Source: a virus
Virus record (IMG/VR): IMGVR_UViG_3300035034_000721
Coordinates: 1-54,225 of that record
Direction: 5' to 3' (one strand)
DNA: 54,225 bases
Shown: positions 1 to 54,225 of the stretch, piece by piece
Position numbering within the stretch: position 1 is the first letter of the stretch
Layout: the number at the start of each line of letters is the position of its first letter
The notes under the pieces: model-generated
Databases searched by the model: none
What the model was told of the DNA's origin: nothing
What the model saw: the letters and a program-made list of their open reading frames with translations, nothing else
Made by a program: the position numbers and the translations under genes

Positions 1-114
1 GGCAACATTAATCCCGATGAAGGTTTAAAAATATGGCAATCATATAACCAAAGTGTCCCTTCCGATACAGTAACTAGTATCATCAAAAAAGTAGAAAACT
101 TACTAGAGAGATAA
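1..114 (+). CDS. C-terminal end of an upstream gene (partial)
   Basis: Frame 1 is open from the window edge to TAA at 112-114 and gives the last 37 residues of a protein ending in KKVENLLER. It is followed by AAGGAGTAAGGA and the next start at 125. Function unknown; the 5' part lies outside the window. Confidence 0.6.
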   Translation, partial: GNINPDEGLKIWQSYNQSVPSDTVTSIIKKVENLLER

Positions 115-124
115 GGAGTAAGGA

Positions 125-484
125 ATGAGCACAATATATAAAATAAATGACATTGTACCCACTAATGTTCTAGCTAACCGATTAAATCAGTTGTCCGATG
201 CAGTCTGTAAAGGCCCTGATGAAGTGCGTAGACAGTTTGATATGCGGATACCTGCCGAGCGAGACCGTGATGCCGATTTGGTATTGTCTCAATCTGCAAG
301 AAGAATGACTGAATTAGAAGTTAAGCTAGCCAAAGTAACAGCAGAGCGTGCTTCTCTACTCAATCAGATAGAGTTAATTCATGAAGTATGGAAAAAGAAT
401 CGGGAAGCTGATCAATATTTACTGACTGAGTGTTGCAAAGAAATTGCTGATTTACGCAAGCAAGCAAATGATCTAAGTGAATGA
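125..484 (+). CDS. coiled-coil protein of a local paralogous family
   Basis: 119 residues, preceded by AAGGAGTAAGGA directly before ATG. The middle (about 60-115) is a predicted coiled coil with LEVKLAKVTAERASLL, ending in IADLRKQANDLSE. The same LRKQAN/T ending and KVTAER segment recur in the genes at 702 and 1462, so three paralogues lie within 1.8 kb. Function not recognised; such short coiled-coil proteins are common in phage early regions. Confidence 0.8.
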   Translation: MSTIYKINDIVPTNVLANRLNQLSDAVCKGPDEVRRQFDMRIPAERDRDADLVLSQSARRMTELEVKLAKVTAERASLLNQIELIHEVWKKNREADQYLLTECCKEIADLRKQANDLSE

Positions 485-576
485 AAACCGCCTTACTAAT
501 GCTACTGCTAACATTAGGCATCCAAACAAACGCAAGCCAAGCTAGAACTTGTTTCATTACGCAAGCAGTCATCTAG
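481..576 (+). CDS. very short exported peptide, truncated paralogue of the gene at 1118
   Basis: 31 codons starting in an ATGA overlap with the previous stop. The product begins MKTALLMLLLTLGIQTNASQA, a signal peptide nearly identical to the start of the protein at 1118-1459, then stops after 10 more residues. The downstream DNA reads on in another frame (see the pseudogene at 515), so this is probably the surviving front of a broken gene. Confidence 0.5.
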   Translation: MKTALLMLLLTLGIQTNASQARTCFITQAVI

Positions 577-715
577 TGCAAGGGGTTTTGTTGAAGCAAT
601 GGCGCATGTAGGTGTTGATTTTGGTTATGGCCCTTATGAGTTAAGTGAAACTGATATTACTAACGCAAGAAATTTTCTTGAAGAGCTAAAAGGTAAAAAC
701 AATGGTAGCACTTGA
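515..715 (+). pseudogene. remnant of a coiled-coil paralogue without its own start
   Basis: After a TAG near 514 a frame stays open to TGA at 713-715. It contains LELVSLRKQSSSARGFVEA and ends DITNARNFLEELKGKNNGST, resembling the C-terminal halves of the proteins at 702 and 1462. There is no start with a ribosome site at its head; an internal ATG lies at about 598. With the signal peptide at 481 it looks like a chimera of two local gene families, probably made by recombination between repeats. Confidence 0.5.
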
Positions 716-1121
716 ATATTTAATAGGTAATGAATGGGTTGACTGTGGTAGATTTTGCGATGAAAAGCCAATATACGACTGGATTTCTCTATGTGGAGAT
801 GATTTTAATTACAGAATTATTGATACGGAAACAGGCAAAGTTCTAACTGATAACTCTCTAGATAAAAACTTATTTACTTCGGAGTTAATTGAATTATCTT
901 CACAAAGCGCAACAATAGCGCAATTGAACACAATCATCAAAGCTAGGGACATGCAAATTGTAGAACTACGCGAGAAGTTAAACAAAACAGAGGCCAAGCG
1001 TGATTTAGAGCAGCAAGCCAAGGGTGTTGCTATGGCTCTTGTATTAGAATCATGGAGCGCTAAAAGTTTATATGGGTTTGAGCAAGATTTACGCAAGCAA
1101 GCAAATGAGGTGGATAAATGA
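702..1121 (+). CDS. coiled-coil paralogue with a separate N-terminal domain
   Basis: 139 residues. Residues 1-60 form a compact domain (EYLIGNEWVDCGRF...), 65-105 a coiled coil (VELREKLNKTEAKRDLEQQAKG), and the end FEQDLRKQANEVDK matches the families at 125 and 1462. It overlaps the broken gene upstream and shares ATGA with the gene at 1118. Function unknown. Confidence 0.75.
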   Translation: MVALEYLIGNEWVDCGRFCDEKPIYDWISLCGDDFNYRIIDTETGKVLTDNSLDKNLFTSELIELSSQSATIAQLNTIIKARDMQIVELREKLNKTEAKRDLEQQAKGVAMALVLESWSAKSLYGFEQDLRKQANEVDK

Positions 1122-1459
1122 AAACCTCACTAATAATCTTACTGCTAACAATCGGCAATACGGCAAGCGCAAGCCAAGCGATACCTTGCATTTATTTGGC
1201 GAGTGTAGCAGATAAAGTAATGCAATTAAGACAGGTAGACGTTGAACAAGGTAAAGTAATTGAAAACTTTAGCGAATATCCACGCAGCTTTGAAATATAC
1301 AAAGCAGAGGAGTTACTATTTCGAATTATAGATGACGCTTATAAGATAAAGGTACAAGAAGTACCACTTGAAAAGCTTCGCGCATATTGGAAGTTTGGCA
1401 ATAAATGGTTTGAAATGTGCTTATCAAGAGAGTTTAAAATAACTATAGATAAGGAGTAA
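1118..1459 (+). CDS. small exported protein with signal peptide
   Basis: 113 residues. N-terminal MKTSLIILLLTIGNTASASQA is a clear signal peptide with cleavage expected after ASA or SQA; the mature part has two cysteines (residues 24 and 101) that could pair in the periplasm. It resembles the phage exported proteins that sit among early genes. Starts in an ATGA overlap. Function unknown. Confidence 0.75.
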   Translation: MKTSLIILLLTIGNTASASQAIPCIYLASVADKVMQLRQVDVEQGKVIENFSEYPRSFEIYKAEELLFRIIDDAYKIKVQEVPLEKLRAYWKFGNKWFEMCLSREFKITIDKE

Positions 1460-1461
1460 CC

Positions 1462-1848
1462 GTGAGTAAAGACACAAGAACAGCATGGGGTCAAGAGTTT
1501 GACGCAAAGCAAGAAGCTTGGCCAAGTAACAGTAAACTTAAATCCGAGCTTGTTGCACTACGCGAGCAACTAGCTAAAGTAACAGCAGAGCGTGACGAAA
1601 AAGCAGAACGTCTTACTTACGCACTAGGTGTTATTAGAGAGCATAATGACGCAAATGCCTACAGGCGTAGAATGTCCCCTAAACGTGATTTAGAGCAACA
1701 AGCCAAAGGTGTTCAACTGGCGCAAGAGTACCTGTCATTTAACTCTATGAGTAAAGATACTATAGCTATTCATGAATTAATTGATCTTGAGCAAGATTTA
1801 CGTAAGCAAGCAACTGAGATAGGTAACACCAGTAGGTTTAAGGAGTAA
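1462..1848 (+). CDS. coiled-coil paralogue (GTG start)
   Basis: 128 residues, GTG start after AAGGAGTAACC. Contains ELVALREQLAKVTAERDEK, KRDLEQQAKGVQLAQEYL and ends LEQDLRKQATEIGNTSRFKE, so it is a paralogue of the proteins at 125 and 702. Predicted coiled coil throughout; function unknown. Confidence 0.75.
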   Translation: MSKDTRTAWGQEFDAKQEAWPSNSKLKSELVALREQLAKVTAERDEKAERLTYALGVIREHNDANAYRRRMSPKRDLEQQAKGVQLAQEYLSFNSMSKDTIAIHELIDLEQDLRKQATEIGNTSRFKE

Positions 1849-1851
1849 GTC

Positions 1852-2064
1852 ATGCTAGAATCCTGGAAAGATGAAGTCCTAGAGGGATTAAAGAGTGGCA
1901 ATACATACGAAGTCTCGGGTGTATGGCAGTTTAACGGTCGTAGAATGCAGTGTAGTGAGGACGGAATAGAGTGTTGTAGTGAGAGCTTCTGTACCGAGGA
2001 GGAGGCTTTAGAACACTTAGTATCCTTAGCATATGACGATGTAACAGAGGTAAAAGAGATATGA
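1852..2064 (+). CDS. hypothetical acidic protein
   Basis: 70 residues, ATG after AAGGAGTAAGTC. Acidic, with a CxxC-free cysteine cluster (ECCSESFC). Overlaps the next start by ATGA. Not recognised. Confidence 0.7.
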   Translation: MLESWKDEVLEGLKSGNTYEVSGVWQFNGRRMQCSEDGIECCSESFCTEEEALEHLVSLAYDDVTEVKEI

Positions 2065-2327
2065 AGTTTAAGTTAGACATAACACGGTACTTCTTTAAAG
2101 AGGATGAAATAGCTCAATACGAAGCTATGGGGTTTGAGTTTATTGGAGAGTACCACAACCACGGAGATAACGGCTTAGAGACTACACTCACTAATTTCAG
2201 GCCTCATGTTACGTTTAGCTCCTTGAAGGAATTAGATAACTTTCTGGCTCAGTTTCGTAAGTGGGTTATATATACTAACTACGATGGAGAGCGGATACTA
2301 GAAATCTATAACGAGTATAGAGAGTAA
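2061..2327 (+). CDS. hypothetical protein
   Basis: 88 residues beginning MKFKLDITRYFFKED. The next gene begins MKFDVTTSDWSKD with a similar arrangement, suggesting a tandem pair of diverged copies. Function unknown. Confidence 0.7.
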   Translation: MKFKLDITRYFFKEDEIAQYEAMGFEFIGEYHNHGDNGLETTLTNFRPHVTFSSLKELDNFLAQFRKWVIYTNYDGERILEIYNEYRE

Positions 2328-2336
2328 GGAAATTAT

Positions 2337-2510
2337 ATGAAATTTGACGTAACTACATCTGACTGGAGTAAAGATATTAAATTTTACAGCCATGATGGTT
2401 TTGAAGAAATAAGTGAAGAAACCCCAGAAAATGCAGAGTTTGTATGTATAAAAGACTTTTTTCTGCTACTCCTGGCGTATAACAATCTACTCCACGAGGA
2501 CACCTTGTGA
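2337..2510 (+). CDS. small hypothetical protein, diverged copy of its neighbour
   Basis: 57 codons, ATG after AAGGAAATTAT, TGA at 2508-2510. Starts MKFDVTTSDWSKDIKFYSHDGFE and resembles the shorter form of the protein at 2061. Its stop overlaps the GTG start at 2507 (GTGA). Confidence 0.6.
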   Translation: MKFDVTTSDWSKDIKFYSHDGFEEISEETPENAEFVCIKDFFLLLLAYNNLLHEDTL

Positions 2511-2710
2511 AAGATACTGAACTAGAAAAGTTACTAAGACCTAATAGGGATATAAACATAACAGGACAATCACACTTTAGTGTTATTTTCGATGATTATG
2601 GGTACGGAGGAGAAGTACTCAAAAAACCAGGATTTTCTGATAAAACACACAACCACCCCTTTGGTAAGTTTCAGATGTGTAACGACAAAAAAGGGGGTGG
2701 AAAAACATGA
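2507..2710 (+). CDS. hypothetical protein
   Basis: 67 residues from GTG 2507, translationally coupled to the gene before it by a GTGA overlap and to the gene after it by ATGA. Basic glycine-rich C-terminus (KKGGGKT). Function unknown. Confidence 0.6.
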   Translation: MKDTELEKLLRPNRDINITGQSHFSVIFDDYGYGGEVLKKPGFSDKTHNHPFGKFQMCNDKKGGGKT

Positions 2711-2883
2711 CGTGTGGTTGTAACAAAAAAGTCACTCTACATCATATTAACGAGGAAAGCGAATACCCTTGGGGATCCTTTTACCTAGAGTGTAATGAGT
2801 GTGGCTATGAGTGGGTAAATTCGAACGTAGTACAATTTAATTTAGCAATGGAAAGAGGTTGTATAGCTTATGTTGCTCCTTAG
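2707..2883 (+). CDS. small zinc-ribbon-like protein
   Basis: 58 residues. Two cysteine pairs, CGC at residues 3-5 and CNEC near 29-32, followed by GYEW, are spaced like a zinc ribbon. Starts in an ATGA overlap and its end overlaps the next gene by 14 bases. Possible nucleic-acid or protein binder; function inferred only from the cysteines. Confidence 0.6.
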   Translation: MTCGCNKKVTLHHINEESEYPWGSFYLECNECGYEWVNSNVVQFNLAMERGCIAYVAP

Positions 2884-3103
2884 TATAGTAATGGCTTTTA
2901 TATCTGCCGGTATTTATATCTCTCTTGTGCCAGTTGATAGAGATGAAAGCGTTTATATCCTTGAGTTATTCGCAGCATTCGCAGCGGGCTTGTTGTGGCC
3001 TTGGACACTTACGGCTATAGTCCTAGTAGGCTTTGTATGGGTTTTTTATAAAACATTTACCTTTTTACTGAGGGTTATATCACATAAAATTCATGGAGAG
3101 TAA
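2870..3103 (+). CDS. small inner-membrane protein
   Basis: 77 residues with three hydrophobic segments (about 2-20, 30-47, 48-68). No charged pattern typical of a known holin. Overlaps both neighbours. Function unknown. Confidence 0.65.
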   Translation: MLLLSIVMAFISAGIYISLVPVDRDESVYILELFAAFAAGLLWPWTLTAIVLVGFVWVFYKTFTFLLRVISHKIHGE

Positions 3104-3242
3104 GAAACCTCCTCCGAGTATGAAAACTGTAGATTATACCAGGTTATATCCTATTAATCGTGATTTTGACGACTACGATATGCCTGCTTATGAGTTTAGT
3201 ACTCCTGAGGAGTTATTAGTAACTAAAAACCTTGACTTATAG
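3093..3242 (+). CDS. small proline-rich hypothetical protein
   Basis: 49 residues starting MESKKPPPSMKTVDYTRLYP; ATG 3093 overlaps the previous gene by 11 bases, and a second possible start is ATG 3120. The TAG at 3240-3242 lies just after the -35 box of the next promoter. Function unknown. Confidence 0.45.
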   Translation: MESKKPPPSMKTVDYTRLYPINRDFDDYDMPAYEFSTPEELLVTKNLDL

Positions 3243-3260
3243 TAGTCGAGGCTTTATAAT
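3232..3260 (+). promoter_or_regulatory. sigma70 promoter with -35 box inside a hairpin
   Basis: TTGACT, 17 bp, TATAAT. CCTTGACT pairs with AGTCGAGG in the spacer (8 pairs, one T-G), so the -35 box is in one arm of an inverted repeat. Leader ATATACACATTAGAGAAAAAGGA gives the ribosome site of the gene at 3289. Confidence 0.85.
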
Positions 3261-3288
3261 ATATACACATTAGAGAAAAAGGAAAATT

Positions 3289-3942
3289 ATGCGAGATTAT
3301 AACCAGTATGTAAGAAAACTCGAAATCAAGGTACAAGAGCTTGTATCTGTAGTAAGTGCCCTTAAAAATGGTGACTACGTAAAGTTTCAGGAGAACTTAA
3401 TAGGTACGTTCACTAAAGCCCTTAACGATGCTAAAGATGAAAATACTGTGCTGGCTGTTAAGTTAGACGATGCACTTAAAGCTATAGATGTATTAATGAA
3501 AGCAACTGCTAATGTAGTTAGTGAAGATATGTATGATCACTTAGTATATGCTAATGCGATAACTGAGGATAGGTATGATGACGTATCAGCTGATTATCAA
3601 ACGCTGAGTAAGGCATACATAGAACAAGAGTTAAAACTTCGTGAGTATAAAGAGAAGTTGAAGCAGCGAGACATAGACGCAAAAGCACGCGGCATAATAG
3701 TAAGTTCGTTGCAGAGTCAAAAAGAATTTTTAGCAGAGAAGCTTCTAAACTCAACCGCTTCGTGTGATGAGCTTAGAAAATCTTTGTCAAAGAAAGAGGA
3801 GGACGCTAAGACTGTTGAAAGTAACCTAAAGGCGGAGTTAGAGATAGCCAAAGAAGAGATTACTACCTTAGAGAATAAATATGATACTCTGCGTAGTCAC
3901 TACATAGGAGAGTACTGTAACTCCAGAAAGCACGATATGTAG
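3289..3942 (+). CDS. long coiled-coil protein
   Basis: 217 residues, nearly all predicted coiled coil (heptads from about 5-40 and 110-205, e.g. ELEIAKEEITTLENKYDTL). First gene behind its own promoter with AAGGAAAATT before ATG. No enzymatic motif. Possibly a structural scaffold or host-protein binder; function unknown. Confidence 0.75.
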   Translation: MRDYNQYVRKLEIKVQELVSVVSALKNGDYVKFQENLIGTFTKALNDAKDENTVLAVKLDDALKAIDVLMKATANVVSEDMYDHLVYANAITEDRYDDVSADYQTLSKAYIEQELKLREYKEKLKQRDIDAKARGIIVSSLQSQKEFLAEKLLNSTASCDELRKSLSKKEEDAKTVESNLKAELEIAKEEITTLENKYDTLRSHYIGEYCNSRKHDM

Positions 3943-3986
3943 TGAATTTATATACATAAACCCCAGGTTTCTATAGATATATTATC

Positions 3987-4015
3987 TTGACAACTCTCGC
4001 TATTCACTGTATAAT
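3987..4015 (+). promoter_or_regulatory. sigma70 promoter for the SprT-like gene
   Basis: TTGACA, 17 bp, TATAAT, then the standard leader ATATATATTGAATAGAGAGAAGG leading to ATG 4047. Confidence 0.88.
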
Positions 4016-4046
4016 ATATATATTGAATAGAGAGAAGGCAGAAATT

Positions 4047-4601
4047 ATGAAATACGAAACAAAAAGCTTTGATAAAGCTGTAAGAGCAGAGCTTACTAGA
4101 GCTGGAGAAATGTACGGTCTTGAAGACCAGATGGCAAAAGTAACAATCGCTATTGACATTAAAGGTTTTCGCTGTGCAGGTCAAGCTTGCTGGGACACTA
4201 AGCGTCAGTACCGTATACGTTTTCACCCTGAGTATGTAGAAAATCATTATGCACAAATGGTAAAAGAAACTATCCCACACGAAGTGGCTCATATTGTGTG
4301 CATGATGCGTCCTGAACTTGGTAAAAACCATGATAGCGGTTGGAGAAAAGTGTTTAATACTCTAGGTTGTGGTTTAATACCTATTGAGCGTTGCCACAAT
4401 ATGTCTATCCAAGGAGCTGTTAGCTCTTCTGGAAGAAAAGTAAAAGCCAATGAGGTATACGTTACAAATGCTGGTGTTCGTGTAGAGTTAACTCCAATAC
4501 GTCATGGAAAGCTGCAACGTGGTACTGTAGAGTGGTATGAGTTCCGTGGCGAAGGAAAAATATTTGCAGCTGACCACGTTGGAACAGCTGGACAAGTTTA
4601 A
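4047..4601 (+). CDS. SprT/Spartan-like zinc metallopeptidase
   Basis: 184 residues. HEVAH at residues 78-82 is the HExxH zinc site with catalytic Glu79; the third ligand is His95 in HDSGW, the arrangement of the SprT family. Start chosen at ATG 4047 after GAGAAGGCAGAAATT; an upstream TTG at 3987 lies inside the promoter. SprT/Spartan proteases cut proteins crosslinked to DNA, so a role in clearing protein blocks from phage or host DNA is plausible. No C-terminal zinc-finger is seen; residues 120-184 form a small basic beta-rich region of unknown role. Monocistronic behind its own promoter or read through to 4633. Confidence 0.85.
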   Translation: MKYETKSFDKAVRAELTRAGEMYGLEDQMAKVTIAIDIKGFRCAGQACWDTKRQYRIRFHPEYVENHYAQMVKETIPHEVAHIVCMMRPELGKNHDSGWRKVFNTLGCGLIPIERCHNMSIQGAVSSSGRKVKANEVYVTNAGVRVELTPIRHGKLQRGTVEWYEFRGEGKIFAADHVGTAGQV

Positions 4602-4632
4602 CAAAAAATAGTTATGTTGAACGGAGAGATAG

Positions 4633-4866
4633 ATGAAAATTAAAAATTTAGATTTATACACCATATTATGCACAGTGTTGCCTGAAACAGAAGCAGAAGC
4701 TGAGCTTCAGCGAGTACTAGACTGTGAAGATGACCTAGGTTTTGGGTTTACAGATAGCATTAATTTAGGGGCAGCTTTTCAATGGTCTAATACTCCTCAA
4801 GGGTATCGCTTTTGGGATGATTTATATATAAAGATTGAGGATAAAAGGATACAATATGAAAACTAA
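4633..4866 (+). CDS. small protein with one TPQGYxFW module
   Basis: 77 residues, ATG after ACGGAGAGATAG. The C-terminal half carries AAFQWSNTPQGYRFWDDLY, the same module found twice in the next protein. Function unknown; similar FxWxxTPQGxxFW modules occur in small proteins of many phages (from memory). Confidence 0.75.
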   Translation: MKIKNLDLYTILCTVLPETEAEAELQRVLDCEDDLGFGFTDSINLGAAFQWSNTPQGYRFWDDLYIKIEDKRIQYEN

Positions 4867-5278
4867 AAATTACAAGTGTTTTAGAGGAATTGCTAATGTT
4901 ATAGGTAAAAAAGCCGCAAAATGTGAGCTGAAAGCAGTAGTACATAGTGGTGTCGATATATCTAGAGACTACAAACTACATGCAGCATTTGACTGGGGTA
5001 GAAGCCCTCAAGGGTTTAACTTTTGGGAAAACATAGATGATGGTATCTACCCTGCAGAGTTGTTAAAATGTTTTTCCGAGGTAGAGACTGTCCTAGGCAC
5101 TGTAGAAGCAGTAAGGCACTTAAGTAAAGTAGAAGAGTTATTAACTGAAGAATCTTTAATAGCTTCTTTTTGCTGGTCAGGCACTCCTCAAGGATATGAC
5201 TTTTGGCGATCTGTACATAATATAGCAATTATTCTGACTTCAGAAGTTACTGTAGATACACAAGGAAAAAACGCATGA
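4856..5278 (+). CDS. protein with two TPQGYxFW modules
   Basis: 140 residues from ATG 4856 (ribosome site AAAAGGAT; overlaps the previous gene by 11 bases). Modules at about 44-62 (AAFDWGRSPQGFNFWENID) and 107-125 (ASFCWSGTPQGYDFWRSVH), each preceded by a helix. With the previous gene this makes three copies in 650 bp. Probably internal duplication of a small protein-interaction unit; function unknown. Confidence 0.78.
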   Translation: MKTKNYKCFRGIANVIGKKAAKCELKAVVHSGVDISRDYKLHAAFDWGRSPQGFNFWENIDDGIYPAELLKCFSEVETVLGTVEAVRHLSKVEELLTEESLIASFCWSGTPQGYDFWRSVHNIAIILTSEVTVDTQGKNA

Positions 5279-5577
5279 AGTATGAAGTAATCGCCACGGG
5301 TGTGGTTGGTATCTACATTGATAAGGTAGATGATGTAATTCTACTGGCTTTAGATAACAACTCCCGAAGAATGTTTCCAAAAGATCAGCTCCGACGTATA
5401 TTTGAAGTCGGAGACGAAGTACTCATAAGTGGTGTATTTAAGATTACCGAGGCAAACGAAGTACCCCATAGATATAGGGTAAGAAGTTCAAACTCGTTAG
5501 ATTCTCACACTTTTCATGGCAGCATGTTGATACATAGACCTAGGGGATACCATGTTAACAGCAATTATCATTCTTAG
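5275..5577 (+). CDS. hypothetical beta-rich protein
   Basis: 100 residues, ATGA overlap with the previous gene. Strand-rich N-terminus (YEVIATGVVGIYIDKVDDVILLAL) then VGDEVLISGVF, suggestive of a small OB/SH3-like barrel, but no family is recognised. Confidence 0.7.
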   Translation: MKYEVIATGVVGIYIDKVDDVILLALDNNSRRMFPKDQLRRIFEVGDEVLISGVFKITEANEVPHRYRVRSSNSLDSHTFHGSMLIHRPRGYHVNSNYHS

Positions 5578-5815
5578 TATATTATGTTTGGTACTTCTAG
5601 TAAGTTTTTTAGTTATGTTAGTTTTTTGGTCGATTGAACTTTCAAGAGCTAACATGTGCTCGACTGGTTGGGAGAAGGAATCGCTAAAACTAAGGTGTGC
5701 TCGTAACATTATGTGGCATATAACTGGACTCTCACTACCCCACAGCCAGGAAAATTTAACTAAAATGGAGGTAGAGAGTGAAAAAAATGGCAAAGATAAC
5801 ACACGCTCCACATGA
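5552..5815 (+). CDS. small membrane-anchored protein
   Basis: 87 residues with one strong transmembrane helix at about 3-28 and a hydrophilic tail. ATG after TAGGGGATACC; overlaps the previous gene by 26 bases. Function unknown. Confidence 0.65.
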   Translation: MLTAIIILSILCLVLLVSFLVMLVFWSIELSRANMCSTGWEKESLKLRCARNIMWHITGLSLPHSQENLTKMEVESEKNGKDNTRST

Positions 5816-5846
5816 AAAGTTCCAAAAGTTTGGGGAAAATAAGTAA
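5778..5846 (+). CDS. possible 22-residue basic peptide
   Basis: GTG 5778 is placed five bases after GGAGGT, then 22 codons (MKKMAKITHAPHEKF...) to TAA 5844-5846. The good ribosome site is the main argument; length makes it tentative. Confidence 0.35.
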   Translation: MKKMAKITHAPHEKFQKFGENK

Positions 5847-5921
5847 ATTTACTCAAACTAAATTATACTCTTAAATAAAATCTCCAGCAATTGTAGTTAT
5901 AGTATAACGCGCAAATAAGGC

Positions 5922-5950
5922 TTGACATTTAGATGTCGAGCCTTTATAAT
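5922..5950 (+). promoter_or_regulatory. sigma70 promoter with -35 box inside a hairpin
   Basis: TTGACA, 17 bp, TATAAT. AAGGCTTGACA pairs with TGTCGAGCCTT across a 6-base loop (11 pairs). Compared with the copy at 6313 the fourth and fifth pairs are compensated (GC instead of CC on the left arm, matched on the right). Confidence 0.88.
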
Positions 5951-5978
5951 ATATACATACTGAAGAAAGGAGATAATT

Positions 5979-6197
5979 ATGAAAATGATAGAAGAAGTTC
6001 AAGATTTGCTCGAAGACAGGAGTAGAGAGCTACAAGAGGCAGAGCAGTCAAATACAGATTTGCTTAGAGAGGTACAGACCATGACTAATAAGTTTTTAGT
6101 GGCTCAACTAAAGCTAGCTAAGCGAGAATCACATATAGAAGGCTTAGAAAGAGCTTTAAACAATATTAGACTCCACTTGGACTCAGTAGAGCTATGA
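5979..6197 (+). CDS. short coiled-coil protein
   Basis: 72 residues, ATG after AAGGAGATAATT; heptads across the whole length (RSRELQEAEQSNTDLLREVQ...). Function unknown. Confidence 0.7.
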   Translation: MKMIEEVQDLLEDRSRELQEAEQSNTDLLREVQTMTNKFLVAQLKLAKRESHIEGLERALNNIRLHLDSVEL

Positions 6198-6286
6198 TGA
6201 CAGCACTAGTAATACTTATAAATGGAGAGTTAACAAAGAAAACTACCCTGGCTGAGATACGTAAGAGAGTCCTAGCAAGTATTTAA
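6194..6286 (+). CDS. 30-residue hypothetical peptide
   Basis: ATG 6194 overlaps the previous stop (ATGATGA); product MMTALVILINGELTKKTTLA.... ends TAA 6284-6286. Tentative because of length. Confidence 0.4.
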   Translation: MMTALVILINGELTKKTTLAEIRKRVLASI

Positions 6287-6306
6287 AAGAGTAGGTAACT
6301 AACATA

Positions 6307-6353
6307 AAAGCCTTGACATTTCGGTGTCAAGGCTTTATAATATCTGTATATTA
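6307..6353 (+). repeat. dispersed promoter cassette, copy 1
   Basis: 47-bp block from AAAGCC to TGTATATTA containing the palindromic promoter. One mismatch to copy 2 at 18953-18999. Confidence 0.9.
6313..6341 (+). promoter_or_regulatory. sigma70 promoter in a perfect 11-bp inverted repeat
   Basis: TTGACA, 17 bp, TATAAT. AAGCCTTGACA pairs perfectly with TGTCAAGGCTT, loop TTTCGG, and the right arm is followed at once by TTATAAT. The block 6307-6353 is repeated at 18953-18999 with one difference. As RNA the element would look like an intrinsic terminator for readthrough transcripts. Confidence 0.9.
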
Positions 6354-6369
6354 AATAAAAGGAAAAAAT

Positions 6370-7173
6370 ATGTTAAGAATAGGCTCACAGGTAAAGCTAG
6401 CTTTAACAGAACAGAATTGCCCAACTAGAAACAGTCGGTTATCAGGTGTGATAAAAGATTATACGTGGGATAAAGGCTTATACTATTTTATTGTTAAGTG
6501 GGAAGATGGGTCGTTACTAGGTGGGTACAAAAAAGAAGACTTAGTATTCGCAGACTTAGAAGAAAGAGTACAGAGTTTGCATTGTGACGTTCAGGTACTT
6601 ACGGAAGCCCATAATATGCTAGTAGGCAAGGTAAACAAAACTACAGGAGACCATATGAAAGTGCTAAACTTTAATAAAAGATTATTTCAGAGTACAGAAC
6701 TTTATACTCTGTACGGGCGTAAGACAATAGTACCTAAGGTAGTGTATATAGACATGGATGATACTCTAGTACAGTTCACTAAGCTTTATAGTGAACTAAA
6801 AATAGAGTCTCCAGAGCTTTTGTATCCCCACTCATTAAAAGGTTTTTTCCGTAACTTAGAGCCTGTAGAGAACGCTCAAAATGCCTGGAGAATGCTAATT
6901 ACTTCAGAAGGTTACAAGCCTTATATACTCACAGCCCCAAGCATCAAAAACATACATAGTTTTAGTGAAAAAGCTGAAAGTGTGAAGCGTCTATTCGGAG
7001 AAACGGCCTTAGATAGGCTTATAGTGTCTGGGCATAAGCATTTGCTAAAGGGTGACATATTAATAGATGACCAAGCAACTGGAAAAGGTCAAGATATGTT
7101 TGATGGAGATTTTATACACTTTGGGTCTAAAGAATACCCAGATTGGTTAAACGTAATGCAACGCTTAATGTAA
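6370..7173 (+). CDS. 5'(3')-deoxyribonucleotidase-like HAD phosphatase with extra N-terminal domain
   Basis: 267 residues. The HAD phosphatase starts near 121: YIDMDDTL has nucleophile Asp128 and acid Asp130, ILTAP near 183 supplies motif II, and ILIDDQ near 231 the motif III/IV acids, as in the NT5C nucleotidase family that removes phosphate from deoxynucleoside monophosphates. Residues 1-60 look like a small KOW/Tudor-like barrel (VKLAL...VKWEDGS) and 62-95 a short helix; this extension is not part of the usual enzyme of about 180-200 residues. Role: probably dNMP turnover for the phage nucleotide pool. Confidence 0.8.
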   Translation: MLRIGSQVKLALTEQNCPTRNSRLSGVIKDYTWDKGLYYFIVKWEDGSLLGGYKKEDLVFADLEERVQSLHCDVQVLTEAHNMLVGKVNKTTGDHMKVLNFNKRLFQSTELYTLYGRKTIVPKVVYIDMDDTLVQFTKLYSELKIESPELLYPHSLKGFFRNLEPVENAQNAWRMLITSEGYKPYILTAPSIKNIHSFSEKAESVKRLFGETALDRLIVSGHKHLLKGDILIDDQATGKGQDMFDGDFIHFGSKEYPDWLNVMQRLM

Positions 7174-7182
7174 GGAGTAATT

Positions 7183-7365
7183 ATGTCGCATTTAGCAAAA
7201 GAACATTTAGATAAAGTAGTACAACAAAAAAGAAAAGAAACTTTACTTAAACTTAGACAAGCTATTCAAGATTCTGAGCTTTACTGCTTAGTAAGAACAG
7301 AAAACGATATAGTTATAACAGGCGTAGTTGACTCTGAATACGGATTTGTTTTGACAGAAGATTAA
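7183..7365 (+). CDS. small hypothetical protein
   Basis: 60 residues, ATG after AAGGAGTAATT. Helical basic first half (QQKRKETLLKLRQAI), beta second half. Function unknown. Confidence 0.7.
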   Translation: MSHLAKEHLDKVVQQKRKETLLKLRQAIQDSELYCLVRTENDIVITGVVDSEYGFVLTED

Positions 7366-7444
7366 TTTATAAAAATAACATAAAAATGTGAAGTAGCTCC
7401 ACATAACTTTAAAAGTAGCTACAACTATTAAGAGGTAAAACCTT

Positions 7445-7585
7445 ATGAGTATTGAAGAAGCAATTATAGAATTAAAGAAAAAGTGCGCTAGAGCTAGCTG
7501 CTCTGCAGACGCATTAAGATTTTCTCAAGCAGCACTTAATTTAGCTCACGTACACTCAGTTTTGTTAAGTACTGAAAAAAGCTAG
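7445..7585 (+). CDS. small helical protein (SADALRFSQAALNLA type)
   Basis: 46 residues, MSIEEAIIELKKKC...SADALRFSQAALNLAHVH; ATG after AGAGGTAAAACCTT. Similar short helical proteins with an A/S-D-A-x-x-F/Y-x-QAALN core are common in phages (from memory). Function unknown. Confidence 0.65.
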   Translation: MSIEEAIIELKKKCARASCSADALRFSQAALNLAHVHSVLLSTEKS

Positions 7586-7591
7586 TATACT

Positions 7592-7618
7592 ATGCGCTGC
7601 TTACACAGGCGCATTTTT
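7592..7618 (+). terminator. intrinsic terminator
   Basis: ATGCG CTG ... CAG (G) CGCAT followed by TTTTT: eight pairs with one bulged G, loop CTTACA. It lies just after the small gene ending at 7585. Confidence 0.65.
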
Positions 7619-7698
7619 AATGTACTACGAATAAGTTACTAGTATGAAAACAGAAAAAAGTATAAAAATTTTACTTTATAAGAAATAAGGAGGCATGT

Positions 7699-8235
7699 AT
7701 GTCACAAGTACTAATAATTTCAGATACGCATTTTGGGCACAATAACATCTGTAAGTTTCGCCCCGAGTTTGAAACCGTAGAACAGCATGATATTACTATA
7801 TACAGCAATATAATGAGTATGCTTCGAAAGAATGATACACTATGGCTGTTAGGAGACTGCTTTTTTACAGAAGATAGCTATGAGTACCTAAGAGACTTTT
7901 CTGTTGCATGCTCACAAGTAAACATGACTATAGGTAACCACGATACGGACTCTAACCAGAAAATGCGGTTGCTGCATGAAAATTTTCACTTATTTAACAA
8001 AGTAGGAGGTTTATTTAAGACCAGTGGAGCCTGGCTATCGCACGCTCCACTGCATCCTGCAGAACTTCGTGGAAAGGTAAACGTTCATGGACACGTTCAC
8101 ACAGCCTCTCTACCTGATAAAAACTACTATAATGTTAGCTGTGAGAATGTAAGATATTTTCCAGTTAATCTACACCAACTATTAATAAATCCGAGTGAGT
8201 ACTTGGTTGACTATGGAGACCCTTATGGAGTATAG
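7699..8235 (+). CDS. calcineurin-like metallophosphoesterase
   Basis: 178 residues. Metal motifs in order: SDTHFGH (8-14), GD near 52, GNHD near 78, SHAPLHP near 114 and HGHVH near 130. Size and motif spacing match compact YfcE/MJ0936-type phosphodiesterases; substrate (nucleic acid ends or cyclic nucleotide) cannot be told. ATG after AAGGAGGCATGT. Confidence 0.85.
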   Translation: MSQVLIISDTHFGHNNICKFRPEFETVEQHDITIYSNIMSMLRKNDTLWLLGDCFFTEDSYEYLRDFSVACSQVNMTIGNHDTDSNQKMRLLHENFHLFNKVGGLFKTSGAWLSHAPLHPAELRGKVNVHGHVHTASLPDKNYYNVSCENVRYFPVNLHQLLINPSEYLVDYGDPYGV

Positions 8236-8311
8236 CTTACTTTTTATAGCTGCTTTGCTGCTACTTATATGTGTAATTTTATTTGAAGGAGATGATGATG
8301 ACTCAGCGTGA
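8225..8311 (+). CDS. 28-residue single-pass membrane peptide
   Basis: MEYSLLFIAALLLLICVILF then EGDDDDSA: one transmembrane helix and an acidic tail. ATG 8225 follows GGAGACCCTT, and the frame overlaps both neighbours (8235 and 8298). Tiny, but the composition and ribosome site argue it is made. Confidence 0.5.
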   Translation: MEYSLLFIAALLLLICVILFEGDDDDSA

Positions 8312-8558
8312 GATGAGTTTAACTGAGTGGTGTGGAAAGCTACATGCTACACATAGAGTTAATTTAGAGTTAGCTGAGTTGAGAGGAGACCTAGCTAGCG
8401 TACAAAAAGAGGCTATGCTAATAAAAGCTAAAATTGTAGCAGACTGTTTAGATCTTTTTGTATATACACCTAGAGAAGATGTACTAGGAAAGCTTTTATC
8501 TATTCTTAAAGAGGAGAAGAGGTTGATTAAAGAGTATGAGGAGTTACATAGTAGATGA
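8298..8558 (+). CDS. helical hypothetical protein
   Basis: 86 residues. Three ATG codons follow GAAGGAG; the third (8298) has the best spacing and is chosen. Helix-rich, coiled-coil prone. Overlaps the next start by ATGA. Confidence 0.65.
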   Translation: MTQREMSLTEWCGKLHATHRVNLELAELRGDLASVQKEAMLIKAKIVADCLDLFVYTPREDVLGKLLSILKEEKRLIKEYEELHSR

Positions 8559-8737
8559 AAATATTAGCTTATTACTGGCTGTTAACAGCGTTTATTGACT
8601 TGCTTTTAGGATCACTTATTACATCATATACTTCGAGTATTATGTTTGTTATAGCCGCAGTAGCTTGTTTAATTATACATCAAGGTATACAGGATTTACT
8701 TGAGGGTTTAGAGAAGCTACACGTTAATAAGCCTTGA
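8555..8737 (+). CDS. small membrane protein
   Basis: 60 residues with two hydrophobic segments (4-24 and 28-45), then a charged tail. Function unknown. Confidence 0.65.
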   Translation: MKILAYYWLLTAFIDLLLGSLITSYTSSIMFVIAAVACLIIHQGIQDLLEGLEKLHVNKP

Positions 8738-8762
8738 CATTGACTGAGTAATCGAGTATAAT
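8734..8762 (+). promoter_or_regulatory. sigma70 promoter for the alarmone hydrolase gene
   Basis: TTGACA, 17 bp, TATAAT; the -35 box overlaps the stop of the previous gene (CCTTGACATTG). Leader ATGTATTCCAATAAAGAAAGG. Confidence 0.85.
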
Positions 8763-8793
8763 ATATGTATTCCAATAAAGAAAGGTAATAAGT

Positions 8794-9300
8794 ATGTTTC
8801 CAATTAAAGCATTAGACTACGCAATTCGAGCACATTCAGGTCAGTATAGAAAAAACACGGGGAATCATTATATTGTACACCCAATATCTGTAGCCTCCCA
8901 CTTAATGAGCCATGGGATAAAGGATGTTTATATCTTAGAGGCAGCTCTACTACATGATGTAGTAGAGGATACTCCAGTTAGGATTGAAGACATTGAGGAA
9001 ACTTTTGGGTTGCGTGTAAGAGATTTAGTAGCTGAGCTAACTAAAAAGATATACCTCGGCACTAGAGAGGCTAGAGTTGCAAAGTGTACTGCCGACTTTG
9101 CTCAAACCTCTGAAATTGCACAGATTATTAAGTTTGCGGATATTTTAGATAACCTACGTGACTTGTCTAAGCTAGACCCAGAGGTTTCCACAATGTACTT
9201 AAAAGAAAAGAGAAGATTTTTCTCCTCGGCTAAAGAGTCTGTACAGCTATCACCTATCGGCTTATCCTTAGCCAGGGTACTAAAAGTAAGTTTAACATGA
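8794..9300 (+). CDS. HD-domain (p)ppGpp hydrolase, MESH1/SpoT-like
   Basis: 168 residues, hydrolase domain only. The RSH hydrolase pattern is visible: AHSGQYRKNTGNHYIVHP (13-30, metal His29), LLHDVVEDT (52-60, HD at 54-55, ED at 58-59) and KFADILDNLRDL near 113-124. No synthetase domain, so it should only degrade alarmone 3'-pyrophosphate; MESH1-like enzymes also act on NADPH. Single gene behind its own strong promoter. Expected role: keep (p)ppGpp low during infection, or neutralise toxic small alarmone synthetases. Confidence 0.85.
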   Translation: MFPIKALDYAIRAHSGQYRKNTGNHYIVHPISVASHLMSHGIKDVYILEAALLHDVVEDTPVRIEDIEETFGLRVRDLVAELTKKIYLGTREARVAKCTADFAQTSEIAQIIKFADILDNLRDLSKLDPEVSTMYLKEKRRFFSSAKESVQLSPIGLSLARVLKVSLT

Positions 9301-9458
9301 AGAAGCCAATGACTTTAAGTAATAAAGCAGCTTTTGTTTGGTTATGAAGAAACGATGCAGAAGCTAAGTGGTTCTGGCTGGGTAGGTACTTACTAGGACA
9401 TAAACTTCAGCAAGACGTAGCAATTAACTACGCAACGTTTGGGAGAACAAAGTGGTAA
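9297..9458 (+). pseudogene. small gene interrupted by an in-frame TGA
   Basis: ATG 9297 (ATGA overlap with the hydrolase) reads MKKPMTLSNKAAFVWL, then TGA at 9345-9347, then in the same frame RNDAEAKWFWLGRYLLGHKL... to TAA 9456-9458. Both halves look coding (about 53 residues in total). A nonsense mutation (e.g. from CGA or TGG) is simplest; readthrough is possible. The tail overlaps the GTG start at 9452. Confidence 0.5.
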
Positions 9459-9652
9459 AAGCAGACTTATTTTGTGTGTTGCAACCTACTCAAGATCAAC
9501 ACCTAACTGGAAATCGTATCTATGAGCATATAGAGACATACCCTGCACGTGAGTACGCGCAGAACTATATAGATGATAAAGGAGGGGAAAGCTCTCAACA
9601 AGGAGCTACTGTATTCTATGAAATACACGAAAATTTAGGTAAGTATAAATAA
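9452..9652 (+). CDS. hypothetical protein
   Basis: 66 residues from GTG 9452, ribosome site GGGAGAACAAA. Function unknown. Confidence 0.6.
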   Translation: MVKADLFCVLQPTQDQHLTGNRIYEHIETYPAREYAQNYIDDKGGESSQQGATVFYEIHENLGKYK

Positions 9653-9682
9653 ACATTTTATAGTTGATAGTCTTCAAAGCTC

Positions 9683-9711
9683 TTGACTTATACACGTATT
9701 CTCTGTATAAT
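9683..9711 (+). promoter_or_regulatory. sigma70 promoter
   Basis: TTGACT, 17 bp, TATAAT, leader ACACATATTGAATAAAGTAAAGG before ATG 9744. Confidence 0.87.
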
Positions 9712-9743
9712 ACACATATTGAATAAAGTAAAGGAAACTCATT

Positions 9744-9944
9744 ATGAAAGCAATATTTACTAGAACCACTACATATGTAGTATTAGAAGAATGCGAGCTT
9801 GAACTCGGGAATGAGTTAGCTATGACTGAGGTAGAGGGGATAATAAACGAATGTAACGACAACGCAATTATCATTGACGAGGGCGACCAGAAGGTTCAGA
9901 ACTACGCTATACATTGGGACAGCCTGTATATAAGTGATAGTTAA
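9744..9944 (+). CDS. hypothetical acidic protein
   Basis: 66 residues, ATG after AAAGGAAACTCATT; ferredoxin-like alternation of strands and helices, acidic. Function unknown. Confidence 0.65.
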   Translation: MKAIFTRTTTYVVLEECELELGNELAMTEVEGIINECNDNAIIIDEGDQKVQNYAIHWDSLYISDS

Positions 9945-9980
9945 AGCAGTAGAAAACCCTACGTATAGTGAATAAAAACC

Positions 9981-10009
9981 TTGACATTTGTGTGTTAAGG
10001 TTTTATAAT
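9981..10009 (+). promoter_or_regulatory. sigma70 promoter with -35 box inside a hairpin
   Basis: TTGACA, 17 bp, TATAAT. AAACCTTGACA pairs with TGTTAAGGTTT (one G-T), loop TTTGTG. The outer G-C pair of the 6313 copy is an A-T pair here, a compensated change. Confidence 0.88.
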
Positions 10010-10039
10010 ATACACATATTAGAGAAATAAGGAAGATTT

Positions 10040-10267
10040 ATGGAAAGTTTTATATTATTAAACGAAATAGGTGAGTTTCAAACTGTCGGCACGAGTTTAG
10101 GGCACGGTGGGCAAAAAACATATGTTAACAGCCACAGAAACATTAACGCAGCTACAGTGTTTAACCCATACTCATACAGTGATGCAGTTAAATCGTGCAA
10201 AGACTTAAAGAACTATATTCAAGTCCCTGCATACGAAACCCGTGTAGTTACTATAGGACAGAAATAA
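10040..10267 (+). CDS. hypothetical protein
   Basis: 75 residues, ATG after AAGGAAGATTT. Core TYVNSHRNINAATVFNPYSYSDAV. Function unknown; first of four closely packed genes. Confidence 0.65.
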   Translation: MESFILLNEIGEFQTVGTSLGHGGQKTYVNSHRNINAATVFNPYSYSDAVKSCKDLKNYIQVPAYETRVVTIGQK

Positions 10268-10268
10268 T

Positions 10269-10484
10269 ATGTTATTACGAGGAATACCAATACAGAGTGA
10301 AAAAACCCTTTTTGACCAGATGCAACGCTTAGAAACTCTTTTACAAGAACGCGACCGAGAAATCAGAAAACTCAACGAAACCTGTGATAGCCTGATTGAC
10401 TTAGTAATAGAGTTAGGTAGTCGAGTAAATAATCGTAAAATCACTGTGTTATTCTCTACACCTTACATTATAGAGGTAGACTAA
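10269..10484 (+). CDS. short coiled-coil protein
   Basis: 71 residues; QMQRLETLLQERDREIRKLNE is a coiled coil. One base after the previous stop and overlapping the next start (TAATG). Function unknown. Confidence 0.65.
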   Translation: MLLRGIPIQSEKTLFDQMQRLETLLQERDREIRKLNETCDSLIDLVIELGSRVNNRKITVLFSTPYIIEVD

Positions 10485-10786
10485 TGGGTAGAAAAAGTAG
10501 GTTAAAACAAGAAAGAAAAGCTGTTGTACAAGGTGCCTACACATTAGCTAGTAGTATTCAGGTATTGAGAGAAAACATTTTTGTGGGGGACACCCCAATA
10601 AAGTCTTTATCCGAAGAGCATTTAGACATAATTATAAATGGTAACGTAGGTTCAGCAGCCTTTCAAGAAGTATGTAGAAGAGAGATGGTGTATCGAATAG
10701 AGAATATGTTCACTAGAGGCTTTGAAGAGCAAGAAAAAAAGCAAAAGTTAAAAGATAGTATTTCAAACGCTTTTAAAGGAGATTAA
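10484..10786 (+). CDS. basic hypothetical protein
   Basis: 100 residues; basic N-terminus MGRKSRLKQERKA, helical centre. Function unknown, possibly nucleic-acid binding. Confidence 0.65.
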   Translation: MGRKSRLKQERKAVVQGAYTLASSIQVLRENIFVGDTPIKSLSEEHLDIIINGNVGSAAFQEVCRREMVYRIENMFTRGFEEQEKKQKLKDSISNAFKGD

Positions 10787-10787
10787 A

Positions 10788-11042
10788 TTGAGTAAAGTAT
10801 TTGTAGTTCTTGGTACACTAAACTGTAGCGCATGTAAAGAAGCGGTAGAAATACTGAAATCTAAAAACCTGGAGTACAACTATCTCGATCTTTTTGAGCT
10901 TGGTATGGAAACCCAGAAACACTACACGAGGATAGCTGGAGTACCTTTTCGAACAGTACCTCAGATATTTCTAACCCAGGAAGACCTACCTACTATTTAC
11001 GTTGGAGGTAGAGACGCACTAAAGGAGTACGTAAATGTTTAG
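10788..11042 (+). CDS. glutaredoxin
   Basis: 84 residues, TTG start after AAAGGAGATTAAA. Redox site Cys13-Ser-Ala-Cys16 after the first strand, cis-proline motif TVPQIF near 62-67 and GG near 76, as in T4 NrdC-like glutaredoxins. Expected to reduce the phage ribonucleotide reductase encoded at 43981-46736. Confidence 0.85.
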   Translation: MSKVFVVLGTLNCSACKEAVEILKSKNLEYNYLDLFELGMETQKHYTRIAGVPFRTVPQIFLTQEDLPTIYVGGRDALKEYVNV

Positions 11043-11181
11043 TATATTTACAGCATTTCTGTTTGCTACAGCAATAATAACTGTTTTAGCTGTATTTACA
11101 ATTATTCCCTTAATCTATGCCTTGTTTGTGTTTATAGGTTTTGTATCGCTTGTATCAACGGTTAACTTTGATGACTTATAA
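11035..11181 (+). CDS. 48-residue membrane protein
   Basis: ATG 11035 after AAGGAGTACGTAA; product MFSIFTAFLFATAIITVLAV... has two hydrophobic segments and a short polar end (NFDDL). Overlaps the glutaredoxin by eight bases. Function unknown. Confidence 0.6.
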   Translation: MFSIFTAFLFATAIITVLAVFTIIPLIYALFVFIGFVSLVSTVNFDDL

Positions 11182-11341
11182 TAACTGTTGCATTCGCTGC
11201 GGGGGTGATATGATAGGGGATGGCTACAATACTGTAGAGCGTTGCGAGTACGTAGAAGATAACGAAGACGTAGACAGTGCAGCTCCAGATGAAGGCCCCT
11301 TTTATTGTGAGTTCAAAGACGAAGAACCTCTTGACAAGTAA
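11171..11341 (+). CDS. small cysteine-containing protein
   Basis: 56 residues from ATG 11171: NNCCIRCGG and later ERCEY and FYCEF could bind zinc. The end runs into the promoter at 11331. An upstream TTG at 11141 would add 10 residues but overlaps more. Confidence 0.55.
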   Translation: MTYNNCCIRCGGDMIGDGYNTVERCEYVEDNEDVDSAAPDEGPFYCEFKDEEPLDK

Positions 11342-11359
11342 AGCTCAACACTGTATAAT
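11331..11359 (+). promoter_or_regulatory. sigma70 promoter
   Basis: TTGACA, 17 bp, TATAAT, leader ACTTATATTGAATTGAGAAAGAG before ATG 11390. Confidence 0.87.
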
Positions 11360-11389
11360 ACTTATATTGAATTGAGAAAGAGAGAAATT

Positions 11390-11476
11390 ATGGAAAAGTA
11401 TGCAGCATTCGTAGAAATTGGTGGGTACGTAGAGTTGTATAACCCTGAAACACATGACTGTTTGGTAGGTGGATAA
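11390..11476 (+). CDS. 28-residue hypothetical peptide
   Basis: First ATG behind the promoter, after GAGAGAAATT: MEKYAAFVEIGGYVELYNPE.... TAA 11474-11476 overlaps the next ATG (TAATG). Confidence 0.5.
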   Translation: MEKYAAFVEIGGYVELYNPETHDCLVGG

Positions 11477-11646
11477 TGCTAGGCGAACTTGTATATACAA
11501 AACTTAAGCCAGACATGAAAATAGAAGGCTTTATGAACGCAGTACGGTACACTACTAAACTTACACAGACTACTGTTTTTGCGGATCGTGGTAGTATCGT
11601 AAAGTATAGTAAAAAAGCTATAGCAATCGGCCATAGCGAACACTAG
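11476..11646 (+). CDS. 56-residue hypothetical protein
   Basis: ATG 11476 in a TAATG overlap; MLGELVYTKLKPDMKIEGF..., beta-rich and basic. Function unknown. Confidence 0.55.
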   Translation: MLGELVYTKLKPDMKIEGFMNAVRYTTKLTQTTVFADRGSIVKYSKKAIAIGHSEH

Positions 11647-11656
11647 GAGATTAGAA

Positions 11657-12019
11657 GTGAGATTAGTAAAAGCATTAGCATTGGTAGGGTTATTAACAGC
11701 AGCTACATCAGCTCTATCTATGGAAGTATTTGTACCATCGGATAAGGACGTAGCAGAACTAACCTTAGCTATTAAGGGTAAGTTAAAAGACCCTTTTTCC
11801 GCCAAGTTTAGAAATTTTACTGAAGTTAACGGTAATGGACTATTTATGCGGTGTGGGGAAGTTAACGCAAAAAATGGTTTTGGTGCTTATATAGGGTGGA
11901 GATACTTTGTATTAAAGGATAGCTCAGGCTCCTTGAAGTTAGAGTTAGGTGGTAATGCAGACTTTATATGCCCCGTACTTCTGGAGAACTTTGTATCAGA
12001 GAAAGAAAAAAGTTCTTGA
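11657..12019 (+). CDS. exported protein with signal peptide
   Basis: 120 residues, GTG start after AGGAGATTAGAA. Signal peptide MRLVKALALVGLLTAATSALS; the mature part has KLKDPFSAKFRNF...GEVNAKN.GGYIGWRYF-like pattern (here GFGAYIGWRYFVL), which recalls small periplasmic proteins common in proteobacteria, with two cysteines. Probably secreted into the periplasm; function unknown. Confidence 0.7.
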   Translation: MRLVKALALVGLLTAATSALSMEVFVPSDKDVAELTLAIKGKLKDPFSAKFRNFTEVNGNGLFMRCGEVNAKNGFGAYIGWRYFVLKDSSGSLKLELGGNADFICPVLLENFVSEKEKSS

Positions 12020-12044
12020 CTTCACCAGGTTAACCCAGTATAAT
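12016..12044 (+). promoter_or_regulatory. sigma70 promoter of the tRNA array
   Basis: TTGACT, 17 bp, TATAAT, about 30 bases before the first tRNA at 12074; overlaps the stop of the previous gene. Confidence 0.88.
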
Positions 12045-12073
12045 ATATATTCAAATTTAGGAAAAAAGAAAAA

Positions 12074-12149
12074 TGCAGGGTAGTCATCTGGGTATGGCAA
12101 AGGTCTCATACGCCTCCAAAGATCAGTTCGATTCTGATCCCTGCAACCA
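12074..12149 (+). tRNA. tRNA-Met(CAT), elongator or Ile2 type
   Basis: 76 nt with encoded CCA. Acceptor TGCAGGG/CCCTGCA, D arm GTCA/TGGC, loop CTCATAC (anticodon CAT), T arm ATCAG-TTCGATT-CTGAT. The anticodon stem has one A-C mismatch at its base. A CAT anticodon could also be read as Ile (AUA) if the C is lysidine-modified. Confidence 0.85.
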
Positions 12150-12153
12150 TACT

Positions 12154-12229
12154 AGGGGCATAGCTCAATAGGAAGAGCATCGACCTTCTAAGTCGAGGGT
12201 TGTAGGTTCGATCCCTACTGTTCCTGCCA
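12154..12229 (+). tRNA. tRNA-Arg(TCT)
   Basis: 76 nt. Acceptor AGGGGCA/TGTTCCT, anticodon arm TCGAC-CTTCTAA-GTCGA, T arm GTAGG-TTCGATC-CCTAC, G discriminator, CCA encoded. Confidence 0.92.
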
Positions 12230-12442
12230 AATTTGGTGGTTAATTTCGAAAGCTCAGTGTTGGAATATACACGGGGTAGAGTTTAGGTTACTTCAGAAGT
12301 GTCGACAACTCGAAGTAAAGTAAATAGGTTAGAATAAGTTTAGAACACGCTTCTAATATAATACTAACTTCTAGTAGGCCATTTAACTGGTGCCACCTAC
12401 TAAGTCTTTTCGTCAGAACGATTGAGATTAACTACCAAATTT
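12229..12442 (+). ncRNA. structured segment closed by a 16-bp inverted repeat
   Basis: AAATTTGGTGGTTAAT (12229-12244) pairs with ATTAACTACCAAATTT (12427-12442), 15 Watson-Crick pairs and one G-T. Inside, AGTAGG...CCTACT (about 12372-12403) closes a second hairpin with GGC/GCC and CCA/TGG. The right arm ends ...CTACCA-AATTT, as the tRNAs of this array do. No tRNA could be folded and no ORF with a ribosome site was found. Candidate non-coding RNA. Confidence 0.5.
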
Positions 12443-12461
12443 GACAACAATAGGGATTATT

Positions 12462-12746
12462 ATGCGTAGATACATAGATAGAATTTTTAATGCGAGTGGG
12501 GAGCAATGGATTGGTTTTTTAGTACTATGTTTTATAGCCTCTTTAATGGTGTTGGCCTTAGGTGTAGCTTTCTCTGATAAAGGAGTAGGTTGCTACTACA
12601 CAAGCACTAGTGTACCAACTAACAGTTTAGCTAGAAATTACAACGTACTGGCTTCAGTTAACTGGGCCCCTGACCCTGTTGTTTTTACTACTTCAGAGAT
12701 TGTAGTTTTTAATGAGTACTTGAGCAAGGTAGCTCTTTGTAAGTAA
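12462..12746 (+). CDS. membrane-anchored small protein inside the tRNA array
   Basis: 94 residues from ATG 12462 after TAGGGATTATT (an upstream TTG at 12441 has no ribosome site). One transmembrane helix at about 17-40, then an outside-facing domain with two cysteines (GVGCYYT, VALCK). Function unknown. Confidence 0.65.
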   Translation: MRRYIDRIFNASGEQWIGFLVLCFIASLMVLALGVAFSDKGVGCYYTSTSVPTNSLARNYNVLASVNWAPDPVVFTTSEIVVFNEYLSKVALCK

Positions 12747-12754
12747 AAGACTGA

Positions 12755-12844
12755 GGAAGATTGGCTGAGTGGTCTAAGGCAGCGGGTTGCTAACTCGTAG
12801 GGTAATAAACGGCTCCGTGAGTTCGAATCTCACATCTTCCTCCA
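12755..12844 (+). tRNA. tRNA-Ser(GCT)
   Basis: 90 nt, class II with long variable arm. Acceptor GGAAGAT/ATCTTCC, loop TTGCTAA (anticodon GCT), T arm GTGAG-TTCGAAT-CTCAC, CCA encoded. Confidence 0.92.
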
Positions 12845-12896
12845 ATATTTATATGCCGTTGCTTGAGTTGGTCGAGGGCCACGGCATATAAATATT
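12844..12896 (+). ncRNA. 53-nt hairpin with perfect 16-bp stem capped by a D-arm-like loop
   Basis: AATATTTATATGCCGT (12844-12859) pairs perfectly with ACGGCATATAAATATT (12881-12896). The 21-base loop contains CTTGA-GTTGG-TCGAG, whose AGTTGGT resembles a tRNA D loop. It sits between tRNA-Ser and tRNA-Ala where a tRNA would be expected. Either a processing signal or a small stable RNA. Confidence 0.6.
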
Positions 12897-12898
12897 TA

Positions 12899-12969
12899 GG
12901 GACTAGTTATGGGTACGGATGGACACTTGCACTGTCTAGAGTAGAGTTCAATTCTCTATAGTTCCACCA
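12899..12969 (+). tRNA. tRNA-Ala(TGC) with shortened D arm
   Basis: 71 nt. Acceptor GGGACTA/TAGTTCC, anticodon arm GGACA-CTTGCAC-TGTCT (anticodon TGC), T arm TAGAG-TTCAATT-CTCTA, CCA encoded. Only 15 bases separate the acceptor and anticodon stems, so the D arm can form three pairs at most. Confidence 0.75.
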
Positions 12970-12973
12970 ATTT

Positions 12974-13048
12974 GGTTATATCGTATAATGGACATTATAT
13001 TCCCCTGTCACGGGAATGACGAGGGTTCAATTCCCTCTATAACCGCCA
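12974..13048 (+). tRNA. tRNA-Asp(GTC)
   Basis: 75 nt. Acceptor GGTTATA/TATAACC, anticodon arm TTCCC-CTGTCAC-GGGAA, T arm GAGGG-TTCAATT-CCCTC, G discriminator, CCA encoded. Confidence 0.93.
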
Positions 13049-13054
13049 CTTTAA

Positions 13055-13145
13055 GGAAGATGCCGCTAAATGGCTGGCAACTGGTTTTGAACACCAGGGT
13101 ATTGGTTAGTAGCCGTTAGGGGTTCGATTCCTCCATCTTCCTCCA
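13055..13145 (+). tRNA. tRNA-Ser(TGA)
   Basis: 91 nt, class II. Acceptor GGAAGAT/ATCTTCC identical to the other Ser tRNA, anticodon arm CTGGT-TTTGAAC-ACCAG, long variable arm, CCA encoded. Confidence 0.92.
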
Positions 13146-13163
13146 ATTTATTAAGGTATTGAT

Positions 13164-13376
13164 ATGGATAGTAAGTATGTAAGTACAGGCGCTAGCACTA
13201 TGGGGCTACTATGGGTAGCTTTAATTATACTTAAAGCTACGGGCTATATTGGCTGGTCATGGTTTATAGTTATTACCTCCTATGTGTGGATACCTTTAGC
13301 TGTACTGTTAGCCTGGGGATTCTTAGCTCTTTTAGCGTTTTTGTTATATGCAGCTTATGCTTTAGTTAAAAAATAA
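13164..13376 (+). CDS. small membrane protein inside the tRNA array
   Basis: 70 residues with two hydrophobic segments (about 12-30 and 33-67, the second possibly two helices). ATG after AAGGTATTGAT. Function unknown. Confidence 0.65.
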   Translation: MDSKYVSTGASTMGLLWVALIILKATGYIGWSWFIVITSYVWIPLAVLLAWGFLALLAFLLYAAYALVKK

Positions 13377-13406
13377 TGACAGACTTAGAAAAGTTAGTAG
13401 CAATAG

Positions 13407-13491
13407 AGTGGGTGCTTAGTAAGGTTAAGTATGACTTAAGCGCGGGACTTTGAATCCCGTTAAGTAAGTTCGATTCTTACACCTGCTGCCA
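13407..13491 (+). tRNA. tRNA-Gln(TTG)
   Basis: 85 nt. Acceptor AGTGGGT/ACCTGCT (two wobble pairs), anticodon arm CGGGA-CTTTGAA-TCCCG, T arm GTAAG-TTCGATT-CTTAC, G discriminator, CCA encoded. The D loop is unusually long (about 15 bases between CTTAG and CTTAAG). Confidence 0.78.
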
Positions 13492-13506
13492 CTATTAAGA
13501 GAATTT

Positions 13507-14556
13507 ATGCAAAAACAAGTAGCAAGCGTTTCAGGAGGCAGAACCTCCCACTACATGATACATGCTCTCCTAGAGAAGTTTTCTAGAGAAAATGTAGATT
13601 TTGTCTTTTGTGACACGGGTGCTGAACATAAAAATACTTACGAGTTTATACGAAAAACAGAGGAACACTTTAACATACATATACAATGTATAAGACTGTT
13701 TATGCCAAAACCCGAAGGTGAGGGAGGCGAGTACATAAAGCTTACTTCTGAGCAGATTGGTCTTAACTATAAAGCTTTCAATAGCTTAATGGAAAAATAT
13801 GGCAGACCTTATGTACCTTCAGGTAAGTTCTGTACCAACCAAATGAAAACCAATATATATAAAAAATACTGCAACGACACTTATGGGGAAGGTAACTATA
13901 CAACTTGGATTGGTTATAGGTCTGACCCAAAAGACTCTTCTAGGGCCTGGGGACAGTCACTTTCAGGAACCTTAACTAGGTGGTTTAATATCCCACAGGT
14001 AGACCAAGGAGACTTTTACAAAAACTGTAACCTTAAGTTGGAGGTATCTATAGGCACGCTCATAGACTATATCGCTGAGAATAAGCTAAACCCCACTTCT
14101 CAGTCTGAGTGGCGTAAGATTATGAAGATAGTTGATCGTGTTATGAAAAATAAACAGATAGGGTATAGGTTTTTATTTGAAATATCCGACTTTGAGGAGG
14201 AAGATATACTGAAGTGGTGGGGGTCTCAAGAGTTTGACTTAGATATACCAAACCATTGTGGAAATTGCGTATTTTGCATAGAAAAGAGTGTAAATCAACT
14301 AAGTTACTTATGTCATACCCAACCAGAATACGCGTCAGAGTGGGTAATACAACTAGACAGTAATAAAATCCCAAATAAAGATAGATTACTAGGTGAAAAG
14401 GTTATGTATAGAGATGGAGCTGCTAAACTGACCTTTGAAGAGATAAGAAATAATGCACTTAGCAAGCCTAAAGAGTACTGGGAGGCCAGGGTGTATAGAG
14501 AAACTAAGTCTAACCCTTGTGCACAGAACTCGTGCGAATCTTATACAGTAGACTAA
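13507..14556 (+). CDS. PP-loop (PAPS reductase/ATP pyrophosphatase-like) protein
   Basis: 349 residues. The N-terminal SGGRTS (9-14) is the PP-loop, in a variant of the usual SGGKDS; FVFCDTGAEH near 33-42 is the second conserved strand. A CxxC pair in HCGNCVFC near 251-258 could hold a metal or cluster or bind zinc. Members reduce PAPS, adenylate a substrate, or thiolate tRNA (TtcA-type enzymes have both a PP-loop and CxxC motifs). Its place between tRNA genes makes tRNA modification an attractive but unproven idea. ATG after AAGAGAATTT. Confidence 0.75.
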   Translation: MQKQVASVSGGRTSHYMIHALLEKFSRENVDFVFCDTGAEHKNTYEFIRKTEEHFNIHIQCIRLFMPKPEGEGGEYIKLTSEQIGLNYKAFNSLMEKYGRPYVPSGKFCTNQMKTNIYKKYCNDTYGEGNYTTWIGYRSDPKDSSRAWGQSLSGTLTRWFNIPQVDQGDFYKNCNLKLEVSIGTLIDYIAENKLNPTSQSEWRKIMKIVDRVMKNKQIGYRFLFEISDFEEEDILKWWGSQEFDLDIPNHCGNCVFCIEKSVNQLSYLCHTQPEYASEWVIQLDSNKIPNKDRLLGEKVMYRDGAAKLTFEEIRNNALSKPKEYWEARVYRETKSNPCAQNSCESYTVD

Positions 14557-14562
14557 ATAATA

Positions 14563-14608
14563 CGCCTCCCAAGCCTCTACGGGTATGCTTAAATTGAGGA
14601 GGCTTTTT
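14563..14608 (+). terminator. possible terminator after the PP-loop gene
   Basis: GCCTCC (14563-14568) pairs with GGAGGC (14598-14603), followed by TTTTT; the long loop can form AAGC/GCTT inside. It is upstream of tRNA-Arg, so complete termination is not expected. Confidence 0.5.
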
Positions 14609-14613
14609 ACAAC

Positions 14614-14689
14614 ACAGGCGTAGCTCAACTGGAAGAGCATAGTATTACGAATGCTAAGGTTGTAGGTTCGATTCCTACCGTCTGTGCCA
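14614..14689 (+). tRNA. tRNA-Arg(ACG)
   Basis: 76 nt. Acceptor ACAGGCG/CGTCTGT, D arm GCTC/GAGC, anticodon arm TAGTA-TTACGAA-TGCTA, T arm GTAGG-TTCGATT-CCTAC, CCA encoded. A34 would need deamination to inosine by the host to read CGC/CGA. Confidence 0.92.
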
Positions 14690-14697
14690 CATTCTTC

Positions 14698-14726
14698 TTG
14701 ACTTCTTAATCTTAACCTTGTATAAT
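14698..14726 (+). promoter_or_regulatory. sigma70 promoter inside the tRNA array
   Basis: TTGACT, 17 bp, TATAAT, leader ATATATATTGAATAGAGAAAGGA. Confidence 0.88.
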
Positions 14727-14756
14727 ATATATATTGAATAGAGAAAGGAACAGAGA

Positions 14757-14930
14757 ATGACAATTTATCAAGTTAAAGGCTTTAAGAATAGGATTCACTA
14801 TATCAAAGAGTTAGCGTTAGAGCACGGAATACCAGTAAGCTCAGTGATAGAAGTTGCTAATTTGTTAGGAAAAGATGAAGACTTTGATGGTCTTGTATCT
14901 ATGGTACAAGAATACAGTGGGCAACTATAA
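14757..14930 (+). CDS. 57-residue hypothetical protein
   Basis: ATG after AAAGGAACAGAGA: MTIYQVKGFKNRIHYIKELALEHGIPVSS..., ending TAA 14928-14930. Helical with a possible HTH (ALEHGIPVSSVIEVANLLG). Directly precedes tRNA-Leu. Function unknown. Confidence 0.65.
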   Translation: MTIYQVKGFKNRIHYIKELALEHGIPVSSVIEVANLLGKDEDFDGLVSMVQEYSGQL

Positions 14931-14931
14931 T

Positions 14932-15008
14932 ACAAGTGTGGCGAAATTGGCATACGCACTGGTTTTAGAAACCAGGTTTTGAGAGTTCGAGTCTCTCCCT
15001 TTGTACCA
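14932..15008 (+). tRNA. tRNA-Leu(TAG) lacking the long variable arm
   Basis: 77 nt. The 5' half (GTGGCGAAATTGGCATACGC) is typical of bacterial Leu tRNAs, anticodon arm CTGGT-TTTAGAA-ACCAG (TAG), T arm GAGAG-TTCGAGT-CTCTC, A discriminator, CCA encoded. Only GTTTT lies between the anticodon and T stems, where class II Leu tRNAs have 10 or more bases. One acceptor mismatch (T-C). Confidence 0.8.
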
Positions 15009-15012
15009 AATA

Positions 15013-15092
15013 CGGGTTAATTTACTATTAACTAGTAGTAGCTGGTGTCTTCTATGATAGAACAGAGAGTAGTTTCTCTGAATTGATACCCG
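15013..15092 (+). ncRNA. cloverleaf-like RNA without tRNA identity
   Basis: CGGGT (15013-15017) pairs with ACCCG (15088-15092), enclosing three hairpins: GTTAAT/ATTAAC, TTCTA/TAGAA and CAGAGA/TCTCTG. The overall shape and the 80-nt length are tRNA-like, but there is no T-loop motif or CCA. Confidence 0.4.
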
Positions 15093-15214
15093 ATAACAGT
15101 AGTTCGGTAACGCAATTACCGTTAGCACAAAGTGGTGGAGTACTCAGGTATGTTGAAGCTATGCGTGCATTTGCACTATTATAGTTTCGAAGAACACGCT
15201 GTTCGAAATTCTAT
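15093..15214 (+). ncRNA. run of three hairpins between the cloverleaf-like RNA and tRNA-Ile
   Basis: CGGTAA-CGCAA-TTACCG (about 15104-15120), GTGC-ATTT-GCAC (15165-15176), and a 36-nt hairpin TATAG-TTTCGAA...TTCGAAA-TT-CTATA (15180-15215) that abuts tRNA-Ile. No coding frame seen. Could be a processing or spacer structure. Confidence 0.4.
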
Positions 15215-15290
15215 ACTGTCTTAGTTCAGTAGGTAGAGCAGTCGACCGATAATCGACAGGTCTCTGGTTCAAGCCCAGAAGACAGTACCA
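15215..15290 (+). tRNA. tRNA-Ile(GAT)
   Basis: 76 nt. Acceptor ACTGTCT/AGACAGT, anticodon arm GTCGA-CCGATAA-TCGAC, T arm CTGG-TTCAAG-CCAG region, A discriminator, CCA encoded. Confidence 0.92.
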
Positions 15291-15296
15291 AATTTA

Positions 15297-15439
15297 GGGT
15301 GTGTCCCTGACGTAATAGTGGTAAAATGCACCACTCGTGACGATAATACGAAAAAACGTGTTTAGGTTGAGGGGACTCATAATTTCCATACTAAACATAG
15401 GTCTGGTTAGCCTACTTGCAAGTAACCACAAGTTTCAAT
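15297..15439 (+). ncRNA. structured non-coding segment before tRNA-Val(CAC)
   Basis: Contains GACG..AGTGGT-AAAATGC-ACCACT-CGT (15310-15338), GTTTAG/CTAAAC (15360-15365 with 15391-15396), and GGTTA...TAACC (about 15404-15426). GTCCC at 15303-15307 could also pair with GGGAC at 15372-15376. No ORF or tRNA recognised. Confidence 0.4.
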
Positions 15440-15510
15440 GTCTTGTTCATCTAATTGGTTAAGCCCCTCCTCACAGGGAGGTAATAAGAGTTCGACTCTC
15501 TTACAAGACA
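15440..15510 (+). tRNA. tRNA-Val(CAC)-like, no encoded CCA
   Basis: 71 nt. Acceptor GTCTTGT/ACAAGAC, discriminator A, T arm AAGAG-TTCGACT-CTCTT. The anticodon arm CCTCC-TCACAG-GGAGG has a six-base loop, or a seven-base loop with a C-A mismatch; T33 then puts CAC as anticodon. It lacks the CCA that nearly all other tRNAs here carry. Confidence 0.6.
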
Positions 15511-15573
15511 GCTGCGGGTACAGGTAAATACAATCCCATCTTCGGACGGATGTTCCCTTACCTGCGGCAACCA
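15511..15573 (+). ncRNA. 63-nt stem-loop RNA ending in CCA
   Basis: GCTGCGGGTA (15511-15520) pairs with TACCTGCGGC (15559-15568), ten pairs with two wobbles, followed by AACCA. Inside is CATC-TTCGGACG-GATG. It starts right after the CCA-less tRNA and ends with CCA before CTT, like a tRNA of this array, but has no D or T arm. Confidence 0.5.
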
Positions 15574-15578
15574 CTTAA

Positions 15579-15655
15579 CAGGATGTAGCGCAGCCAGGTA
15601 GCGTAGCTCGTTTGGAACGAGGCGGTCGTAGGTTCAAATCCTTCCATCCTGACCA
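15579..15655 (+). tRNA. tRNA-Pro(TGG)
   Basis: 77 nt. Acceptor CAGGATG/CATCCTG, anticodon arm GCTCG-TTTGGAA-CGAGG, T arm GTAGG-TTCAAAT-CCTTC (one mismatch), A discriminator, CCA encoded. Confidence 0.9.
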
Positions 15656-15662
15656 AATTTAA

Positions 15663-15879
15663 TGTAGGGTTCGAACCCCTTGCGAGCTTTAGAGGTCGTA
15701 CTCGACTAGGATGGTGACGGAGGCATTAATAGTTGCTGTAAAGGCCCGCAAAGCCCTAAGCAACGCAAACCAAGTCCTTTCCAGCTCGTCTTAGTAGCTC
15801 TAAGGCATGGAGGGCAAAATGGCGAAACGAATACTCCTGAGCTAAAGGGTAGTAGGGTACAAACCTCGCAAGTCCTACA
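15663..15879 (+). ncRNA. about 217-nt multibranched RNA candidate
   Basis: Two coaxial long-range helices close it: TGTAGG (15663-15668) with CCTACA (15874-15879), and CTTGCGAG (15679-15686) with CTCGCAAG (15865-15872); between the 5' arms is GGGTTCGAACCC. Internal hairpins: GTTGCT/AGCAAC (15732-15737 with 15759-15764) with GGC/GCC inside, CTTAG-TAGCT-CTAAG, and GCTC..GGAG/CTCC..GAGC. More GC-rich than its surroundings. No RNase P, tmRNA or group I core motifs were found. Confidence 0.55.
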
Positions 15880-15924
15880 CAAAGTAGTTTAGCGACTGCA
15901 TTGTAGGGCGGATCTAATTTAAAT

Positions 15925-15997
15925 GTTGGAGAGATACTGGGTATCGGCAAGATTCCAAACCTTCGCCTGTAGAGTTCGATTCTCTACTCCTTCGCCA
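15925..15997 (+). tRNA. tRNA-Trp(CCA)-like, degenerate
   Basis: 73 nt with encoded CCA. T arm TAGAG-TTCGATT-CTCTA is standard. The acceptor GTTGGAG/CTCCTTC has two T-T mismatches, the anticodon stem around TTCCAAA has only three good pairs, and GATAC-TGG-GTATC replaces a normal D arm. Anticodon read as CCA. Functional status uncertain. Confidence 0.55.
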
Positions 15998-16001
15998 CTT
16001 T

Positions 16002-16074
16002 AAGATGTCTGTAGAGTGTACCCTGAGGTCACTTGCAGGAAAACGGTAGTACCGTTTCACCCTACAAACATCTT
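16002..16074 (+). ncRNA. 73-nt three-way-junction RNA candidate
   Basis: AAGATGTCTGTAGAGTG (from 16002) pairs with CACCCTACAAACATCTT (to 16074) at 15 of 17 positions; inside are CCTG/CAGG and AAACGGT-AGT-ACCGTTT. Tandem position after a CCA and tRNA-like length, but no tRNA motifs. Its 3' arm overlaps the -35 box of the next promoter (CTTGACT). Confidence 0.6.
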
Positions 16075-16101
16075 GACTTATTTAAGAAAAGACTGTATAA
16101 T
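16073..16101 (+). promoter_or_regulatory. sigma70 promoter inside the tRNA array
   Basis: TTGACT, 17 bp, TATAAT, leader ATATATATTGAATTGAGAAAGAG. The -35 box starts inside the 3' arm of the preceding structured element. Confidence 0.87.
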
Positions 16102-16145
16102 ATATATATTGAATTGAGAAAGAGAATAAATAGAAGGTTAAGTTG

Positions 16146-16185
16146 GTCGTGATTGGTGCTCTGGGTTCGACTCCCAGGCACGACA
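16146..16185 (+). ncRNA. tRNA-like minihelix (acceptor plus T arm only)
   Basis: GTCGTG (16146) pairs with CACGAC (to 16184), and CTGGG-TTCGACT-CCCAG is a perfect T arm stacked on it. The 9-base ATTGGTGCT replaces the D and anticodon arms. No CCA follows. It is either the stump of a deleted tRNA or a real minihelix RNA, the first element after its promoter. Confidence 0.55.
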
Positions 16186-16275
16186 TAGTAAGTCATAATG
16201 AAGGTAGTACTGCCCAACCATGACTCTATTGCTAGGCCAAGCTCAGCTTTTCCTTTCTATTTTATTTTTAACGTC

Positions 16276-16348
16276 AGTATAGCACAGTTGGTAGTGCAGT
16301 TCACTTGTAATGAAAAGGTCGTAGGTTCGAAGCCTACTGCTGGCACCA
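16276..16348 (+). tRNA. tRNA-Thr(TGT)
   Basis: 73 nt. Acceptor GTCAGTA/TGCTGGC (two wobbles), anticodon arm GTTCA-CTTGTAA-TGAAA, T arm GTAGG-TTCGAAG-CCTAC, CCA encoded. Confidence 0.9.
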
Positions 16349-16363
16349 CTTTTAAGGATTATT

Positions 16364-16864
16364 ATGCAGCAGATAATAGAAACAGTACGTAGCTTAATCT
16401 CAGGGTATAGTAGTATACACATTATAGAAGGGAAATTGTATGTACCTTTAACAGATGAAAAAGAGCTTGTACCTGAGATGTTACTAAACTCGTTAAAGTA
16501 TCTTGAAGATCATGGACAGCATAGATCCGTCATTAATAGTATGATAAACTTTATGACCTTTGGTTATAACACACCTCGCCGTAGTGGGAAAACTACTGCT
16601 TTAAGAGCTATTAAAGAAATGTGTGTACAGAGCTTCGGGTATAGAGAAATCGACGCTAATGCTAAAGCTACAAGCAGGAATAACGCAGAAGATTTTTATT
16701 TTTTAGAAAAAGAGGGCAAGCTTATATTTCTAGTATCTGATATGGGGGAGGAGTTATTTAAGAGGTACACAGGTCAAAGCATACATCGTAACTTTACAGT
16801 ACTTAGAGGTTTTAGGCATAGTCTTACACCTCTAGTAATTAAATTAAACACTATAAAGGACTAA
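16364..16864 (+). CDS. hypothetical protein with a Walker A-like motif
   Basis: 166 residues, ATG after AAGGATTATT. NTPRRSGKTTALRAI near 66-80 resembles a P-loop of helicase/ATPase type; LIFLVSDMGEE near 120 could be a Walker B strand. Too short for a motor protein; could be a small nucleotide-binding regulator. It lies between tRNAs and the NADAR gene. Confidence 0.65.
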   Translation: MQQIIETVRSLISGYSSIHIIEGKLYVPLTDEKELVPEMLLNSLKYLEDHGQHRSVINSMINFMTFGYNTPRRSGKTTALRAIKEMCVQSFGYREIDANAKATSRNNAEDFYFLEKEGKLIFLVSDMGEELFKRYTGQSIHRNFTVLRGFRHSLTPLVIKLNTIKD

Positions 16865-16865
16865 C

Positions 16866-17306
16866 ATGATTACAGAGTTTAAAGATGAAAATCGCTTTCT
16901 ATCAAACTTCTCCCCTTGTACTGTTGAATATGCTGGGTTGTCCTTCCGCTCTGTAGAGCACGCTTTTGTAGCAGCTAAAACAGAGGATAGAGGAGAGCAA
17001 GCACATGTGCAAACTCTAACTGCGGGGCAAGCTAAAAGATTTGGCAGAAACCTTAATCTTCGCCCTAGCTGGGATTTGATGAAAATAGAAGTAATGAGAG
17101 GCTTGCTAGAGCAAAAGTTCGAGTTGCCTGAGTACAAAAAATTACTAATCGCCACGGGTTCTCAGCAAATAGTGGAGGGTAATACCTGGGGAGACACCTT
17201 CTGGGGTATGGTATTTAATAAAGACGGTGAGCTAGGGGAAGGAAACAACAATTTAGGTCTGATATTAATGGAAATCAGAGAGAATTTAGTAGAAAATAAC
17301 GCTTGA
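16866..17306 (+). CDS. NADAR/YbiA-family N-glycosidase-like protein
   Basis: 146 residues. The family signature is clear: NRFLSNFSPCTVEYAGL (9-25), SVEHAFVAAKT (29-39), and NTWGDTFWGMVF near 116-127 followed by NNLGLILMEIR. YbiA acts on riboflavin intermediates, and NADAR proteins have been reported to remove ADP-ribose from guanine in DNA. Located in the tRNA array one base after the previous gene; ends four bases before a new promoter. A role against DNA ADP-ribosylation (DarT) is inference. Confidence 0.85.
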   Translation: MITEFKDENRFLSNFSPCTVEYAGLSFRSVEHAFVAAKTEDRGEQAHVQTLTAGQAKRFGRNLNLRPSWDLMKIEVMRGLLEQKFELPEYKKLLIATGSQQIVEGNTWGDTFWGMVFNKDGELGEGNNNLGLILMEIRENLVENNA

Positions 17307-17331
17307 CAACTTAAGCCTAACCCTGTATAAT
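17303..17331 (+). promoter_or_regulatory. sigma70 promoter inside the tRNA array
   Basis: TTGACA, 17 bp, TATAAT, overlapping the stop of the NADAR gene; leader ATATATATTGAATAGAGAGAAGGA. Confidence 0.88.
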
Positions 17332-17363
17332 ATATATATTGAATAGAGAGAAGGAAAGAATAT

Positions 17364-17486
17364 ATGTGGCGATTATTATATAAAGGCAAAATAGTGGACA
17401 TTAGTTGTAGTTTTCAGTTACTTCATGATATAGCAGCTAGATACCCACACTGGAAAGAAGAAGATTGGGAAGTTGTTCCCAATTAA
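17364..17486 (+). CDS. 40-residue hypothetical peptide
   Basis: ATG after AAGGAAAGAATAT: MWRLLYKGKIVDISCSFQLL..., TAA 17484-17486. Sits between promoter and tRNA-Lys. Function unknown. Confidence 0.55.
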   Translation: MWRLLYKGKIVDISCSFQLLHDIAARYPHWKEEDWEVVPN

Positions 17487-17509
17487 GAGATTTATTAAAG
17501 TTTAGTTTA

Positions 17510-17586
17510 GGGCCGCTAATTCAACTGGTTAGAATATCCGCCTTTTAAGCGGGAGGTTCCTGGTTCGAATCCAGGGCGACCCACCA
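17510..17586 (+). tRNA. tRNA-Lys(TTT)
   Basis: 77 nt. Acceptor GGGCCGC/GCGACCC (one C-A mismatch), anticodon arm TCCGC-CTTTTAA-GCGGG, T arm CCTGG-TTCGAAT-CCAGG, CCA encoded. Confidence 0.9.
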
Positions 17587-17638
17587 AGTTAAACCTCTCA
17601 TATAAGGCAATTAGAGCTGGATTATCATGTTTAATAAA

Positions 17639-17713
17639 ATTCCGATAGCTCAAGGGTAGAGCGTCCGACTCATAATCGGCAGGTTCCTAGTTCAAATCTA
17701 GGTCGGAGTACCA
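17639..17713 (+). tRNA. tRNA-Met or Ile2 (CAT)
   Basis: 75 nt. Acceptor ATTCCGA/TCGGAGT, D arm GCTC/GAGC, anticodon arm CCGA-CTCATAA-TCGG, T arm CCTAG-TTCAAAT-CTAGG, CCA encoded. Elongator Met or lysidine-modified Ile. Confidence 0.9.
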
Positions 17714-17719
17714 AACAGT

Positions 17720-17797
17720 CGCGGGTTAGTGTTCTGGTTGAACACATCGGTCTCATAAGCCGAAATGAGAGTGGTTCGATTCCACTACCCGCTACCA
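17720..17797 (+). tRNA. tRNA-fMet-like initiator (CAT)
   Basis: 78 nt. Starts CGCGGG and ends CCCGCTACCA, so the first acceptor pair is C-T and unpaired, the hallmark of bacterial initiators. Anticodon arm TCGGT-CTCATAA-GCCGA keeps two of the three G-C pairs of initiators, T arm AGTGG-TTCGATT-CCACT. Confidence 0.82.
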
Positions 17798-17804
17798 CTT
17801 TACT

Positions 17805-17856
17805 GGGGAGAGGTTAATTTCTCTTAGTTGGTTGCTTTTGTCTTCAACCTCTCCCC
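17805..17856 (+). ncRNA. 52-nt hairpin with perfect 11-bp stem
   Basis: GGGGAGAGGTT (17805-17815) pairs with AACCTCTCCCC (17846-17856). The 30-base loop contains TTAGTTGGTTG, like the loop of the hairpin at 12844. It occupies a position between two tRNAs and has no U-run. Confidence 0.55.
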
Positions 17857-17860
17857 CACT

Positions 17861-17935
17861 GCTCCCGTCATCTAATGGTTAGGATATCGCCCTTTCAAGG
17901 CGAGTATACGAGTTCAAGTCTCGTCGGGAGTACCA
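17861..17935 (+). tRNA. tRNA-Glu(TTC)
   Basis: 75 nt. Acceptor GCTCCCG/CGGGAGT, anticodon arm CGCC-CTTTCAA-GGCG, T arm ACGAG-TTCAAGT-CTCGT, CCA encoded. Confidence 0.92.
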
Positions 17936-17941
17936 TTTTAT

Positions 17942-18016
17942 ACTCGATTAGCTTAGTGGCAAAGCAGTGGTTTTACATACCAAAGATCGTTAGTTCGAAC
18001 CTAACATCGAGTACCA
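17942..18016 (+). tRNA. tRNA-Val(TAC)
   Basis: 75 nt. Acceptor ACTCGAT/ATCGAGT, anticodon arm TGGT-TTTACAT-ACCA, T arm GTTAG-TTCGAAC-CTAAC, CCA encoded. Confidence 0.92.
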
Positions 18017-18103
18017 GTTTTGGTTCATTACCAAAAAACCATTTATCTTAAAGCGCTTGTATGGTTGGAGCAGTTAAAGTCTGTAACAAGCCAGCAAATT
18101 TTA
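18017..18103 (+). ncRNA. structured spacer between tRNA-Val and tRNA-Asn
   Basis: TTTTGGT-TCATT-ACCAAAA hairpin, then AACCAT/ATGGTT and GCTTGT/ACAAGC as alternative longer pairings. No ORF or tRNA. 87 nt, again about one tRNA long. Confidence 0.35.
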
Positions 18104-18179
18104 GGGGGTTTAGCTCAGTGTGTAGAGCGAGGAGCTGTTAACTCTTAGGTCAGTGGTTCAAATCCATTAACCCCCGCCA
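18104..18179 (+). tRNA. tRNA-Asn(GTT)
   Basis: 76 nt. Acceptor GGGGGTT/AACCCCC, D arm GCTC/GAGC, anticodon arm AGGAG-CTGTTAA-CTCTT, G discriminator, CCA encoded. Confidence 0.93.
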
Positions 18180-18186
18180 CTTTATT

Positions 18187-18271
18187 GGGTGTATAGACAC
18201 GTATGGATCGTGTGCGGCCTGTAACGTCGTTCCGCAAGGCATTTTGGGTTCGATTCCTAATACACCCACCA
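18187..18271 (+). tRNA. tRNA-Tyr(GTA)
   Basis: 85 nt, class II. Acceptor GGGTGTA/TACACCC, anticodon arm GCGGC-CTGTAAC-GTCGT, variable arm with TCCGCAAGGCA, T arm TTGGG-TTCGATT-CCTAA, CCA encoded. Confidence 0.9.
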
Positions 18272-18275
18272 ATTT

Positions 18276-18350
18276 AGAGAGTTAGCTGAGACGGATTAGC
18301 ATGGGTTTGAAGAACCTAATAGGTTGGATCGTTACCAACACTCTCTACCA
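18276..18350 (+). tRNA. tRNA-Phe(GAA)
   Basis: 75 nt. Acceptor AGAGAGT/ACTCTCT, anticodon arm TGGGT-TTGAAGA-ACCTA, T stem GTTGG/CCAAC, CCA encoded. The T loop is ATCGTTA instead of the usual TTCRANN. Confidence 0.87.
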
Positions 18351-18358
18351 ATTTTAAC

Positions 18359-18431
18359 GCGAGTACGATCAAGGTGATCCGCCAGCCTTCCAAGCTGTGT
18401 AGTGAGGGTTCGATTCCCTCTACCCGCTCCA
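18359..18431 (+). tRNA. tRNA-Gly(TCC)
   Basis: 73 nt. Acceptor GCGAGTA/TACCCGC (one A-C mismatch), anticodon arm CAGC-CTTCCAA-GCTG, T arm GAGGG-TTCGATT-CCCTC, T discriminator, CCA encoded. Confidence 0.9.
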
Positions 18432-18437
18432 ATTTTA

Positions 18438-18512
18438 GCGCACTTGACAGAGTGGTAATGTAGCGGTTTGCAATCCCGTTTTTCGTTGGTTCGATTCCAA
18501 CAGTGTGCTCCA
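18438..18512 (+). tRNA. tRNA-Cys(GCA)
   Basis: 75 nt. Acceptor GCGCACT/AGTGTGC, loop TTGCAAT (anticodon GCA) with a T-C mismatch closing the loop, T arm GTTGG-TTCGATT-CCAAC, CCA encoded. Confidence 0.88.
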
Positions 18513-18538
18513 CTTTTAAGTCATAACCCAAGTGTTGG

Positions 18539-18609
18539 TAAGTGGTGAAGGCAAGCTAGTAGCGGATAAATACATGAGCCTTCTTAAAGAGTCTGTGACC
18601 GCCCACTTA
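18539..18609 (+). ncRNA. 71-nt RNA candidate closed by a 7-bp stem
   Basis: TAAGTGG (18539-18545) pairs with CCACTTA (18603-18609), and one base further in GAAGGC (18547-18552) pairs with GCCTTC (18578-18583). Acceptor-stem-like length but no T arm, D arm or CCA. Confidence 0.45.
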
Positions 18610-18617
18610 ATTTATTA

Positions 18618-18705
18618 CATTGAAGAGTGCTCCGCCATTAGCTATGGTAATCTTTGGTAAGGTGCGCGCAGTAGAGGTTCGATTCCTGTGGATCACTCCT
18701 CAATG
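18618..18705 (+). ncRNA. tRNA-like element with extended acceptor helix
   Basis: CATTGAAGAGTG (18618-18629) pairs with CACTCCTCAATG (18694-18705), 11 of 12. A T-loop TTCGATT (within GTAGAGG..CCTGT) is present, and the rest folds poorly; a loop CTTTGGTAA could be a Pro-type anticodon. CTCA, not CCA, stands at the tRNA 3' position. Probably a decayed tRNA or a tRNA-derived RNA. Confidence 0.45.
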
Positions 18706-18742
18706 CAATTTAATAATTTTTAGCAGTAGAAGGAAGTAAAGC

Positions 18743-18928
18743 ATGGAAATATTGGTAGAGCTAGGCAGGCAATATACAGATGTAGTATCAGGATTTACAG
18801 GGAAAGCGCTATCACGATGTGAGCATCTTTTCGATGCTACACAAGTAAGGTTAGTTAGTAGTACGTTAGGTAGAGATGGTCAGCCTGTAAGTGAGTGGAT
18901 TACAGAAGGACAACTAAAGGAAGTATAA
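18743..18928 (+). CDS. hypothetical protein
   Basis: 61 residues, ATG after AGAAGGAAGTAAAGC. Helix then strand; function unknown. First gene after the tRNA array. Confidence 0.65.
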   Translation: MEILVELGRQYTDVVSGFTGKALSRCEHLFDATQVRLVSSTLGRDGQPVSEWITEGQLKEV

Positions 18929-18952
18929 ACTCTCTTTATAGGCAGTAGTAAT

Positions 18953-18999
18953 AAAGCCTTGACATTTCGGTGTCGAGGCTTTATAATATCTGTATATTA
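18953..18999 (+). repeat. dispersed promoter cassette, copy 2
   Basis: Same 47-bp block as 6307-6353 with A to G in the right arm (GTCGAGG), which leaves a T-G pair in the hairpin. The flanking genes differ, so only the promoter was copied. Confidence 0.9.
18959..18987 (+). promoter_or_regulatory. sigma70 promoter in an 11-bp inverted repeat
   Basis: TTGACA, 17 bp, TATAAT. AAGCCTTGACA pairs with TGTCGAGGCTT (one T-G), loop TTTCGG. The 47-bp block is a near-identical copy of the promoter at 6307-6353. Confidence 0.9.
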
Positions 19000-19016
19000 A
19001 TAAATAAGGGAAAGAT

Positions 19017-19211
19017 ATGACACCACTTCAAATTATAAAAGCAGATATTAGTATGCACGGAGATAGGCAGAATACTCTAGAGAAGATACTATATGATAGA
19101 AGAGAAATGGGAATGGAGACTATAGACATTCTGCAGAGCCTAAAAGAAACCAAAATAGTGATTAAAGCTTTACAGTCACTTTATTTCAAGGTAGCTACCT
19201 TAGCTATATAG
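19017..19211 (+). CDS. small helical protein
   Basis: 64 residues, ATG after AAGGGAAAGAT; amphipathic helices, function unknown. Followed nine bases later by the phosphatase gene. Confidence 0.65.
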   Translation: MTPLQIIKADISMHGDRQNTLEKILYDRREMGMETIDILQSLKETKIVIKALQSLYFKVATLAI

Positions 19212-19219
19212 GAGTTGAT

Positions 19220-19915
19220 ATGAAAAAAGCAATAATCGTAGGAGATCTCCACGGGTGTGTAGAGGTCGTAGGCATGGCACTAGCTGCCTCGGAAAAAGAA
19301 AATGCTGAGTTAATCTTTGTAGGGGATTATGTAGATAGCTTCTCTGCATCAAAAGATAGCCAAGTATCTACAGTGGTTCAAATACTTGACTTAGTAGAGC
19401 AAGGGAGAGCTAGAGCTTTAATAGGCAACCATGAAATGTCGTACCTTGACACAACTAAGAAGTGTAGTGGATGGAATGAGTATATGTATAGCATGATGAC
19501 TCATTTAAGAGGACAAATATGGAGTAATTTTGAAACTCATATTTGGTTAGAAGATTCAACGCTTATTACACATGCGGGACTGACAAACGCAATACTGGAG
19601 CCTGGTAGTACTCTAGAGGATATAAAACAAGGGCTTCTAGAAGAGAAGTGGCTTTATCAAGTAGGTTATAGCCGAGGTGGTAATAGCCCAGTGGGTGGTA
19701 TATTGTGGTCTGACTGGTACAGAGACTTTGATACAATACCTGGGCTTACTCAGATATTTGGGCATTCCCGACCTAGAGGAGGAGATAATGCTAGCATATT
19801 TAGACGTAAAGGTTTATCTACGTGTATCGACGTTATAGAAGACTGCAAAGCCCAAAATAAGCCTTACACTGTAGCATTGTACGTAGATGGAAAGGTTACA
19901 GAGTATAAACTTTAA
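19220..19915 (+). CDS. PPP-type metallophosphatase, lambda phosphatase-like
   Basis: 231 residues, close to the 221 of phage lambda protein phosphatase. Motifs: GDLHGC (8-13), GDYVDS near 35-40, GNHE near 73-76, THAG near 117-120 and GHSRPRGGD near 181-189. These supply the two-metal site and the catalytic His. May dephosphorylate proteins or nucleotides (e.g. ApppA-like); substrate unknown. Confidence 0.87.
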   Translation: MKKAIIVGDLHGCVEVVGMALAASEKENAELIFVGDYVDSFSASKDSQVSTVVQILDLVEQGRARALIGNHEMSYLDTTKKCSGWNEYMYSMMTHLRGQIWSNFETHIWLEDSTLITHAGLTNAILEPGSTLEDIKQGLLEEKWLYQVGYSRGGNSPVGGILWSDWYRDFDTIPGLTQIFGHSRPRGGDNASIFRRKGLSTCIDVIEDCKAQNKPYTVALYVDGKVTEYKL

Positions 19916-19923
19916 AACTCTTC

Positions 19924-19952
19924 TTGACAAAGTAGGTCACTAACACTATAAT
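19924..19952 (+). promoter_or_regulatory. sigma70 promoter with very short leader
   Basis: TTGACA, 17 bp, TATAAT, then AGGAACATAAATC before ATG 19966: the expected start of transcription (about 19959) leaves only a few bases, so the AGGAAC lies at or before +1. Confidence 0.85.
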
Positions 19953-19965
19953 AGGAACATAAATC

Positions 19966-20382
19966 ATGAGTACATCAATTCCACTAAATATATTGATAGA
20001 TATAGGTAGACGTGAGGGTGTGATGCATCAAATGCCTTTATTTAGGACTCCACCGAACTTCAATATAGATATAGATTATTTATGTAGTGTTTTTGCAGGT
20101 TATGAATGTTCTGATGATGGTGCAAATAGCAGTAGCGGGGTACTCAAGCATATAGATCACCCCGCTTTCGCTGAGCTACGGGATACCCTAGAACTCAAAG
20201 GTTATATAGAGACAAACAGAACCTTTTGGAATGGCGACAAAGTATTATACGAGTTTACTATAAATAATTGCTTAACACTTGAGGCGGGGGACAGGTTTTT
20301 ATCTGGGGGCGCTATCATATACCACATAACAAACACTAAGTACGTAAAAGAATTATCTAATAAACTAGGGATAAAGGTATGA
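19966..20382 (+). CDS. hypothetical protein
   Basis: 138 residues, ends in an ATGA overlap with the next gene. Acidic alpha/beta protein; no motif recognised. Confidence 0.7.
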   Translation: MSTSIPLNILIDIGRREGVMHQMPLFRTPPNFNIDIDYLCSVFAGYECSDDGANSSSGVLKHIDHPAFAELRDTLELKGYIETNRTFWNGDKVLYEFTINNCLTLEAGDRFLSGGAIIYHITNTKYVKELSNKLGIKV

Positions 20383-20789
20383 TATATAGAACAAAGCTAA
20401 AAAAGAAAACCGGTACTACTGTAAAGTCCTTAGTAGTAGAGAAAGGGGACGCTTGGTGTATACCAACCACGTTAGTTCCTATCACTTTGGCACTATTGAG
20501 AGAGTTAGCTAAACACAAACAAGGGTCACCTTTTGTTAAAAATAAACATGTACCAAAGGTACTAAGAAGCAAAACTAGTACATTAGAGCAAACATGCCCT
20601 ACTCACCACGAAAAGTGGAATTGGGTTCTTTGCGAAATAGTAAACTTATTCGAGTCTCTACACGCAGAGTATTTTGAACAGTTTTGCCCATACACAGACT
20701 TAACAGAGCATCAATCAAAAAAATACTATAAGAGACAGAAAAAAGCGTTAAAACTTTATGGAGTTTACTTTCTAAACTTGTGGGATTAA
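20379..20789 (+). CDS. basic hypothetical protein
   Basis: 136 residues, basic (RTKLKKKTGT, KNKHVPKVLRSK) with a helical C-terminus. Function unknown. Confidence 0.7.
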   Translation: MIYRTKLKKKTGTTVKSLVVEKGDAWCIPTTLVPITLALLRELAKHKQGSPFVKNKHVPKVLRSKTSTLEQTCPTHHEKWNWVLCEIVNLFESLHAEYFEQFCPYTDLTEHQSKKYYKRQKKALKLYGVYFLNLWD

Positions 20790-20830
20790 GATAATAACAT
20801 TCCTTTTAAGGAAGAGCCGAAAAGGCATAT

Positions 20831-21325
20831 ATGTGTAAAATTTTTAATAGAAACATCTTAATACTTAGCCCTTTCTTGGCTGTAATGGTACTATTCAGTT
20901 ACATTATATACATAGATAGAATAGCATATAGCCCAATACTAACCGACATAGAGATAGTAGAACAAAGCTATACTTTAACACAAGGTGAAGACTTTACCTA
21001 TTCAGTAAAGTTTACAAAGGTAAGACCTTGTACTGTAGAGGAAATAGAAGATTCCTTTTGGCATTATGACAATGGCGATAACAAAGTATTTAAGCTTTCT
21101 TTAGAAGTAGATACCAGCGGAAACGGTAGGGTATTAAAAGATATTCCGATGGAAGAGTACCCTCAGGTAGTAGTTAGAAATATAACTATACCTAATTCTT
21201 GGTCAGTAGGTACTTGGGGTCACTATAGCACTTTAGAGTATAGTAACTGCTTAGACACCCCTTTTAAGGGTAGGCTAAAGGTAAACTTACCTGTATTAAG
21301 TTTTAAGGTAGTAAGTAGTGAATGA
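20831..21325 (+). CDS. membrane-anchored beta-rich protein
   Basis: 164 residues; one N-terminal transmembrane helix (about 9-27) with the rest probably in the periplasm, containing two cysteines (VRPCTVEE, SNCLDT). Just upstream of the lysis genes, so a spanin-like or lysis accessory role is conceivable but not shown. Confidence 0.65.
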   Translation: MCKIFNRNILILSPFLAVMVLFSYIIYIDRIAYSPILTDIEIVEQSYTLTQGEDFTYSVKFTKVRPCTVEEIEDSFWHYDNGDNKVFKLSLEVDTSGNGRVLKDIPMEEYPQVVVRNITIPNSWSVGTWGHYSTLEYSNCLDTPFKGRLKVNLPVLSFKVVSSE

Positions 21326-21572
21326 TAACAAAAAGGAGGAGCAAGAAAAGTTATACTTATTAGAGAAGTTGATAAGGCTAGAAGCAACCACAATAAACCT
21401 CGAAAAAGACTTAGTTGACTTAAAAGCAAAGTTTCTTGATTACGTAACTAAACATGAATTTACGCCTGTTAAGCTTGTGGTATTTGGTTTGGTAGGTACT
21501 ATATTAACCTCAGCATTGGTATTAATTATAACTAGACTTTTAGTACCTATAAGTACTGTGATAGCTGTATAA
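21318..21572 (+). CDS. coiled-coil protein with C-terminal transmembrane helix
   Basis: 84 residues from GTG 21318: helix/coiled coil 5-40 (RLEATTINLEKDLVDLKAKF) and transmembrane helix 52-74. The same layout as XhlA-type lysis accessory proteins. Overlaps the previous gene; ends at a strong terminator. Confidence 0.65.
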   Translation: MNDNKKEEQEKLYLLEKLIRLEATTINLEKDLVDLKAKFLDYVTKHEFTPVKLVVFGLVGTILTSALVLIITRLLVPISTVIAV

Positions 21573-21580
21573 ATATAGTA

Positions 21581-21618
21581 AATACAAAAAACCCGCTTAA
21601 TTGCGGGTTTTTTGTATT
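21581..21618. terminator. bidirectional terminator between convergent genes
   Basis: AATACAAAAAACCCGC and GCGGGTTTTTTGTATT form a perfect 16-bp stem with loop TTAATT, giving a GC hairpin with U-run on both strands. Confidence 0.95.
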
Positions 21619-21995
21619 TAATAGATTATTGAACTTAAGTCAGGTTCGGAGTAACCAGGTCCTTTTAGAACCTTGCCGTCTTCGCGGTAAATAGGTTTAC
21701 CGTCCTCGCCCAATTTACTCATATTAGAACGCTGAACCTCGTCAAAACACTCGTCAAGGTTAATACCAAAAGCATGTCCAGCCCCATAAGTTACATACAA
21801 TATATCTGTCAGAGCATCTGCAACCTCTATGATATTATTATCATCCAAGGCATCCATTAACTCTTGTAACTCCTCTTTAATTAAAGAAACTCTCAGTACC
21901 TGAGTATCTACACTAGGAAGAGAGGCTTCTTCCCTACACTCCTGACCAAATGCTAGCATAAAGTCGCCTACTTTCTCAAAGTTTGTACCATCCAT
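21618..21995 (-). CDS. MazG-like NTP pyrophosphohydrolase
   Basis: 125 residues if started at the ATG behind AAGGAAACATT; an upstream ATG at 22022 would add nine residues but falls at the expected +1. KEELQEL plus EVADALTDILYVTYGAGHAFG is the EExxE-ExxD metal site of the all-alpha NTP pyrophosphatase family. It would hydrolyse (d)NTPs, possibly to clean the pool or interfere with ppGpp metabolism. The only leftward gene of the left arm, with its own promoter. Confidence 0.85.
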   Translation of the reverse strand: MDGTNFEKVGDFMLAFGQECREEASLPSVDTQVLRVSLIKEELQELMDALDDNNIIEVADALTDILYVTYGAGHAFGINLDECFDEVQRSNMSKLGEDGKPIYREDGKVLKGPGYSEPDLSSIIY

Positions 21996-22029
21996 AATGT
22001 TTCCTTGTGTTATTGTTTTCATAGACTAT

Positions 22030-22058
22030 ATTATACTGACTTAAAGTGGAGAAGTCAA
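22030..22058 (-). promoter_or_regulatory. leftward sigma70 promoter for the MazG-like gene
   Basis: On the minus strand TTGACT, 17 bp, TATAAT. It is divergent from the promoter at 22097, with 38 bp between the two -35 boxes. Confidence 0.9.
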
Positions 22059-22096
22059 CTAATAATTTTATAAATCAAGAAGTACAAATTTTGCAC

Positions 22097-22125
22097 TTGA
22101 CTTTTAAATAGTAGTTAGGTATAAT
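22097..22125 (+). promoter_or_regulatory. sigma70 promoter of the lysis genes
   Basis: TTGACT, 17 bp, TATAAT, followed by TAAGGAGGTTATA and TTG 22152. Confidence 0.88.
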
Positions 22126-22151
22126 GGGTTTTATTAACTAAGGAGGTTATA

Positions 22152-22319
22152 TTGGAACCAATAATATATGCAGTAATAGGTATAGTAATAGTAGGATCTA
22201 ATGCAGTATCCTGGAACCTAGGCAGACGCGTAGGCAGTAATGATATGTTGGATTTTTTCCACAGTCTAGGCATCAATATAGTATTTGAGCCTGAAGAGGA
22301 TGACATACAAGATGGTTAG
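22152..22319 (+). CDS. small membrane protein of the lysis cassette
   Basis: 55 residues, TTG start after a near-perfect AAGGAGG. MEPIIYAVIGIVIVGSNAVSW is one transmembrane helix, then an acidic tail (EPEEDDIQDG). Overlaps the holin start. Could be an antiholin-like partner; inference from position. Confidence 0.65.
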   Translation: MEPIIYAVIGIVIVGSNAVSWNLGRRVGSNDMLDFFHSLGINIVFEPEEDDIQDG

Positions 22320-22764
22320 TTTAATTGGAGCTTTAATTGGGTTTGCGGGGTCTGCAGTACCTTCCGTTATAGACCACTTTAAAGCAAAACAAACACAAAA
22401 AACGCAGATTGAGATATTACGTATACAAGGTGAGCTTGCTAAAGCAGGCTCTGAAATGGACTTATTATCCTTTCAAGAGAAAGCGTCCGATAACGAGCAT
22501 AGGCGTCTTATTGAGCACGATATTGCTATGCAGAGTGATACTGGGTTTATGGCAGGATTACGAAAGTCGGTAAGACCTTTAATCACGTACCTATTCTTTG
22601 CTATATTCGCAGCCGTAAAGATAGCTGGATTAAATGATGCTATGGATAATAACGATTTTAATACTGCAATTAACATAGTGTGGGATACTGAAACTAAGGC
22701 TATATTTGCAGCAATTATATCTTTTTGGTTTGGCTCACGAGCACTGGAGAAAAGACAGAAATGA
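22312..22764 (+). CDS. holin-like protein (GTA_holin_3TM type)
   Basis: 150 residues from ATG 22312. Helix MVSLIGALIGFAGSAVPSVI, a charged central helix, then two transmembrane helices (VRPLITYLFFAIFAAVKIAG and TKAIFAAIISFWFGSRALEK), the layout and end of the 3-TM holins found in gene transfer agents and phages. Immediately upstream of the endolysin, with ATGA overlap. Confidence 0.8.
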   Translation: MVSLIGALIGFAGSAVPSVIDHFKAKQTQKTQIEILRIQGELAKAGSEMDLLSFQEKASDNEHRRLIEHDIAMQSDTGFMAGLRKSVRPLITYLFFAIFAAVKIAGLNDAMDNNDFNTAINIVWDTETKAIFAAIISFWFGSRALEKRQK

Positions 22765-23204
22765 ATATTTCTAGAGTAAAAGAACAGCTAATCTCAGATG
22801 AAGGAGTAGTTTACGAAATATACAAAGATCACTTAGGTTATAAGACATTAGGGGTAGGTCATTTAATAAAACAGGGAGATTGTGAGTTTGGGCTACCTGT
22901 AGGGACAAGTATCAGTAAAGAGGTAGTTGACCACTACTTTATGCTTGACATTGACAGCGCCGTCCAAGACTGTTACAAATTATACACTAATTTTACGTGT
23001 TATCCTGGAGAAGTACGTGAAATTTTAGTTAATATGATGTTTAACCTAGGAAGACCTCGACTAAGTAAGTTTGTGAAGTTAAAACTAGCCTTAGATGCAC
23101 ATGATTGGGTTGAGGCCGCTATAGAAGGACGCGATAGTTTATGGTACAAGCAAGTTACCAATAGAGCTGAGCGTCTTATGCGAAGGCTAGAAGAAGTTTC
23201 TTGA
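22761..23204 (+). CDS. endolysin, T4-type lysozyme (GH24)
   Basis: 147 residues from ATG 22761. Catalytic triad pattern of phage lysozymes: Glu14 in SDEG, Asp23 in YKDHLG, Thr29 in KTLGVGHL; later NMMFNLG and the WYKQVTNRAERL end are conserved. Cuts peptidoglycan after the holin opens the membrane; no signal sequence. Confidence 0.92.
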   Translation: MNISRVKEQLISDEGVVYEIYKDHLGYKTLGVGHLIKQGDCEFGLPVGTSISKEVVDHYFMLDIDSAVQDCYKLYTNFTCYPGEVREILVNMMFNLGRPRLSKFVKLKLALDAHDWVEAAIEGRDSLWYKQVTNRAERLMRRLEEVS

Positions 23205-23229
23205 CATTCTAAGCTTAACCTTGTATAAT
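23201..23229 (+). promoter_or_regulatory. sigma70 promoter
   Basis: TTGACA, 17 bp, TATAAT, overlapping the endolysin stop; leader ATCAAGTATTAAATAAGGAG. Confidence 0.88.
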
Positions 23230-23258
23230 ATATCAAGTATTAAATAAGGAGTAGCAAT

Positions 23259-23477
23259 TTGAAAAGAAATGACTATGTAAATGACTGGGTAGCAGACTGC
23301 GCTTATCAAGTACCCATTGACTCAGACCTAACCGCGTCAGCAATCCGCTGGTGCAAAGACAACCTCGAATCAAACGAATGGTACTTCAAAAGAAGTGCCT
23401 TTATTCGTTCCTCACACACCCTTTGCTTTGAAAATGAGACAGACTGGCTAAATTTCTCTACTGAGGTACTAGCATGA
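23259..23477 (+). CDS. hypothetical protein
   Basis: 72 residues, TTG start after AAGGAGTAGCAA; ends in an ATGA overlap with the next gene. Function unknown. Confidence 0.65.
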   Translation: MKRNDYVNDWVADCAYQVPIDSDLTASAIRWCKDNLESNEWYFKRSAFIRSSHTLCFENETDWLNFSTEVLA

Positions 23478-23677
23478 GAATTGAAAAACTGACGTGGCAC
23501 TACGTAAAAGATTGTGTACCACAGCTAGGCGAAAGAGTCCTAATTAATGGTGGATCAGCCTATATTTGTATAGGAGCATATATATCAGTAGATGGCAATA
23601 GCTGGGAGTGGGAACAAGGTAACATACCTGTAGTAGATATAGTAGAATGGTGCTACCACCCGATAGGCCCAAAGTGA
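23474..23677 (+). CDS. small beta-rich protein
   Basis: 67 residues; DCVPQLGERVLINGG...VEWCYHP resembles short DUF551-type phage proteins (WHYVKDCVPQLGERVL, YHPI). Ends in a GTGA overlap with the next gene. Confidence 0.65.
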   Translation: MRIEKLTWHYVKDCVPQLGERVLINGGSAYICIGAYISVDGNSWEWEQGNIPVVDIVEWCYHPIGPK

Positions 23678-24264
23678 ATCTATTCTACCTTGATAAAGAC
23701 TTAGACAAGTGCGCTGAGTACCATGTAGACAAGCATGTTAACAAGATGATACTTGAGACCGCTCAGCTTATATGTACTAATATGTGGATTGACCACCTGT
23801 TCGGGTACGCTCCGCGACCAATCACTAAAGAGGAGAATAAAATACTTAATGCAAAACGCTTAGAGCAAAAAGAGCTAAGCGTGGACGACAGAGTATTTCC
23901 ATATTTACCAACTATGCAAAATCACCCAAGCTGTGTGTGGATGCGTAGCTCTCTTGAGAATTGGTATTGGTCATACTGCTACGCAAATGCTTTAGGGAGT
24001 GAAGCACACTACAGGTATGGGAGTACACACAAGTCTCTTGCAATTATAAATAATTTACCAGAACCCTCGCACATCAAAAACATTGGATTTACAACTTTTG
24101 GTTTAGCGATGCCAGACGAGCTTAAAGATTACAGCAACCCGATCTCATCCTACCGAGATTTTTATATGTTCGACAAAGCAACATTTGCTTCATGGTTGCA
24201 CAGAGATAAACCCTATTGGTGGGATGAAGAACTAGCGCAGTACGATAAAAGGATAACAAGATAA
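23674..24264 (+). CDS. conserved phage protein with DKHVxKMILE motif
   Basis: 196 residues from GTG 23674, chosen because of the GTGA overlap and because homologues begin MN.FYLD (from memory); ATG 23647 has no ribosome site. Contains CAEYHVDKHVNKMILETAQL (about 13-32) and HPSCVWMRSS. The His/Lys/Glu-rich motif suggests a DNA glycosylase or nuclease-like fold, but the function is not established. Confidence 0.75.
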   Translation: MNLFYLDKDLDKCAEYHVDKHVNKMILETAQLICTNMWIDHLFGYAPRPITKEENKILNAKRLEQKELSVDDRVFPYLPTMQNHPSCVWMRSSLENWYWSYCYANALGSEAHYRYGSTHKSLAIINNLPEPSHIKNIGFTTFGLAMPDELKDYSNPISSYRDFYMFDKATFASWLHRDKPYWWDEELAQYDKRITR

Positions 24265-24265
24265 G

Positions 24266-24928
24266 ATGAGTGAAGTACGACTAATTGGAATGACCCAACC
24301 CGCTCCAGATATTGGATGTGAAACAGCAGATGAGTTAGTAGCTTTTGCAGCTAGAGTAAGCAACCCTAGTAACCAGTTAAACCATGGAAGTTCTGAGAAG
24401 CTACTAAAGTACTTAGTCAACAATGACCACTGGAGTCCTTTTGAAATGTGCCACGCAACTCTTGAGATAAAAACTACAAGAGACATAGCACGTCAGATTC
24501 TGAGACACCGAAGCTTTAGTTTTCAGGAGTTCTCTCAAAGATATGCAGACCCAACCAAAGACTTAGGTTTTGAGTTGCGGGAAGCTAGGTTACAAGACCC
24601 AAAAAATCGTCAAAATAGTGTTGATATTGGAGATACTAAGCTTAGTCAAGAGTGGGAGTGGCGTCAACAGTATTTACTCGACCAAATTATAAATGATTAT
24701 AACTGGGCTATTGATAATGGTATAGCTAAAGAGCAAGCAAGAGCTATATTACCAGAAGGAAATACGTGTAGTACCATGTATATGGCAGGATCAGTACGCT
24801 CTTGGATTCACTATTGTGACCTGCGGATGGGTAATGGTACACAGAAAGAGCATATGGAAGTTGCTCAACAATGTTGGAAAGTTATATGTGATAATTTTCC
24901 AAGTTTAACTAACTTAGGGGATAAGTAA
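24266..24928 (+). CDS. thyX: FAD-dependent thymidylate synthase
   Basis: 220 residues. The ThyX signature RHRxxSxxExSxRY is at 80-93 (RHRSFSFQEFSQRY), and the FAD/dUMP-binding region with LPEGNTCSTMYMAGSVRSW near 160-178 is intact. Makes dTMP from dUMP with methylene-THF and NADPH. TAATG overlap with the next gene. Confidence 0.95.
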   Translation: MSEVRLIGMTQPAPDIGCETADELVAFAARVSNPSNQLNHGSSEKLLKYLVNNDHWSPFEMCHATLEIKTTRDIARQILRHRSFSFQEFSQRYADPTKDLGFELREARLQDPKNRQNSVDIGDTKLSQEWEWRQQYLLDQIINDYNWAIDNGIAKEQARAILPEGNTCSTMYMAGSVRSWIHYCDLRMGNGTQKEHMEVAQQCWKVICDNFPSLTNLGDK

Positions 24929-25524
24929 TGGGGAAGAAACCGCATGTAGTAATGTTGTTAGATGAAAGCGGCTCTATGTATAACTATAGAAATGATGTTA
25001 TTAATACTGTAGATGAGTACGTAGGGGCAGTAGAGAACGATAAAAGTGCTAAAACTATCTCTATATACACTTTTGATTGCAGAGGCTTGAGAAACCCGAG
25101 GTATAAAGTACGACTTGACGAGTTTGTAAGCTTGAGCTACGACGAGTATAAACCTACAGGCATGACACCTTTGTATGATTCAATCGCACAAGTTATACGA
25201 AAGTTTGAAGGATCTAAAAGACCTGTTCAACTTATTATACATACTGATGGGGCAGATACCGCATCAGTTTGGCATAATTTTAGTCGTGTACAAAAGTTAA
25301 TTGAGTCGGTACAAGCCAAAGGCTGGTTAGTAACATTCTTAGCAGAGGGTTTGAATGGTAAAGAAGCCTTAAAAGATTTTAAAGGTTTAAAAATGAATAT
25401 GGGTGCACTTAGCCGCTCCGCAGCTATGTCTTTTGCTGCAAGTACCACTACTACATATATGCAGTCAGGGGACGCATCAATGTCCAATTATACAAAAGAT
25501 GGTAAAGACACTGTAGAGATATAA
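24928..25524 (+). CDS. von Willebrand factor A domain protein
   Basis: 198 residues. MLLDESGSMYN (9-19) supplies the MIDAS DxSxS, TGMTPLYDS near 77-85 the MIDAS Thr, and IIHTDGADT near 104-112 the Asp. Whole protein is one VWA fold, like proteins in many large phages. Binding partner unknown; coupled to thyX by TAATG. Confidence 0.85.
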   Translation: MGKKPHVVMLLDESGSMYNYRNDVINTVDEYVGAVENDKSAKTISIYTFDCRGLRNPRYKVRLDEFVSLSYDEYKPTGMTPLYDSIAQVIRKFEGSKRPVQLIIHTDGADTASVWHNFSRVQKLIESVQAKGWLVTFLAEGLNGKEALKDFKGLKMNMGALSRSAAMSFAASTTTTYMQSGDASMSNYTKDGKDTVEI

Positions 25525-25528
25525 CTTC

Positions 25529-25557
25529 TTGACATTGACTTCGTAATAGAGTATAAT
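25529..25557 (+). promoter_or_regulatory. sigma70 promoter
   Basis: TTGACA, 17 bp, TATAAT, then AGTTGTATTCTAAGTTAAAGG before ATG 25588. Confidence 0.87.
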
Positions 25558-25587
25558 AGTTGTATTCTAAGTTAAAGGAAGTTATAT

Positions 25588-25746
25588 ATGACAGAAGAGC
25601 AAAAAACTGGTGCTAATGCACTACTTGCGTTTTATATAGGCTATTACTTCGAGCATGGAAAAGAGCCTGGTATTCAGTGTATGTGTGATTGGATTACAGC
25701 ATCACATACTTTAGACAAAACAGTTAAGGAGTGCATTGCAAAATGA
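25588..25746 (+). CDS. 52-residue hypothetical protein
   Basis: ATG after AAAGGAAGTTATAT: MTEEQKTGANALLAFYIGYY..., ends in an ATGA overlap with the diphosphohydrolase gene. Function unknown. Confidence 0.65.
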   Translation: MTEEQKTGANALLAFYIGYYFEHGKEPGIQCMCDWITASHTLDKTVKECIAK

Positions 25747-26267
25747 AGGGAGTAAAATACGATGAAGAAAAACCACAGATGTACCTCTTACCTCCGCTAG
25801 CTCTGCTAGAAGTAGGTAAAGTTCTCACTTTCGGGGCTAAAAAGTACTCCCCCGATAACTGGAAGAAAGTTCCAGACGCGAAAAATAGGTATACAAGTGG
25901 AGCTCTTAGACATATCCTAGCAGATATGTCGGGTGAGACGAAAGATGATGAAACAGGTCTCTCTCATAAAGCCCACGCAATATGCTGTTTATTATTTAAT
26001 CTTGAGAAGGAGTTAGAGGCAGATGGCAAGGCTAGTAAAAACGAAAGAGTGGGAGAAGCTGGATTCCCCGAACATACAGAAAGTGATATTACTGCTAAAC
26101 CAAGACAACCCGATAACCAAGAAGGAGGCATGTTCTTTACTGAATATAGCTTACAACACGAGCAGATTGCAGAAGATTTTGCAAGAGTTCGAAGAACGGA
26201 AAGCTCTACGCAAGAAAAGAATATCAGAAAAGCGGGGGCAGCCTACTTCATCAGAGGAGATTGCTAG
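25743..26267 (+). CDS. dATP/dGTP diphosphohydrolase-like protein (DUF5664)
   Basis: 174 residues from ATG 25743. Residues 3-92 match the family: KYDEEKPQMYLLPPLALLEV, LTFGAKKYSPDNWKK, ALRHILADMSGE, DETGLSHKAHAICCLLFNLE. The enzyme belongs to the MazG-like all-alpha fold. The remaining 80 residues are low-complexity in appearance and overlap the next gene for 245 bases in another frame, so the true domain may end near residue 95 with an overprinted tail. Confidence 0.75.
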   Translation: MKGVKYDEEKPQMYLLPPLALLEVGKVLTFGAKKYSPDNWKKVPDAKNRYTSGALRHILADMSGETKDDETGLSHKAHAICCLLFNLEKELEADGKASKNERVGEAGFPEHTESDITAKPRQPDNQEGGMFFTEYSLQHEQIAEDFARVRRTESSTQEKNIRKAGAAYFIRGDC

Positions 26268-26721
26268 TATAGTAACAGGTTACTTAAAGGGAGAAAGCTT
26301 AGCAGAAATAGCAGAGTTAATATTTCGCTCCCCTTCCTTCGTTAAAAATACTATTACCAAGGTAGGTGTACCTTCTCGAAAGTTAGAAGATGATGAGTGG
26401 AAGACAGAGTACCTCCCTGATGCGTGCGTATCTACTTCTTTTGACAAAGATCAGGTAGTATGGGCTGCAAAGTACCATAAACCTGCAATTATAGTAGATG
26501 AGGTGTCTGTAAACTACCAAGCTGAGAAGATGGGGTATGGAGATACTAATTACGAAACACAGTACTCTAGCAAGTGCTACAAAATATATGTACTTACAGG
26601 AGAGGACTTAGAGGACTACACTTCCAAAAGACTACCGGGGTTTAACGCCTTTGCACTCGCATATGACCTGGGTAACTTATCGCACTTAGAGGAGTACGGA
26701 GTTAAGCTAGAGAATATATAA
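26023..26721 (+). CDS. helix-turn-helix protein
   Basis: 232 residues from ATG 26023, no spacer to the preceding frame. An HTH is visible at about 32-50 (TKKEACSLLNIAYNTSRLQKIL) and another near 88-112 (ESLAEIAELIFRSPSFVKNTI), followed by a C-terminal domain of about 110 residues. Likely DNA-binding, perhaps a late-gene or replication factor. Confidence 0.7.
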   Translation: MARLVKTKEWEKLDSPNIQKVILLLNQDNPITKKEACSLLNIAYNTSRLQKILQEFEERKALRKKRISEKRGQPTSSEEIASIVTGYLKGESLAEIAELIFRSPSFVKNTITKVGVPSRKLEDDEWKTEYLPDACVSTSFDKDQVVWAAKYHKPAIIVDEVSVNYQAEKMGYGDTNYETQYSSKCYKIYVLTGEDLEDYTSKRLPGFNAFALAYDLGNLSHLEEYGVKLENI

Positions 26722-26741
26722 GGAAAGGTATCAAAAGTTTC

Positions 26742-26770
26742 TTGACTTTGATACCTCAACTCTGTATAAT
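26742..26770 (+). promoter_or_regulatory. sigma70 promoter
   Basis: TTGACT, 17 bp, TATAAT, leader ATACATATTGAAAG. GGTATCAAAAG...CTTTGATACC around the -35 box forms an inverted repeat (26727-26754), a possible operator. Confidence 0.87.
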
Positions 26771-26834
26771 ATACATATTGAAAGTTAGAACAGTCTGAAT
26801 TTCAATTTTTAACCAACTACAAAAAGGTAATTAC

Positions 26835-27203
26835 ATGAGCTGGACAGACGAAAAGAAAGAACAAGCAATTGAAGCATATAAGGCTGAAGAGCCAACTCCA
26901 GAAAACTCTATGGAGATTGTGAAAGCGATTGCCGAAGATTTAGAAGAGTCAGTAAACGGTGTTCGTATGATACTCACCAAAGCTGGTGTATATGTTAAGA
27001 AAACCCCTGCCGCTGGAGCAACCGCAACTGGCGAAACCAAAACCTCTACCCGCGTATCAAAAGCAGATGCTCAATCAAAACTAACTGCTGCAATAGTAGC
27101 CGCAGGTCGTACAGCCGATGCTGAAATTATTGACAAACTTACTGGTAAAGCAGCTATGTACTTAGCTGATGTTATCTCTGCTATCAACTCGAAGAAAGAC
27201 TAG
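26835..27203 (+). CDS. small DNA-binding protein related to the protein at 29609
   Basis: 122 residues, ATG after AAAGGTAATTAC. First half MSWTDEKKEQAIEAYKA...MEIVKAIAEDLEESVNGVRMIL is one Myb/HTH-like unit similar in layout to the units of the protein at 29609; the Ala/Thr-rich linker (TPAAGATATGET) joins a helical C-terminal unit. Probably binds DNA; abundant-protein codon choice and own promoter suggest high expression. Confidence 0.7.
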   Translation: MSWTDEKKEQAIEAYKAEEPTPENSMEIVKAIAEDLEESVNGVRMILTKAGVYVKKTPAAGATATGETKTSTRVSKADAQSKLTAAIVAAGRTADAEIIDKLTGKAAMYLADVISAINSKKD

Positions 27204-27248
27204 GTAATCCTAGTCCAACTCCTTAACAGTACAGCAGAAGATTCTGCT
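27198..27248 (+). other. two hairpins in an intergenic gap
   Basis: GACTAGG-TAAT-CCTAGTC (27198-27215) spans the stop codon of the previous gene, and AGCAGA-AGAT-TCTGCT (27233-27248 region) follows. No U-run, so perhaps mRNA-stabilising or processing structures. Confidence 0.4.
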
Positions 27249-27271
27249 AACCTGACTACAAAGGAGCGACT

Positions 27272-27538
27272 GTGAAGAAAGAAGATTTAGCACAGCAAGT
27301 AAAAAAGCATGGAGACGTGATAATCACTTTTCGAAGTGAGCACTCTCGTAAGTTAAAGTATAATGTATGTACACTAGATTTTAGTACTCCATATATTCAA
27401 AATAAGAGAAATAGGGCACAAGAGACGGAAGACACCTTATTACTATATTGTTGGGATACTGATTCTTATAGACTGATTAAACCCGCAAATGTAGTGAGTG
27501 TAGTGCCTTTAGCTAGTATATTAGGGAACAATATATAA
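27272..27538 (+). CDS. small SH3/WYL_2-like barrel protein
   Basis: 88 residues, GTG start after AAAGGAGCGACT. VIITFRSEHSRKLKYNVCTL, TPYIQ, LLLYCWDTDSYRLIKPANV: the strand pattern of the short phage proteins formerly DUF2693. Function unknown. Confidence 0.7.
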   Translation: MKKEDLAQQVKKHGDVIITFRSEHSRKLKYNVCTLDFSTPYIQNKRNRAQETEDTLLLYCWDTDSYRLIKPANVVSVVPLASILGNNI

Positions 27539-27837
27539 TGGAACTACACCAAGCTCCGGAAGAGTACCAAAGAATACTTCACTATGATGAGGTAAAGGAA
27601 ATACAGTTTCGTTTGACTGTTAGTACTTTCCGTGGTGTAGAGTACATTAGTATACGTAAGTACTATCTTGACTTTGAAGAAGAGTGGAGGCCTACACCTG
27701 AGGGAGTATCTATGCCAATAACTATAGAGAACTCTAGAGAGTTGTTTATAGGATTGACAGAAATACTGTCTCAAGCGGAGTCGAAAGAAGTCCTAGAAGA
27801 GTTTATGAGCGTAATCAAACCAATTTTGGAGAAGTAG
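27538..27837 (+). CDS. PC4-like ssDNA-binding protein
   Basis: 99 residues. FRGVEYISIRKYYLDFEEEW and PEGVSMPITIENSRELFIGLTEIL form the strand-helix core of the PC4 coactivator/YdbC family, which binds single-stranded DNA as a dimer. TAATG overlap with the gene before; next to the ligase gene. Likely helps in replication or late transcription. Confidence 0.75.
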   Translation: MELHQAPEEYQRILHYDEVKEIQFRLTVSTFRGVEYISIRKYYLDFEEEWRPTPEGVSMPITIENSRELFIGLTEILSQAESKEVLEEFMSVIKPILEK

Positions 27838-27839
27838 CA

Positions 27840-28772
27840 TTGAGTAATTTCTTAGAAACCGCTAGTAAAGCATACTATGAAGGAGAGCCTATATTATCTG
27901 ATGAGGAGTTTGACTCCTTGTCAAAGCGTCTCGGGTTCTCTAAAATAGGGCATAGTATTACTAATGGCATCGAGCACTTTGTGCCAATGTTCTCTCTAAG
28001 AAAGGTGTATTCAACAGATAAGTTTCCTGTTGAAATGTCTGGTTATGTTCAAAGCCCTAAACTAGATGGGGCTGCTGTATCACTTCTATATATAAATGGT
28101 AGTTTAGTATTAGCACTTACTCGTGGTGATGGAAAAACTGGTAGGGATATTACGGAGAAGATGGCTACACTAGTACGTGACTCGTTGGCTGGATACGATT
28201 TACAAGGCCATGTGCAAATCACAGGTGAAGTAATAGCTCCTCTCTCTATAGAGAACTCCAGGAATTACGCCTCGGGTGCTCTGAATTTGAAGAGTATGAC
28301 ACAATTCTCTGAGAGAGACATTACATTCGTTGCTTATGGAGTACAGGGAGTATTATCTTCCGAAACTTGGGAAGATTCTATGTCCTTGCTTAGAAGGGAT
28401 GGTTTTAATACTGTTGATACATTTGATAGTACTGAGTACCCTACAGATGGCACTGTATTTCGAGTAAACTCTTATAAAGACTTTACGAGTATGGGATATA
28501 CATCTAACCATCCCCGAGGCGCTTTTGCGTTTAAAGAAAATAAGCAAGGCGTACAAACTACCCTACTTGATGTAGTTTGGCAGGTAGGTAAAAGTGGTGT
28601 AGTTAGCCCTGTAGCTATACTAGAACCAATTGATATACTAGGAGCTACAGTATCAAGGGCAACACTACATAACATTGAGTACATTAATCAGCTTAACCTA
28701 GAGATAGGCTGCGAAGTTGAGGTTATTCGAAGTGGGGAGATAATACCTCGCATAGTTCGAAGAATTGATTGA
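27840..28772 (+). CDS. ligA: NAD-dependent DNA ligase, subunit A (adenylation and OB domains)
   Basis: 310 residues, TTG start after GGAGAAGTAGCA. Ia-like N-terminus (YYEGEPILSDEEFDSL), adenylation motif KLDG with Lys74, RGDGKTGRDIT, and an OB domain from about 215 (GVVSPVAILEPIDILGATVSRATLHN). Stops after the OB domain; zinc finger, HhH and BRCT are in the separate gene at 28846. T5 also has its ligase split in two genes. Confidence 0.92.
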   Translation: MSNFLETASKAYYEGEPILSDEEFDSLSKRLGFSKIGHSITNGIEHFVPMFSLRKVYSTDKFPVEMSGYVQSPKLDGAAVSLLYINGSLVLALTRGDGKTGRDITEKMATLVRDSLAGYDLQGHVQITGEVIAPLSIENSRNYASGALNLKSMTQFSERDITFVAYGVQGVLSSETWEDSMSLLRRDGFNTVDTFDSTEYPTDGTVFRVNSYKDFTSMGYTSNHPRGAFAFKENKQGVQTTLLDVVWQVGKSGVVSPVAILEPIDILGATVSRATLHNIEYINQLNLEIGCEVEVIRSGEIIPRIVRRID

Positions 28773-28790
28773 GATTATCAAAAATAACCC

Positions 28791-28819
28791 TTGACTTTCT
28801 CAACTCATTCTTATATAAT
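28791..28819 (+). promoter_or_regulatory. sigma70 promoter between the two ligase genes
   Basis: TTGACT, 17 bp, TATAAT, then ATACTCAATTAAAGGA before ATG 28846. Lets the B subunit be made independently of the A subunit. Confidence 0.87.
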
Positions 28820-28845
28820 ATATACTCAATTAAAGGAACTAATCA

Positions 28846-29604
28846 ATGACAGCAATAGTTGCTCCGACAGTTTGTCCTTCATGCGTTTCTCCATTAGTTT
28901 GGAAGGAACATATCCTTTTCTGTAAGAACCCTATGTGTTCATCTCAGAAAGAAAAAAAGATACTACATTTTGCTAAAACGCTGAAGATTAAAGGCTTAGG
29001 CCCTTCTGCTGTGTTAAAGCTAGGTATATCGGATATAGATGAAATATACTCATTAGAAGAGCAAGAAATGGCTAAGTTGTTAGGCTCTGAAAAGATAGCA
29101 TCAAAGTTAAAAGCGGAAATAGACAACTCTAGAAACGCTCCCTTGAATATGGTGTTACCAGCATTTAGTATTCCATTGATAGGCCAATCCGCTACAGACA
29201 AGTTATCAAAGTTTATAAATAATATTTCTGAAATAACGGATACCACTTGCAAGTTAGCGGGTCTTGGCCCTAAATCAACAGAAAATCTATTAAACTGGCT
29301 ACACCATGATTTTTCTTGCTACTACGATGGAGCATTACCTTTTGATTTTACTTTTATTAAAAGTGAAGTCAAGCTTACAGGTATTAAAGGAGTAGTTTGC
29401 ATTAGTGGAAAACTTAAGAGTTACAAAACTAAAGCAGAAGCAACACAATTACTAGAAGCCTCTGGTTACGAAGTAAAGTCCACCATAACTAAGCAGGTGA
29501 CTATATTAATTAACGAGAGTGGGGTTGAATCCTCAAAAACCAAAACTGCCAGAGAATCTGGCGTTGAAATAATTACTAACATAAACACAATACTGGAGAA
29601 GTAA
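28846..29604 (+). CDS. ligB: NAD-dependent DNA ligase, subunit B (zinc finger, HhH, BRCT)
   Basis: 252 residues. Cys10, Cys13, Cys26 and Cys31 form the zinc finger; LKIKGLGPSAVLKLGISDI and the following repeats are HhH units (about 45-160), and VKLTGIKGVVCISGKLKSYKT.. from about 176 is a BRCT domain. Together with subunit A it makes a complete ligase of about 560 residues. Confidence 0.9.
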   Translation: MTAIVAPTVCPSCVSPLVWKEHILFCKNPMCSSQKEKKILHFAKTLKIKGLGPSAVLKLGISDIDEIYSLEEQEMAKLLGSEKIASKLKAEIDNSRNAPLNMVLPAFSIPLIGQSATDKLSKFINNISEITDTTCKLAGLGPKSTENLLNWLHHDFSCYYDGALPFDFTFIKSEVKLTGIKGVVCISGKLKSYKTKAEATQLLEASGYEVKSTITKQVTILINESGVESSKTKTARESGVEIITNINTILEK

Positions 29605-29608
29605 AAAT

Positions 29609-30346
29609 ATGTCAAATAACCTTCCAAAATGGAATGACGAACGTACAGCAAAACTTGTAGCCTTTGTAGGCGACGAGACCCCAATATCACAAGAAACCGT
29701 AGCATCTGCGGCAGAGCATTTAGAAACTTCTACTCGCTCAATCGCAAGCAAGCTTCGTAAAATGGACTTCGACGTTGAGCTAGCCTCTAGCGTAGCAGCC
29801 CAGCGTTCTTACTCACCTGAGCAGGAAGACACTCTTCGCGCTTTTGTTGAGGGTAACAGTGGTCAGTACACTTACGGAGAGATTTCAGGTCACTTCGAAG
29901 ATGGTAAATTTTCGCCCAAGTCAATACAAGGTAAAATCTTGTCTATGGAGCTTACAGCGTTCGTTAAGCCTACAGAAAAGGTTGTTATACCTCGTTCTTA
30001 TAATGAAGCTGAAGAAGCTACGTTTATCGAAATGGCTTTAGGTGGTTCAACTGTTGAAGAGTTAGCAGAAGCCTTAGGTAAGACTGTACAGTCTGTTCGC
30101 GGTAAAGCTTTGTCATTACTACGTGGTGGTGAGATTAATTCTATTCCAGTTACTTCAAACAAGAAGGACACTGCAAAGACTGATCCTCTTGCCGATATTG
30201 CTGACGTAGCTAACAAAACTGTAGAAGAAATTGCAGGGCTTATCGGTAAGTCTCCACGAGGTGTAAAAACAATGCTTACTCGTAGAGGCTTAAACGTAGC
30301 TGACTATAAAGGCGCTGAACGTAAAGAAAAACTAGCCACTGCCTAA
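29609..30346 (+). CDS. multi-HTH DNA-binding protein, possibly T5 D5-like
   Basis: 245 residues. Four repeated Myb/HTH-like units: WNDERTAKLVAFVGDE.. (6-55), YSPEQEDTLRAFVEGN.. (66-115), YNEAEEATFIEMALGG.. (130-172) and VEEIAGLIGKSPRGVKTML (207-230). Position beside the ligase resembles the D5 DNA-binding protein of T5, which is needed for replication and late transcription; that identity is from memory and tentative. Confidence 0.72.
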   Translation: MSNNLPKWNDERTAKLVAFVGDETPISQETVASAAEHLETSTRSIASKLRKMDFDVELASSVAAQRSYSPEQEDTLRAFVEGNSGQYTYGEISGHFEDGKFSPKSIQGKILSMELTAFVKPTEKVVIPRSYNEAEEATFIEMALGGSTVEELAEALGKTVQSVRGKALSLLRGGEINSIPVTSNKKDTAKTDPLADIADVANKTVEEIAGLIGKSPRGVKTMLTRRGLNVADYKGAERKEKLATA

Positions 30347-30385
30347 TATAAGCTAAAGACACATTAAAACATAATTTTGTTTATT

Positions 30386-30412
30386 AACTCCCTTTTTTGG
30401 GAGTTATTTTTA
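30386..30412 (+). terminator. intrinsic terminator
   Basis: AACTCCC (30386-30392), loop T6, GGGAGTT (30399-30405), then ATTTTTAT. Placed after the DNA-binding protein gene. Confidence 0.85.
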
Positions 30413-30443
30413 TCTTTAGTATTATTAGTTCGGGGGAACTTAG

Positions 30444-31793
30444 TTGAATATTTCAAGTGCTTTAATTAAGCAAATAATTGCGTTACAAGACTCTGATACC
30501 TGGAGTTTGCTGAGACGTGACTATCTGCCATCTTCTTATCATAGAATATTTGTAGAAGTAACAAAGCACCAAGAGAGGTACCACGAGCTTCCCTCGTTTG
30601 ACGACCTAAGACTTAGCATTCGCGATGCTAATACAAAAGAAAAAGTCTTAGCTATTGAAGCCGTTGAAGTAGACGTAGATGCGCATACTTTACTCGAATA
30701 CTTAAAAAACGAGTACACTCAACGGCTTATTCTAAACTCTTTAGATGTTTACATAGATAATACCGTAGCGTTTGCAGATGCTTCTGAGAGTGTTCAAGCA
30801 TTACATGATATAATCCTTGATGTTGAGGATAAAGTTGATACCAAGCCACCAGCTGAAAGTATGCAACGTATATCACTATTTGAGCCAGAAGAAGAGCTTA
30901 GTAAGTATGTAGCCCTCGGTCTAAACGAGGAGTACGACCATAAGATAAAGTTCTCTCCTATAGACCTTATCTTAGTAGGTGGTAAGCGTGGTGCAGGTAA
31001 GTCTCTTACTTGTGCAAATGTAGCTAATAGTATTTACAATACTGGTAAGTCAATTATTTACTTTACTATCGAGATGGATGCAGTGCAAACGCTTCAACGT
31101 ATATGTTCAGTTGCGACTGGAGTATCATTCTCACGATTAAAGACAAAAAACTTATCTATCACTGAATGGGAGAAAGTAGTAGTATGGTGGGCATCGAGGT
31201 TTCATGAAAGCAATGAAGTTCTAGAGAGCTATAAGTCTCACAGAGATTTTGATAAGTTCCATATAGAGTTAACTACTAAGTGCAAACTAAACCCCTCACA
31301 CCAGATAGATATAGTTTACGATCCTTCACTTACTCTTAGTAAGATACGGTCTGAGTTAGACAAAAAAGTTGTTCCTTTAAATATAGGAATAATAATTGTG
31401 GATTACTTAAACCAGGTTAAAAGAAGTCACACACCCTCACGTGCTGGGCAGTATGACTGGGCAGAGCAGATAGAAGTTAGTAAAGCTTTTAAGAGTATGG
31501 CACAAGAGTATAAAGTTCCTTTCTTCTCACCTTATCAGACTGATGCTACAGGTGAGGCAAGATTTGCAAAAGGTATACTCGATGCCGCAGACGCAGCATT
31601 TGCACTTGATGCACATACACCAGAAGATGGATGTATTACTTTTGACTGCGTTAAAATGAGAAATAATCCTATGGATTCCTTTACCTCCACAGTTAACTGG
31701 GATAATCTACAAATGGGGCCAGAAACAGCTATTCATCCTTCAGATAAAGAGGATGAGGAAGTACGGGTAAAAGAAGATGTTTACGATTTATAG
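30444..31793 (+). CDS. DnaB-like replicative helicase
   Basis: 449 residues, TTG start after GGGGGAACTTAG. Walker A GGKRGAGKS at 179-187, Walker B IIIVDYLNQV near 313-322, and a switch-type FFSPYQTD near 353-360; N-terminal 150 residues are helical as in DnaB. RecA-like motor that unwinds the phage fork with the primase at 32486. Confidence 0.88.
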   Translation: MNISSALIKQIIALQDSDTWSLLRRDYLPSSYHRIFVEVTKHQERYHELPSFDDLRLSIRDANTKEKVLAIEAVEVDVDAHTLLEYLKNEYTQRLILNSLDVYIDNTVAFADASESVQALHDIILDVEDKVDTKPPAESMQRISLFEPEEELSKYVALGLNEEYDHKIKFSPIDLILVGGKRGAGKSLTCANVANSIYNTGKSIIYFTIEMDAVQTLQRICSVATGVSFSRLKTKNLSITEWEKVVVWWASRFHESNEVLESYKSHRDFDKFHIELTTKCKLNPSHQIDIVYDPSLTLSKIRSELDKKVVPLNIGIIIVDYLNQVKRSHTPSRAGQYDWAEQIEVSKAFKSMAQEYKVPFFSPYQTDATGEARFAKGILDAADAAFALDAHTPEDGCITFDCVKMRNNPMDSFTSTVNWDNLQMGPETAIHPSDKEDEEVRVKEDVYDL

Positions 31794-31816
31794 AGCTTAC
31801 CCCCACGGCTCTAACC

Positions 31817-31851
31817 AAAAAGCCTGGCTCTTCTTAGAGTCGGGCTTTTTT
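31817..31851 (+). terminator. intrinsic terminator after the helicase gene
   Basis: AAAAAGCCTGGCTC pairs with GAGTCGGGCTTTTT (two wobbles), loop TTCTTA, followed by T. Confidence 0.88.
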
Positions 31852-31948
31852 ACTAAATGCGCCAGCCAGCATAATTACAGAATATCCTCAAATATTACAT
31901 ACGTGGGTAATAAAGTACTTTTTCGAAATAGTTTCCAGTAAATACTTC

Positions 31949-31977
31949 TTGACTATACGTTCATAAGCCTGTATAAT
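31949..31977 (+). promoter_or_regulatory. sigma70 promoter of the primase operon
   Basis: TTGACT, 17 bp, TATAAT, leader ATATACATTAATTAGAAGAACTAGG. Confidence 0.88.
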
Positions 31978-32010
31978 ATATACATTAATTAGAAGAACTA
32001 GGATATTTAT

Positions 32011-32301
32011 ATGATTGTTCAAGGCTCTATGAAGCACACTTACTCAGGGCGTAAAATGAAGACATTTAGTCAGTCGAAAAGCAGTTTAGTATCCACGGGT
32101 ACTCTGAGTTGGGGTTCTTCGAACTATCGCAGACCTACGCAAGTAATAAAGTCACATGAGAGTGTTGGGTGCCAAACTACTATAACTGCTGATGCTGAGT
32201 TAAAAAGAAAAGAGTCTAAGAACTTTACTGTTGCTCCAGCCTACAATAACGGAGCTTACCAAGTAATTAGCTCAGGAAATGTGAAAGACATAGGAAGATA
32301 A
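32011..32301 (+). CDS. hypothetical basic protein
   Basis: 96 residues, ATG after TAGGATATTTAT; Ser/Lys/Thr-rich, low structure predicted (MKHTYSGRKMKTFSQSKSS). Co-transcribed with the primase; function unknown. Confidence 0.7.
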   Translation: MIVQGSMKHTYSGRKMKTFSQSKSSLVSTGTLSWGSSNYRRPTQVIKSHESVGCQTTITADAELKRKESKNFTVAPAYNNGAYQVISSGNVKDIGR

Positions 32302-32489
32302 TGGATGAGATAATTCAGCAAGCTTTTACAAAGGTACAAAAAGCTTTAAACGAAAGAGACTTAGATACTGCTATTGAAGGTATGAAACGACTTACAGATA
32401 ACTTATACTATCTGAACAGGTTTCAAGAAGAAGAATACCAGCTAATAGCTTGGCGACTTAAAAGATTAATATCGGAGTATAAAGTTTGA
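32301..32489 (+). CDS. small helical protein
   Basis: 62 residues, TAATG overlap before, TTGA overlap after. All-helical; function unknown. Confidence 0.65.
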   Translation: MDEIIQQAFTKVQKALNERDLDTAIEGMKRLTDNLYYLNRFQEEEYQLIAWRLKRLISEYKV

Positions 32490-33346
32490 ATGTAGAAGAC
32501 CTTTTAATAAAGAAGGGTATTGACTATAGGCAAAAGTCTCAAGACTTCATTGTAGCTTGCCTGAACCCAGAGCACGATGACTCAAACCCAAGTATGCGTA
32601 TTGATAAAGTAACAGGTATATTTAACTGTTTTGCTTGCGAGTACAAAGGTAGTATATTCTCTCTTTTCGGGCAGAAGCCTAATGCAATGCAAACGAGACG
32701 TGAGTTTCTAAAGAGAAAAATTAACAGCGTAAGAGCAGAAAGTGTTGGACTTAGTATTCCAAATGGCTCTATAATGTATACTGAAGATTGGAGAAACATC
32801 AAACCTGAAACTTACACTAAGTTTCAGGCATTTTTGTATGAGAATCCACACGACCCTAATGCGAGTGACTTTAGTGGTAGGTTGTGCTTTCCTATTACTA
32901 ATCTTTCAGGTCATATAGTAGCTTTTGTTGGTAGGCACATGGGTGGAGGTATACCTAAGTATCTAAACTCTCCTGCGGGTGCTAAGATGCCTTTATACCC
33001 TAAAGTAGTGCCTATACACAATTCTGTAATACTAGTGGAAGGTATATACGATATGTTAAACTTGCACGATAAAGGGTTAACAAATGCAGTATGTTGCTTC
33101 GGTGTAAAAAATGTAACTGAGGAAAAGTTGAGTATACTAATGATGCAAGGTGTAGAAAACATAATTACATTTTTAGACAACGATGAAGCTGGTCAGAAAG
33201 CTGTAGAGCGCATAGCAGATTTATGTGAGGTTGTAGGGCTATCAACACAAAATATAAAATATGGTTCAAAAGACGTTGACGCTGGTGCTTTAAGCGAAAG
33301 CCACGTTAGCAAATTAAAACGAAAGCTTTATGAAGAGGTTAGCTAA
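32486..33346 (+). CDS. DnaG-type DNA primase
   Basis: 286 residues, TTG start. CHC2-type zinc site Cys25, His30, Cys48, Cys51; toprim domain with VEGIYD near 182-187 and FLDNDEAG near 228-235. Compact primase without a helicase-binding C-domain, working with the DnaB-like helicase upstream. Confidence 0.9.
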   Translation: MNVEDLLIKKGIDYRQKSQDFIVACLNPEHDDSNPSMRIDKVTGIFNCFACEYKGSIFSLFGQKPNAMQTRREFLKRKINSVRAESVGLSIPNGSIMYTEDWRNIKPETYTKFQAFLYENPHDPNASDFSGRLCFPITNLSGHIVAFVGRHMGGGIPKYLNSPAGAKMPLYPKVVPIHNSVILVEGIYDMLNLHDKGLTNAVCCFGVKNVTEEKLSILMMQGVENIITFLDNDEAGQKAVERIADLCEVVGLSTQNIKYGSKDVDAGALSESHVSKLKRKLYEEVS

Positions 33347-33651
33347 TGTCAAACTATAATACAGAAGAGAACTCTGTTAGGGGAGATATATTTAAAGAAA
33401 GTGGTAAATGGTATACAACTACAACTATATCTACTACAGAAGAGAACTCTGTTAGGGTAGATATATTTAAAGAAAGTGGTAAATGGTATACAACTATATC
33501 TATTACAGATGCAGATTATACTGGCTGTGTATTTAAATCAGTTAGACAAGCCCTATCAAAAAGCATAGGGAGTGCTTATAAAGAAATGACAGCTGTGTGT
33601 CTAGAACCATATCATGAAAACTCCCACCCTATTATGTTTGTAATAAAGTAA
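33346..33651 (+). CDS. small protein with a recent internal duplication
   Basis: 101 residues, TAATG overlap. Two copies of TEENSVRxDIFKESGKWYTT, residues about 6-25 and 31-50, from a 75-bp period tandem repeat (33361 and 33436) with one mismatch in the first 60 bases. The remaining C-terminal part looks like a normal small domain. Function unknown. Confidence 0.7.
   Translation: MSNYNTEENSVRGDIFKESGKWYTTTTISTTEENSVRVDIFKESGKWYTTISITDADYTGCVFKSVRQALSKSIGSAYKEMTAVCLEPYHENSHPIMFVIK
33361..33513 (+). repeat. tandem 75-bp period duplication
   Basis: Both copies begin ACAGAAGAGAACTCTGTTAG at 33361 and 33436; 59 of the first 60 bases agree. It keeps the reading frame. Confidence 0.9.
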
Positions 33652-33677
33652 CTAGTACCCGAAACGTAAGGACGTTT

Positions 33678-35966
33678 ATGACAAAAGTAGCAATAATTGA
33701 AACAAAACCTTCCCGCACTAACTTCAAGAAGGAGTTTACAGAGTTCGAATTCGACCTCTTTCAACTTTGCTCTGATACGAGTATTAAGAAGGTACTAAAA
33801 CGTGACGTAGACCTTGACCTCTCTATCATTGATAACTATGACTGGGTTATATTAGTAGGTAGTGAGCCTCTAAGGTTATTTACTCAACTAACTTCTGTTA
33901 CTGAATACTCAGGTAAAAAAGTAAAAGAGAAGTTCATCCCAATCATAAACCCTGCAATGCTCTCCTTTAAGCCTGAAGCTCGACCAGTATGGGAAAGTGG
34001 GAAAGATAGCATAGTGGAGTACATCTGTGGAGGAAAGAAAGATGCAGTTATTGACGAAAGTGTAGCTTTTGGTATTGAAGATACTGAAATCGCAAACCAG
34101 TTCTTTAGAGACGCAATAGCATACCCACTGCCATACTTCTCACTAGACTCAGAGACTTCAGGTCTCTACCCTAGAGACGGTTACATACTCGCCCTATCCA
34201 TCTCATATGATGGAAAGAAGGGGGCGTACATAACTACTGACTGCTTTGACGAAGAGACAGAAGAGTTACTTACTCGTTTATGTGCTGAGAAAATACCTAT
34301 TTTTCACAACGCAAAGTTTGATATTGGATTCTTTGAGTACCACTTTGGTTTAAAGATTAAGAAGTTTGAAGACACTATGTTGCTTCATTATCTTATTGAT
34401 GAGAACCCTGGTGGCCACGGGTTAAAAGCTCTCTCCTTGAAGTACACTCCGTATGGTGATTATGAAAAGCCAATGTACGACTGGATGAAAGAGTACATGA
34501 AGCAAAACGGCATAAAGCGTGCTCAGTTTAGCTGGGATATGATTCCTTTTGATATAATGAAGCTATACGCAGGTATGGATGCGCTTTGTACATTTATTCT
34601 TTATGAAAAGTTTGTACAAGTTATGAAGAATAAAAAGCTTGCTTGGGTTTACGAGAATATCCTAAAGCCTGGCACTCGCTTTTTGGTAGATGTGCAAGAC
34701 AACGGAGTACCCTTTGATAAGAAAAGGCTAATGATGGCTCAGTCAATCATGCAGCAGGATATTGATGATGCTGTAGACAAGCTAAGCGCTATACCTGAGA
34801 TAACAAAATTTGAAGAGATTAATGGAAAAGAGTTTAATCCAAACTCCACCCTACAGCTTAGAAGTTTACTTTTCGATATGCTAGGTCTGCGACCTACAGG
34901 AAAGAAAACTGCAAAAGGTGAAAACTCTACAGATGCGGAAGTACTTGGAGAGCTGGCAGAGCAGTCGCCAATACCTGCACTTATCCTAGCAATACGCCAG
35001 AAGTCTAAAATAAAGAATACTTATTTAGATAAGATTATTCCTCAGCTAGACCGTGACTCTCGCTTACGTACCGGATTTAACCTACATACCACTACAAGTG
35101 GTAGATTGAGTTCGAGTGGTAAGCTTAATATGCAGCAACTACCAAGAGACAACCCAGCTGTAAAGGGTTGTATAAAAGCTAGAGAAGGCTACAAGATAGT
35201 AGCAATGGATTTAACTACCGTAGAGGTTTATGTAGCCGCAGTGCTGGCAAAAGATAAAGCCTTGATGGATGTATTTTCAATGGGCGGTAACTTTCACAGT
35301 ACTATCGCTCACAAAGTATTTAACCTACCTTGTCAGCCCCACGAAGTAGTTGAACTATTTCCATTAAAGAGACAGGCTGCTAAAGCAGTAACGTTTGGTA
35401 TTATGTACGGAGCTGGGCCATCTAAGATAGCAAGCGAAATTACAAAGGAATCTGGTACTTATTTCAGCACTCATGAAGCCCAAGAGGTTATTGATGACTA
35501 CTTTAGAGAGTTTCACATGCTAAAAGCTTGGCTTGAGGCAAATGAACGCTTTATTCGTGTCAATGGGTTTATATATAGTGCATTCGGCAGAAAGCGTAGG
35601 TTACCAAATGTACGATCTTCAGATAGAGGTACAGTAGGGCATGCTATTCGTTCTGGGCTTAACTTCTTAGTTCAGTCTGTAGCTTCAGACGTAAACTTAC
35701 TAGGAGCTATAGATATGAATACCCACATACAAGCTACGGGTATGGATGCAACTATATTCGCCTTAGTACATGACTCAATTTTAGCCGAAGTTAAGATTGA
35801 AGATATTGAAGCGTACAGCAAGGCATTAACACATTTTATCCAACTGGATAGAGGTGTGTCAATTCCAGGAGTTCCTGTAGGCTGTGATTTTGAAGTAGTT
35901 CATGATGATTACAGCAATGGAAAGTTTGAGAAAATGTATGGTGATCCTCAATTTCAAGCAGCTTAG
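33678..35966 (+). CDS. family A DNA polymerase with 3'-5' exonuclease
   Basis: 762 residues. N-terminal 140 residues resemble a uracil-DNA-glycosylase-like fold (VILVGSEPLRLFT, FIPIINPAML). Exonuclease motifs: SLDSETSGL with Asp157 and Glu159, FHNAKFDIGF near 212-221, and YAGMDALC near 299. Polymerase motif A is VAMDLTTVEVYVAAVLA near 512-528, B is RQAAKAVTFGIMYGAG near 570-585, and C is LVHDSI near 697-702. T5 polymerase has the same layout at about 855 residues. Motif A lacks the usual Ser-Gln-Ile-Glu. Confidence 0.92.
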   Translation: MTKVAIIETKPSRTNFKKEFTEFEFDLFQLCSDTSIKKVLKRDVDLDLSIIDNYDWVILVGSEPLRLFTQLTSVTEYSGKKVKEKFIPIINPAMLSFKPEARPVWESGKDSIVEYICGGKKDAVIDESVAFGIEDTEIANQFFRDAIAYPLPYFSLDSETSGLYPRDGYILALSISYDGKKGAYITTDCFDEETEELLTRLCAEKIPIFHNAKFDIGFFEYHFGLKIKKFEDTMLLHYLIDENPGGHGLKALSLKYTPYGDYEKPMYDWMKEYMKQNGIKRAQFSWDMIPFDIMKLYAGMDALCTFILYEKFVQVMKNKKLAWVYENILKPGTRFLVDVQDNGVPFDKKRLMMAQSIMQQDIDDAVDKLSAIPEITKFEEINGKEFNPNSTLQLRSLLFDMLGLRPTGKKTAKGENSTDAEVLGELAEQSPIPALILAIRQKSKIKNTYLDKIIPQLDRDSRLRTGFNLHTTTSGRLSSSGKLNMQQLPRDNPAVKGCIKAREGYKIVAMDLTTVEVYVAAVLAKDKALMDVFSMGGNFHSTIAHKVFNLPCQPHEVVELFPLKRQAAKAVTFGIMYGAGPSKIASEITKESGTYFSTHEAQEVIDDYFREFHMLKAWLEANERFIRVNGFIYSAFGRKRRLPNVRSSDRGTVGHAIRSGLNFLVQSVASDVNLLGAIDMNTHIQATGMDATIFALVHDSILAEVKIEDIEAYSKALTHFIQLDRGVSIPGVPVGCDFEVVHDDYSNGKFEKMYGDPQFQAA

Positions 35967-36438
35967 CAACGTAACTTTTCCAGTGTTTCTACTACCTTCC
36001 GACAATGTGGAGGTAGTAGATGGATTAGTATTTGTTGATAACATGATAGTAGACGATAGAAACGTAGCACAAGAGAAGTTAGGGTTACGGAGGTTAATAA
36101 CTCCTTTTAAAGACTTACTACCTCTACGCAGAGCTATCTCCGACCCCGTGGGGCTGGCAAAGAATGTAGGTAATAAAACTTACATTGATGTACTTGGAAA
36201 GATCTTTACCTATGAGAAAACTCTAAACGGTATTGTAAAGTATCACAAGATAGAGAGGATAGAAGGTAAAGAGTCAGCATCTACGATTAAACTAAAAGGA
36301 ATAAGTAGTTCGTTTATCGTAGCCCGTCCTCCGCCACTCGAACAGAGATGGGCTGGAGTACTATACTTACATGGATTCCCATGGAAGTTATACGAGTTCT
36401 CAGAGTGTAAACTCTCGAATACTCGAAGAAAAATATGA
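35938..36438 (+). CDS. conserved protein following the polymerase
   Basis: 166 residues from ATG 35938 (an upstream ATG at 35902 is also possible); overlaps the polymerase end by 29 bases. Core QLSNVTFPVFLLPSDNVEVVDGLVFVD and GLRRLITPFKDLLPLR. Conserved after the polymerase in other phages as far as I recall; function unknown. Confidence 0.7.
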   Translation: MVILNFKQLSNVTFPVFLLPSDNVEVVDGLVFVDNMIVDDRNVAQEKLGLRRLITPFKDLLPLRRAISDPVGLAKNVGNKTYIDVLGKIFTYEKTLNGIVKYHKIERIEGKESASTIKLKGISSSFIVARPPPLEQRWAGVLYLHGFPWKLYEFSECKLSNTRRKI

Positions 36439-37121
36439 GTCTTATGTCTAAAAACAAAAAACCTAAAACATTAAGCACTGTCAATCTTGAAATGGTTGAC
36501 GTACAACCTTTAACTGAAAACCAAGAGGTTGCTGTAGATAGCGAGTCCCACCTAATGCTTTATGGCGTTGCGGGTACGGGCAAAACGTTTCTCGCTTGTT
36601 CTATAGCGTTCAACGCAGTACAAAAGCGACTGCACTCAAAAGTCGTAATTGTACGAAGTGCTGTTCCTAGTAAAGATCAAGGGTTTCTTCCAGGCAATGA
36701 TAAACAAAAAGCTGAAGTATATGAAGTACCTTATCAAAGGATAACAAATGAGTTATTTCAGAGAGGGGATGCTTATCAGATACTAAAGCAGCATAATATA
36801 GTAGAATTTATTACCACCTCTTATATCAGAGGAACCACTATAACTGACGCAGTTATTATAGTAGATGAGTTCCAAAACCTCACATTCGAAGAGTTAGATA
36901 CGGTTATTACCCGTGTAGGTAAGAATTGTAGGATTATATTCTGTGGGGATGTTACCCAGACAGACTTGAAGAAAGACTATGAGAAAGCAGGGGCTGACAA
37001 GTTTATGACAATCCTAGATGCCATGGGTAACTTTGAAAGGGTTAACTTTGGTATTGAAGATATAGTAAGAAGTGGTTTGGTTAAAGATTATATAATTCAG
37101 AAACACAGACTAGGATTCTAA
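36435..37121 (+). CDS. PhoH-like ATPase
   Basis: 228 residues, ATGA overlap. PhoH family motifs: GVAGTGKTFLA (44-54), RSAVPSKDQGFLPGN near 76-90, SYIRGTT near 128, IIVDEFQN near 139-146 (Walker B), GDVTQTD near 171-177. RNA helicase/nuclease-related ATPase; its phage role is not established. Confidence 0.9.
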   Translation: MSLMSKNKKPKTLSTVNLEMVDVQPLTENQEVAVDSESHLMLYGVAGTGKTFLACSIAFNAVQKRLHSKVVIVRSAVPSKDQGFLPGNDKQKAEVYEVPYQRITNELFQRGDAYQILKQHNIVEFITTSYIRGTTITDAVIIVDEFQNLTFEELDTVITRVGKNCRIIFCGDVTQTDLKKDYEKAGADKFMTILDAMGNFERVNFGIEDIVRSGLVKDYIIQKHRLGF

Positions 37122-38407
37122 TGAAAGCAGTAATTAGTAACCGTATTTATTTAGAAGCAGGAGAAGAGTTAAAAAACTCTATCTCCAAGGAGCTTACTTA
37201 TACTATCCAATCATTTGGTGAGTTTAACCCTCCTACCGTAATAAAGAACATGGTAAGATTAAGGCCAAAGCTTATTACAATGCCTTCTGGGAGAACTGAC
37301 TTAATTCCCGAAGACTATGAGATAGTAGATAAGAGGGTTACAGTACCTCTAAAATTTCCAAAGTTTAAGGGGGAGCTTCGTGAGTCTCAGAAGGTAGTTT
37401 ATGACGACTTAACCGATAGTTGCATTATTAACGCTTGGACAAGTTGGGGAAAGACATTTACAGCTTTAGCTATTGCATCCAAGCTAGGTCAACGTACCTT
37501 AGTAGTGACGCACACAATATCTCTTCGAAACCAATGGGCTAGAGAGGTAGAGAAAGTTTTTGGTATAAAGCCTGGCATAATTGGGAGCGGTAAGTTTAAC
37601 ATTGACTCTCCAATTGTTATTGGTAATACACAGACTTTGTATAGAAACATAGATAAAGTAAAAGACAAGTTTGGTACTATAATACTTGATGAGATGCATC
37701 ACGTCTCAAGCCCTACGTTTGCTAAGATTATAGATACAAGTTATGCTCGGTACAAGATAGGGCTTTCTGGTACTATACAGAGGAAGGATGGTAAGCATAT
37801 AGTATTTCAAGATTACTTTGGGCACAAGCTTTATCAACCTCCAAAAGAAAACTATATGGTACCTGAAGTACACGTTGTTAAGTCTCACATAAGGTTCCCA
37901 GATGGTGCAAATTTACCTTGGGCAAACCGTGTAAATACTGTAGCATACAACGATGAGTACATTCACTCTATGTCAATGATTGCCGCAGCTTACGCAGTAA
38001 AAGGTCACAAAGTTTTATTAGTATCAGATAGAGTACATTTTCTAACTAAATGTGCAGAAGCTATCGGGCCTATGGCAGTATGTATAACAGGTAAGATAGA
38101 TGATAAAGAGCGTGAGAGGTTAAAAAAGCAGGTAGAGACAGATGAGGATAAGAGAGTTATTTGTGCTACACAGGCTATTTTTTCCGAAGGTATTTCTATA
38201 AACCCGCTGAGTTGTTTAATACTAGGAACTCCAGTTAACAACGAGCCATTACTAACACAGCTAATAGGACGCATCATTAGAAAGGTGCCAGGAAAGCTCA
38301 AACCCGTGGTGATTGATACACATCTGAAAGGTAATACGGCAGTAAGGCAGGCCTCGAATAGAATGGCTTACTATATGAAAGAAGGCTATGATATAAAGGA
38401 ACTATAA
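37121..38407 (+). CDS. SF2 DNA helicase, T5 D10-like
   Basis: 428 residues, TAATG overlap. N-terminal 75-residue substrate domain, Walker A SWGKTFTALA near 107-116, Walker B LDEMHHVSS near 188-196, SGT motif III near 215, and motif VI IGRIIRK near 387. Similar to the branch-migrating helicases UvsW and T5 D10. Confidence 0.9.
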   Translation: MKAVISNRIYLEAGEELKNSISKELTYTIQSFGEFNPPTVIKNMVRLRPKLITMPSGRTDLIPEDYEIVDKRVTVPLKFPKFKGELRESQKVVYDDLTDSCIINAWTSWGKTFTALAIASKLGQRTLVVTHTISLRNQWAREVEKVFGIKPGIIGSGKFNIDSPIVIGNTQTLYRNIDKVKDKFGTIILDEMHHVSSPTFAKIIDTSYARYKIGLSGTIQRKDGKHIVFQDYFGHKLYQPPKENYMVPEVHVVKSHIRFPDGANLPWANRVNTVAYNDEYIHSMSMIAAAYAVKGHKVLLVSDRVHFLTKCAEAIGPMAVCITGKIDDKERERLKKQVETDEDKRVICATQAIFSEGISINPLSCLILGTPVNNEPLLTQLIGRIIRKVPGKLKPVVIDTHLKGNTAVRQASNRMAYYMKEGYDIKEL

Positions 38408-38439
38408 ATAGTTACTGGTGCAGATGCAGAAAATAGTCC

Positions 38440-38468
38440 TTGACATCTGTTCCTTAACCCTGTATAAT
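38440..38468 (+). promoter_or_regulatory. sigma70 promoter of the recombination genes
   Basis: TTGACA, 17 bp, TATAAT, about 53 bases before ATG 38527. Confidence 0.87.
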
Positions 38469-38526
38469 ATACTTTCTTTCTTGATTAAGAGAAATAACTT
38501 TAAGAAGTTACTGATAGGGTATTTAT

Positions 38527-38922
38527 ATGTTATTTTATGATTGGAACAAGATAGTGCTTCATAGTAAGGATAATCCGTCTAGAATGATGGCTATCATTAC
38601 TATAGTTCTTGAAGACACTATACCACAAAATAACCGCACTTTAGCTTCAAAACTATCACACGTTAACTTCAAAGGACAGTCCTTTTTAGTTAATCCTGCA
38701 AAACTACTACGATTTATTCGTAGCCACCAAAGTAATAACCTACAACCAGAAATAGTACAGTACGTGTACCTAGCCTCTTTTCGCAGGTACTCGGATTATT
38801 TAGTAACAAACCAGACTACTCTTAACCTACTCGAAAGTCCTGTAGGTACAGAAGTCATCTTAAAAAACAAGCTACTCAGTATTAAGGACTCACAGATAGT
38901 CTTTAAACTAGAGAAGTTCTAA
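38527..38922 (+). CDS. hypothetical protein
   Basis: 131 residues, ATG after TAGGGTATTTAT. Helical protein with a region HVNFKGQSFLVNPAKLLRFIRSH; conserved in position before the ssDNA-binding protein. Function unknown. Confidence 0.7.
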   Translation: MLFYDWNKIVLHSKDNPSRMMAIITIVLEDTIPQNNRTLASKLSHVNFKGQSFLVNPAKLLRFIRSHQSNNLQPEIVQYVYLASFRRYSDYLVTNQTTLNLLESPVGTEVILKNKLLSIKDSQIVFKLEKF

Positions 38923-38938
38923 CGAGGAATTACAAAAC

Positions 38939-39562
38939 ATGGCAATATCGTTCAACAAAGTAAAAGGCGAAGCACAGAAAAGCAGTGCAAATACATATAA
39001 ATATGTAGATGGGGATAACAAAGTACGTTTAGTTGGTGGAGTCTTAGCCAGATACGTATACTGGATCAAGGGGGAGAATGATAAGAATATTCCGTTAGAG
39101 TGTCTATCCTTTGACCGCGAGAAAGAAGCATTTACCAACGTAGAGAAAGATCACGTTCGTGACTTCTATCCAGACCTGAAGTGTGGTTGGTCTTACATGA
39201 TGCAGTGTCTTGTAAATGGTGAGCTTAAGAACCTTAACTTAAAGAAAAAGTTATGGGAGCAAATCCATACTGCCGCAGAAGATTTAGGTGACCCAACCGA
39301 CCCAACGACTGGCTGGGATGTTTGTTTCAAGCGAGTGAAGACTGGGCCTCTACCGTACAACGTAGAGTATCAGCTACAAGCTTTAAAGTGTAAGCCAAGA
39401 GCTTTAACTCCTGCTGAACTGAAGGTTGTAGAAGGTATGAAGCCTATTGACGAACTCATGGTTCGCCCAACTCCAGATGCCCAAAAAGAGCTACTAGATC
39501 GTGTAGCTGGGGCGGCTGTAAAAGTTGACGAGTCTATTGATGAAGAGTTTGACTTAACCTAA
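38939..39562 (+). CDS. single-stranded DNA-binding protein
   Basis: 207 residues, ATG after ACGAGGAATTAC. Beta-rich N-terminal OB-like domain (YKYVDGDNKVRLVGGVLARYVYWI) with a CxxG pair (LKCGWSYMMQC), and an acidic tail DESIDEEFDLT, as in replicative SSB/gp32 proteins that recruit partners through the tail. Coupled to the SbcD gene by TAATG. Confidence 0.78.
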   Translation: MAISFNKVKGEAQKSSANTYKYVDGDNKVRLVGGVLARYVYWIKGENDKNIPLECLSFDREKEAFTNVEKDHVRDFYPDLKCGWSYMMQCLVNGELKNLNLKKKLWEQIHTAAEDLGDPTDPTTGWDVCFKRVKTGPLPYNVEYQLQALKCKPRALTPAELKVVEGMKPIDELMVRPTPDAQKELLDRVAGAAVKVDESIDEEFDLT

Positions 39563-40518
39563 TGATACTGTTTACAGCGGACTGGCATATAAAATTGGGG
39601 CAGAAGAATGTTCCAAAAACCTGGGCGATTGAAAGATATAAGTCTTTCTTTCAGCAGTTATATGCTATAGAAGGTTCCGTTGACTTGCACATTATAGGAG
39701 GCGATCTTTTTGATCGTCTTCCTTCTATGGAAGAGTTAGAGTTATATTTCGAGTTTATTAGTGAAGTGAAGGTAGCTACTATTATTTATGATGGTAACCA
39801 TGAAGCAACTAAAAAGCATCATACTTTCTTTGATCAACTCAAGCGGGCTACAGAATTGCTAAACCCTTTAGTAACTGTTATAACCAAATCAGAGAATACA
39901 AAGACTTTTGGTATTCTTACTTATACAGACTTACACAGAAAGAACGCTTTGGATATATTTGATAAGTCTAAACCCCTATTTACCCACGTTCGTGGTGAGA
40001 TACCACCCCATGTTAAACCCGAAGTTGACTTAGATTTATTTGCTGACTTTCCTATCGTATTTGCAGGTGACTTGCATAGTCACTCAAACACTCAGCGTAA
40101 CATAGTGTATCCTGGCAGCCCTATGACTACTTCGTTCCATAGAAACGAGGTAAAGACAGGATATTTACTAATTGACGACCTTAGCGACTTCTGTTGGGTT
40201 TGGAAGCCTTTTGAGCTACCACAGCTTATAAGAAAAACTGTAACAAGTGAGAAAGAGATGGTTGCTACTGAGTATCATCATACTATATATGAATTTGAAG
40301 GTGATATACAGGAACTTGCAGGCGTTAAGAATAGTGATCTTCTTGATAAAAAGGTAGTGAAAAGAAGTACGGAAGCGACGTTAATTTTAGATAAAGATGC
40401 GTCTATACAAGAAGAGCTATCAGAGTATCTAACCTATATACTAGAGTTAGATGAAGCAAGAATTCCGAGCATACTAGGAGTATTTAATGATCACGCTTCA
40501 AAAGTTGAAATGGAGTAA
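39562..40518 (+). CDS. SbcD/Mre11-like nuclease (T4 gp47, T5 D12)
   Basis: 318 residues. Phosphoesterase motifs DWHIKLG (7-13), GGDLFDR near 47-53, DGNHE near 76-80, HVRGE near 143-147, GDLHSH near 171-176. Overlaps the Rad50-like gene by 32 bases; together they form an exo/endonuclease that trims DNA ends. Confidence 0.9.
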   Translation: MILFTADWHIKLGQKNVPKTWAIERYKSFFQQLYAIEGSVDLHIIGGDLFDRLPSMEELELYFEFISEVKVATIIYDGNHEATKKHHTFFDQLKRATELLNPLVTVITKSENTKTFGILTYTDLHRKNALDIFDKSKPLFTHVRGEIPPHVKPEVDLDLFADFPIVFAGDLHSHSNTQRNIVYPGSPMTTSFHRNEVKTGYLLIDDLSDFCWVWKPFELPQLIRKTVTSEKEMVATEYHHTIYEFEGDIQELAGVKNSDLLDKKVVKRSTEATLILDKDASIQEELSEYLTYILELDEARIPSILGVFNDHASKVEME

Positions 40519-42286
40519 TATCTTTAGCTACGGGGCTGATAACGAGTTAGACCTATCGGACGCAAACGTAGTACAGATTATTGGCACGAATGGGCAAGGT
40601 AAGTCCTCTATACCTCTTATTGTTGAGGAGGTATTATACAATAAGAACTCGAAAGGTATAAAGAAAACTGATATACCAAACAGATACGTAAATGAAGGTT
40701 ACTCTATAAACCTTACTTTTACTAAAGACTCAGATGAGTATGAAATTGATGTATCACGTAAGTCAAGTATTAAAGTAAAGCTATCTAAGAATGGAGAAGA
40801 TATTAGCAGCCATACAGCTACTAACACTTACAAGACTTTGCAAGAGATTATAGGCATAGACTTTAAAACATTCTCTCAGTTAGTTTACCAAAACCCTAAC
40901 ACTAGTTTACAGTTTCTCACTGCGACAGACACAAATCGGAAAAAATTCCTGATAGATCTGCTCCACTTAGAGAACTATGTTAAACTATTCGAGATTTTCA
41001 AAGAGGAATCGAAGAGAGTTAATTCCAATCTTACAAGTATTCAGAGTAAGGTTGATACCATTGAAAACTGGTTGAAAATAAATAAATTGACTGATACCCA
41101 AGTACTACCTCTGTTAGAGACTGATATTAATACGGAAAAAGATGAACAAGCTTTAGGTTCATTATCAGTTGAAATTAAAAGTATCACTGAACAGAATAAA
41201 AAAATTGAGAAAAATAATAAATACAAGCAGTTGCTTAACGCTATTGATCTTGATGAACTTAACTCTATTGAAGTAACTGGCATTGTAGACTGTGCTAGTC
41301 TACAGAATGAGCTAGGTAGCGTTACCCAAGAGCAAAGGTCAGCCGCAAGTCTTATGTTAAAAGTAGAAGGTTTGGCAAAAGGCTGCCCTACATGTGGGCA
41401 AGAAATGGACGCAGCGCATGTATCTGATATTATAGAAACAAATACTTCTATAGTAAATAAGACTAAGCTAAAAGCCAAGGAGCTTGCAGTAGAGATAGCT
41501 GAAATTAAGTCCCAGAATGAAGAATACTCGCGTAAAACAAAAGGATTAAAGGAATGGGAAGACCTTTTCAGAGCTGTAGATAATAGCTTACCTTCTGAAC
41601 TTATTAACCGAGAAGCTCTTGAGAAAAGCTTTCGCGAGTTAAAGTCAAACTTAGATAATGCAAGAGCAGCGATAGAAAGACTGACAGCGGAGAATACTAG
41701 AATAACTTCTCGAAACACGCGGATAGAGGTTATCCAGGAACAGACAGCAGAGTTTCTCTCGCAGCTAGAAGAAGCTACAAAACTCTTGAAAGCTGAGAAA
41801 GAGATTTCCTCAAATGTAGAAGTATTAAAGAAAGCTTTTAGTACTAATGGGTTAATTGCCTATAAGATTGAGAATCTAGTGAAAGACTTGGAAGACCTTA
41901 CAAACCACTATCTAGCAGAACTTTCTGATGGTAGATTTACACTTGAGTTTATAGTATCTAACGACAAACTCAATGTGCACATTACTGACAACGAGAAGGT
42001 AGTTGATATACTAGCACTATCATCGGGAGAACTTGCTAGAGTTAACACAAGTACACTTCTGGCAATACGAAGCTTGATGAGTAGTATTTCGAAGTCACAA
42101 ATTAATGTACTTTTCTTAGATGAGGTCATTAGTGTGCTGGACGAGCAAGGTAAAGAAAAGCTAGTCGAGATTCTATTAGAGGAAAAGAGTTTAAACAGTT
42201 ATTTAGTTAGCCACCAATGGCAACACCCACTACTATCAAAGGTAGAGGTTGTTAAAGAAAACAATATAAGTAGGTTAGAGATATGA
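40487..42286 (+). CDS. SbcC/Rad50-like ATPase (T4 gp46, T5 D13)
   Basis: 599 residues. Walker A GTNGQGKS at 33-40, coiled coils flanking a zinc hook GCPTCGQE near 298-305, ABC signature LSSGELARVN near 509, and LFLDEVISVLDEQG near 543-556. Confidence 0.92.
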   Translation: MITLQKLKWSNIFSYGADNELDLSDANVVQIIGTNGQGKSSIPLIVEEVLYNKNSKGIKKTDIPNRYVNEGYSINLTFTKDSDEYEIDVSRKSSIKVKLSKNGEDISSHTATNTYKTLQEIIGIDFKTFSQLVYQNPNTSLQFLTATDTNRKKFLIDLLHLENYVKLFEIFKEESKRVNSNLTSIQSKVDTIENWLKINKLTDTQVLPLLETDINTEKDEQALGSLSVEIKSITEQNKKIEKNNKYKQLLNAIDLDELNSIEVTGIVDCASLQNELGSVTQEQRSAASLMLKVEGLAKGCPTCGQEMDAAHVSDIIETNTSIVNKTKLKAKELAVEIAEIKSQNEEYSRKTKGLKEWEDLFRAVDNSLPSELINREALEKSFRELKSNLDNARAAIERLTAENTRITSRNTRIEVIQEQTAEFLSQLEEATKLLKAEKEISSNVEVLKKAFSTNGLIAYKIENLVKDLEDLTNHYLAELSDGRFTLEFIVSNDKLNVHITDNEKVVDILALSSGELARVNTSTLLAIRSLMSSISKSQINVLFLDEVISVLDEQGKEKLVEILLEEKSLNSYLVSHQWQHPLLSKVEVVKENNISRLEI

Positions 42287-42480
42287 GACAAGATATAATA
42301 GTAGCTTTAATGGCAGAAGCAGCCGGAAAAGAAGCAGTACACCTTATGAACATTGAAATAATGCTTGAGAACCCTGTAGGTGTAGGCGAGCATGCAAACA
42401 TATTACAATCTATTAGAGACGAAGTGCTCGAACTAGGTAAGCAACGCGGTTTAATAGAGACGCTAAGAAGTCTCGACTAA
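42283..42480 (+). CDS. small helical protein
   Basis: 65 residues, ATGA overlap with SbcC and zero gap to the next gene. All-helical; function unknown. Confidence 0.65.
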   Translation: MRQDIIVALMAEAAGKEAVHLMNIEIMLENPVGVGEHANILQSIRDEVLELGKQRGLIETLRSLD

Positions 42481-42924
42481 ATGGTAGATAGTAGAGCAAA
42501 AGGGGCTAGGGGGGAGTATAGAGTACGGGATATGTTAAGAGCCTCTACTGGGCTTCAGTTTGAGAGAGTACCCGCCTCGGGTGCTCTGGAATATCTAAAA
42601 GGTGACTTATACGTACCACATACGAAGAATAAGTATTGTATTGAAGTAAAAAACTACAAAGATTCTCCAATGTCTGACCGCATATTCACAGCCCCAAAGA
42701 CAAATAATCTAGTAAGATGGTGGAATAAAGTAGTTATTCAAGCAGAGGGCGGTAATCAAGAGCCCATGCTATTTTTTAAATACGACCGCTCTAAAGTATT
42801 TATATGTGTAGACTTTAAACCTTTACACGCTGAGTACATTTATATACAAAAGTTAAATTGCTATGTATGTCTCGCGGAGGAGTGGCTTGAACTAGAAGAA
42901 GAGGGCTTCATAAGTGAGCTATAG
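42481..42924 (+). CDS. Hjc-type Holliday junction resolvase
   Basis: 147 residues. ARGEYRVRDML (Glu12) and FERVPASGALEYLKGDLYV with YCIEVKNYK form the E...GD...ExK nuclease core of the archaeal-type resolvase family. Resolves branched DNA before packaging; sits between SbcCD and the flap nuclease as in T5-like phages. Confidence 0.85.
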   Translation: MVDSRAKGARGEYRVRDMLRASTGLQFERVPASGALEYLKGDLYVPHTKNKYCIEVKNYKDSPMSDRIFTAPKTNNLVRWWNKVVIQAEGGNQEPMLFFKYDRSKVFICVDFKPLHAEYIYIQKLNCYVCLAEEWLELEEEGFISEL

Positions 42925-43162
42925 TAAGAAAATTAATTGGAATTTAGCGAGTAAGTTAGGCTTAGTGTATAGAATAAACCATGAAGTATTACACCCCTTA
43001 GGTTTAGCTATGTGTAGAGATCCAGATACAGGCACAAGCCCATATATTTTTGTATCTACTAGCGAAGTATGGGCTTACTCAAAAGAAATAGAGAAAAAGC
43101 CAAGAATGTCTGACTCAGACATATTAGAATACTTAAAGGAGGAGTTTAACGATGGCTTTTAG
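42914..43162 (+). CDS. small hypothetical protein
   Basis: 82 residues, GTG start, overlapping both neighbours by 11 bases. NHEVLHPLGLAM... and TSEVWAYS; function unknown. Confidence 0.65.
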   Translation: MSYSKKINWNLASKLGLVYRINHEVLHPLGLAMCRDPDTGTSPYIFVSTSEVWAYSKEIEKKPRMSDSDILEYLKEEFNDGF

Positions 43163-43991
43163 CTTTAAAGAAACAATGAAAGTCAAACATGCTGATGATG
43201 TACTTCTAGTAGATTCTCTAAACTTCTCATTTCGGTGGAAACATGCTGGTCGCACTGATTATCGGTTTGACTACGTAGATGGTATAAAAAGTTTTGCAGC
43301 ATCTTTTCTATGTAGTAAAGTAATAATTTTATGTGATAAAGGTCAATCCTCTTTTCGAAGAGGTATCGACCCTCTTTATAAAGCAAACCGTCTCGAAAAG
43401 TTTGCTACCCAAAGCGAAGAAGAAGCTATTGCGTTTGAAGAGCACATGGAAGAATTTAAAGCTACTCTCGAAGAGCTTGGGAAAGAGTTTACAGTGTTGC
43501 AGTATGCAGGGGTAGAGGCTGATGATTTAGCCGCATATCTAGTAAAAGAGAAGGAACTGTTCGGGTTTCGAAAAGTCACACTTCTATCAACTGACCGAGA
43601 CTGGGACTTACTTCTAAGCGATGACGTGAAAAGATTCTCCTACGGTTCTCGAAAAGAGTTTACAATAGAGAACTGGCTAGACAATTATAACGTACTTCCA
43701 GAAGATTATCTAAGTCTGAAGTGTTTGATGGGTGACTCAGGAGATAATGTGCCAGGAATTGCAGGTGTAGGCCCTGCGCGTGGTGCAGAGCTTATAGATA
43801 GGTTTGGTAGCGCTCTTGATATATATGATCAGATACCTTTACCAGGGCACTTAAAGTATATAAAAGCTCTTAACGACAGCGGAGAAAGGCTCGTACTTAA
43901 CTATGAGCTGATGGATTTATTAACATATTGCGAAGATGCAATAGGCGCTGACAATATAGCGGATATAAGGATGAAGTTAGTTGACAATTAA
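43152..43991 (+). CDS. 5'-3' exonuclease/flap endonuclease, T5 D15-like
   Basis: 279 residues (T5 D15 has 291). Metal residues visible in LLVDSLN (18-24), ILCDKGQSSFRRG, GVEADDLAAYL, LLSTDRDWDLL and MGDSGDNVPGIAGVGPARGAELI (H3TH). Removes RNA primers and flaps. Confidence 0.93.
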   Translation: MAFSFKETMKVKHADDVLLVDSLNFSFRWKHAGRTDYRFDYVDGIKSFAASFLCSKVIILCDKGQSSFRRGIDPLYKANRLEKFATQSEEEAIAFEEHMEEFKATLEELGKEFTVLQYAGVEADDLAAYLVKEKELFGFRKVTLLSTDRDWDLLLSDDVKRFSYGSRKEFTIENWLDNYNVLPEDYLSLKCLMGDSGDNVPGIAGVGPARGAELIDRFGSALDIYDQIPLPGHLKYIKALNDSGERLVLNYELMDLLTYCEDAIGADNIADIRMKLVDN

Positions 43992-45768
43992 AATTGACTA
44001 TAAAAGAGATAATTATTTATCAGAGTTTAGCATTGCTACTCTGAAAGACAGGTACATGGTAGATGGAGAAAATTCACCTCAAGATGCTTTTGCAAGAGCA
44101 GCGAGATTCTTTGCAGATGATGAAGCGCACGCACAGCGGTTATATGACTACGCGAGTAAGTTATGGTTTATGTTTAGTACTCCTATTTTATCTAATGGGG
44201 GCACTAAGCGAGGTTTACCTATCAGCTGCTTCCTTAATTATGTGGGTGATTCTCGTGAAGGAATTACAGATCACTTTACTGAAAACGCATTTCTGTCGAG
44301 CGCTGGTGGTGGTATTGGCGGTTCATGGAGCGCTGTTCGCTCTGTTGGCTCTAAAACATCAAAAGGAAGTGAGTCTACTGGTGTCATACCTTTCCTAAAG
44401 GTTGTGGATGCAGAGATGCTCGCGTTTTCTCAAGGAATCACACGTAGAGGTAGCTACGCAGCTTACTTAGACATATCACACCCAGAAATTGAAGAGTTTC
44501 TAGATATTCGAAAGCCTACTGGCGGTGACATTAATAGAAAATCCACCAACCTGCACCACGGAGTGCTGCTTGGTGATGACTTCATGGAGCTTATCGCAGC
44601 AGCTACAAAAGCAAAAGCAGAGGGCATAGAATTTGATGATAGCTGGGACTTAGTAGATCCTCATAGTAAGGTAGTTAAAAAGACTGTATCTGCAAAAGCT
44701 TTATGGGTCAAGTTAATACTCAATCGTGTAGAAACTGGCGAACCTTACATTATGTTTAAAGATACTGTACAAGAAGCCTTACCAGAGTGCCAAAAGTCAA
44801 AAGGTATGAAAGTACATCACTCAAACCTTTGCTCTGAGATAACACTCGCTACAAGTGAGGATCGCACCGCAGTATGCTGCCTATCAAGTGTAAATCTAGA
44901 GGAGTACGACAGCTGGAAGGATGATGAGCAATTTATACCTGATTTAGTGCGTATGCTAGACAATGTAATATCTTACTTTGTGGCGAATGCACCTGATCAA
45001 TTATCACGAGCAAGGTTCAGTGCAGAAAAAGAAAGATCTTTAGGTCTTGGAGCAATGGGTTTACATGCGTACTTCCAAAGAAATGGAATAGCATTTGAAA
45101 GCTTAATGGCAAAAAGTGCAAATATTCAAATGTTCAGGCACATTAAAGCAGAAGCCATGAAAGCTACTCAGGCACTTGCAGTAGAGAAGGGTGAAGCCCC
45201 GGACGCTGTAGGTTATGGAGTTCGTAATGTACATTTAATGGCAGTAGCGCCCAATGCGTCCTCTAGTATTATCTGCGGTAATACTAGTCCGTCAATCGAA
45301 CCTTACAGAGCAAACGCTTTTGTTCAAAAGACGAAGTCTGGTACAAGTTTGTTGAAGAATGAGTATCTGCAAGACTTCCTACAAGACATTGGTATGGATA
45401 CTGCTGAGGTTTGGCAGAAAGTAATTACTGATAAAGGCTCAGTACAAAATCTTGAGTTTTTAGATGACTACACAAAGAGCTTATTTAAAACAGCTGTTGA
45501 GATTGACCAAAGGTACATTATTGACATGGCCGCTGATAGGCAAGCATTTATATGTCAAAGCCAGTCCTTAAATATATTTTTCCCTGCAAACGTATCAAAG
45601 CAGGAGCTACACTCAATACATATGCAAGCTTGGAGACAGAAGGTTAAGACGCTTTATTACCTACGAAGTGAAGCGATGAAACGTGCTGAGAATATCTCAG
45701 ATGCGTCATTAAGAGAGATGGTACTAGCCAGTGCTGAAGAAAGCACTTGCTTTAGTTGTGAGGGGTAA
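43981..45768 (+). CDS. nrdA: class I ribonucleotide reductase, large subunit without ATP cone
   Basis: 595 residues, TTG start overlapping the nuclease gene. Redox Cys in PISCFLNYV, loop SAGGGIGGSWS, active site SNLCSEITLA, phosphate-binding MAVAPNASSSIICGNTSPS, radical-path KTLYYLRSE, and C-terminal CFSCEG pair. At about 160 residues shorter than E. coli NrdA, it lacks the N-terminal ATP cone, so dATP inhibition at that site is not expected. Confidence 0.93.
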   Translation: MTIKIDYKRDNYLSEFSIATLKDRYMVDGENSPQDAFARAARFFADDEAHAQRLYDYASKLWFMFSTPILSNGGTKRGLPISCFLNYVGDSREGITDHFTENAFLSSAGGGIGGSWSAVRSVGSKTSKGSESTGVIPFLKVVDAEMLAFSQGITRRGSYAAYLDISHPEIEEFLDIRKPTGGDINRKSTNLHHGVLLGDDFMELIAAATKAKAEGIEFDDSWDLVDPHSKVVKKTVSAKALWVKLILNRVETGEPYIMFKDTVQEALPECQKSKGMKVHHSNLCSEITLATSEDRTAVCCLSSVNLEEYDSWKDDEQFIPDLVRMLDNVISYFVANAPDQLSRARFSAEKERSLGLGAMGLHAYFQRNGIAFESLMAKSANIQMFRHIKAEAMKATQALAVEKGEAPDAVGYGVRNVHLMAVAPNASSSIICGNTSPSIEPYRANAFVQKTKSGTSLLKNEYLQDFLQDIGMDTAEVWQKVITDKGSVQNLEFLDDYTKSLFKTAVEIDQRYIIDMAADRQAFICQSQSLNIFFPANVSKQELHSIHMQAWRQKVKTLYYLRSEAMKRAENISDASLREMVLASAEESTCFSCEG

Positions 45769-45776
45769 GAGAGTAC

Positions 45777-46736
45777 ATGAGTAATTTATTAGAAGAAAGA
45801 GAATACTATAAGCCGTTTAACTATCCGTGGGCATATGAGTTCTATAAGCAGCAACATCAAATGCATTGGCTACCAGAAGAAGTTAATCTCGCGGATGATC
45901 TAAAAGATTTTCGCGAGAAGATGGATGATGATAGTAGACAGTTACTAACAAACCTATTTACGTTCTTTACCCAAGCTGATGTTGATGTGTGCTGTGGGTA
46001 TGCAAAACATTATATTCCAAAGTTTAAACAGCCTGAAGTACGAATGATGCTAATATCTTTTGCAGCAATGGAAGCTGTTCACCAAGATGCCTACTCTCTA
46101 TTACTAGAGACAATGGGATTTGGTGAAGATATTTATACTGAGTTTATGAACCATAAAGCAATGATGGATAAGCACGAGTACCTCGATAACTTTGGTATGG
46201 AGACTCCTCTAGAGATTGCAAAGACAATGGCTATTTATAGTGCATTCACAGAAGGTGTTCAGCTATTTAGTTCCTTTGCAATACTACTTAACTACCCAAG
46301 ACATAACCTTATGAAGGGTATGGGGCAGATAGTAACCTGGTCTATACGTGACGAAAGTCTACACGTAGAAGGCATGAGTAAGTTGTTCCGCACATTTGTG
46401 CAAGAAAATCCAGAAGTCTGGAACGATGAGTTAAAATACGAAGTCTACTGTGCTGCGGAAAGAACTGTGGAACTAGAAGATGCCTTTATTGATCTTTGTT
46501 TCGGTAGGGCCGAAGTGCCCGGATTAACCGCACGTGAGGTAAAGGACTATATCCGCTATATCGCAGATAAGCGCCTTTTAGGTATTGGAATGAAAAAGAT
46601 ATTTAATAGCAATGAAAATCCTCTTCCTTGGATTGACTACATGGTAAACGCTGTGGAGCATACTAACTTCTTTGAGAACCGATCTACGGAGTACTCAAAA
46701 GCAAGTACGGTTGGAAATTGGCAAGATATATTTTAA
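45777..46736 (+). CDS. nrdB: class I ribonucleotide reductase, small subunit
   Basis: 319 residues, ferritin-like. Iron ligands in MEAVHQDAYSLLL (with the radical Tyr) and RDESLHVEGMSKL; C-terminal tail NRSTEYSKASTVGNWQDIF binds NrdA. Eight bases after nrdA; ends at a strong terminator. Confidence 0.93.
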   Translation: MSNLLEEREYYKPFNYPWAYEFYKQQHQMHWLPEEVNLADDLKDFREKMDDDSRQLLTNLFTFFTQADVDVCCGYAKHYIPKFKQPEVRMMLISFAAMEAVHQDAYSLLLETMGFGEDIYTEFMNHKAMMDKHEYLDNFGMETPLEIAKTMAIYSAFTEGVQLFSSFAILLNYPRHNLMKGMGQIVTWSIRDESLHVEGMSKLFRTFVQENPEVWNDELKYEVYCAAERTVELEDAFIDLCFGRAEVPGLTAREVKDYIRYIADKRLLGIGMKKIFNSNENPLPWIDYMVNAVEHTNFFENRSTEYSKASTVGNWQDIF

Positions 46737-46747
46737 TCCTAAGCAAT

Positions 46748-46780
46748 AAAAAAGCCCCTTAATTGGGGCTTTTTTTTTTT
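46748..46780. terminator. bidirectional terminator between replication and tail genes
   Basis: AAAAAAGCCCC, loop TTAATT, GGGGCTTTTTT and further T: perfect 11-bp stem working on both strands, where the rightward nrdB and the leftward tail genes converge. Confidence 0.95.
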
Positions 46781-47024
46781 ACTCGGTTATAAAAGCTTCA
46801 GCGGCTGTGCCACTGAAAGAAAGCCGCATTAATACATTTGTGTTTGCACCTACCTGTATAAGCTCATTACCCTCATACGGCGTACCTACAGTAATCCATG
46901 TATCGACATCGTTACCTTTCTGAACTTGTACGGCCACTGTATCCCCGTTGGGTATTACTAATACACTTTTACCTGCGTAGCCTGTAAAAGTTCTAAACTG
47001 CTCCTCATGTTCTAATATTTTCAT
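46779..47024 (-). CDS. small hypothetical protein of the tail region
   Basis: 81 residues, last leftward gene; beta-rich (KSVLVIPNGDTVAVQVQ...TNVLMRLSFSGTAAEAFITE). ATG preceded by AGGACCATGCAGA. Perhaps a fibre accessory or chaperone-like protein; unknown. Confidence 0.65.
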   Translation of the reverse strand: MKILEHEEQFRTFTGYAGKSVLVIPNGDTVAVQVQKGNDVDTWITVGTPYEGNELIQVGANTNVLMRLSFSGTAAEAFITE

Positions 47025-47148
47025 TCTGCATGGTCCTCAAAATATGTCTTAAGCATATTACTTGCTTGTATTGAGGTAAAGGCCTCGGCCAGTTACCCCC
47101 AAAAAACTGCTAAAAATTCAACTAAGTTGTATGTAAGAACATAACTAC

Positions 47149-47171
47149 TTAGCTTTTAATGAATAAGCTAA
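47149..47171. other. hairpin in the gap before the last tail gene
   Basis: TTAGCTT-TTAATGAAT-AAGCTAA, seven pairs. The gap 47025-47227 otherwise holds a minus-strand TATAAT (47195-47200 region) without a -35 box; no gene seen. Confidence 0.35.
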
Positions 47172-47227
47172 GATTAAAGACGGCTTATTATACCTTTTCT
47201 TCAAAATAAATCCTTTTAATTTGTAAG

Positions 47228-47608
47228 TTAAATTTCTTCTTGCTCAACAGTGGTCAATCCCATTAATCCAATAGTACGCAATCCATTATTGCCAAGACAA
47301 GCCGTTAGTGTATCTGGCGTAGCAATTAATGCTCTATCGTTAAACACAAGTTTACCTTGCGCTCTAGTAGCCGCATCCATATCAATAATGTTGTCTGTGT
47401 CCCATTCAGGTCTAACAAGTGTTTGTTGCGCCATAGCTACCCAACGCGGGTCAGTAAGCCAACTAGCACATGCGTATAAATTGCCGCTTGAGTCTTGCCA
47501 GTTTAAATCTTTATACGTGTTTATGTCATCTGGACCAAGTGCTAGACACATTGCAAGTTGATTTGCGTCTGATTGTAATTGTTCGGGGCAGGCAGCTGTT
47601 ATTCTCAT
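47228..47608 (-). CDS. tail-region hypothetical protein
   Basis: 126 residues directly after the repeat protein (no gap). Mixed alpha/beta, contains ACASWLTDPRWVAMAQQTL and VRPEWDTDN. Resembles small proteins following tail fibres that act as chaperones or caps; unproven. Confidence 0.65.
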   Translation of the reverse strand: MRITAACPEQLQSDANQLAMCLALGPDDINTYKDLNWQDSSGNLYACASWLTDPRWVAMAQQTLVRPEWDTDNIIDMDAATRAQGKLVFNDRALIATPDTLTACLGNNGLRTIGLMGLTTVEQEEI

Positions 47609-49024
47609 TTAAAATCCTCCTGTAACTTGAATGCTCCATCCACGTGAACGCATCGCTGTGATAGCCGCTTCACCTACCGCGCTTGGTGCTGAACCGCCTG
47701 ATTGGTTGAATGTTCCGTTGCTTGTACCGTTGCTGTTTATGCTGACCAGTATGTCGTCAATGCTTTGTTGTGATAGGTTCGTGTTAGCGAAAGCACTTCT
47801 GAAATCAGTGGCTTGGCAGTTGTCGAAAAAGTTGGCGGGGAAACTAGTGAGGTTTGAGCAACCAACCCAAGTAAAACTAAAAATAGTGCCACTTGAAACA
47901 TCAAGCTGTGGAAAACTTGTGAGGCTTGAGCAACTATTCCAAGCAGACCTAAAATCAGTGCCACTTGAAACATCAAGCTGTGGAAAACTTGTTAGACTTG
48001 AGCAACCAACCCAAGTACTACCAAAATCAGTTCCACTTGAAACATCAAGCTGTGGAAAACTTGTGAGGCTTGAGCAATCAGCCCAAGTAAAACTAAAATT
48101 AGTGCCACTTGAAACGTCAAGCTGTGGGAAACTTGTGAGGCTGTTGCAACCACGCCAAGTAAAACTAAAATCAGTGCCACTTGAAACATCAAGTTGTGGG
48201 AAACTAGTGAGGCTGTTGCAACCAAACCAAGTTTGAATAAATTCAGTGCCACTTGAAACGTCAAGCTGTGGGAAACTTGTTAGGCTTGAGCACTCAAACC
48301 AAGTATTACTAAAATCAGTTCCACTTGAAACATCAAGCTGTGGAAAACTTGTTAGGTTTGAGCAAAATGGCCAAGCTGCGAAAAAATCAGTTCCACTAGA
48401 CGTATCAATTAAGGGGAACTGTGTTATATCACTCCTATCGCGCCAATAAAAAGTAAAATCACTAACACCACCATAACTAGCCGTTGCGCCATTATCAACA
48501 AACACTTGCTCAACTTTAGCTAAATCCTCAACACTAACTGCGCCTTCTCTTAACAGTACACCGTTGATGCTATCACCTGCAAAGAATTGACCGCCAAGCG
48601 TATAGTTACCTTCTGGAATATCAACACCATAACTAGCTGTACCTTCATCCGTTGCCACCACTAACGAACCTACAAAACCGCCTGTGGGTATGTTAATAAC
48701 TATATCATCGTCAACTTTGTCGAGTACTAATCTGTCTGGTGAATCTGTATATGTGAGTCGTCTAGTTGATACAGATTGCAAGCCGTTTAAAGCATTGCCA
48801 GATTTATCAAGTATGCGCCCAACAGGTTGTCCGCTAGCAGTTACAGGCGTTGTACCTGAGGCGTCCTGAAATAGTGTAGATATATCACTAGGGTCATACC
48901 ACGCGCCTTGCTCACCGTTTGCGAATAGGCCTAGTACAGTAAAGCCTGAATCGCGGACTGTTGTGTCTAAGTAAGGCCTAATCGCTGGACGTATACAAGA
49001 AGTTATTATATTTGAAAATGACAT
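47609..49024 (-). CDS. probable tail protein with BspA/DUF285-like repeats
   Basis: 471 residues, ATG after AAGGAGGCTTAA. N-terminal 170 residues are a phage structural domain (GAWYDPSDISTLFQDASGTT, GRILDKSGNALNGLQ). From about 185 to 420 there are some nine units of 23 residues with core SLTSFPQLDVSSGTDF and W..C, the pattern of BspA-type leucine-rich surface repeats. C-terminal MRSRGWSIQVTGGF is a usual end of such proteins. Likely receptor-binding or adhesin-type tail protein. Confidence 0.8.
   Translation of the reverse strand: MSFSNIITSCIRPAIRPYLDTTVRDSGFTVLGLFANGEQGAWYDPSDISTLFQDASGTTPVTASGQPVGRILDKSGNALNGLQSVSTRRLTYTDSPDRLVLDKVDDDIVINIPTGGFVGSLVVATDEGTASYGVDIPEGNYTLGGQFFAGDSINGVLLREGAVSVEDLAKVEQVFVDNGATASYGGVSDFTFYWRDRSDITQFPLIDTSSGTDFFAAWPFCSNLTSFPQLDVSSGTDFSNTWFECSSLTSFPQLDVSSGTEFIQTWFGCNSLTSFPQLDVSSGTDFSFTWRGCNSLTSFPQLDVSSGTNFSFTWADCSSLTSFPQLDVSSGTDFGSTWVGCSSLTSFPQLDVSSGTDFRSAWNSCSSLTSFPQLDVSSGTIFSFTWVGCSNLTSFPANFFDNCQATDFRSAFANTNLSQQSIDDILVSINSNGTSNGTFNQSGGSAPSAVGEAAITAMRSRGWSIQVTGGF
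47850..48420 (-). repeat. array of 69-bp coding repeats
   Basis: About eight near-identical 69-bp units (plus strand CCACTTGAAACATCAAGCTG etc.) encode the 23-residue protein repeats. Nearly identical DNA makes copy-number change by recombination likely. Confidence 0.85.
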
Positions 49025-49159
49025 TTAAGCCTCCTTTACGTATATACGTAATTTATGTGTGTTTTGCCTTGTATCTGTTAAAACACGTAGAGTTATTAAG
49101 GCAGTGCCCCCAGCAAATTGTCCACAGAGTTCCAATTCGCATTTAGCTTTATGTCTCAA
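49025..49159 (-). CDS. possible 44-residue small protein (TTG start)
   Basis: TTG at 49159 follows GGGAGTGAAGATAC and reads MRHKAKCELELCGQFAGGTA...LRIYVKEA to TAA 49025-49027. Beta-strand pattern and the ribosome site favour translation. Its start overlaps the TGA of the frame described at 49096 (TTGA). Confidence 0.5.
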   Translation of the reverse strand: MRHKAKCELELCGQFAGGTALITLRVLTDTRQNTHKLRIYVKEA

Positions 49160-49224
49160 GTATCTTCACTCCCATCTAGTTCTGGTATAGTAAAACTATA
49201 ATTTGGTGTTATCACATCAGCCAT
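49096..49224 (-). pseudogene. tail-fibre leader-like gene with TGA at a Trp position
   Basis: ATG 49224 behind CAGGAGGCAAAAA reads MADVITPNYSFTIPELDGSEDT, then TGA (49156-49158), then DIKLNANWNSVDNLLGALP to TAA 49096-49098. Many phage tail proteins carry SEDTWGxKLNxNWxxVDxLLG; TGA is at the W. Nonsense mutation or readthrough; the downstream part overlaps the 44-codon frame. Confidence 0.5.
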
Positions 49225-49502
49225 TTTTTGCCTCCTGTAGCTTTATTTGTTTATCAGTATCTTAAATAGTATTAACATCCAAGCTATAGTGACTAATTGC
49301 TTAAAAATAATGCTGCAACCATGTAGTACAGCTTATAACAGATAAAAATTAAAAGATTATGAAAAGTTTTTTGATGCTCGAAGTATACCAAGCACCATCT
49401 ACTCTGTCAAGTTTTATTTTGCAGCTACTCTATAGATAAGACTTAAAATGGTTTAATGCAACTCACTTATTTTACCTGCAAGTCTAGATTTAGACATACT
49501 AT
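49225..49502. other. non-coding stretch with the leftward promoter
   Basis: Apart from the promoter at 49382 and a weak hairpin GTCTA-GATT-TAGAC near 49482, no ORF of note, tRNA or terminator is seen. AT-rich. Confidence 0.5.
49382..49410 (-). promoter_or_regulatory. leftward sigma70 promoter inside the tail gene region
   Basis: On the minus strand TTGACA, 17 bp, TATACT. Gives a leader of about 150 bases before ATG 49224, so the repeat protein at 47609 has its own early-type promoter. Confidence 0.75.
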
Positions 49503-49895
49503 TTAGGCATTACCTAGCGTAGCTCCCATACTTGGTAATAGAGTCTCTTCAAGATACTTCATACATTTACCTTCTAAGGTTAGTCCATCATAAGTTGCTA
49601 AGCTTGGGTCAAATCTAAAAGACGTATTCATGCTTTCTATATTAGCTAACCATAGTGGGGTATTTTCGCCACTTGTTCTAGTGGATTCATTCTTCCAGTA
49701 GGCAAACTCACACCTAACCTCACTGTATGTATTCTCCCTTTCATCGGCCGTTGCAAAGTCCTGGGGGCTGAGCTGAAAATCAGCGTTATTATTAGCTTGC
49801 AAGTTAGCTGAGTTCAGTTGAAAGGTAGCTGAGGTGTGCTCTATACCCGCTGTGTCTGTAAATGCTACGTTTTGTAAAAGTATTCTAGTTGTCAT
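49503..49895 (-). CDS. tail-region hypothetical protein
   Basis: 130 residues, ATG after AAAGGAAACAATT. Beta-rich with LLQNVAFTDTAGIEHTSATF and SFRFDPSLATYDGLTLEGKCMKYLE; function unknown, between the fibre genes. Confidence 0.7.
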   Translation of the reverse strand: MTTRILLQNVAFTDTAGIEHTSATFQLNSANLQANNNADFQLSPQDFATADERENTYSEVRCEFAYWKNESTRTSGENTPLWLANIESMNTSFRFDPSLATYDGLTLEGKCMKYLEETLLPSMGATLGNA

Positions 49896-49934
49896 AATTG
49901 TTTCCTTTAAGGGTTATGCTGAAAAAACTCAGCC

Positions 49935-50285
49935 TTATTTGATTGGGTATTCGGTTTTGATAGCTAACACTTCTTCTCGCCAAGCCTGTTCAGCAGCACT
50001 TGAGTTGTCGTATTGATATTCTATAAACAAATGGTCTGAGCGAAGTGTGTAAGCTTTCTTGCGTTTAGATAGGTTCTGCTCATGTACTAAGGTGTTGCAT
50101 ACTTCAAATATGCCTTTCTCAACATTATAAGCCTTGCCTATGTAATTAAACTCAGAGTCAAAATCAACCTCTATCCAGTTGTCTAAATCTTCGGGTACAG
50201 GAACTACCTGTATGTTACTTAAGCATGTCTTACTGACGTATGCCTTTTCGAACACTTCTTGCCCATCTTTTACTCCGTGAAACAT
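49935..50285 (-). CDS. tail-region hypothetical protein, possible fibre assembly protein
   Basis: 116 residues, three bases after the fibre gene. Ends with a region RSDHLFIEYQYDNSSAAEQAWREEVLAIKTEYP that resembles the C-terminal part of phage tail assembly proteins (helical WREEVLAIK.RYP). Tentative. Confidence 0.65.
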   Translation of the reverse strand: MFHGVKDGQEVFEKAYVSKTCLSNIQVVPVPEDLDNWIEVDFDSEFNYIGKAYNVEKGIFEVCNTLVHEQNLSKRKKAYTLRSDHLFIEYQYDNSSAAEQAWREEVLAIKTEYPIK

Positions 50286-50288
50286 TGT

Positions 50289-53200
50289 TTATTTCTCCTT
50301 AATGTTTACGCCACTTATTCTAAATATCACACCTGAGTCACCTTTTGCAGAAAGGATTGTCCAGCTAGAGTTAGGGCTTACCCTCCAAAATGTTGCATCT
50401 GAGTTCCCATATAGCAAGAAATCATTAGCGTCTGACAGGCTAAAATCTTGTACAATGCTTGCTACAGGCACTAGCGTAGTTCCTATAAAATCTCTTGAGT
50501 CATTACTACCGACCACAGATAAGAATTGGAAGTTTCGCAAATCTTGGTTTAAAGATATACTACCACTTGGTAATCCTCCTGCGTTGTAGTATAGCGTTGT
50601 ATAATCTAGTTCCATCTCAATGCGCTTGAACAAAGGCGAACTGGCTTGGAAAAACTTGCGAGTGATATTGGTAGGTGTGCCACCACTTTTGGTTACAAAT
50701 AGAACATACACCTCACTGCTGGGTGCATTACTATCCAAAAAGAAGTCTTCAATGTCTAGTGTTGCACTGCCTTCGTAAAGATTACCTTCTATACGCATAT
50801 TTGAAACACTGCCAGTATACACCCTATCTACTATGGGTGTCCCACTTACGGAATTTCTATATATCCGCACTCGCCAAACAGGTGCAGTCCAGTTTCTGTT
50901 ATCACCAAAATAAAAGCCAGAAACAGATAGGTTCCAAGAGACATTACATTTACCACCTAACACAGAAACAGCAGGCAATGATGTGTTGATAGATGTTCCC
51001 GTTTGATTAGTAGTAATAGATTTAGTAGAGTTATCATCTGTACCAATGTAGTAAGGGTTTATAGCTGTTCTAGCGGGTTCTTCTATAGAGTCAATATCTA
51101 CTGTGTCTTTTGACAGCTTTCCTTTTAAGAAAACATCCCCATTCTGATCAAGACTAAAAACAGTATCTTTAACAGTACCATTAGCGTTTAAAGTTGAAAA
51201 CTGCATAGGCATCTCAGAGTCAGGGTTTATCCTAAAGCTTCTCTTTACACCATCACCGCTTGCATCGTACCTGCCATTAATTTGAAGGTGTCTAGCTTGC
51301 ACTGCACCTGCGGTTATCCAACTGGCACTTATGGTATTTTCAAGACCTTGTGGTGGTTCCTCTGGTAAGAAGTCTGCGTAAGTTAATACTTTAGCCTGTG
51401 ATACCTCCGGGTTTCCCCAAGGTTTCGCTGTGATATTGCCTGCTACAGTTAAATGCCCTGCTTTTGAAAACAAAAAGACATTTGTATTACCTCCGTTAGG
51501 TCTTAACTCAAGGCTCCCCCCATTAAAACAGGCAATATCCCATTGTGTAACCGTACTTCTTCTTAAACTTAAGTACGCCCAAGCATTAGTAGAGTCTATA
51601 CTTATAAGCCTATTACCAGAACCCGCAGGTATACCCCCTCCATTAACTAAATTACTTGCCGTTGTTGCCGTTGCCGCATTACCAGTAGTGCTTTGGTTCC
51701 AAGTTGGGATATTCTTTAGTTTATCGGCATTAATTTTAGCATCAGATTCAATTACCGTTGTACCACCTATTTGAAATCCGCTTGCAGCTCTAACAAAATT
51801 TGATGATTCAAAGTATCCGTTGGTTACGCGAGTTTTCCAGTCAAGTCCTCTGCGAACTTCAAACCTGTCTGAAAACCCTAATAACGAAGTTTGTGGTGCT
51901 CCAGAAGTACCTGTAGCACCAAACGCTATGACTGATGCACCATTACTGGCATTAAATAGTCTAATATTTTCGTTGTACTGGTTTAAGCTATCATTATTAA
52001 TCCAAACGGAGTTGTTTCTAATCTCTCCAGTAAATGTTTTATTGCCGCCAATAACCTGATTACCAGTTGTGTAAACTCCATTTGTCACCGTTGCCGCATT
52101 GCCAGTAGTGTTATCAGACACTCTTGCGCTGTCTACACGTACTCCAAAAGTTTCACCACCATTCCACCCCATCAAGGTAGGGTATGACGCAGCCCAAGCG
52201 ACCTGTGAGTTTGTATTGTTTACAGACGTATTTGAAGGGCTTGTTGAATTAGACGCGTCAAATATAGTGTGATTGTTGCCGTAGTTTTTCCATGCTAATT
52301 GTCCAACTACATTATCTATAACACCAGTACCGCTCCAGTTGCTTCGATTGCGACTGAGTGCGTGATTACTAGGATTAAAGTTACCGCTATCCCAGACTGT
52401 CCTCCAAGCTTGCCAAGTTCCGTTATTACTGCCGCGAACTGCAATCTGTCCTGACCTGTAATCACCGTATATTTGATGCTGCCACACACTTGAGTGAGCA
52501 TTAGCGTATAAAGCACCGTCAGTCTGACCAAATAGCGAGATAGCTTGGGTGAAACGAATGCCTGATTTTCCAAAGCCGTTTGGTGTAGTGGGGAGACCTG
52601 AGGGGTTTACAGCAAGTTGGCTGATAGTGTATAGGCCATTAGTGACCGTTGCCGCATTACCATTTAAAGAGCCTACAAAACTAGCGGCAGACACATTGCC
52701 TATTACATCAAAATTTCCTGGAGTCATGGAAACTTCTTGCTGCCAAGTACCGTTATTATTGTTTGACCAAAAAGCTAATCCACCTCCTGCTTGTGCGTCA
52801 ATTGCTCCATTAGCGGCTGTACCATTTGTCCACCATACAGACGCATTAGCACCATTACCGTCAAAATTAACTACTCTATTACTACCACTTGACGCTGACA
52901 TAGTATTATTAAATGCAGTATCGTTAGGAGAGCTGTTACCGCTTATAATCTTAGAAGCCGTTGCCGCATTGCCATTTATACCCAAAAAGCTATTAGCCAA
53001 GTTAGTGACATTCACCGTATTAACGTGACCATTAGCACTAAGCACAACACGGCTAACTACGTTTAAAGCACCATCCCCATGTGTTATGACATTAGGCTCA
53101 CTACCATGTGAAATAGTGATAGTTTTGTTAGTTGCTTGGTCAGTTGTAAACGAACCATCAGCTACGCTTATAGCGCCACTTCCACCTATTAAGATTGTCG

Positions 53201-54225
53201 CATCGTTGGCAGGGGAGCTAGAAGTTGCACCACCTGATGCAGTTTCCTCCACCCGTAGAGTTCCAATTATTCGATCTCGAATAATGTCACCTTGGGTTTC
53301 AGTATTGGCGCGTAATCGATAGTCGTAGTCACGGGCTATAGGTAAGTTTTCCGAAAAGGTTATTACCTGGTTTAGTCTACCAACGTAAGTGGTCGCTGAC
53401 CCTTGAGTACCATATGGTCTTATAGTAGCTGTAAACTCTTGAAAAGTAGTTATTGGTTCCCATGTAGTTTGCCCACTTATTCTACGCTCTAGCCTTAACT
53501 CAATCGTAACGCTATCATAAGTAAAGCTAGTAGTGCTGGAGTATGTAAATCCTAAAGATGCTGTAATAGTTGTTACACTACTTCCATGTTTGAAATTAGA
53601 GACGATTGCCTTTTGTGCAATGGTAACTGGCATTAAGTTGCTTTCTTTTAAGCCGCCCTGTTCTGGGTCAGGAACACCAATTAAATCTTTAATAAGGTCT
53701 AAAGCATCCTTACTTAATGAGCTACCAAGTATCGAACTAGGGTTAATAATAAATCCGTCGAACTCACCTTTACCGTCTCCAACGGAAAAAACCACGTCCT
53801 CGTTAGAGGTACCAACGTTTTTTCTAATCGAAATAGGGGTGTTACTACGAGCGTCTAAAATAATGGTCGTGTTCCCACTGGACACCGCTAGGGATTCCGT
53901 AACTTGTATGTCGTTTGCAAATATTTGGTCGGTGATTGCCGCACCATTTACGACTAGATTCCCATCGATAACTTCTGCTACTGGCTCCCATGAATCACCA
54001 TCCCAAAACTGTGTCTCTACAAAGCTTGCCGCTTCATTTGAGATTGTAACTCTATCACCTGGTCTGTTTGTGCCTGGCGTTGCACCGTCGGCTACAGAGT
54101 CAGACCATGAAGTACCATTTGCGTAATAATGGCCTGCGCCTCTAGCGCCTTCCACTGTATCGCCCTTATCACCTTTTTCGCCCTCTACTAAATGCTCAGA
54201 CCAATCCGACCAGCCACTATTCGCC
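50289..54225 (-). CDS. large tail fibre/tip attachment protein (5' end outside window)
   Basis: At least 1,312 residues; the frame stays open to the window edge, so the N-terminus is missing. Visible at the truncated end: GEKGDKGDT, a collagen-like stretch, then a DUF1983-like region of lambda-J-type tail tip proteins (QIFANDIQVTESLAVSSG, FSVGDGKGEFDGFIINP). The centre (about 330-1000) carries repeated NGNAATVTNG-type units, an NKTFTGEI unit and GTW/NQ fibre motifs typical of long side fibres. C-terminal 350 residues are beta-rich. Central or side fibre for host attachment. Confidence 0.85.
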   Translation of the reverse strand, partial: ANSGWSDWSEHLVEGEKGDKGDTVEGARGAGHYYANGTSWSDSVADGATPGTNRPGDRVTISNEAASFVETQFWDGDSWEPVAEVIDGNLVVNGAAITDQIFANDIQVTESLAVSSGNTTIILDARSNTPISIRKNVGTSNEDVVFSVGDGKGEFDGFIINPSSILGSSLSKDALDLIKDLIGVPDPEQGGLKESNLMPVTIAQKAIVSNFKHGSSVTTITASLGFTYSSTTSFTYDSVTIELRLERRISGQTTWEPITTFQEFTATIRPYGTQGSATTYVGRLNQVITFSENLPIARDYDYRLRANTETQGDIIRDRIIGTLRVEETASGGATSSSPANDATILIGGSGAISVADGSFTTDQATNKTITISHGSEPNVITHGDGALNVVSRVVLSANGHVNTVNVTNLANSFLGINGNAATASKIISGNSSPNDTAFNNTMSASSGSNRVVNFDGNGANASVWWTNGTAANGAIDAQAGGGLAFWSNNNNGTWQQEVSMTPGNFDVIGNVSAASFVGSLNGNAATVTNGLYTISQLAVNPSGLPTTPNGFGKSGIRFTQAISLFGQTDGALYANAHSSVWQHQIYGDYRSGQIAVRGSNNGTWQAWRTVWDSGNFNPSNHALSRNRSNWSGTGVIDNVVGQLAWKNYGNNHTIFDASNSTSPSNTSVNNTNSQVAWAASYPTLMGWNGGETFGVRVDSARVSDNTTGNAATVTNGVYTTGNQVIGGNKTFTGEIRNNSVWINNDSLNQYNENIRLFNASNGASVIAFGATGTSGAPQTSLLGFSDRFEVRRGLDWKTRVTNGYFESSNFVRAASGFQIGGTTVIESDAKINADKLKNIPTWNQSTTGNAATATTASNLVNGGGIPAGSGNRLISIDSTNAWAYLSLRRSTVTQWDIACFNGGSLELRPNGGNTNVFLFSKAGHLTVAGNITAKPWGNPEVSQAKVLTYADFLPEEPPQGLENTISASWITAGAVQARHLQINGRYDASGDGVKRSFRINPDSEMPMQFSTLNANGTVKDTVFSLDQNGDVFLKGKLSKDTVDIDSIEEPARTAINPYYIGTDDNSTKSITTNQTGTSINTSLPAVSVLGGKCNVSWNLSVSGFYFGDNRNWTAPVWRVRIYRNSVSGTPIVDRVYTGSVSNMRIEGNLYEGSATLDIEDFFLDSNAPSSEVYVLFVTKSGGTPTNITRKFFQASSPLFKRIEMELDYTTLYYNAGGLPSGSISLNQDLRNFQFLSVVGSNDSRDFIGTTLVPVASIVQDFSLSDANDFLLYGNSDATFWRVSPNSSWTILSAKGDSGVIFRISGVNIKEK

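Follow-up and report, generated by a model that had tools for sequence, protein, structure and literature searches.

The DNA we analysed, a stretch of 54,225 nucleotides referred to here as the window, is a fragment of a T5-like phage. A scan of the whole window for exact TTGAC-N(17-19)-TATAAT returned 22 promoters, every one with N18 (21 on the + strand and one on the - strand), against a chance expectation of 0.16. In exactly five of the 22, the -35 box forms part of the left arm of a strong hairpin, and the right arm of that hairpin stops just before TTTATAAT. The original prediction had described five promoters with TTGAC in a left arm, and a pattern scan combined with folding confirmed all five. 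These elements and the open reading frames (ORFs) that follow them are listed in Table 1.

Table 1. Fused hairpin-promoters in the window and their downstream ORFs
Feature	Start	End	Strand	Details
Fused hairpin-promoter 1	3229	3260	+	stem 3230-3251, 8 contiguous pairs; -35 TTGACT 3232-3237; -10 TATAAT 3255-3260
Stop codon TAG in loop of element 1	3240	3242	+	ends small upstream ORF (ATG 3120); read by eye
ORF 3' of element 1	3289	3942	+	217 aa
Fused hairpin-promoter 2	5917	5950	+	12-pair stem 5917-5944, loop TTAG; -35 5922-5927; -10 5945-5950
ORF 3' of element 2	5979	6197	+	72 aa
Fused hairpin-promoter 3	6307	6341	+	13-pair stem 6307-6336, loop TTCG; -35 6313-6318; -10 6336-6341
ORF 3' of element 3	6370	7173	+	267 aa
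Fused hairpin-promoter 4	9975	10009	+	13-pair stem 9975-10004, loop TTGT; -35 9981-9986; -10 10004-10009
ORF 3' of element 4	10040	10267	+	75 aa
Fused hairpin-promoter 5	18951	18987	+	stem 18951-18984, 14-15 pairs, loop TTCG; -35 18959-18964; -10 18982-18987
ORF 3' of element 5	19017	19211	+	64 aa

The five elements differ in detail. Element 1 is weaker, with a 6-base loop and an A-C mismatch in one outer pair. Element 2 carries GGC/GCC in its arms in place of GCC/GGC, and in element 4 G-C is replaced by A-U and G-U. The palindrome of element 3 is symmetrical enough to look like a terminator and a promoter on the - strand as well. Element 5 lies 30 bases past an ORF stop at 18928. Protein searches of viral_contigs returned no relatives of the early-region ORFs at 19220, 6370, and 13507.

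The hairpins set these five promoters apart from the rest. With equal flanks, their minimum free energies (MFEs) range from -11.4 to -21.0 kcal/mol, compared to 0 to -8.8 for the remaining 17, and this is the stable, GC-containing hairpin expected of an intrinsic terminator. When flank and spacer were shuffled with the -35 and -10 boxes fixed, an MFE <= -11 occurred in 0.48% of 44,000 shuffles, giving a binomial p of ~6.5e-8 for five of 22 promoters folding this strongly. TATAAT is preceded by TT in all five hairpin promoters and in none of the other 17 (1/26,334, calculated by hand), and a scan of the window for CTTGAC-N17-TTATAAT recovered precisely these five sites. Nine TTTATAAT sites occur in the window; the five preceded by a hairpin are the five elements. 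All five also have -35 and -10 hexamers within the 16-18 bp spacing of sigma70 promoters. A strict hairpin-plus-T-tract scan of the window found no classical + strand terminator candidate before 21,610, and Rfam matched only tRNAs in positions 1-20000. Since the first 20 kb also contain nine other + strand promoters that lack such a hairpin, separation of operons by the fused elements is not general.

We aligned the five copies to examine how the stems vary. As had been proposed, some changes are compensatory: of 12 pairs, three differ in both partners (CG/GC, GC/AU, and AU/UA) and another three in one partner alone. Pairing is retained in 96.7% of the cells of the alignment, a value that falls to 26.7-55% when the partner is slid by 1-3 columns. 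As 11 of 500 column shuffles matched the observed covariation, the five copies by themselves are modest evidence. The copies at 6313 and 18959 hardly differ in sequence, which means that the five cannot count as independent, and all five have common flanks.

Hairpin-promoters built in this way are also present in unrelated marine phages, most of them related to T4-like cyanophages; among cultured phages of Prochlorococcus, P-SSM2 and P-SSM5 contain two elements apiece. For this external scan only CTTGAC-N16-TTTATAAT was fixed and the arms were left unpatterned; 20 of 113 sites folded at <= -12, compared to 0.35% of shuffles. Identical sites and sites too close to a contig end were removed from the external, covariation, wobble, context, and flank sets. 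In one scan, 112 of 119 external loci were examined, the up to seven absent ones probably being already in the hairpin-biased set. With a search range of 25-35, the total length was 30, corresponding to a 17-bp spacer, at 112 of 120 external sites. Among 86 distinct spacer-17 sites, outer pairs 1-4, which no search pattern fixed, were paired in 86, 83, 84, and 83 sites, compared to permuted means of 44.8, 72.1, 41.4, and 55.4; these sites and the 15 hairpins described below are partly related, so that permutation and binomial values overstate independence. Among 15 sequences of a tRNA-Ala locus, one and the same stem pair occurs as A-U in nine, as U-A in five, and as G-C in one. Near-identical elements frequently share the sequence on one side only, the other flank being unrelated, as is also the case between P-SSM2 and P-SSM5. 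Some variants carry the -35 box inside the hairpin loop, and one of these (L266) has a T8 tail. A scan with the exact loop and arm layout of the window's elements gave zero matches. Rfam identified nothing but tRNAs in three external loci, and when a tRNA-rich locus (L152) was compared to phages by blast, only its tRNA part was found among the matches listed.

Several features point to a structure that is read as RNA. On the transcribed strand of the external phage sites, the wobble is of the G-U and not the A-C type: we counted 33 G-U and two A-C in 15 external hairpins with unpatterned arms, of which three (L341, L250, and L301) are doubtful, and 14 G-U and two A-C at the five outer pairs of the 86 spacer-17 sites. 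This asymmetry, as read from the sequences, speaks for a hairpin in RNA rather than an operator bound by protein. The upstream gene is co-directional at 76 of 82 intergenic hairpin sites, compared to 46 of 68 hairpin-free sites (p = 1.1e-4), and the median distance from stop codon to -35 box at external hairpin sites is 29 bases. In the window, each of the five stems is followed by TTTATAAT, with three to four consecutive T, and among the window's promoters this T-run is restricted to the hairpin class. The U-tract, UUUAUAAU, is weak, and a simple terminator scan accepted, of the five elements, only the hairpin at 3230 on the + strand and the one at 6336 on the - strand. As the tail has only three to four consecutive U, termination may be partial.

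We therefore weighed what the palindrome might be, for which two readings had originally been offered: an RNA hairpin that ends upstream transcription, or an operator for a dimeric regulator. The strand-asymmetric wobble and the gene context support the first. The second, in which a dimeric phage or host protein would occupy the inverted repeat and thereby block or activate the promoter, we regard as unlikely. It has in its favour that the repeat overlaps the -35 box, the classical position of a repressor, and that matches in SAR86 and Psychromonas genomes share an almost invariant palindrome, ACTTGACTAAAWTAGTCAGGTAT, covering a -35 box and presumably resembling an IscR site. As the SAR86 cases illustrate, a palindrome of this type can serve as an operator; the 120 genome_contigs matches over lengths 25-35, 36 of them folding at <= -12, include these operator-like sites and were not counted as support for termination. 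The phage arms, however, keep no recognition sequence. The conserved half-site of a dimeric operator is missing: the outer arms vary with compensation, and the part of the arm containing the -35 box is constant. Since the arms vary freely with pairing kept and A-C mismatches are nearly absent, with G-U exceeding A-C to an extent not expected of a DNA site, an operator fits poorly. Variable loops and placement behind co-directional genes also argue against it.

The short U-tract and the position close behind stop codons would also suit an mRNA 3'-end or processing element that stabilizes read-through or processed RNA and is packed against a promoter incidentally. We consider this quite improbable, as the 17-bp spacer, kept at 112 of 120 external sites, and the confinement of the T-run to the window's hairpin promoters indicate that the overlap is not incidental. 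Perfect short inverted repeats within a promoter could act at the level of DNA, as a cruciform or as a single-strand hairpin promoter of the kind that the virion RNA polymerase of N4 recognizes. N4-type promoters are defined as lacking sigma70 boxes, whereas full -35 and -10 boxes at 17 bp are kept here; moreover, the window's 17 other promoters do without a hairpin and the wobble is strand-asymmetric, making a DNA structure very improbable. Equally hard to credit is a single accidental palindrome multiplied by duplication in the source genome. The near-identity of the copies at 6313 and 18959 and the flanks common to all five would fit such copying, but compensatory changes between copies and recurrence in unrelated phages do not, and this explanation is already disfavoured by the covariation in 86 sites and the shuffle test.

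We think it likely that each element combines an intrinsic (Rho-independent) terminator and a sigma70 promoter in one fused unit, such that ~35 bp would end one transcript and start the next. This interpretation is supported by the wobble asymmetry, the co-directional genes, the T-run found only in the hairpin class, and the T8-tailed variant with the -35 box in the loop. RNA polymerase coming from the gene upstream would transcribe the palindrome, and the RNA would form a hairpin of 8-15 bp; its short U-rich tail would then release part or most of the complexes. As duplex DNA, the same stretch would present TTGACA, within the left arm, and TATAAT, in the tail, to sigma70 holoenzyme at the optimal 17-bp spacing, and the next transcript would begin a few bases past the tail. 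The predicted hairpin, the promoter consensus and spacing, the arm covariation, the strand-asymmetric wobble, and the gene context can all be read from the sequence itself. From this we infer termination and its efficiency, initiation, and use by the host RNA polymerase early in infection.

The original prediction had also named a counter-case, related phages that keep the promoter without the pairing, and this applied in part. The element is absent from all ten other cultured records searched (nine T5-like/Demerecviridae-type and one Ackermannviridae), where orthologous promoters were not comparable; at one orthologous cyanophage-type locus, promoter and pairing are both kept. A survey of six T5-like genomes, covering 120,000 of the 128,602 bases of Gary, yielded 136 relaxed promoters, ten of which were flagged and only one of which resembled the element. 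That site, at 107747 in Aeromonas TS3, is borderline, with an 8-bp stem and no T-run. Relatives of the DNA polymerase (nine loci) have hairpin-free promoters in the replication region, as does the window, which neither supports nor refutes a fusion of terminator and promoter.

If this fusion is real, two opposing instructions share the same ~35 bp, the one read as RNA and the other as duplex DNA, with selection keeping both together. Operon annotation would change in abundant ocean phages, where promoters and terminators are predicted separately, and genetic design would gain a compact component of natural origin. The element would also offer a naturally occurring template on which to ask whether RNA polymerase, once released at a terminator, starts again at the promoter beneath it. 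Recycling of RNA polymerase after termination was demonstrated in vitro, according to the sections consulted (PMC6978380, PMC6978322). It is conceivable, though doubtful, that the fused element acts both as a relay, at which polymerase that has released its RNA stays on or next to the following promoter and restarts there with sigma, handing polymerases on from unit to unit, and as a one-piece connector for swapping gene cassettes, in keeping with the single conserved flank often seen at near-identical elements and between P-SSM2 and P-SSM5.

Terminators and promoters are known as separate parts, and their dual-coded fusion is without description in the literature searched. Like intrinsic terminators, the elements have a GC-containing hairpin of 8-15 bp behind a stop codon, an A-rich left side, and a U-rich tail, and there is the T8-tailed L266 variant with the -35 box in its loop; unlike them, the left arm doubles as the -35 box and the tail, with only 3-4 U before A, as the -10 box. 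The TTGACA-17-TATAAT consensus is that of the early promoters at which T4-like and T5-like phages use host sigma70, as in the 17 hairpin-free promoters, but in the elements the arms are paired and TATAAT follows TT, compared to mostly G. Operator palindromes over a -35 box, which in the cases compared here we take to be IscR-like sites, share the TTGAC-containing inverted repeat, and the same pattern finds the SAR86 examples; they differ in their nearly constant sequence and in having no free covariation of the arms. In filamentous phage, the gene III promoter lies near the central terminator, a possible precedent. Promoters or terminators are predicted or mapped, or recycling is treated, in the consulted portions of PMC3037559, PMC1524935, PMC7698491, PMC10134795, PMC2784084, PMC6978380, and PMC6978322. 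Within such portions, and with subscription papers and preprints outside the scope of the search, we recognized no description of a phage terminator with a -35 box in one of its arms. The Kayvirus t97/p98 pair, as far as the consulted part of its report describes it (PMC7698491), and a site near 25,269 in Vibrio phage Ceto resemble our elements in that one unit ends and the next begins in a single gap; in both, terminator and promoter are two adjoining elements rather than one dual-coded stretch.

Exact matches to TTGAC-N18-TATAAT occur 22 times in the window, a virus record of 54,225 bases, against 0.16 expected. Five of these promoters fold strongly, with the -35 box inside the left arm of a hairpin, while the remaining 17 do not; when spacer and upstream flank were shuffled, 0.48% of shuffles reached -11 kcal/mol. 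All five stems extend up to TATAAT, which is directly preceded by TT in all five versus none of the 17 others. These elements lie in a small-gene region before, within and just after the tRNA cluster (18 tRNA genes in the window by ARAGORN). A strict hairpin-plus-T-tract scan of the + strand found no classical terminator before 21,610 and several after it. The DNA polymerase shares 43-44% identity with its counterparts in T5-like phages that infect Aeromonas, Vibrio and Proteus; the window also encodes a DnaB-like helicase, a D10-like helicase, SbcCD, ribonucleotide reductase and a 1288-aa ORF that matched no PHROG at E 0.001.

Coordinates of the hairpin-promoter elements and related features
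Feature	Record	Position	Strand	Detail
Element 1	window	3232 (-35)	+	six-base loop in which, as read from the sequence, a small ORF has its stop codon
Element 2	window	5922 (-35)	+	loop TTAG
Element 3	window	6313 (-35); 6301-6341	+	loop TTCG
Element 4	window	9981 (-35)	+	loop TTGT
Element 5	window	18959 (-35)	+	loop TTCG
Hairpin-free promoters	window	3987, 11331, 14698, 16073, 17303, 23201, others		mostly G before TATAAT (CTGTATAAT)
1288-aa ORF	window	50289-54155	-	
Element	P-SSM2	48,611		
Element	P-SSM2	235,158		in the gap from 235,126 (end of one gene) to 235,282 (start of another)
Synteny-break elements	L517 (P-SSM2), L524 (P-SSM5)	1594 in each		
Plain hairpin	Vibrio phage Ceto (L349)	12001-12060		GGCTTTATAATATC end

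The hairpin-free promoters, several of which share ATATATATTGAATAGAGA downstream, are by their sequences a second, distinct promoter class. Element 3 is symmetric and may work in both directions, since its - strand also has TTGACA-18-TATGTT and a hairpin with TTTTATGTT.

Among the five copies, both sides changed with pairing kept at 3 of 12 pairs, and one side at 3 more. Because the copies are partly of common descent and 11 of 500 column shuffles matched their covariation, they are by themselves modest evidence. Across 86 distinct sites with a 17-base spacer, outer pairs 1-4, which no search pattern fixed, were paired in 86, 83, 84 and 83 sites (permuted means 44.8, 72.1, 41.4 and 55.4). Non-Watson-Crick pairs within the five outer pairs of these sites comprised 14 G-U versus 2 A-C; 15 hairpins with no right-arm base fixed gave 33 versus 2, the G of TTGAC lying opposite U in 11 of the 15 and the A opposite C in none. 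Such asymmetry would be expected from RNA made off this strand and has no evident reason in a DNA-binding protein. The element is common to 31 sites at a single orthologous locus immediately before a tRNA-Ala gene. Fifteen align gap-free; nine of these have A-U, five have U-A and one has G-C as the pair adjoining the -35 part of the stem. In the other class at this locus an extra loop base is offset by the loss of a stem pair, which keeps the spacer at 17.

In two scans of viral contigs, nothing was fixed except the boxes and TTT before ATAAT, and pairing was left free. With an 18-base spacer (at least 120 sites), seven among those listed fold at -14 kcal/mol or better, five with the -35 box in the left arm; with the window's 17-base spacing (at least 113 sites), 20 among those listed fold at -12 kcal/mol or lower (shuffles, 0.35%), and 14 have a stem of at least 9 pairs that includes the -35 box. 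A third scan demanded pairing for the -35 box only, permitted total lengths of 25-35 and gave at least 120 sites, 112 among the matches listed having exactly a 17-base spacer. Promoter geometry and hairpin are thus both conserved. Distinct spacer-17 sites were intergenic in 82 of 86 cases with a hairpin versus 68 of 89 without, and the upstream ORF was co-directional in 76 of those 82 versus 46 of those 68 (p = 1.1e-4). This context is supportive of a terminator, not decisive, because the hairpin-free group certainly contains chance matches.

Terminators and sigma70 promoters, taken singly, are known. The original prediction allowed either an operator or a terminator; we consider it likely that the element is an intrinsic terminator fused to a sigma70 promoter, its anatomy, RNA-type covariation and spacing being demonstrated by the sequences. 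We infer that upstream transcription would terminate at the element, perhaps only in part with the UUUAUAAU tail, and that initiation would then follow from the same element. At L266, L275, L340, L326, L264, L325, L044 and L118, external loci, a terminator-like hairpin has the -35 box in its loop or close to it, not in an arm; these variants, including L266 with its T8 tail, would fit a fused terminator-promoter. The main alternative, that the palindrome is an operator, is kept plausible by matches in SAR86 and Psychromonas genomes, which share an almost constant palindrome, ACTTGACTAAAWTAGTCAGGTAT, over the -35 box, followed by TTTATAAT (L375, L385, L394, L409, L416, L419 and other SAR86 loci; L351 in Psychromonas). 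That palindrome resembles an IscR-type operator. The arms of the phage element, unlike this near-constant palindrome, change freely, and for the phage element an operator seems unlikely.

The boldest reading, in which the fused terminator-promoter also serves as a polymerase relay and cassette connector, is rather unlikely. Two reports document in vitro that polymerase, once released, can be recycled to promoters close by (PMC6978380, PMC6978322). One similar and one dissimilar flank were found in 213 of 524 near-identical element pairs; there is dependence among the pairs, and rapid evolution of the flanks could account for some of this pattern. The sequences of P-SSM2 and P-SSM5 agree as far as roughly TATAATGTTT at 48,611 and diverge after it. 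Elements often sit at such synteny breaks, one flank nearly identical and the other unrelated (L517 and L524; L145 versus L235), with flank identities of 0.93 upstream and 0.27 downstream in one example; there they are possibly cassette connectors.

Three of the larger external loci matched T4-like cyanophages. P-SSM2 and P-SSM5 have two elements each; hairpin elements of the TTTATAAT type were absent from six of the eight cyanophage records checked, and under a looser pattern S-SM2 and Syn9 have weaker hairpins. No element was present in a further ten cultured records, nine of them T5-like and one from the Ackermannviridae. A relaxed promoter search of six T5-like genomes gave 136 candidates and flagged 10 of them, including a single borderline hairpin of 8 pairs, in Aeromonas phage TS3.

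An adjacent terminator-promoter pair, t97/p98, is reported for Kayvirus in PMC7698491; in the open-licence literature searched, we found no description of a phage terminator whose arm contains a -35 box. Two named phages stand out among the eight blastn matches of element 5. In Vibrio phage VAP7 the stem core is likewise GACATTTCGGTGTC, the tail has five T and there is no -35 box; the Ceto hairpin also lacks a -35 box. Both look like plain terminators, of a kind that could give rise to a fused form. Ceto shares the GGCTTTATAATATC tail with the window elements, but its promoter is separate, about 15-20 bases later, and the arrangement is thus unfused.

Follow-up and report, generated by a model that had tools for sequence, protein, structure and literature searches.

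Structured non-tRNA RNAs in the tRNA array of a T5-like marine phage

Known stable RNAs of phages and the array considered here

Stable RNAs without an assigned function have long been annotated in the tRNA region of phage T5. The T5 record (AY543070.1) lists eight of them among the tRNAs as "stable RNAs with unknown functions" (rnaI, rnaIII, rnaIV, rna1, rna2, rna2H, rna3 and rnaX; 73-719 nt), and their sequences are conserved in 424-491 records. A comparison of relatives shows compensatory changes at 10 of the 36 pairs of rna1 (144 nt) and at 11 of the 52 pairs of rna2H (172 nt), the 10-bp terminal helix of the latter being invariant. Closing terminal helices are found in rnaIII, rna2H and rnaIV; rna1 and rna2 are partly tRNA-like. 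Two further systems are relevant. Pseudo-ToxI, a non-coding RNA encoded by phage PhiTE, imitates an RNA antitoxin of the host and acts against ToxIN (PMC3475682), and the abiF RNA RCd22 of C. difficile binds the AbiF toxin directly and neutralises it in trans (PMC12373285).

The stretch analysed here (the window, 54,225 nt of the IMG/VR record IMGVR_UViG_3300035034_000721) belongs to a T5-like marine phage. Its DNA polymerase is about 44% identical to that of Vibrio phages, and a search with the polymerase returned about 90 contigs at 67-72% identity. When 59 DNA-polymerase-matched records were scanned for tRNAs, two of them contained any, one each. For the proteins encoded at 19220-19915 and 16364-16864, no relatives were found in IMG/VR.

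12074-18701, + strand: tRNA array with about 25 tRNA or tRNA-like genes and at least four transcription units

ARAGORN reports 18 tRNA genes in the array, and Rfam gives 19 tRNA matches above the cut-off, including Gln at 13414 and Gly at 18359. The Ala gene at 12899 has a sub-threshold score and shares about 81% identity with a tRNA-Ala-like gene of Vibrio phages; the Tyr gene at 18186 is detected with the tRNA-Sec model and is 74% identical to a tRNA of G060. Three degenerate tRNA-like genes were read by eye: one at 15439 (without CCA), Trp at about 15930 and one at 18626. With 22 good and 3 odd tRNAs, the 24-member array proposed in the initial annotation is about right. An array scan places sigma-70-type promoters at 12016, 14698, 16073 and 17303, each with 11-12 of the 12 consensus bases. 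A search with the promoter motif of the array gave matches in two unrelated T4-like contigs, which we dismissed as chance.

Structured gaps between the tRNA genes

Eleven non-tRNA, non-coding gaps within the array (E1-E11) were considered. The terminal helix was assessed by the pairing of the first and last 24 nt against 500 dinucleotide shuffles; in the lines below, z refers to the minimum free energy (MFE), and p or the number out of 500 refers to the shuffles.

12234-12441, + strand: E1, a multi-branched RNA with a 16-pair terminal helix; z -4.3, 0/500
12845-12898, + strand: E2, a 15-pair hairpin in the gap between tRNA-Ser and tRNA-Ala; z -5.2, 0/500
15009-15214, + strand: E3, a folded 206-nt gap without a terminal helix; z -2.5, p 0.91
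15511-15575, + strand: E5, a hairpin-like RNA with the 3' end ...CGGCAACCA; z -3.4, 0/500
15656-15932, + strand: E6, a 277-nt non-coding gap with an unexceptional fold; z -1.1, terminal helix p 0.33
16001-16074, + strand: E7, a closed RNA adjoining the promoter 16073 on its upstream side; z -3.5, 0/500
16128-16256, + strand: E8, predicted to form the leader of the RNA that starts at promoter 16073; z -2.0, terminal helix borderline at p 0.056
17800-17860, + strand: E9, an 11-pair hairpin in the gap between tRNA-Met and tRNA-Glu; z -3.2, 0/500

The terminal helix thus beats all 500 shuffles in five of the eleven gaps (E1, E2, E5, E7 and E9), and none beyond the shuffles is seen in E3, E4, E6, E10 and E11. 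The initial annotation had counted at least eight segments with strong terminal helices; this holds for the five, is borderline for E8, and does not hold for E3, E4, E6 and E11. The fold z-scores against shuffled sequence that it had proposed as a check agree for the same five elements, at -3.2 to -5.2, and are unexceptional for E4, E6, E10 and E11. E1 is flanked by CCA-AATTT on both sides. The elements had also been described as a family. Element-against-element BLAST gives chance-level matches only; the elements are mutually unrelated in sequence and therefore do not constitute one. For E1, E2, E5, E7 and E9, no relatives were found in the phage collection searched.

One can suppose that the gaps are decayed tRNA genes together with chance folds in AT-rich spacer, and some features of the array speak for this. 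Degenerate tRNAs are present (15439, without CCA; 18626), and the folds of E4, E6 and E11 do not surpass those of shuffled sequence. The pieces of tRNA claimed earlier are real in part: E8 has an acceptor-like stem and a T arm (about 16147-16185; the T arm itself, outside tRNAs, at about 16160-16176) without D and anticodon arms, as well as a weak mascRNA-like match at 16142-16184, and E6 starts with a T-arm-like sequence at about 15665, while the AGTTGGT 7-mers do occur and are too short to count. Against this explanation stand the five terminal helices that exceed 500 of 500 shuffles, the structural selection on E10 (see below), and the consideration that closed helices of 11-16 pairs do not arise by decay. 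We regard it as improbable for the array as a whole: it is unlikely for E1, E2, E5, E7, E9 and E10, and it may hold for E4, E6 and E11.

A conserved pseudoknot and an abiF-like RNA

In comparison with Vibrio phages, the best-conserved stretch of the array, above any tRNA, is E10 (86%, E 1e-15), despite a DNA polymerase identity of only about 44%.

18036-18094, + strand: E10, an H-type pseudoknot of 59 nt whose loop contains a hairpin

Stem a is formed by 18037-18042/18061-18066, stem b by 18055-18060/18086-18091, and P3 by 18070-18073/18081-18084. The pseudoknot is invisible to nested folding (z -0.1). E10 was overlooked in the initial annotation, and it is the gap with phylogenetic proof. Copies occur in 298 Vibrio T5-like records, in a Pseudoalteromonas phage of 158 kb and in a viral contig of 86 kb, the count being 299 phage records and one IMG/VR contig; every copy examined lies among tRNA genes, and each locus examined has a single copy. 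In the alignment, 97.3% of the pair cells are paired, compared with 31-42% in slid versions, and six pairs are double-compensated. The covariation is 0.289 against 0.115+-0.027 in shuffles (0/500), and all three helices covary. The structure of E10 is under selection, and E10 is a previously undescribed RNA family, defined by covariation, in marine phages of different lineages. A search of Rfam 15 gave no match above the cut-off (the best, a trypanosome snoRNA, has 11.5 bits and E 3.4); the exact pattern was not found in bacterial genomes, blastn found nothing in plasmids, and the element was not found in the T5 array.

The resemblance of E10 to 16S rRNA helices h35/h36 was suggestive by eye, and the best match of its 3' half in E. 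coli rrn does fall at h35/h36; the p value is 0.27 and model R3 misses the site, so the candidate was rejected.

Considering that H-type pseudoknots with conserved loops are typical of riboswitches, it may be asked whether E10 is a cis-regulatory element that senses a metabolite or a protein on behalf of downstream genes. In Vibrio phages, where E10 sits inside a run of tRNA genes, it is indeed followed within about 100 nt by what looks like a promoter and by a small ORF. The next gene, however, is a tRNA in the window, XG4 and G060 (Asn, Arg and Thr, respectively); differing tRNAs rather than a common protein gene follow E10, so there is no shared gene to be regulated. We give this explanation little credence.

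The second element of particular interest lies in the gap between a PAPS-reductase-like gene and tRNA-Arg(ACG).

14565-14603, + strand: orphan abiF-like RNA, followed by five T

It scores 28.9 bits against RF03085, below the Rfam gathering cut-off of 37 bits; the E-value is 8.9e-5 for the single family over the whole window and 0.048 across all Rfam families with the array searched. The conserved core and the stem architecture are present; the outer stem contains one additional base. A full abiF RNA is found in the sister phage G001 (L006:2218-2254; 47.2 bits, above the gathering cut-off; E 1.3e-6 over all Rfam families). The 54-kb window has no match to Abi_2 (PF07751), so no such gene adjoins the abiF-like RNA, and no Abi_2 protein is encoded in the 22-kb G001 contig. 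No abiF RNA was found in complete T5-like phages and XG4. A match of 24.6 bits in G016 was absent from the all-Rfam search and is not claimed.

The elements could also be processing or stability features only, that is, spacer hairpins for RNase III/E/P cleavage together with terminators, with no action in trans. This would suit E2, E5 and E9, which are simple one-tRNA-long hairpins between tRNAs; they are not terminators, because they lack U-runs (in E2, 3' of the hairpin). It would also suit the abiF-like element, which sits right 3' of a gene; since it ends in TTTTT, it may be nothing more than the terminator of the PAPS-like gene. It fits E10 poorly: the unpaired loop bases are conserved as well as the stems across phages with differing flanking tRNAs, which is unlike a spacer. 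The T5 rna1 and rna2H, long RNAs with covarying helices, argue in the same direction. As an account of all the elements we consider it rather unlikely.

Proposed role and comparison with known systems

We believe, with a probability of roughly 0.6, that the array encodes co-transcribed small structured RNAs, some of which are RNA mimics directed against host RNA-gated toxins. The region is a tRNA array of the T5 type in which small structured RNAs are encoded as well. All of the elements would be transcribed from the four promoters of the array and excised by tRNA-processing nucleases. With less assurance, we presume that the abiF-like RNA acts in trans and keeps host RNA-gated toxins silent during infection; E10 is possibly a trans-acting mimic likewise, comparable to PhiTE pseudo-ToxI against ToxIN, and the plain long hairpins may serve mainly as processing or stability spacers. 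The initial annotation suggested decoys for anticodon nucleases or RNA-sensing defences. The orphan abiF-like RNA and the full abiF RNA of G001 lend specific, indirect support to the latter, and no tie to anticodon nucleases emerged.

It is tempting to go further, and we do so tentatively: tRNA arrays might be depots of counter-defence RNAs, in which E10 inhibits a host toxin or nuclease and moves between marine phage lineages, the orphan abiF RNAs of T5-like phages counter AbiF, and the T5 stable RNAs are of the same kind. If the elements are indeed RNA mimics, phage tRNA arrays protect by spare antitoxin RNAs besides spare tRNAs, and E10 offers a bait with which to find the host system that it counters. 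With the E10 family and the abiF-like RNA, the role of such phage RNAs, a long-standing puzzle, becomes testable.

As to the known systems, the mechanism of pseudo-ToxI is the one proposed here for the window RNAs, and E10 shares the H-type pseudoknot with type III (ToxI-like) antitoxins. Pseudo-ToxI, however, consists of ToxI-like pseudoknots repeated in tandem, and its toxin is known; E10 has one pseudoknot only and carries an additional hairpin, and no toxin is known for it. The abiF RNA of RF03085 shares with 14565-14603 the core CAAGCCUCU...AUGCU.AAAU.G and a compensated outer stem; it is the antitoxin of AbiF/Abi_2 systems, whereas the phage copies (the window and the 22-kb G001 contig) are orphans without an Abi_2 gene. 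GOLLD RNA (RF02032) is similar in being a large phage non-coding RNA within a tRNA array, and it occurs in the same Vibrio arrays as E10; it is unrelated to E10, more than 750 nt separate E10 from the GOLLD match, and an Rfam search finds no GOLLD in the window.

The closest parallel is T5 itself, in that non-tRNA structured RNAs are interleaved with a T5-type tRNA array having several promoters. The window elements share the setting of the T5 stable RNAs, between the tRNA genes of a T5-like phage, and secondary structure beyond chance is found in E1, E2, E5, E7 and E9 (by shuffles) and in E10 (by covariation). They differ in having no detectable homology to the T5 RNAs: in the window, the rna2H covariance model finds nothing and the rna1 model finds ordinary tRNAs or tRNA T arms only, the other T5 RNAs having been compared by BLAST only. 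Release of the window elements as small stable RNAs, along with the tRNAs, would agree with what is annotated in T5. Stable RNAs of the T5 type among tRNAs are thus a known kind, which is now extended to a distant marine relative; what is new beyond that precedent is the E10 pseudoknot family and an abiF-like RNA that points to a concrete target, AbiF.

The tRNA array and its non-tRNA segments

The window, a viral record of 54 kb, has replication genes of the T5 kind. Its DNA polymerase shows about 43-44% identity to those of Aeromonas, Vibrio and Proteus T5-like phages and about 70% identity to those of many viral contigs, which we presume to be marine from the sources of the relatives. The features considered are as follows.

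12.07-18.70 kb, + strand: tRNA array with small ORFs
13507: PAPS-reductase-like protein, inside the array
14565-14603: abiF-like RNA (RF03085, sub-threshold Rfam match; 28.9 bits, cut-off 37)
16866-17306: NADAR protein (PF08719, E 3e-22), inside the array
12016, 14698, 16073 and 17303: four sigma-70-type promoters of common design

The window contains 18 tRNAs according to ARAGORN and 19 above the Rfam cut-off; the total is about 25 if Ala 12899 and Tyr 18186 (sub-threshold, backed by relatives) and three degenerate genes are added. The tRNA-like gene at 15439-15511 has a perfect acceptor stem but lacks an encoded CCA, and the size of its anticodon loop is unusual (CCTCC-TCACAG-GGAGG); it is possibly an anticodon-loop variant. 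A 25-bp promoter-associated motif, GTATAATATATATATTGAATNGAGA, occurs in five + strand copies (4009, 11353, 14720, 16095 and 17325; chance expectation 0). Since NADAR enzymes act on ADP-ribosylated substrates, the NADAR gene may be another counter-defence gene.

The 11 non-coding, non-tRNA gaps of the array (E1-E11, numbered along the + strand) were compared with dinucleotide shuffles, 500 for end pairing and 200 for total folding energy. The terminal helix beats 500/500 shuffles in E1, E2, E5, E7 and E9 (z -3.2 to -5.2) and is borderline in E8; E3 has no terminal helix but folds well, and E4, E6 and E11 are unexceptional in both folding and end pairing. Thus, the structured segments reported in the initial annotation are upheld for roughly half of the cases; the claim that they form a “family” is wrong, as pairs of elements show chance-level similarity at most. 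The array itself yielded no relatives, so the support for E1, E2, E5, E7 and E9 comes entirely from the shuffle tests. We estimate the probability that the region is correctly identified at about 0.85.

In E8, an acceptor-like stem is stacked on a perfect T arm (16147-16185), with 9 nt replacing the D and anticodon arms; this structure lies within the leader of the transcript from promoter 16073.

The conserved pseudoknot E10

With the concatenated gap sequences as a query, one element with relatives was found (E10, 18038-18103). About 289 records of Vibrio T5-like phages hold a segment with 86% identity to it; a Vibrio query matches 298 Vibrio records. E10 is also present in Pseudoalteromonas phage vB_Psh_XG4 (158 kb) and, as detected by a degenerate pattern, in G060, an 86-kb IMG/VR contig. 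The Vibrio copies belong mostly to one clade; there are about five independent lineages (window, Vibrio D-type, Vibrio X1-type, XG4 and G060), the window and G060 being metagenomic fragments. Each copy examined sits among tRNA genes, and when the window is compared with the Vibrio phages E10 is the most conserved piece of the array, exceeding every tRNA. Neither an exact-pattern search of 84,980 bacterial and archaeal genomes nor a search of plasmids detected it, and it has no match in Rfam; the E-values given by its model are approximate.

The gap-free alignment of seven distinct copies shows an H-type pseudoknot with a 4-bp hairpin in the loop. Columns 2-7 pair with 26-31 (stem a) and columns 20-25 with 51-56 (stem b); the two stems are continuous on one strand. 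Compensations are observed in stem a (AACCAT/ATGGTT, GACCAT/ATGGTC, GACCGT/ACGGTC, TAGCAT/ATGCTA), stem b (GCTTGT/ACAAGC, GCTTGC/GCAAGC) and the hairpin (GCAG/CTGT, GAGG/CCTC, GGGG/CCCC). Of the pair cells, 97.3% are paired vs 31-42% in slid versions; six pairs are double-compensated, and the covariation (0.289 vs 0.115+-0.027 in shuffles) is reached by 0/500 shuffles. E10 is a new RNA family. Nested folding misses it (z -0.1), and therefore the initial annotation had no way to single it out. Almost no variation is seen in the loop between stems a and b, suggestive of a bound partner.

The Vibrio T5-like tRNA arrays that contain E10 also carry GOLLD RNA (RF02032, 176-177 bits) in phages D419 (L107:8129-8549) and D260 (L108:7820-8235). 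Permuted tmRNA genes occur in viral contigs, namely inside the G060 tRNA array (L114:9193-9506) and at L105:8319-8729, the latter with the tag ANDNEAFEDYALAA.

The abiF-like RNA and a possible role

The match at 14565-14603 has E 0.048 for the array against all Rfam families and 8.9e-5 for the whole window in a single-family test. The conserved core CAAGCCUCU...AUGCU.AAAU.G is retained, and the outer stem is altered with compensation. It is possible that this window copy is a plain terminator. The abiF RNA is unambiguous in the sister phage G001 (DNA polymerase 71% identical to that of the window), where it scores 47.2 bits (E 1.3e-6 against all families) and lies between genes. No Abi_2 protein was found in the window record or the G001 record, each a fragment. 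The C. difficile abiF RNA RCd22 acts both in cis and in trans to silence the AbiF toxin, which it binds directly, and the silencing is lost when the stems of the RNA are disrupted (PMC12373285). For this reason an orphan abiF RNA in a T5-like phage is most simply read as a putative anti-AbiF RNA, by the logic of the PhiTE pseudo-ToxI, a precedent for phage mimicry of an RNA antitoxin (PMC3475682).

We propose that transcription of the elements would start at the four array promoters, that tRNA-processing nucleases would release them, and that the abiF-like RNA, and perhaps E10, could shield the infection from RNA-gated toxins. This RNA-mimic role is tentative, at somewhat less than even odds.

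Comparison with the stable RNAs of T5

T5-type arrays carry RNAs annotated as stable. In the T5 record, the tRNA region includes rnaIII, rnaI, rna1, rna2H, rnaIV, rna2, rna3 and rnaX, which the annotation calls stable or tRNA-like, for the most part “with unknown functions”. The ones tested show conservation across 424-491 phage records, with double-sided compensation in relatives at 10/36 pairs of rna1 and 11/52 pairs of rna2H. In the alignment of rna2H with its relatives (A3), the core and terminal helix are invariant, and two peripheral hairpins are exchanged between phages as whole modules. Covariance models of rna2H and rna1 detected no homologues in the window. In fold, the T5 RNAs and the window elements are much alike (the terminal helices of rnaIII and rna2H have 12 and 10 bp); the window elements are a known kind of RNA, and the individual RNAs differ from those of T5.
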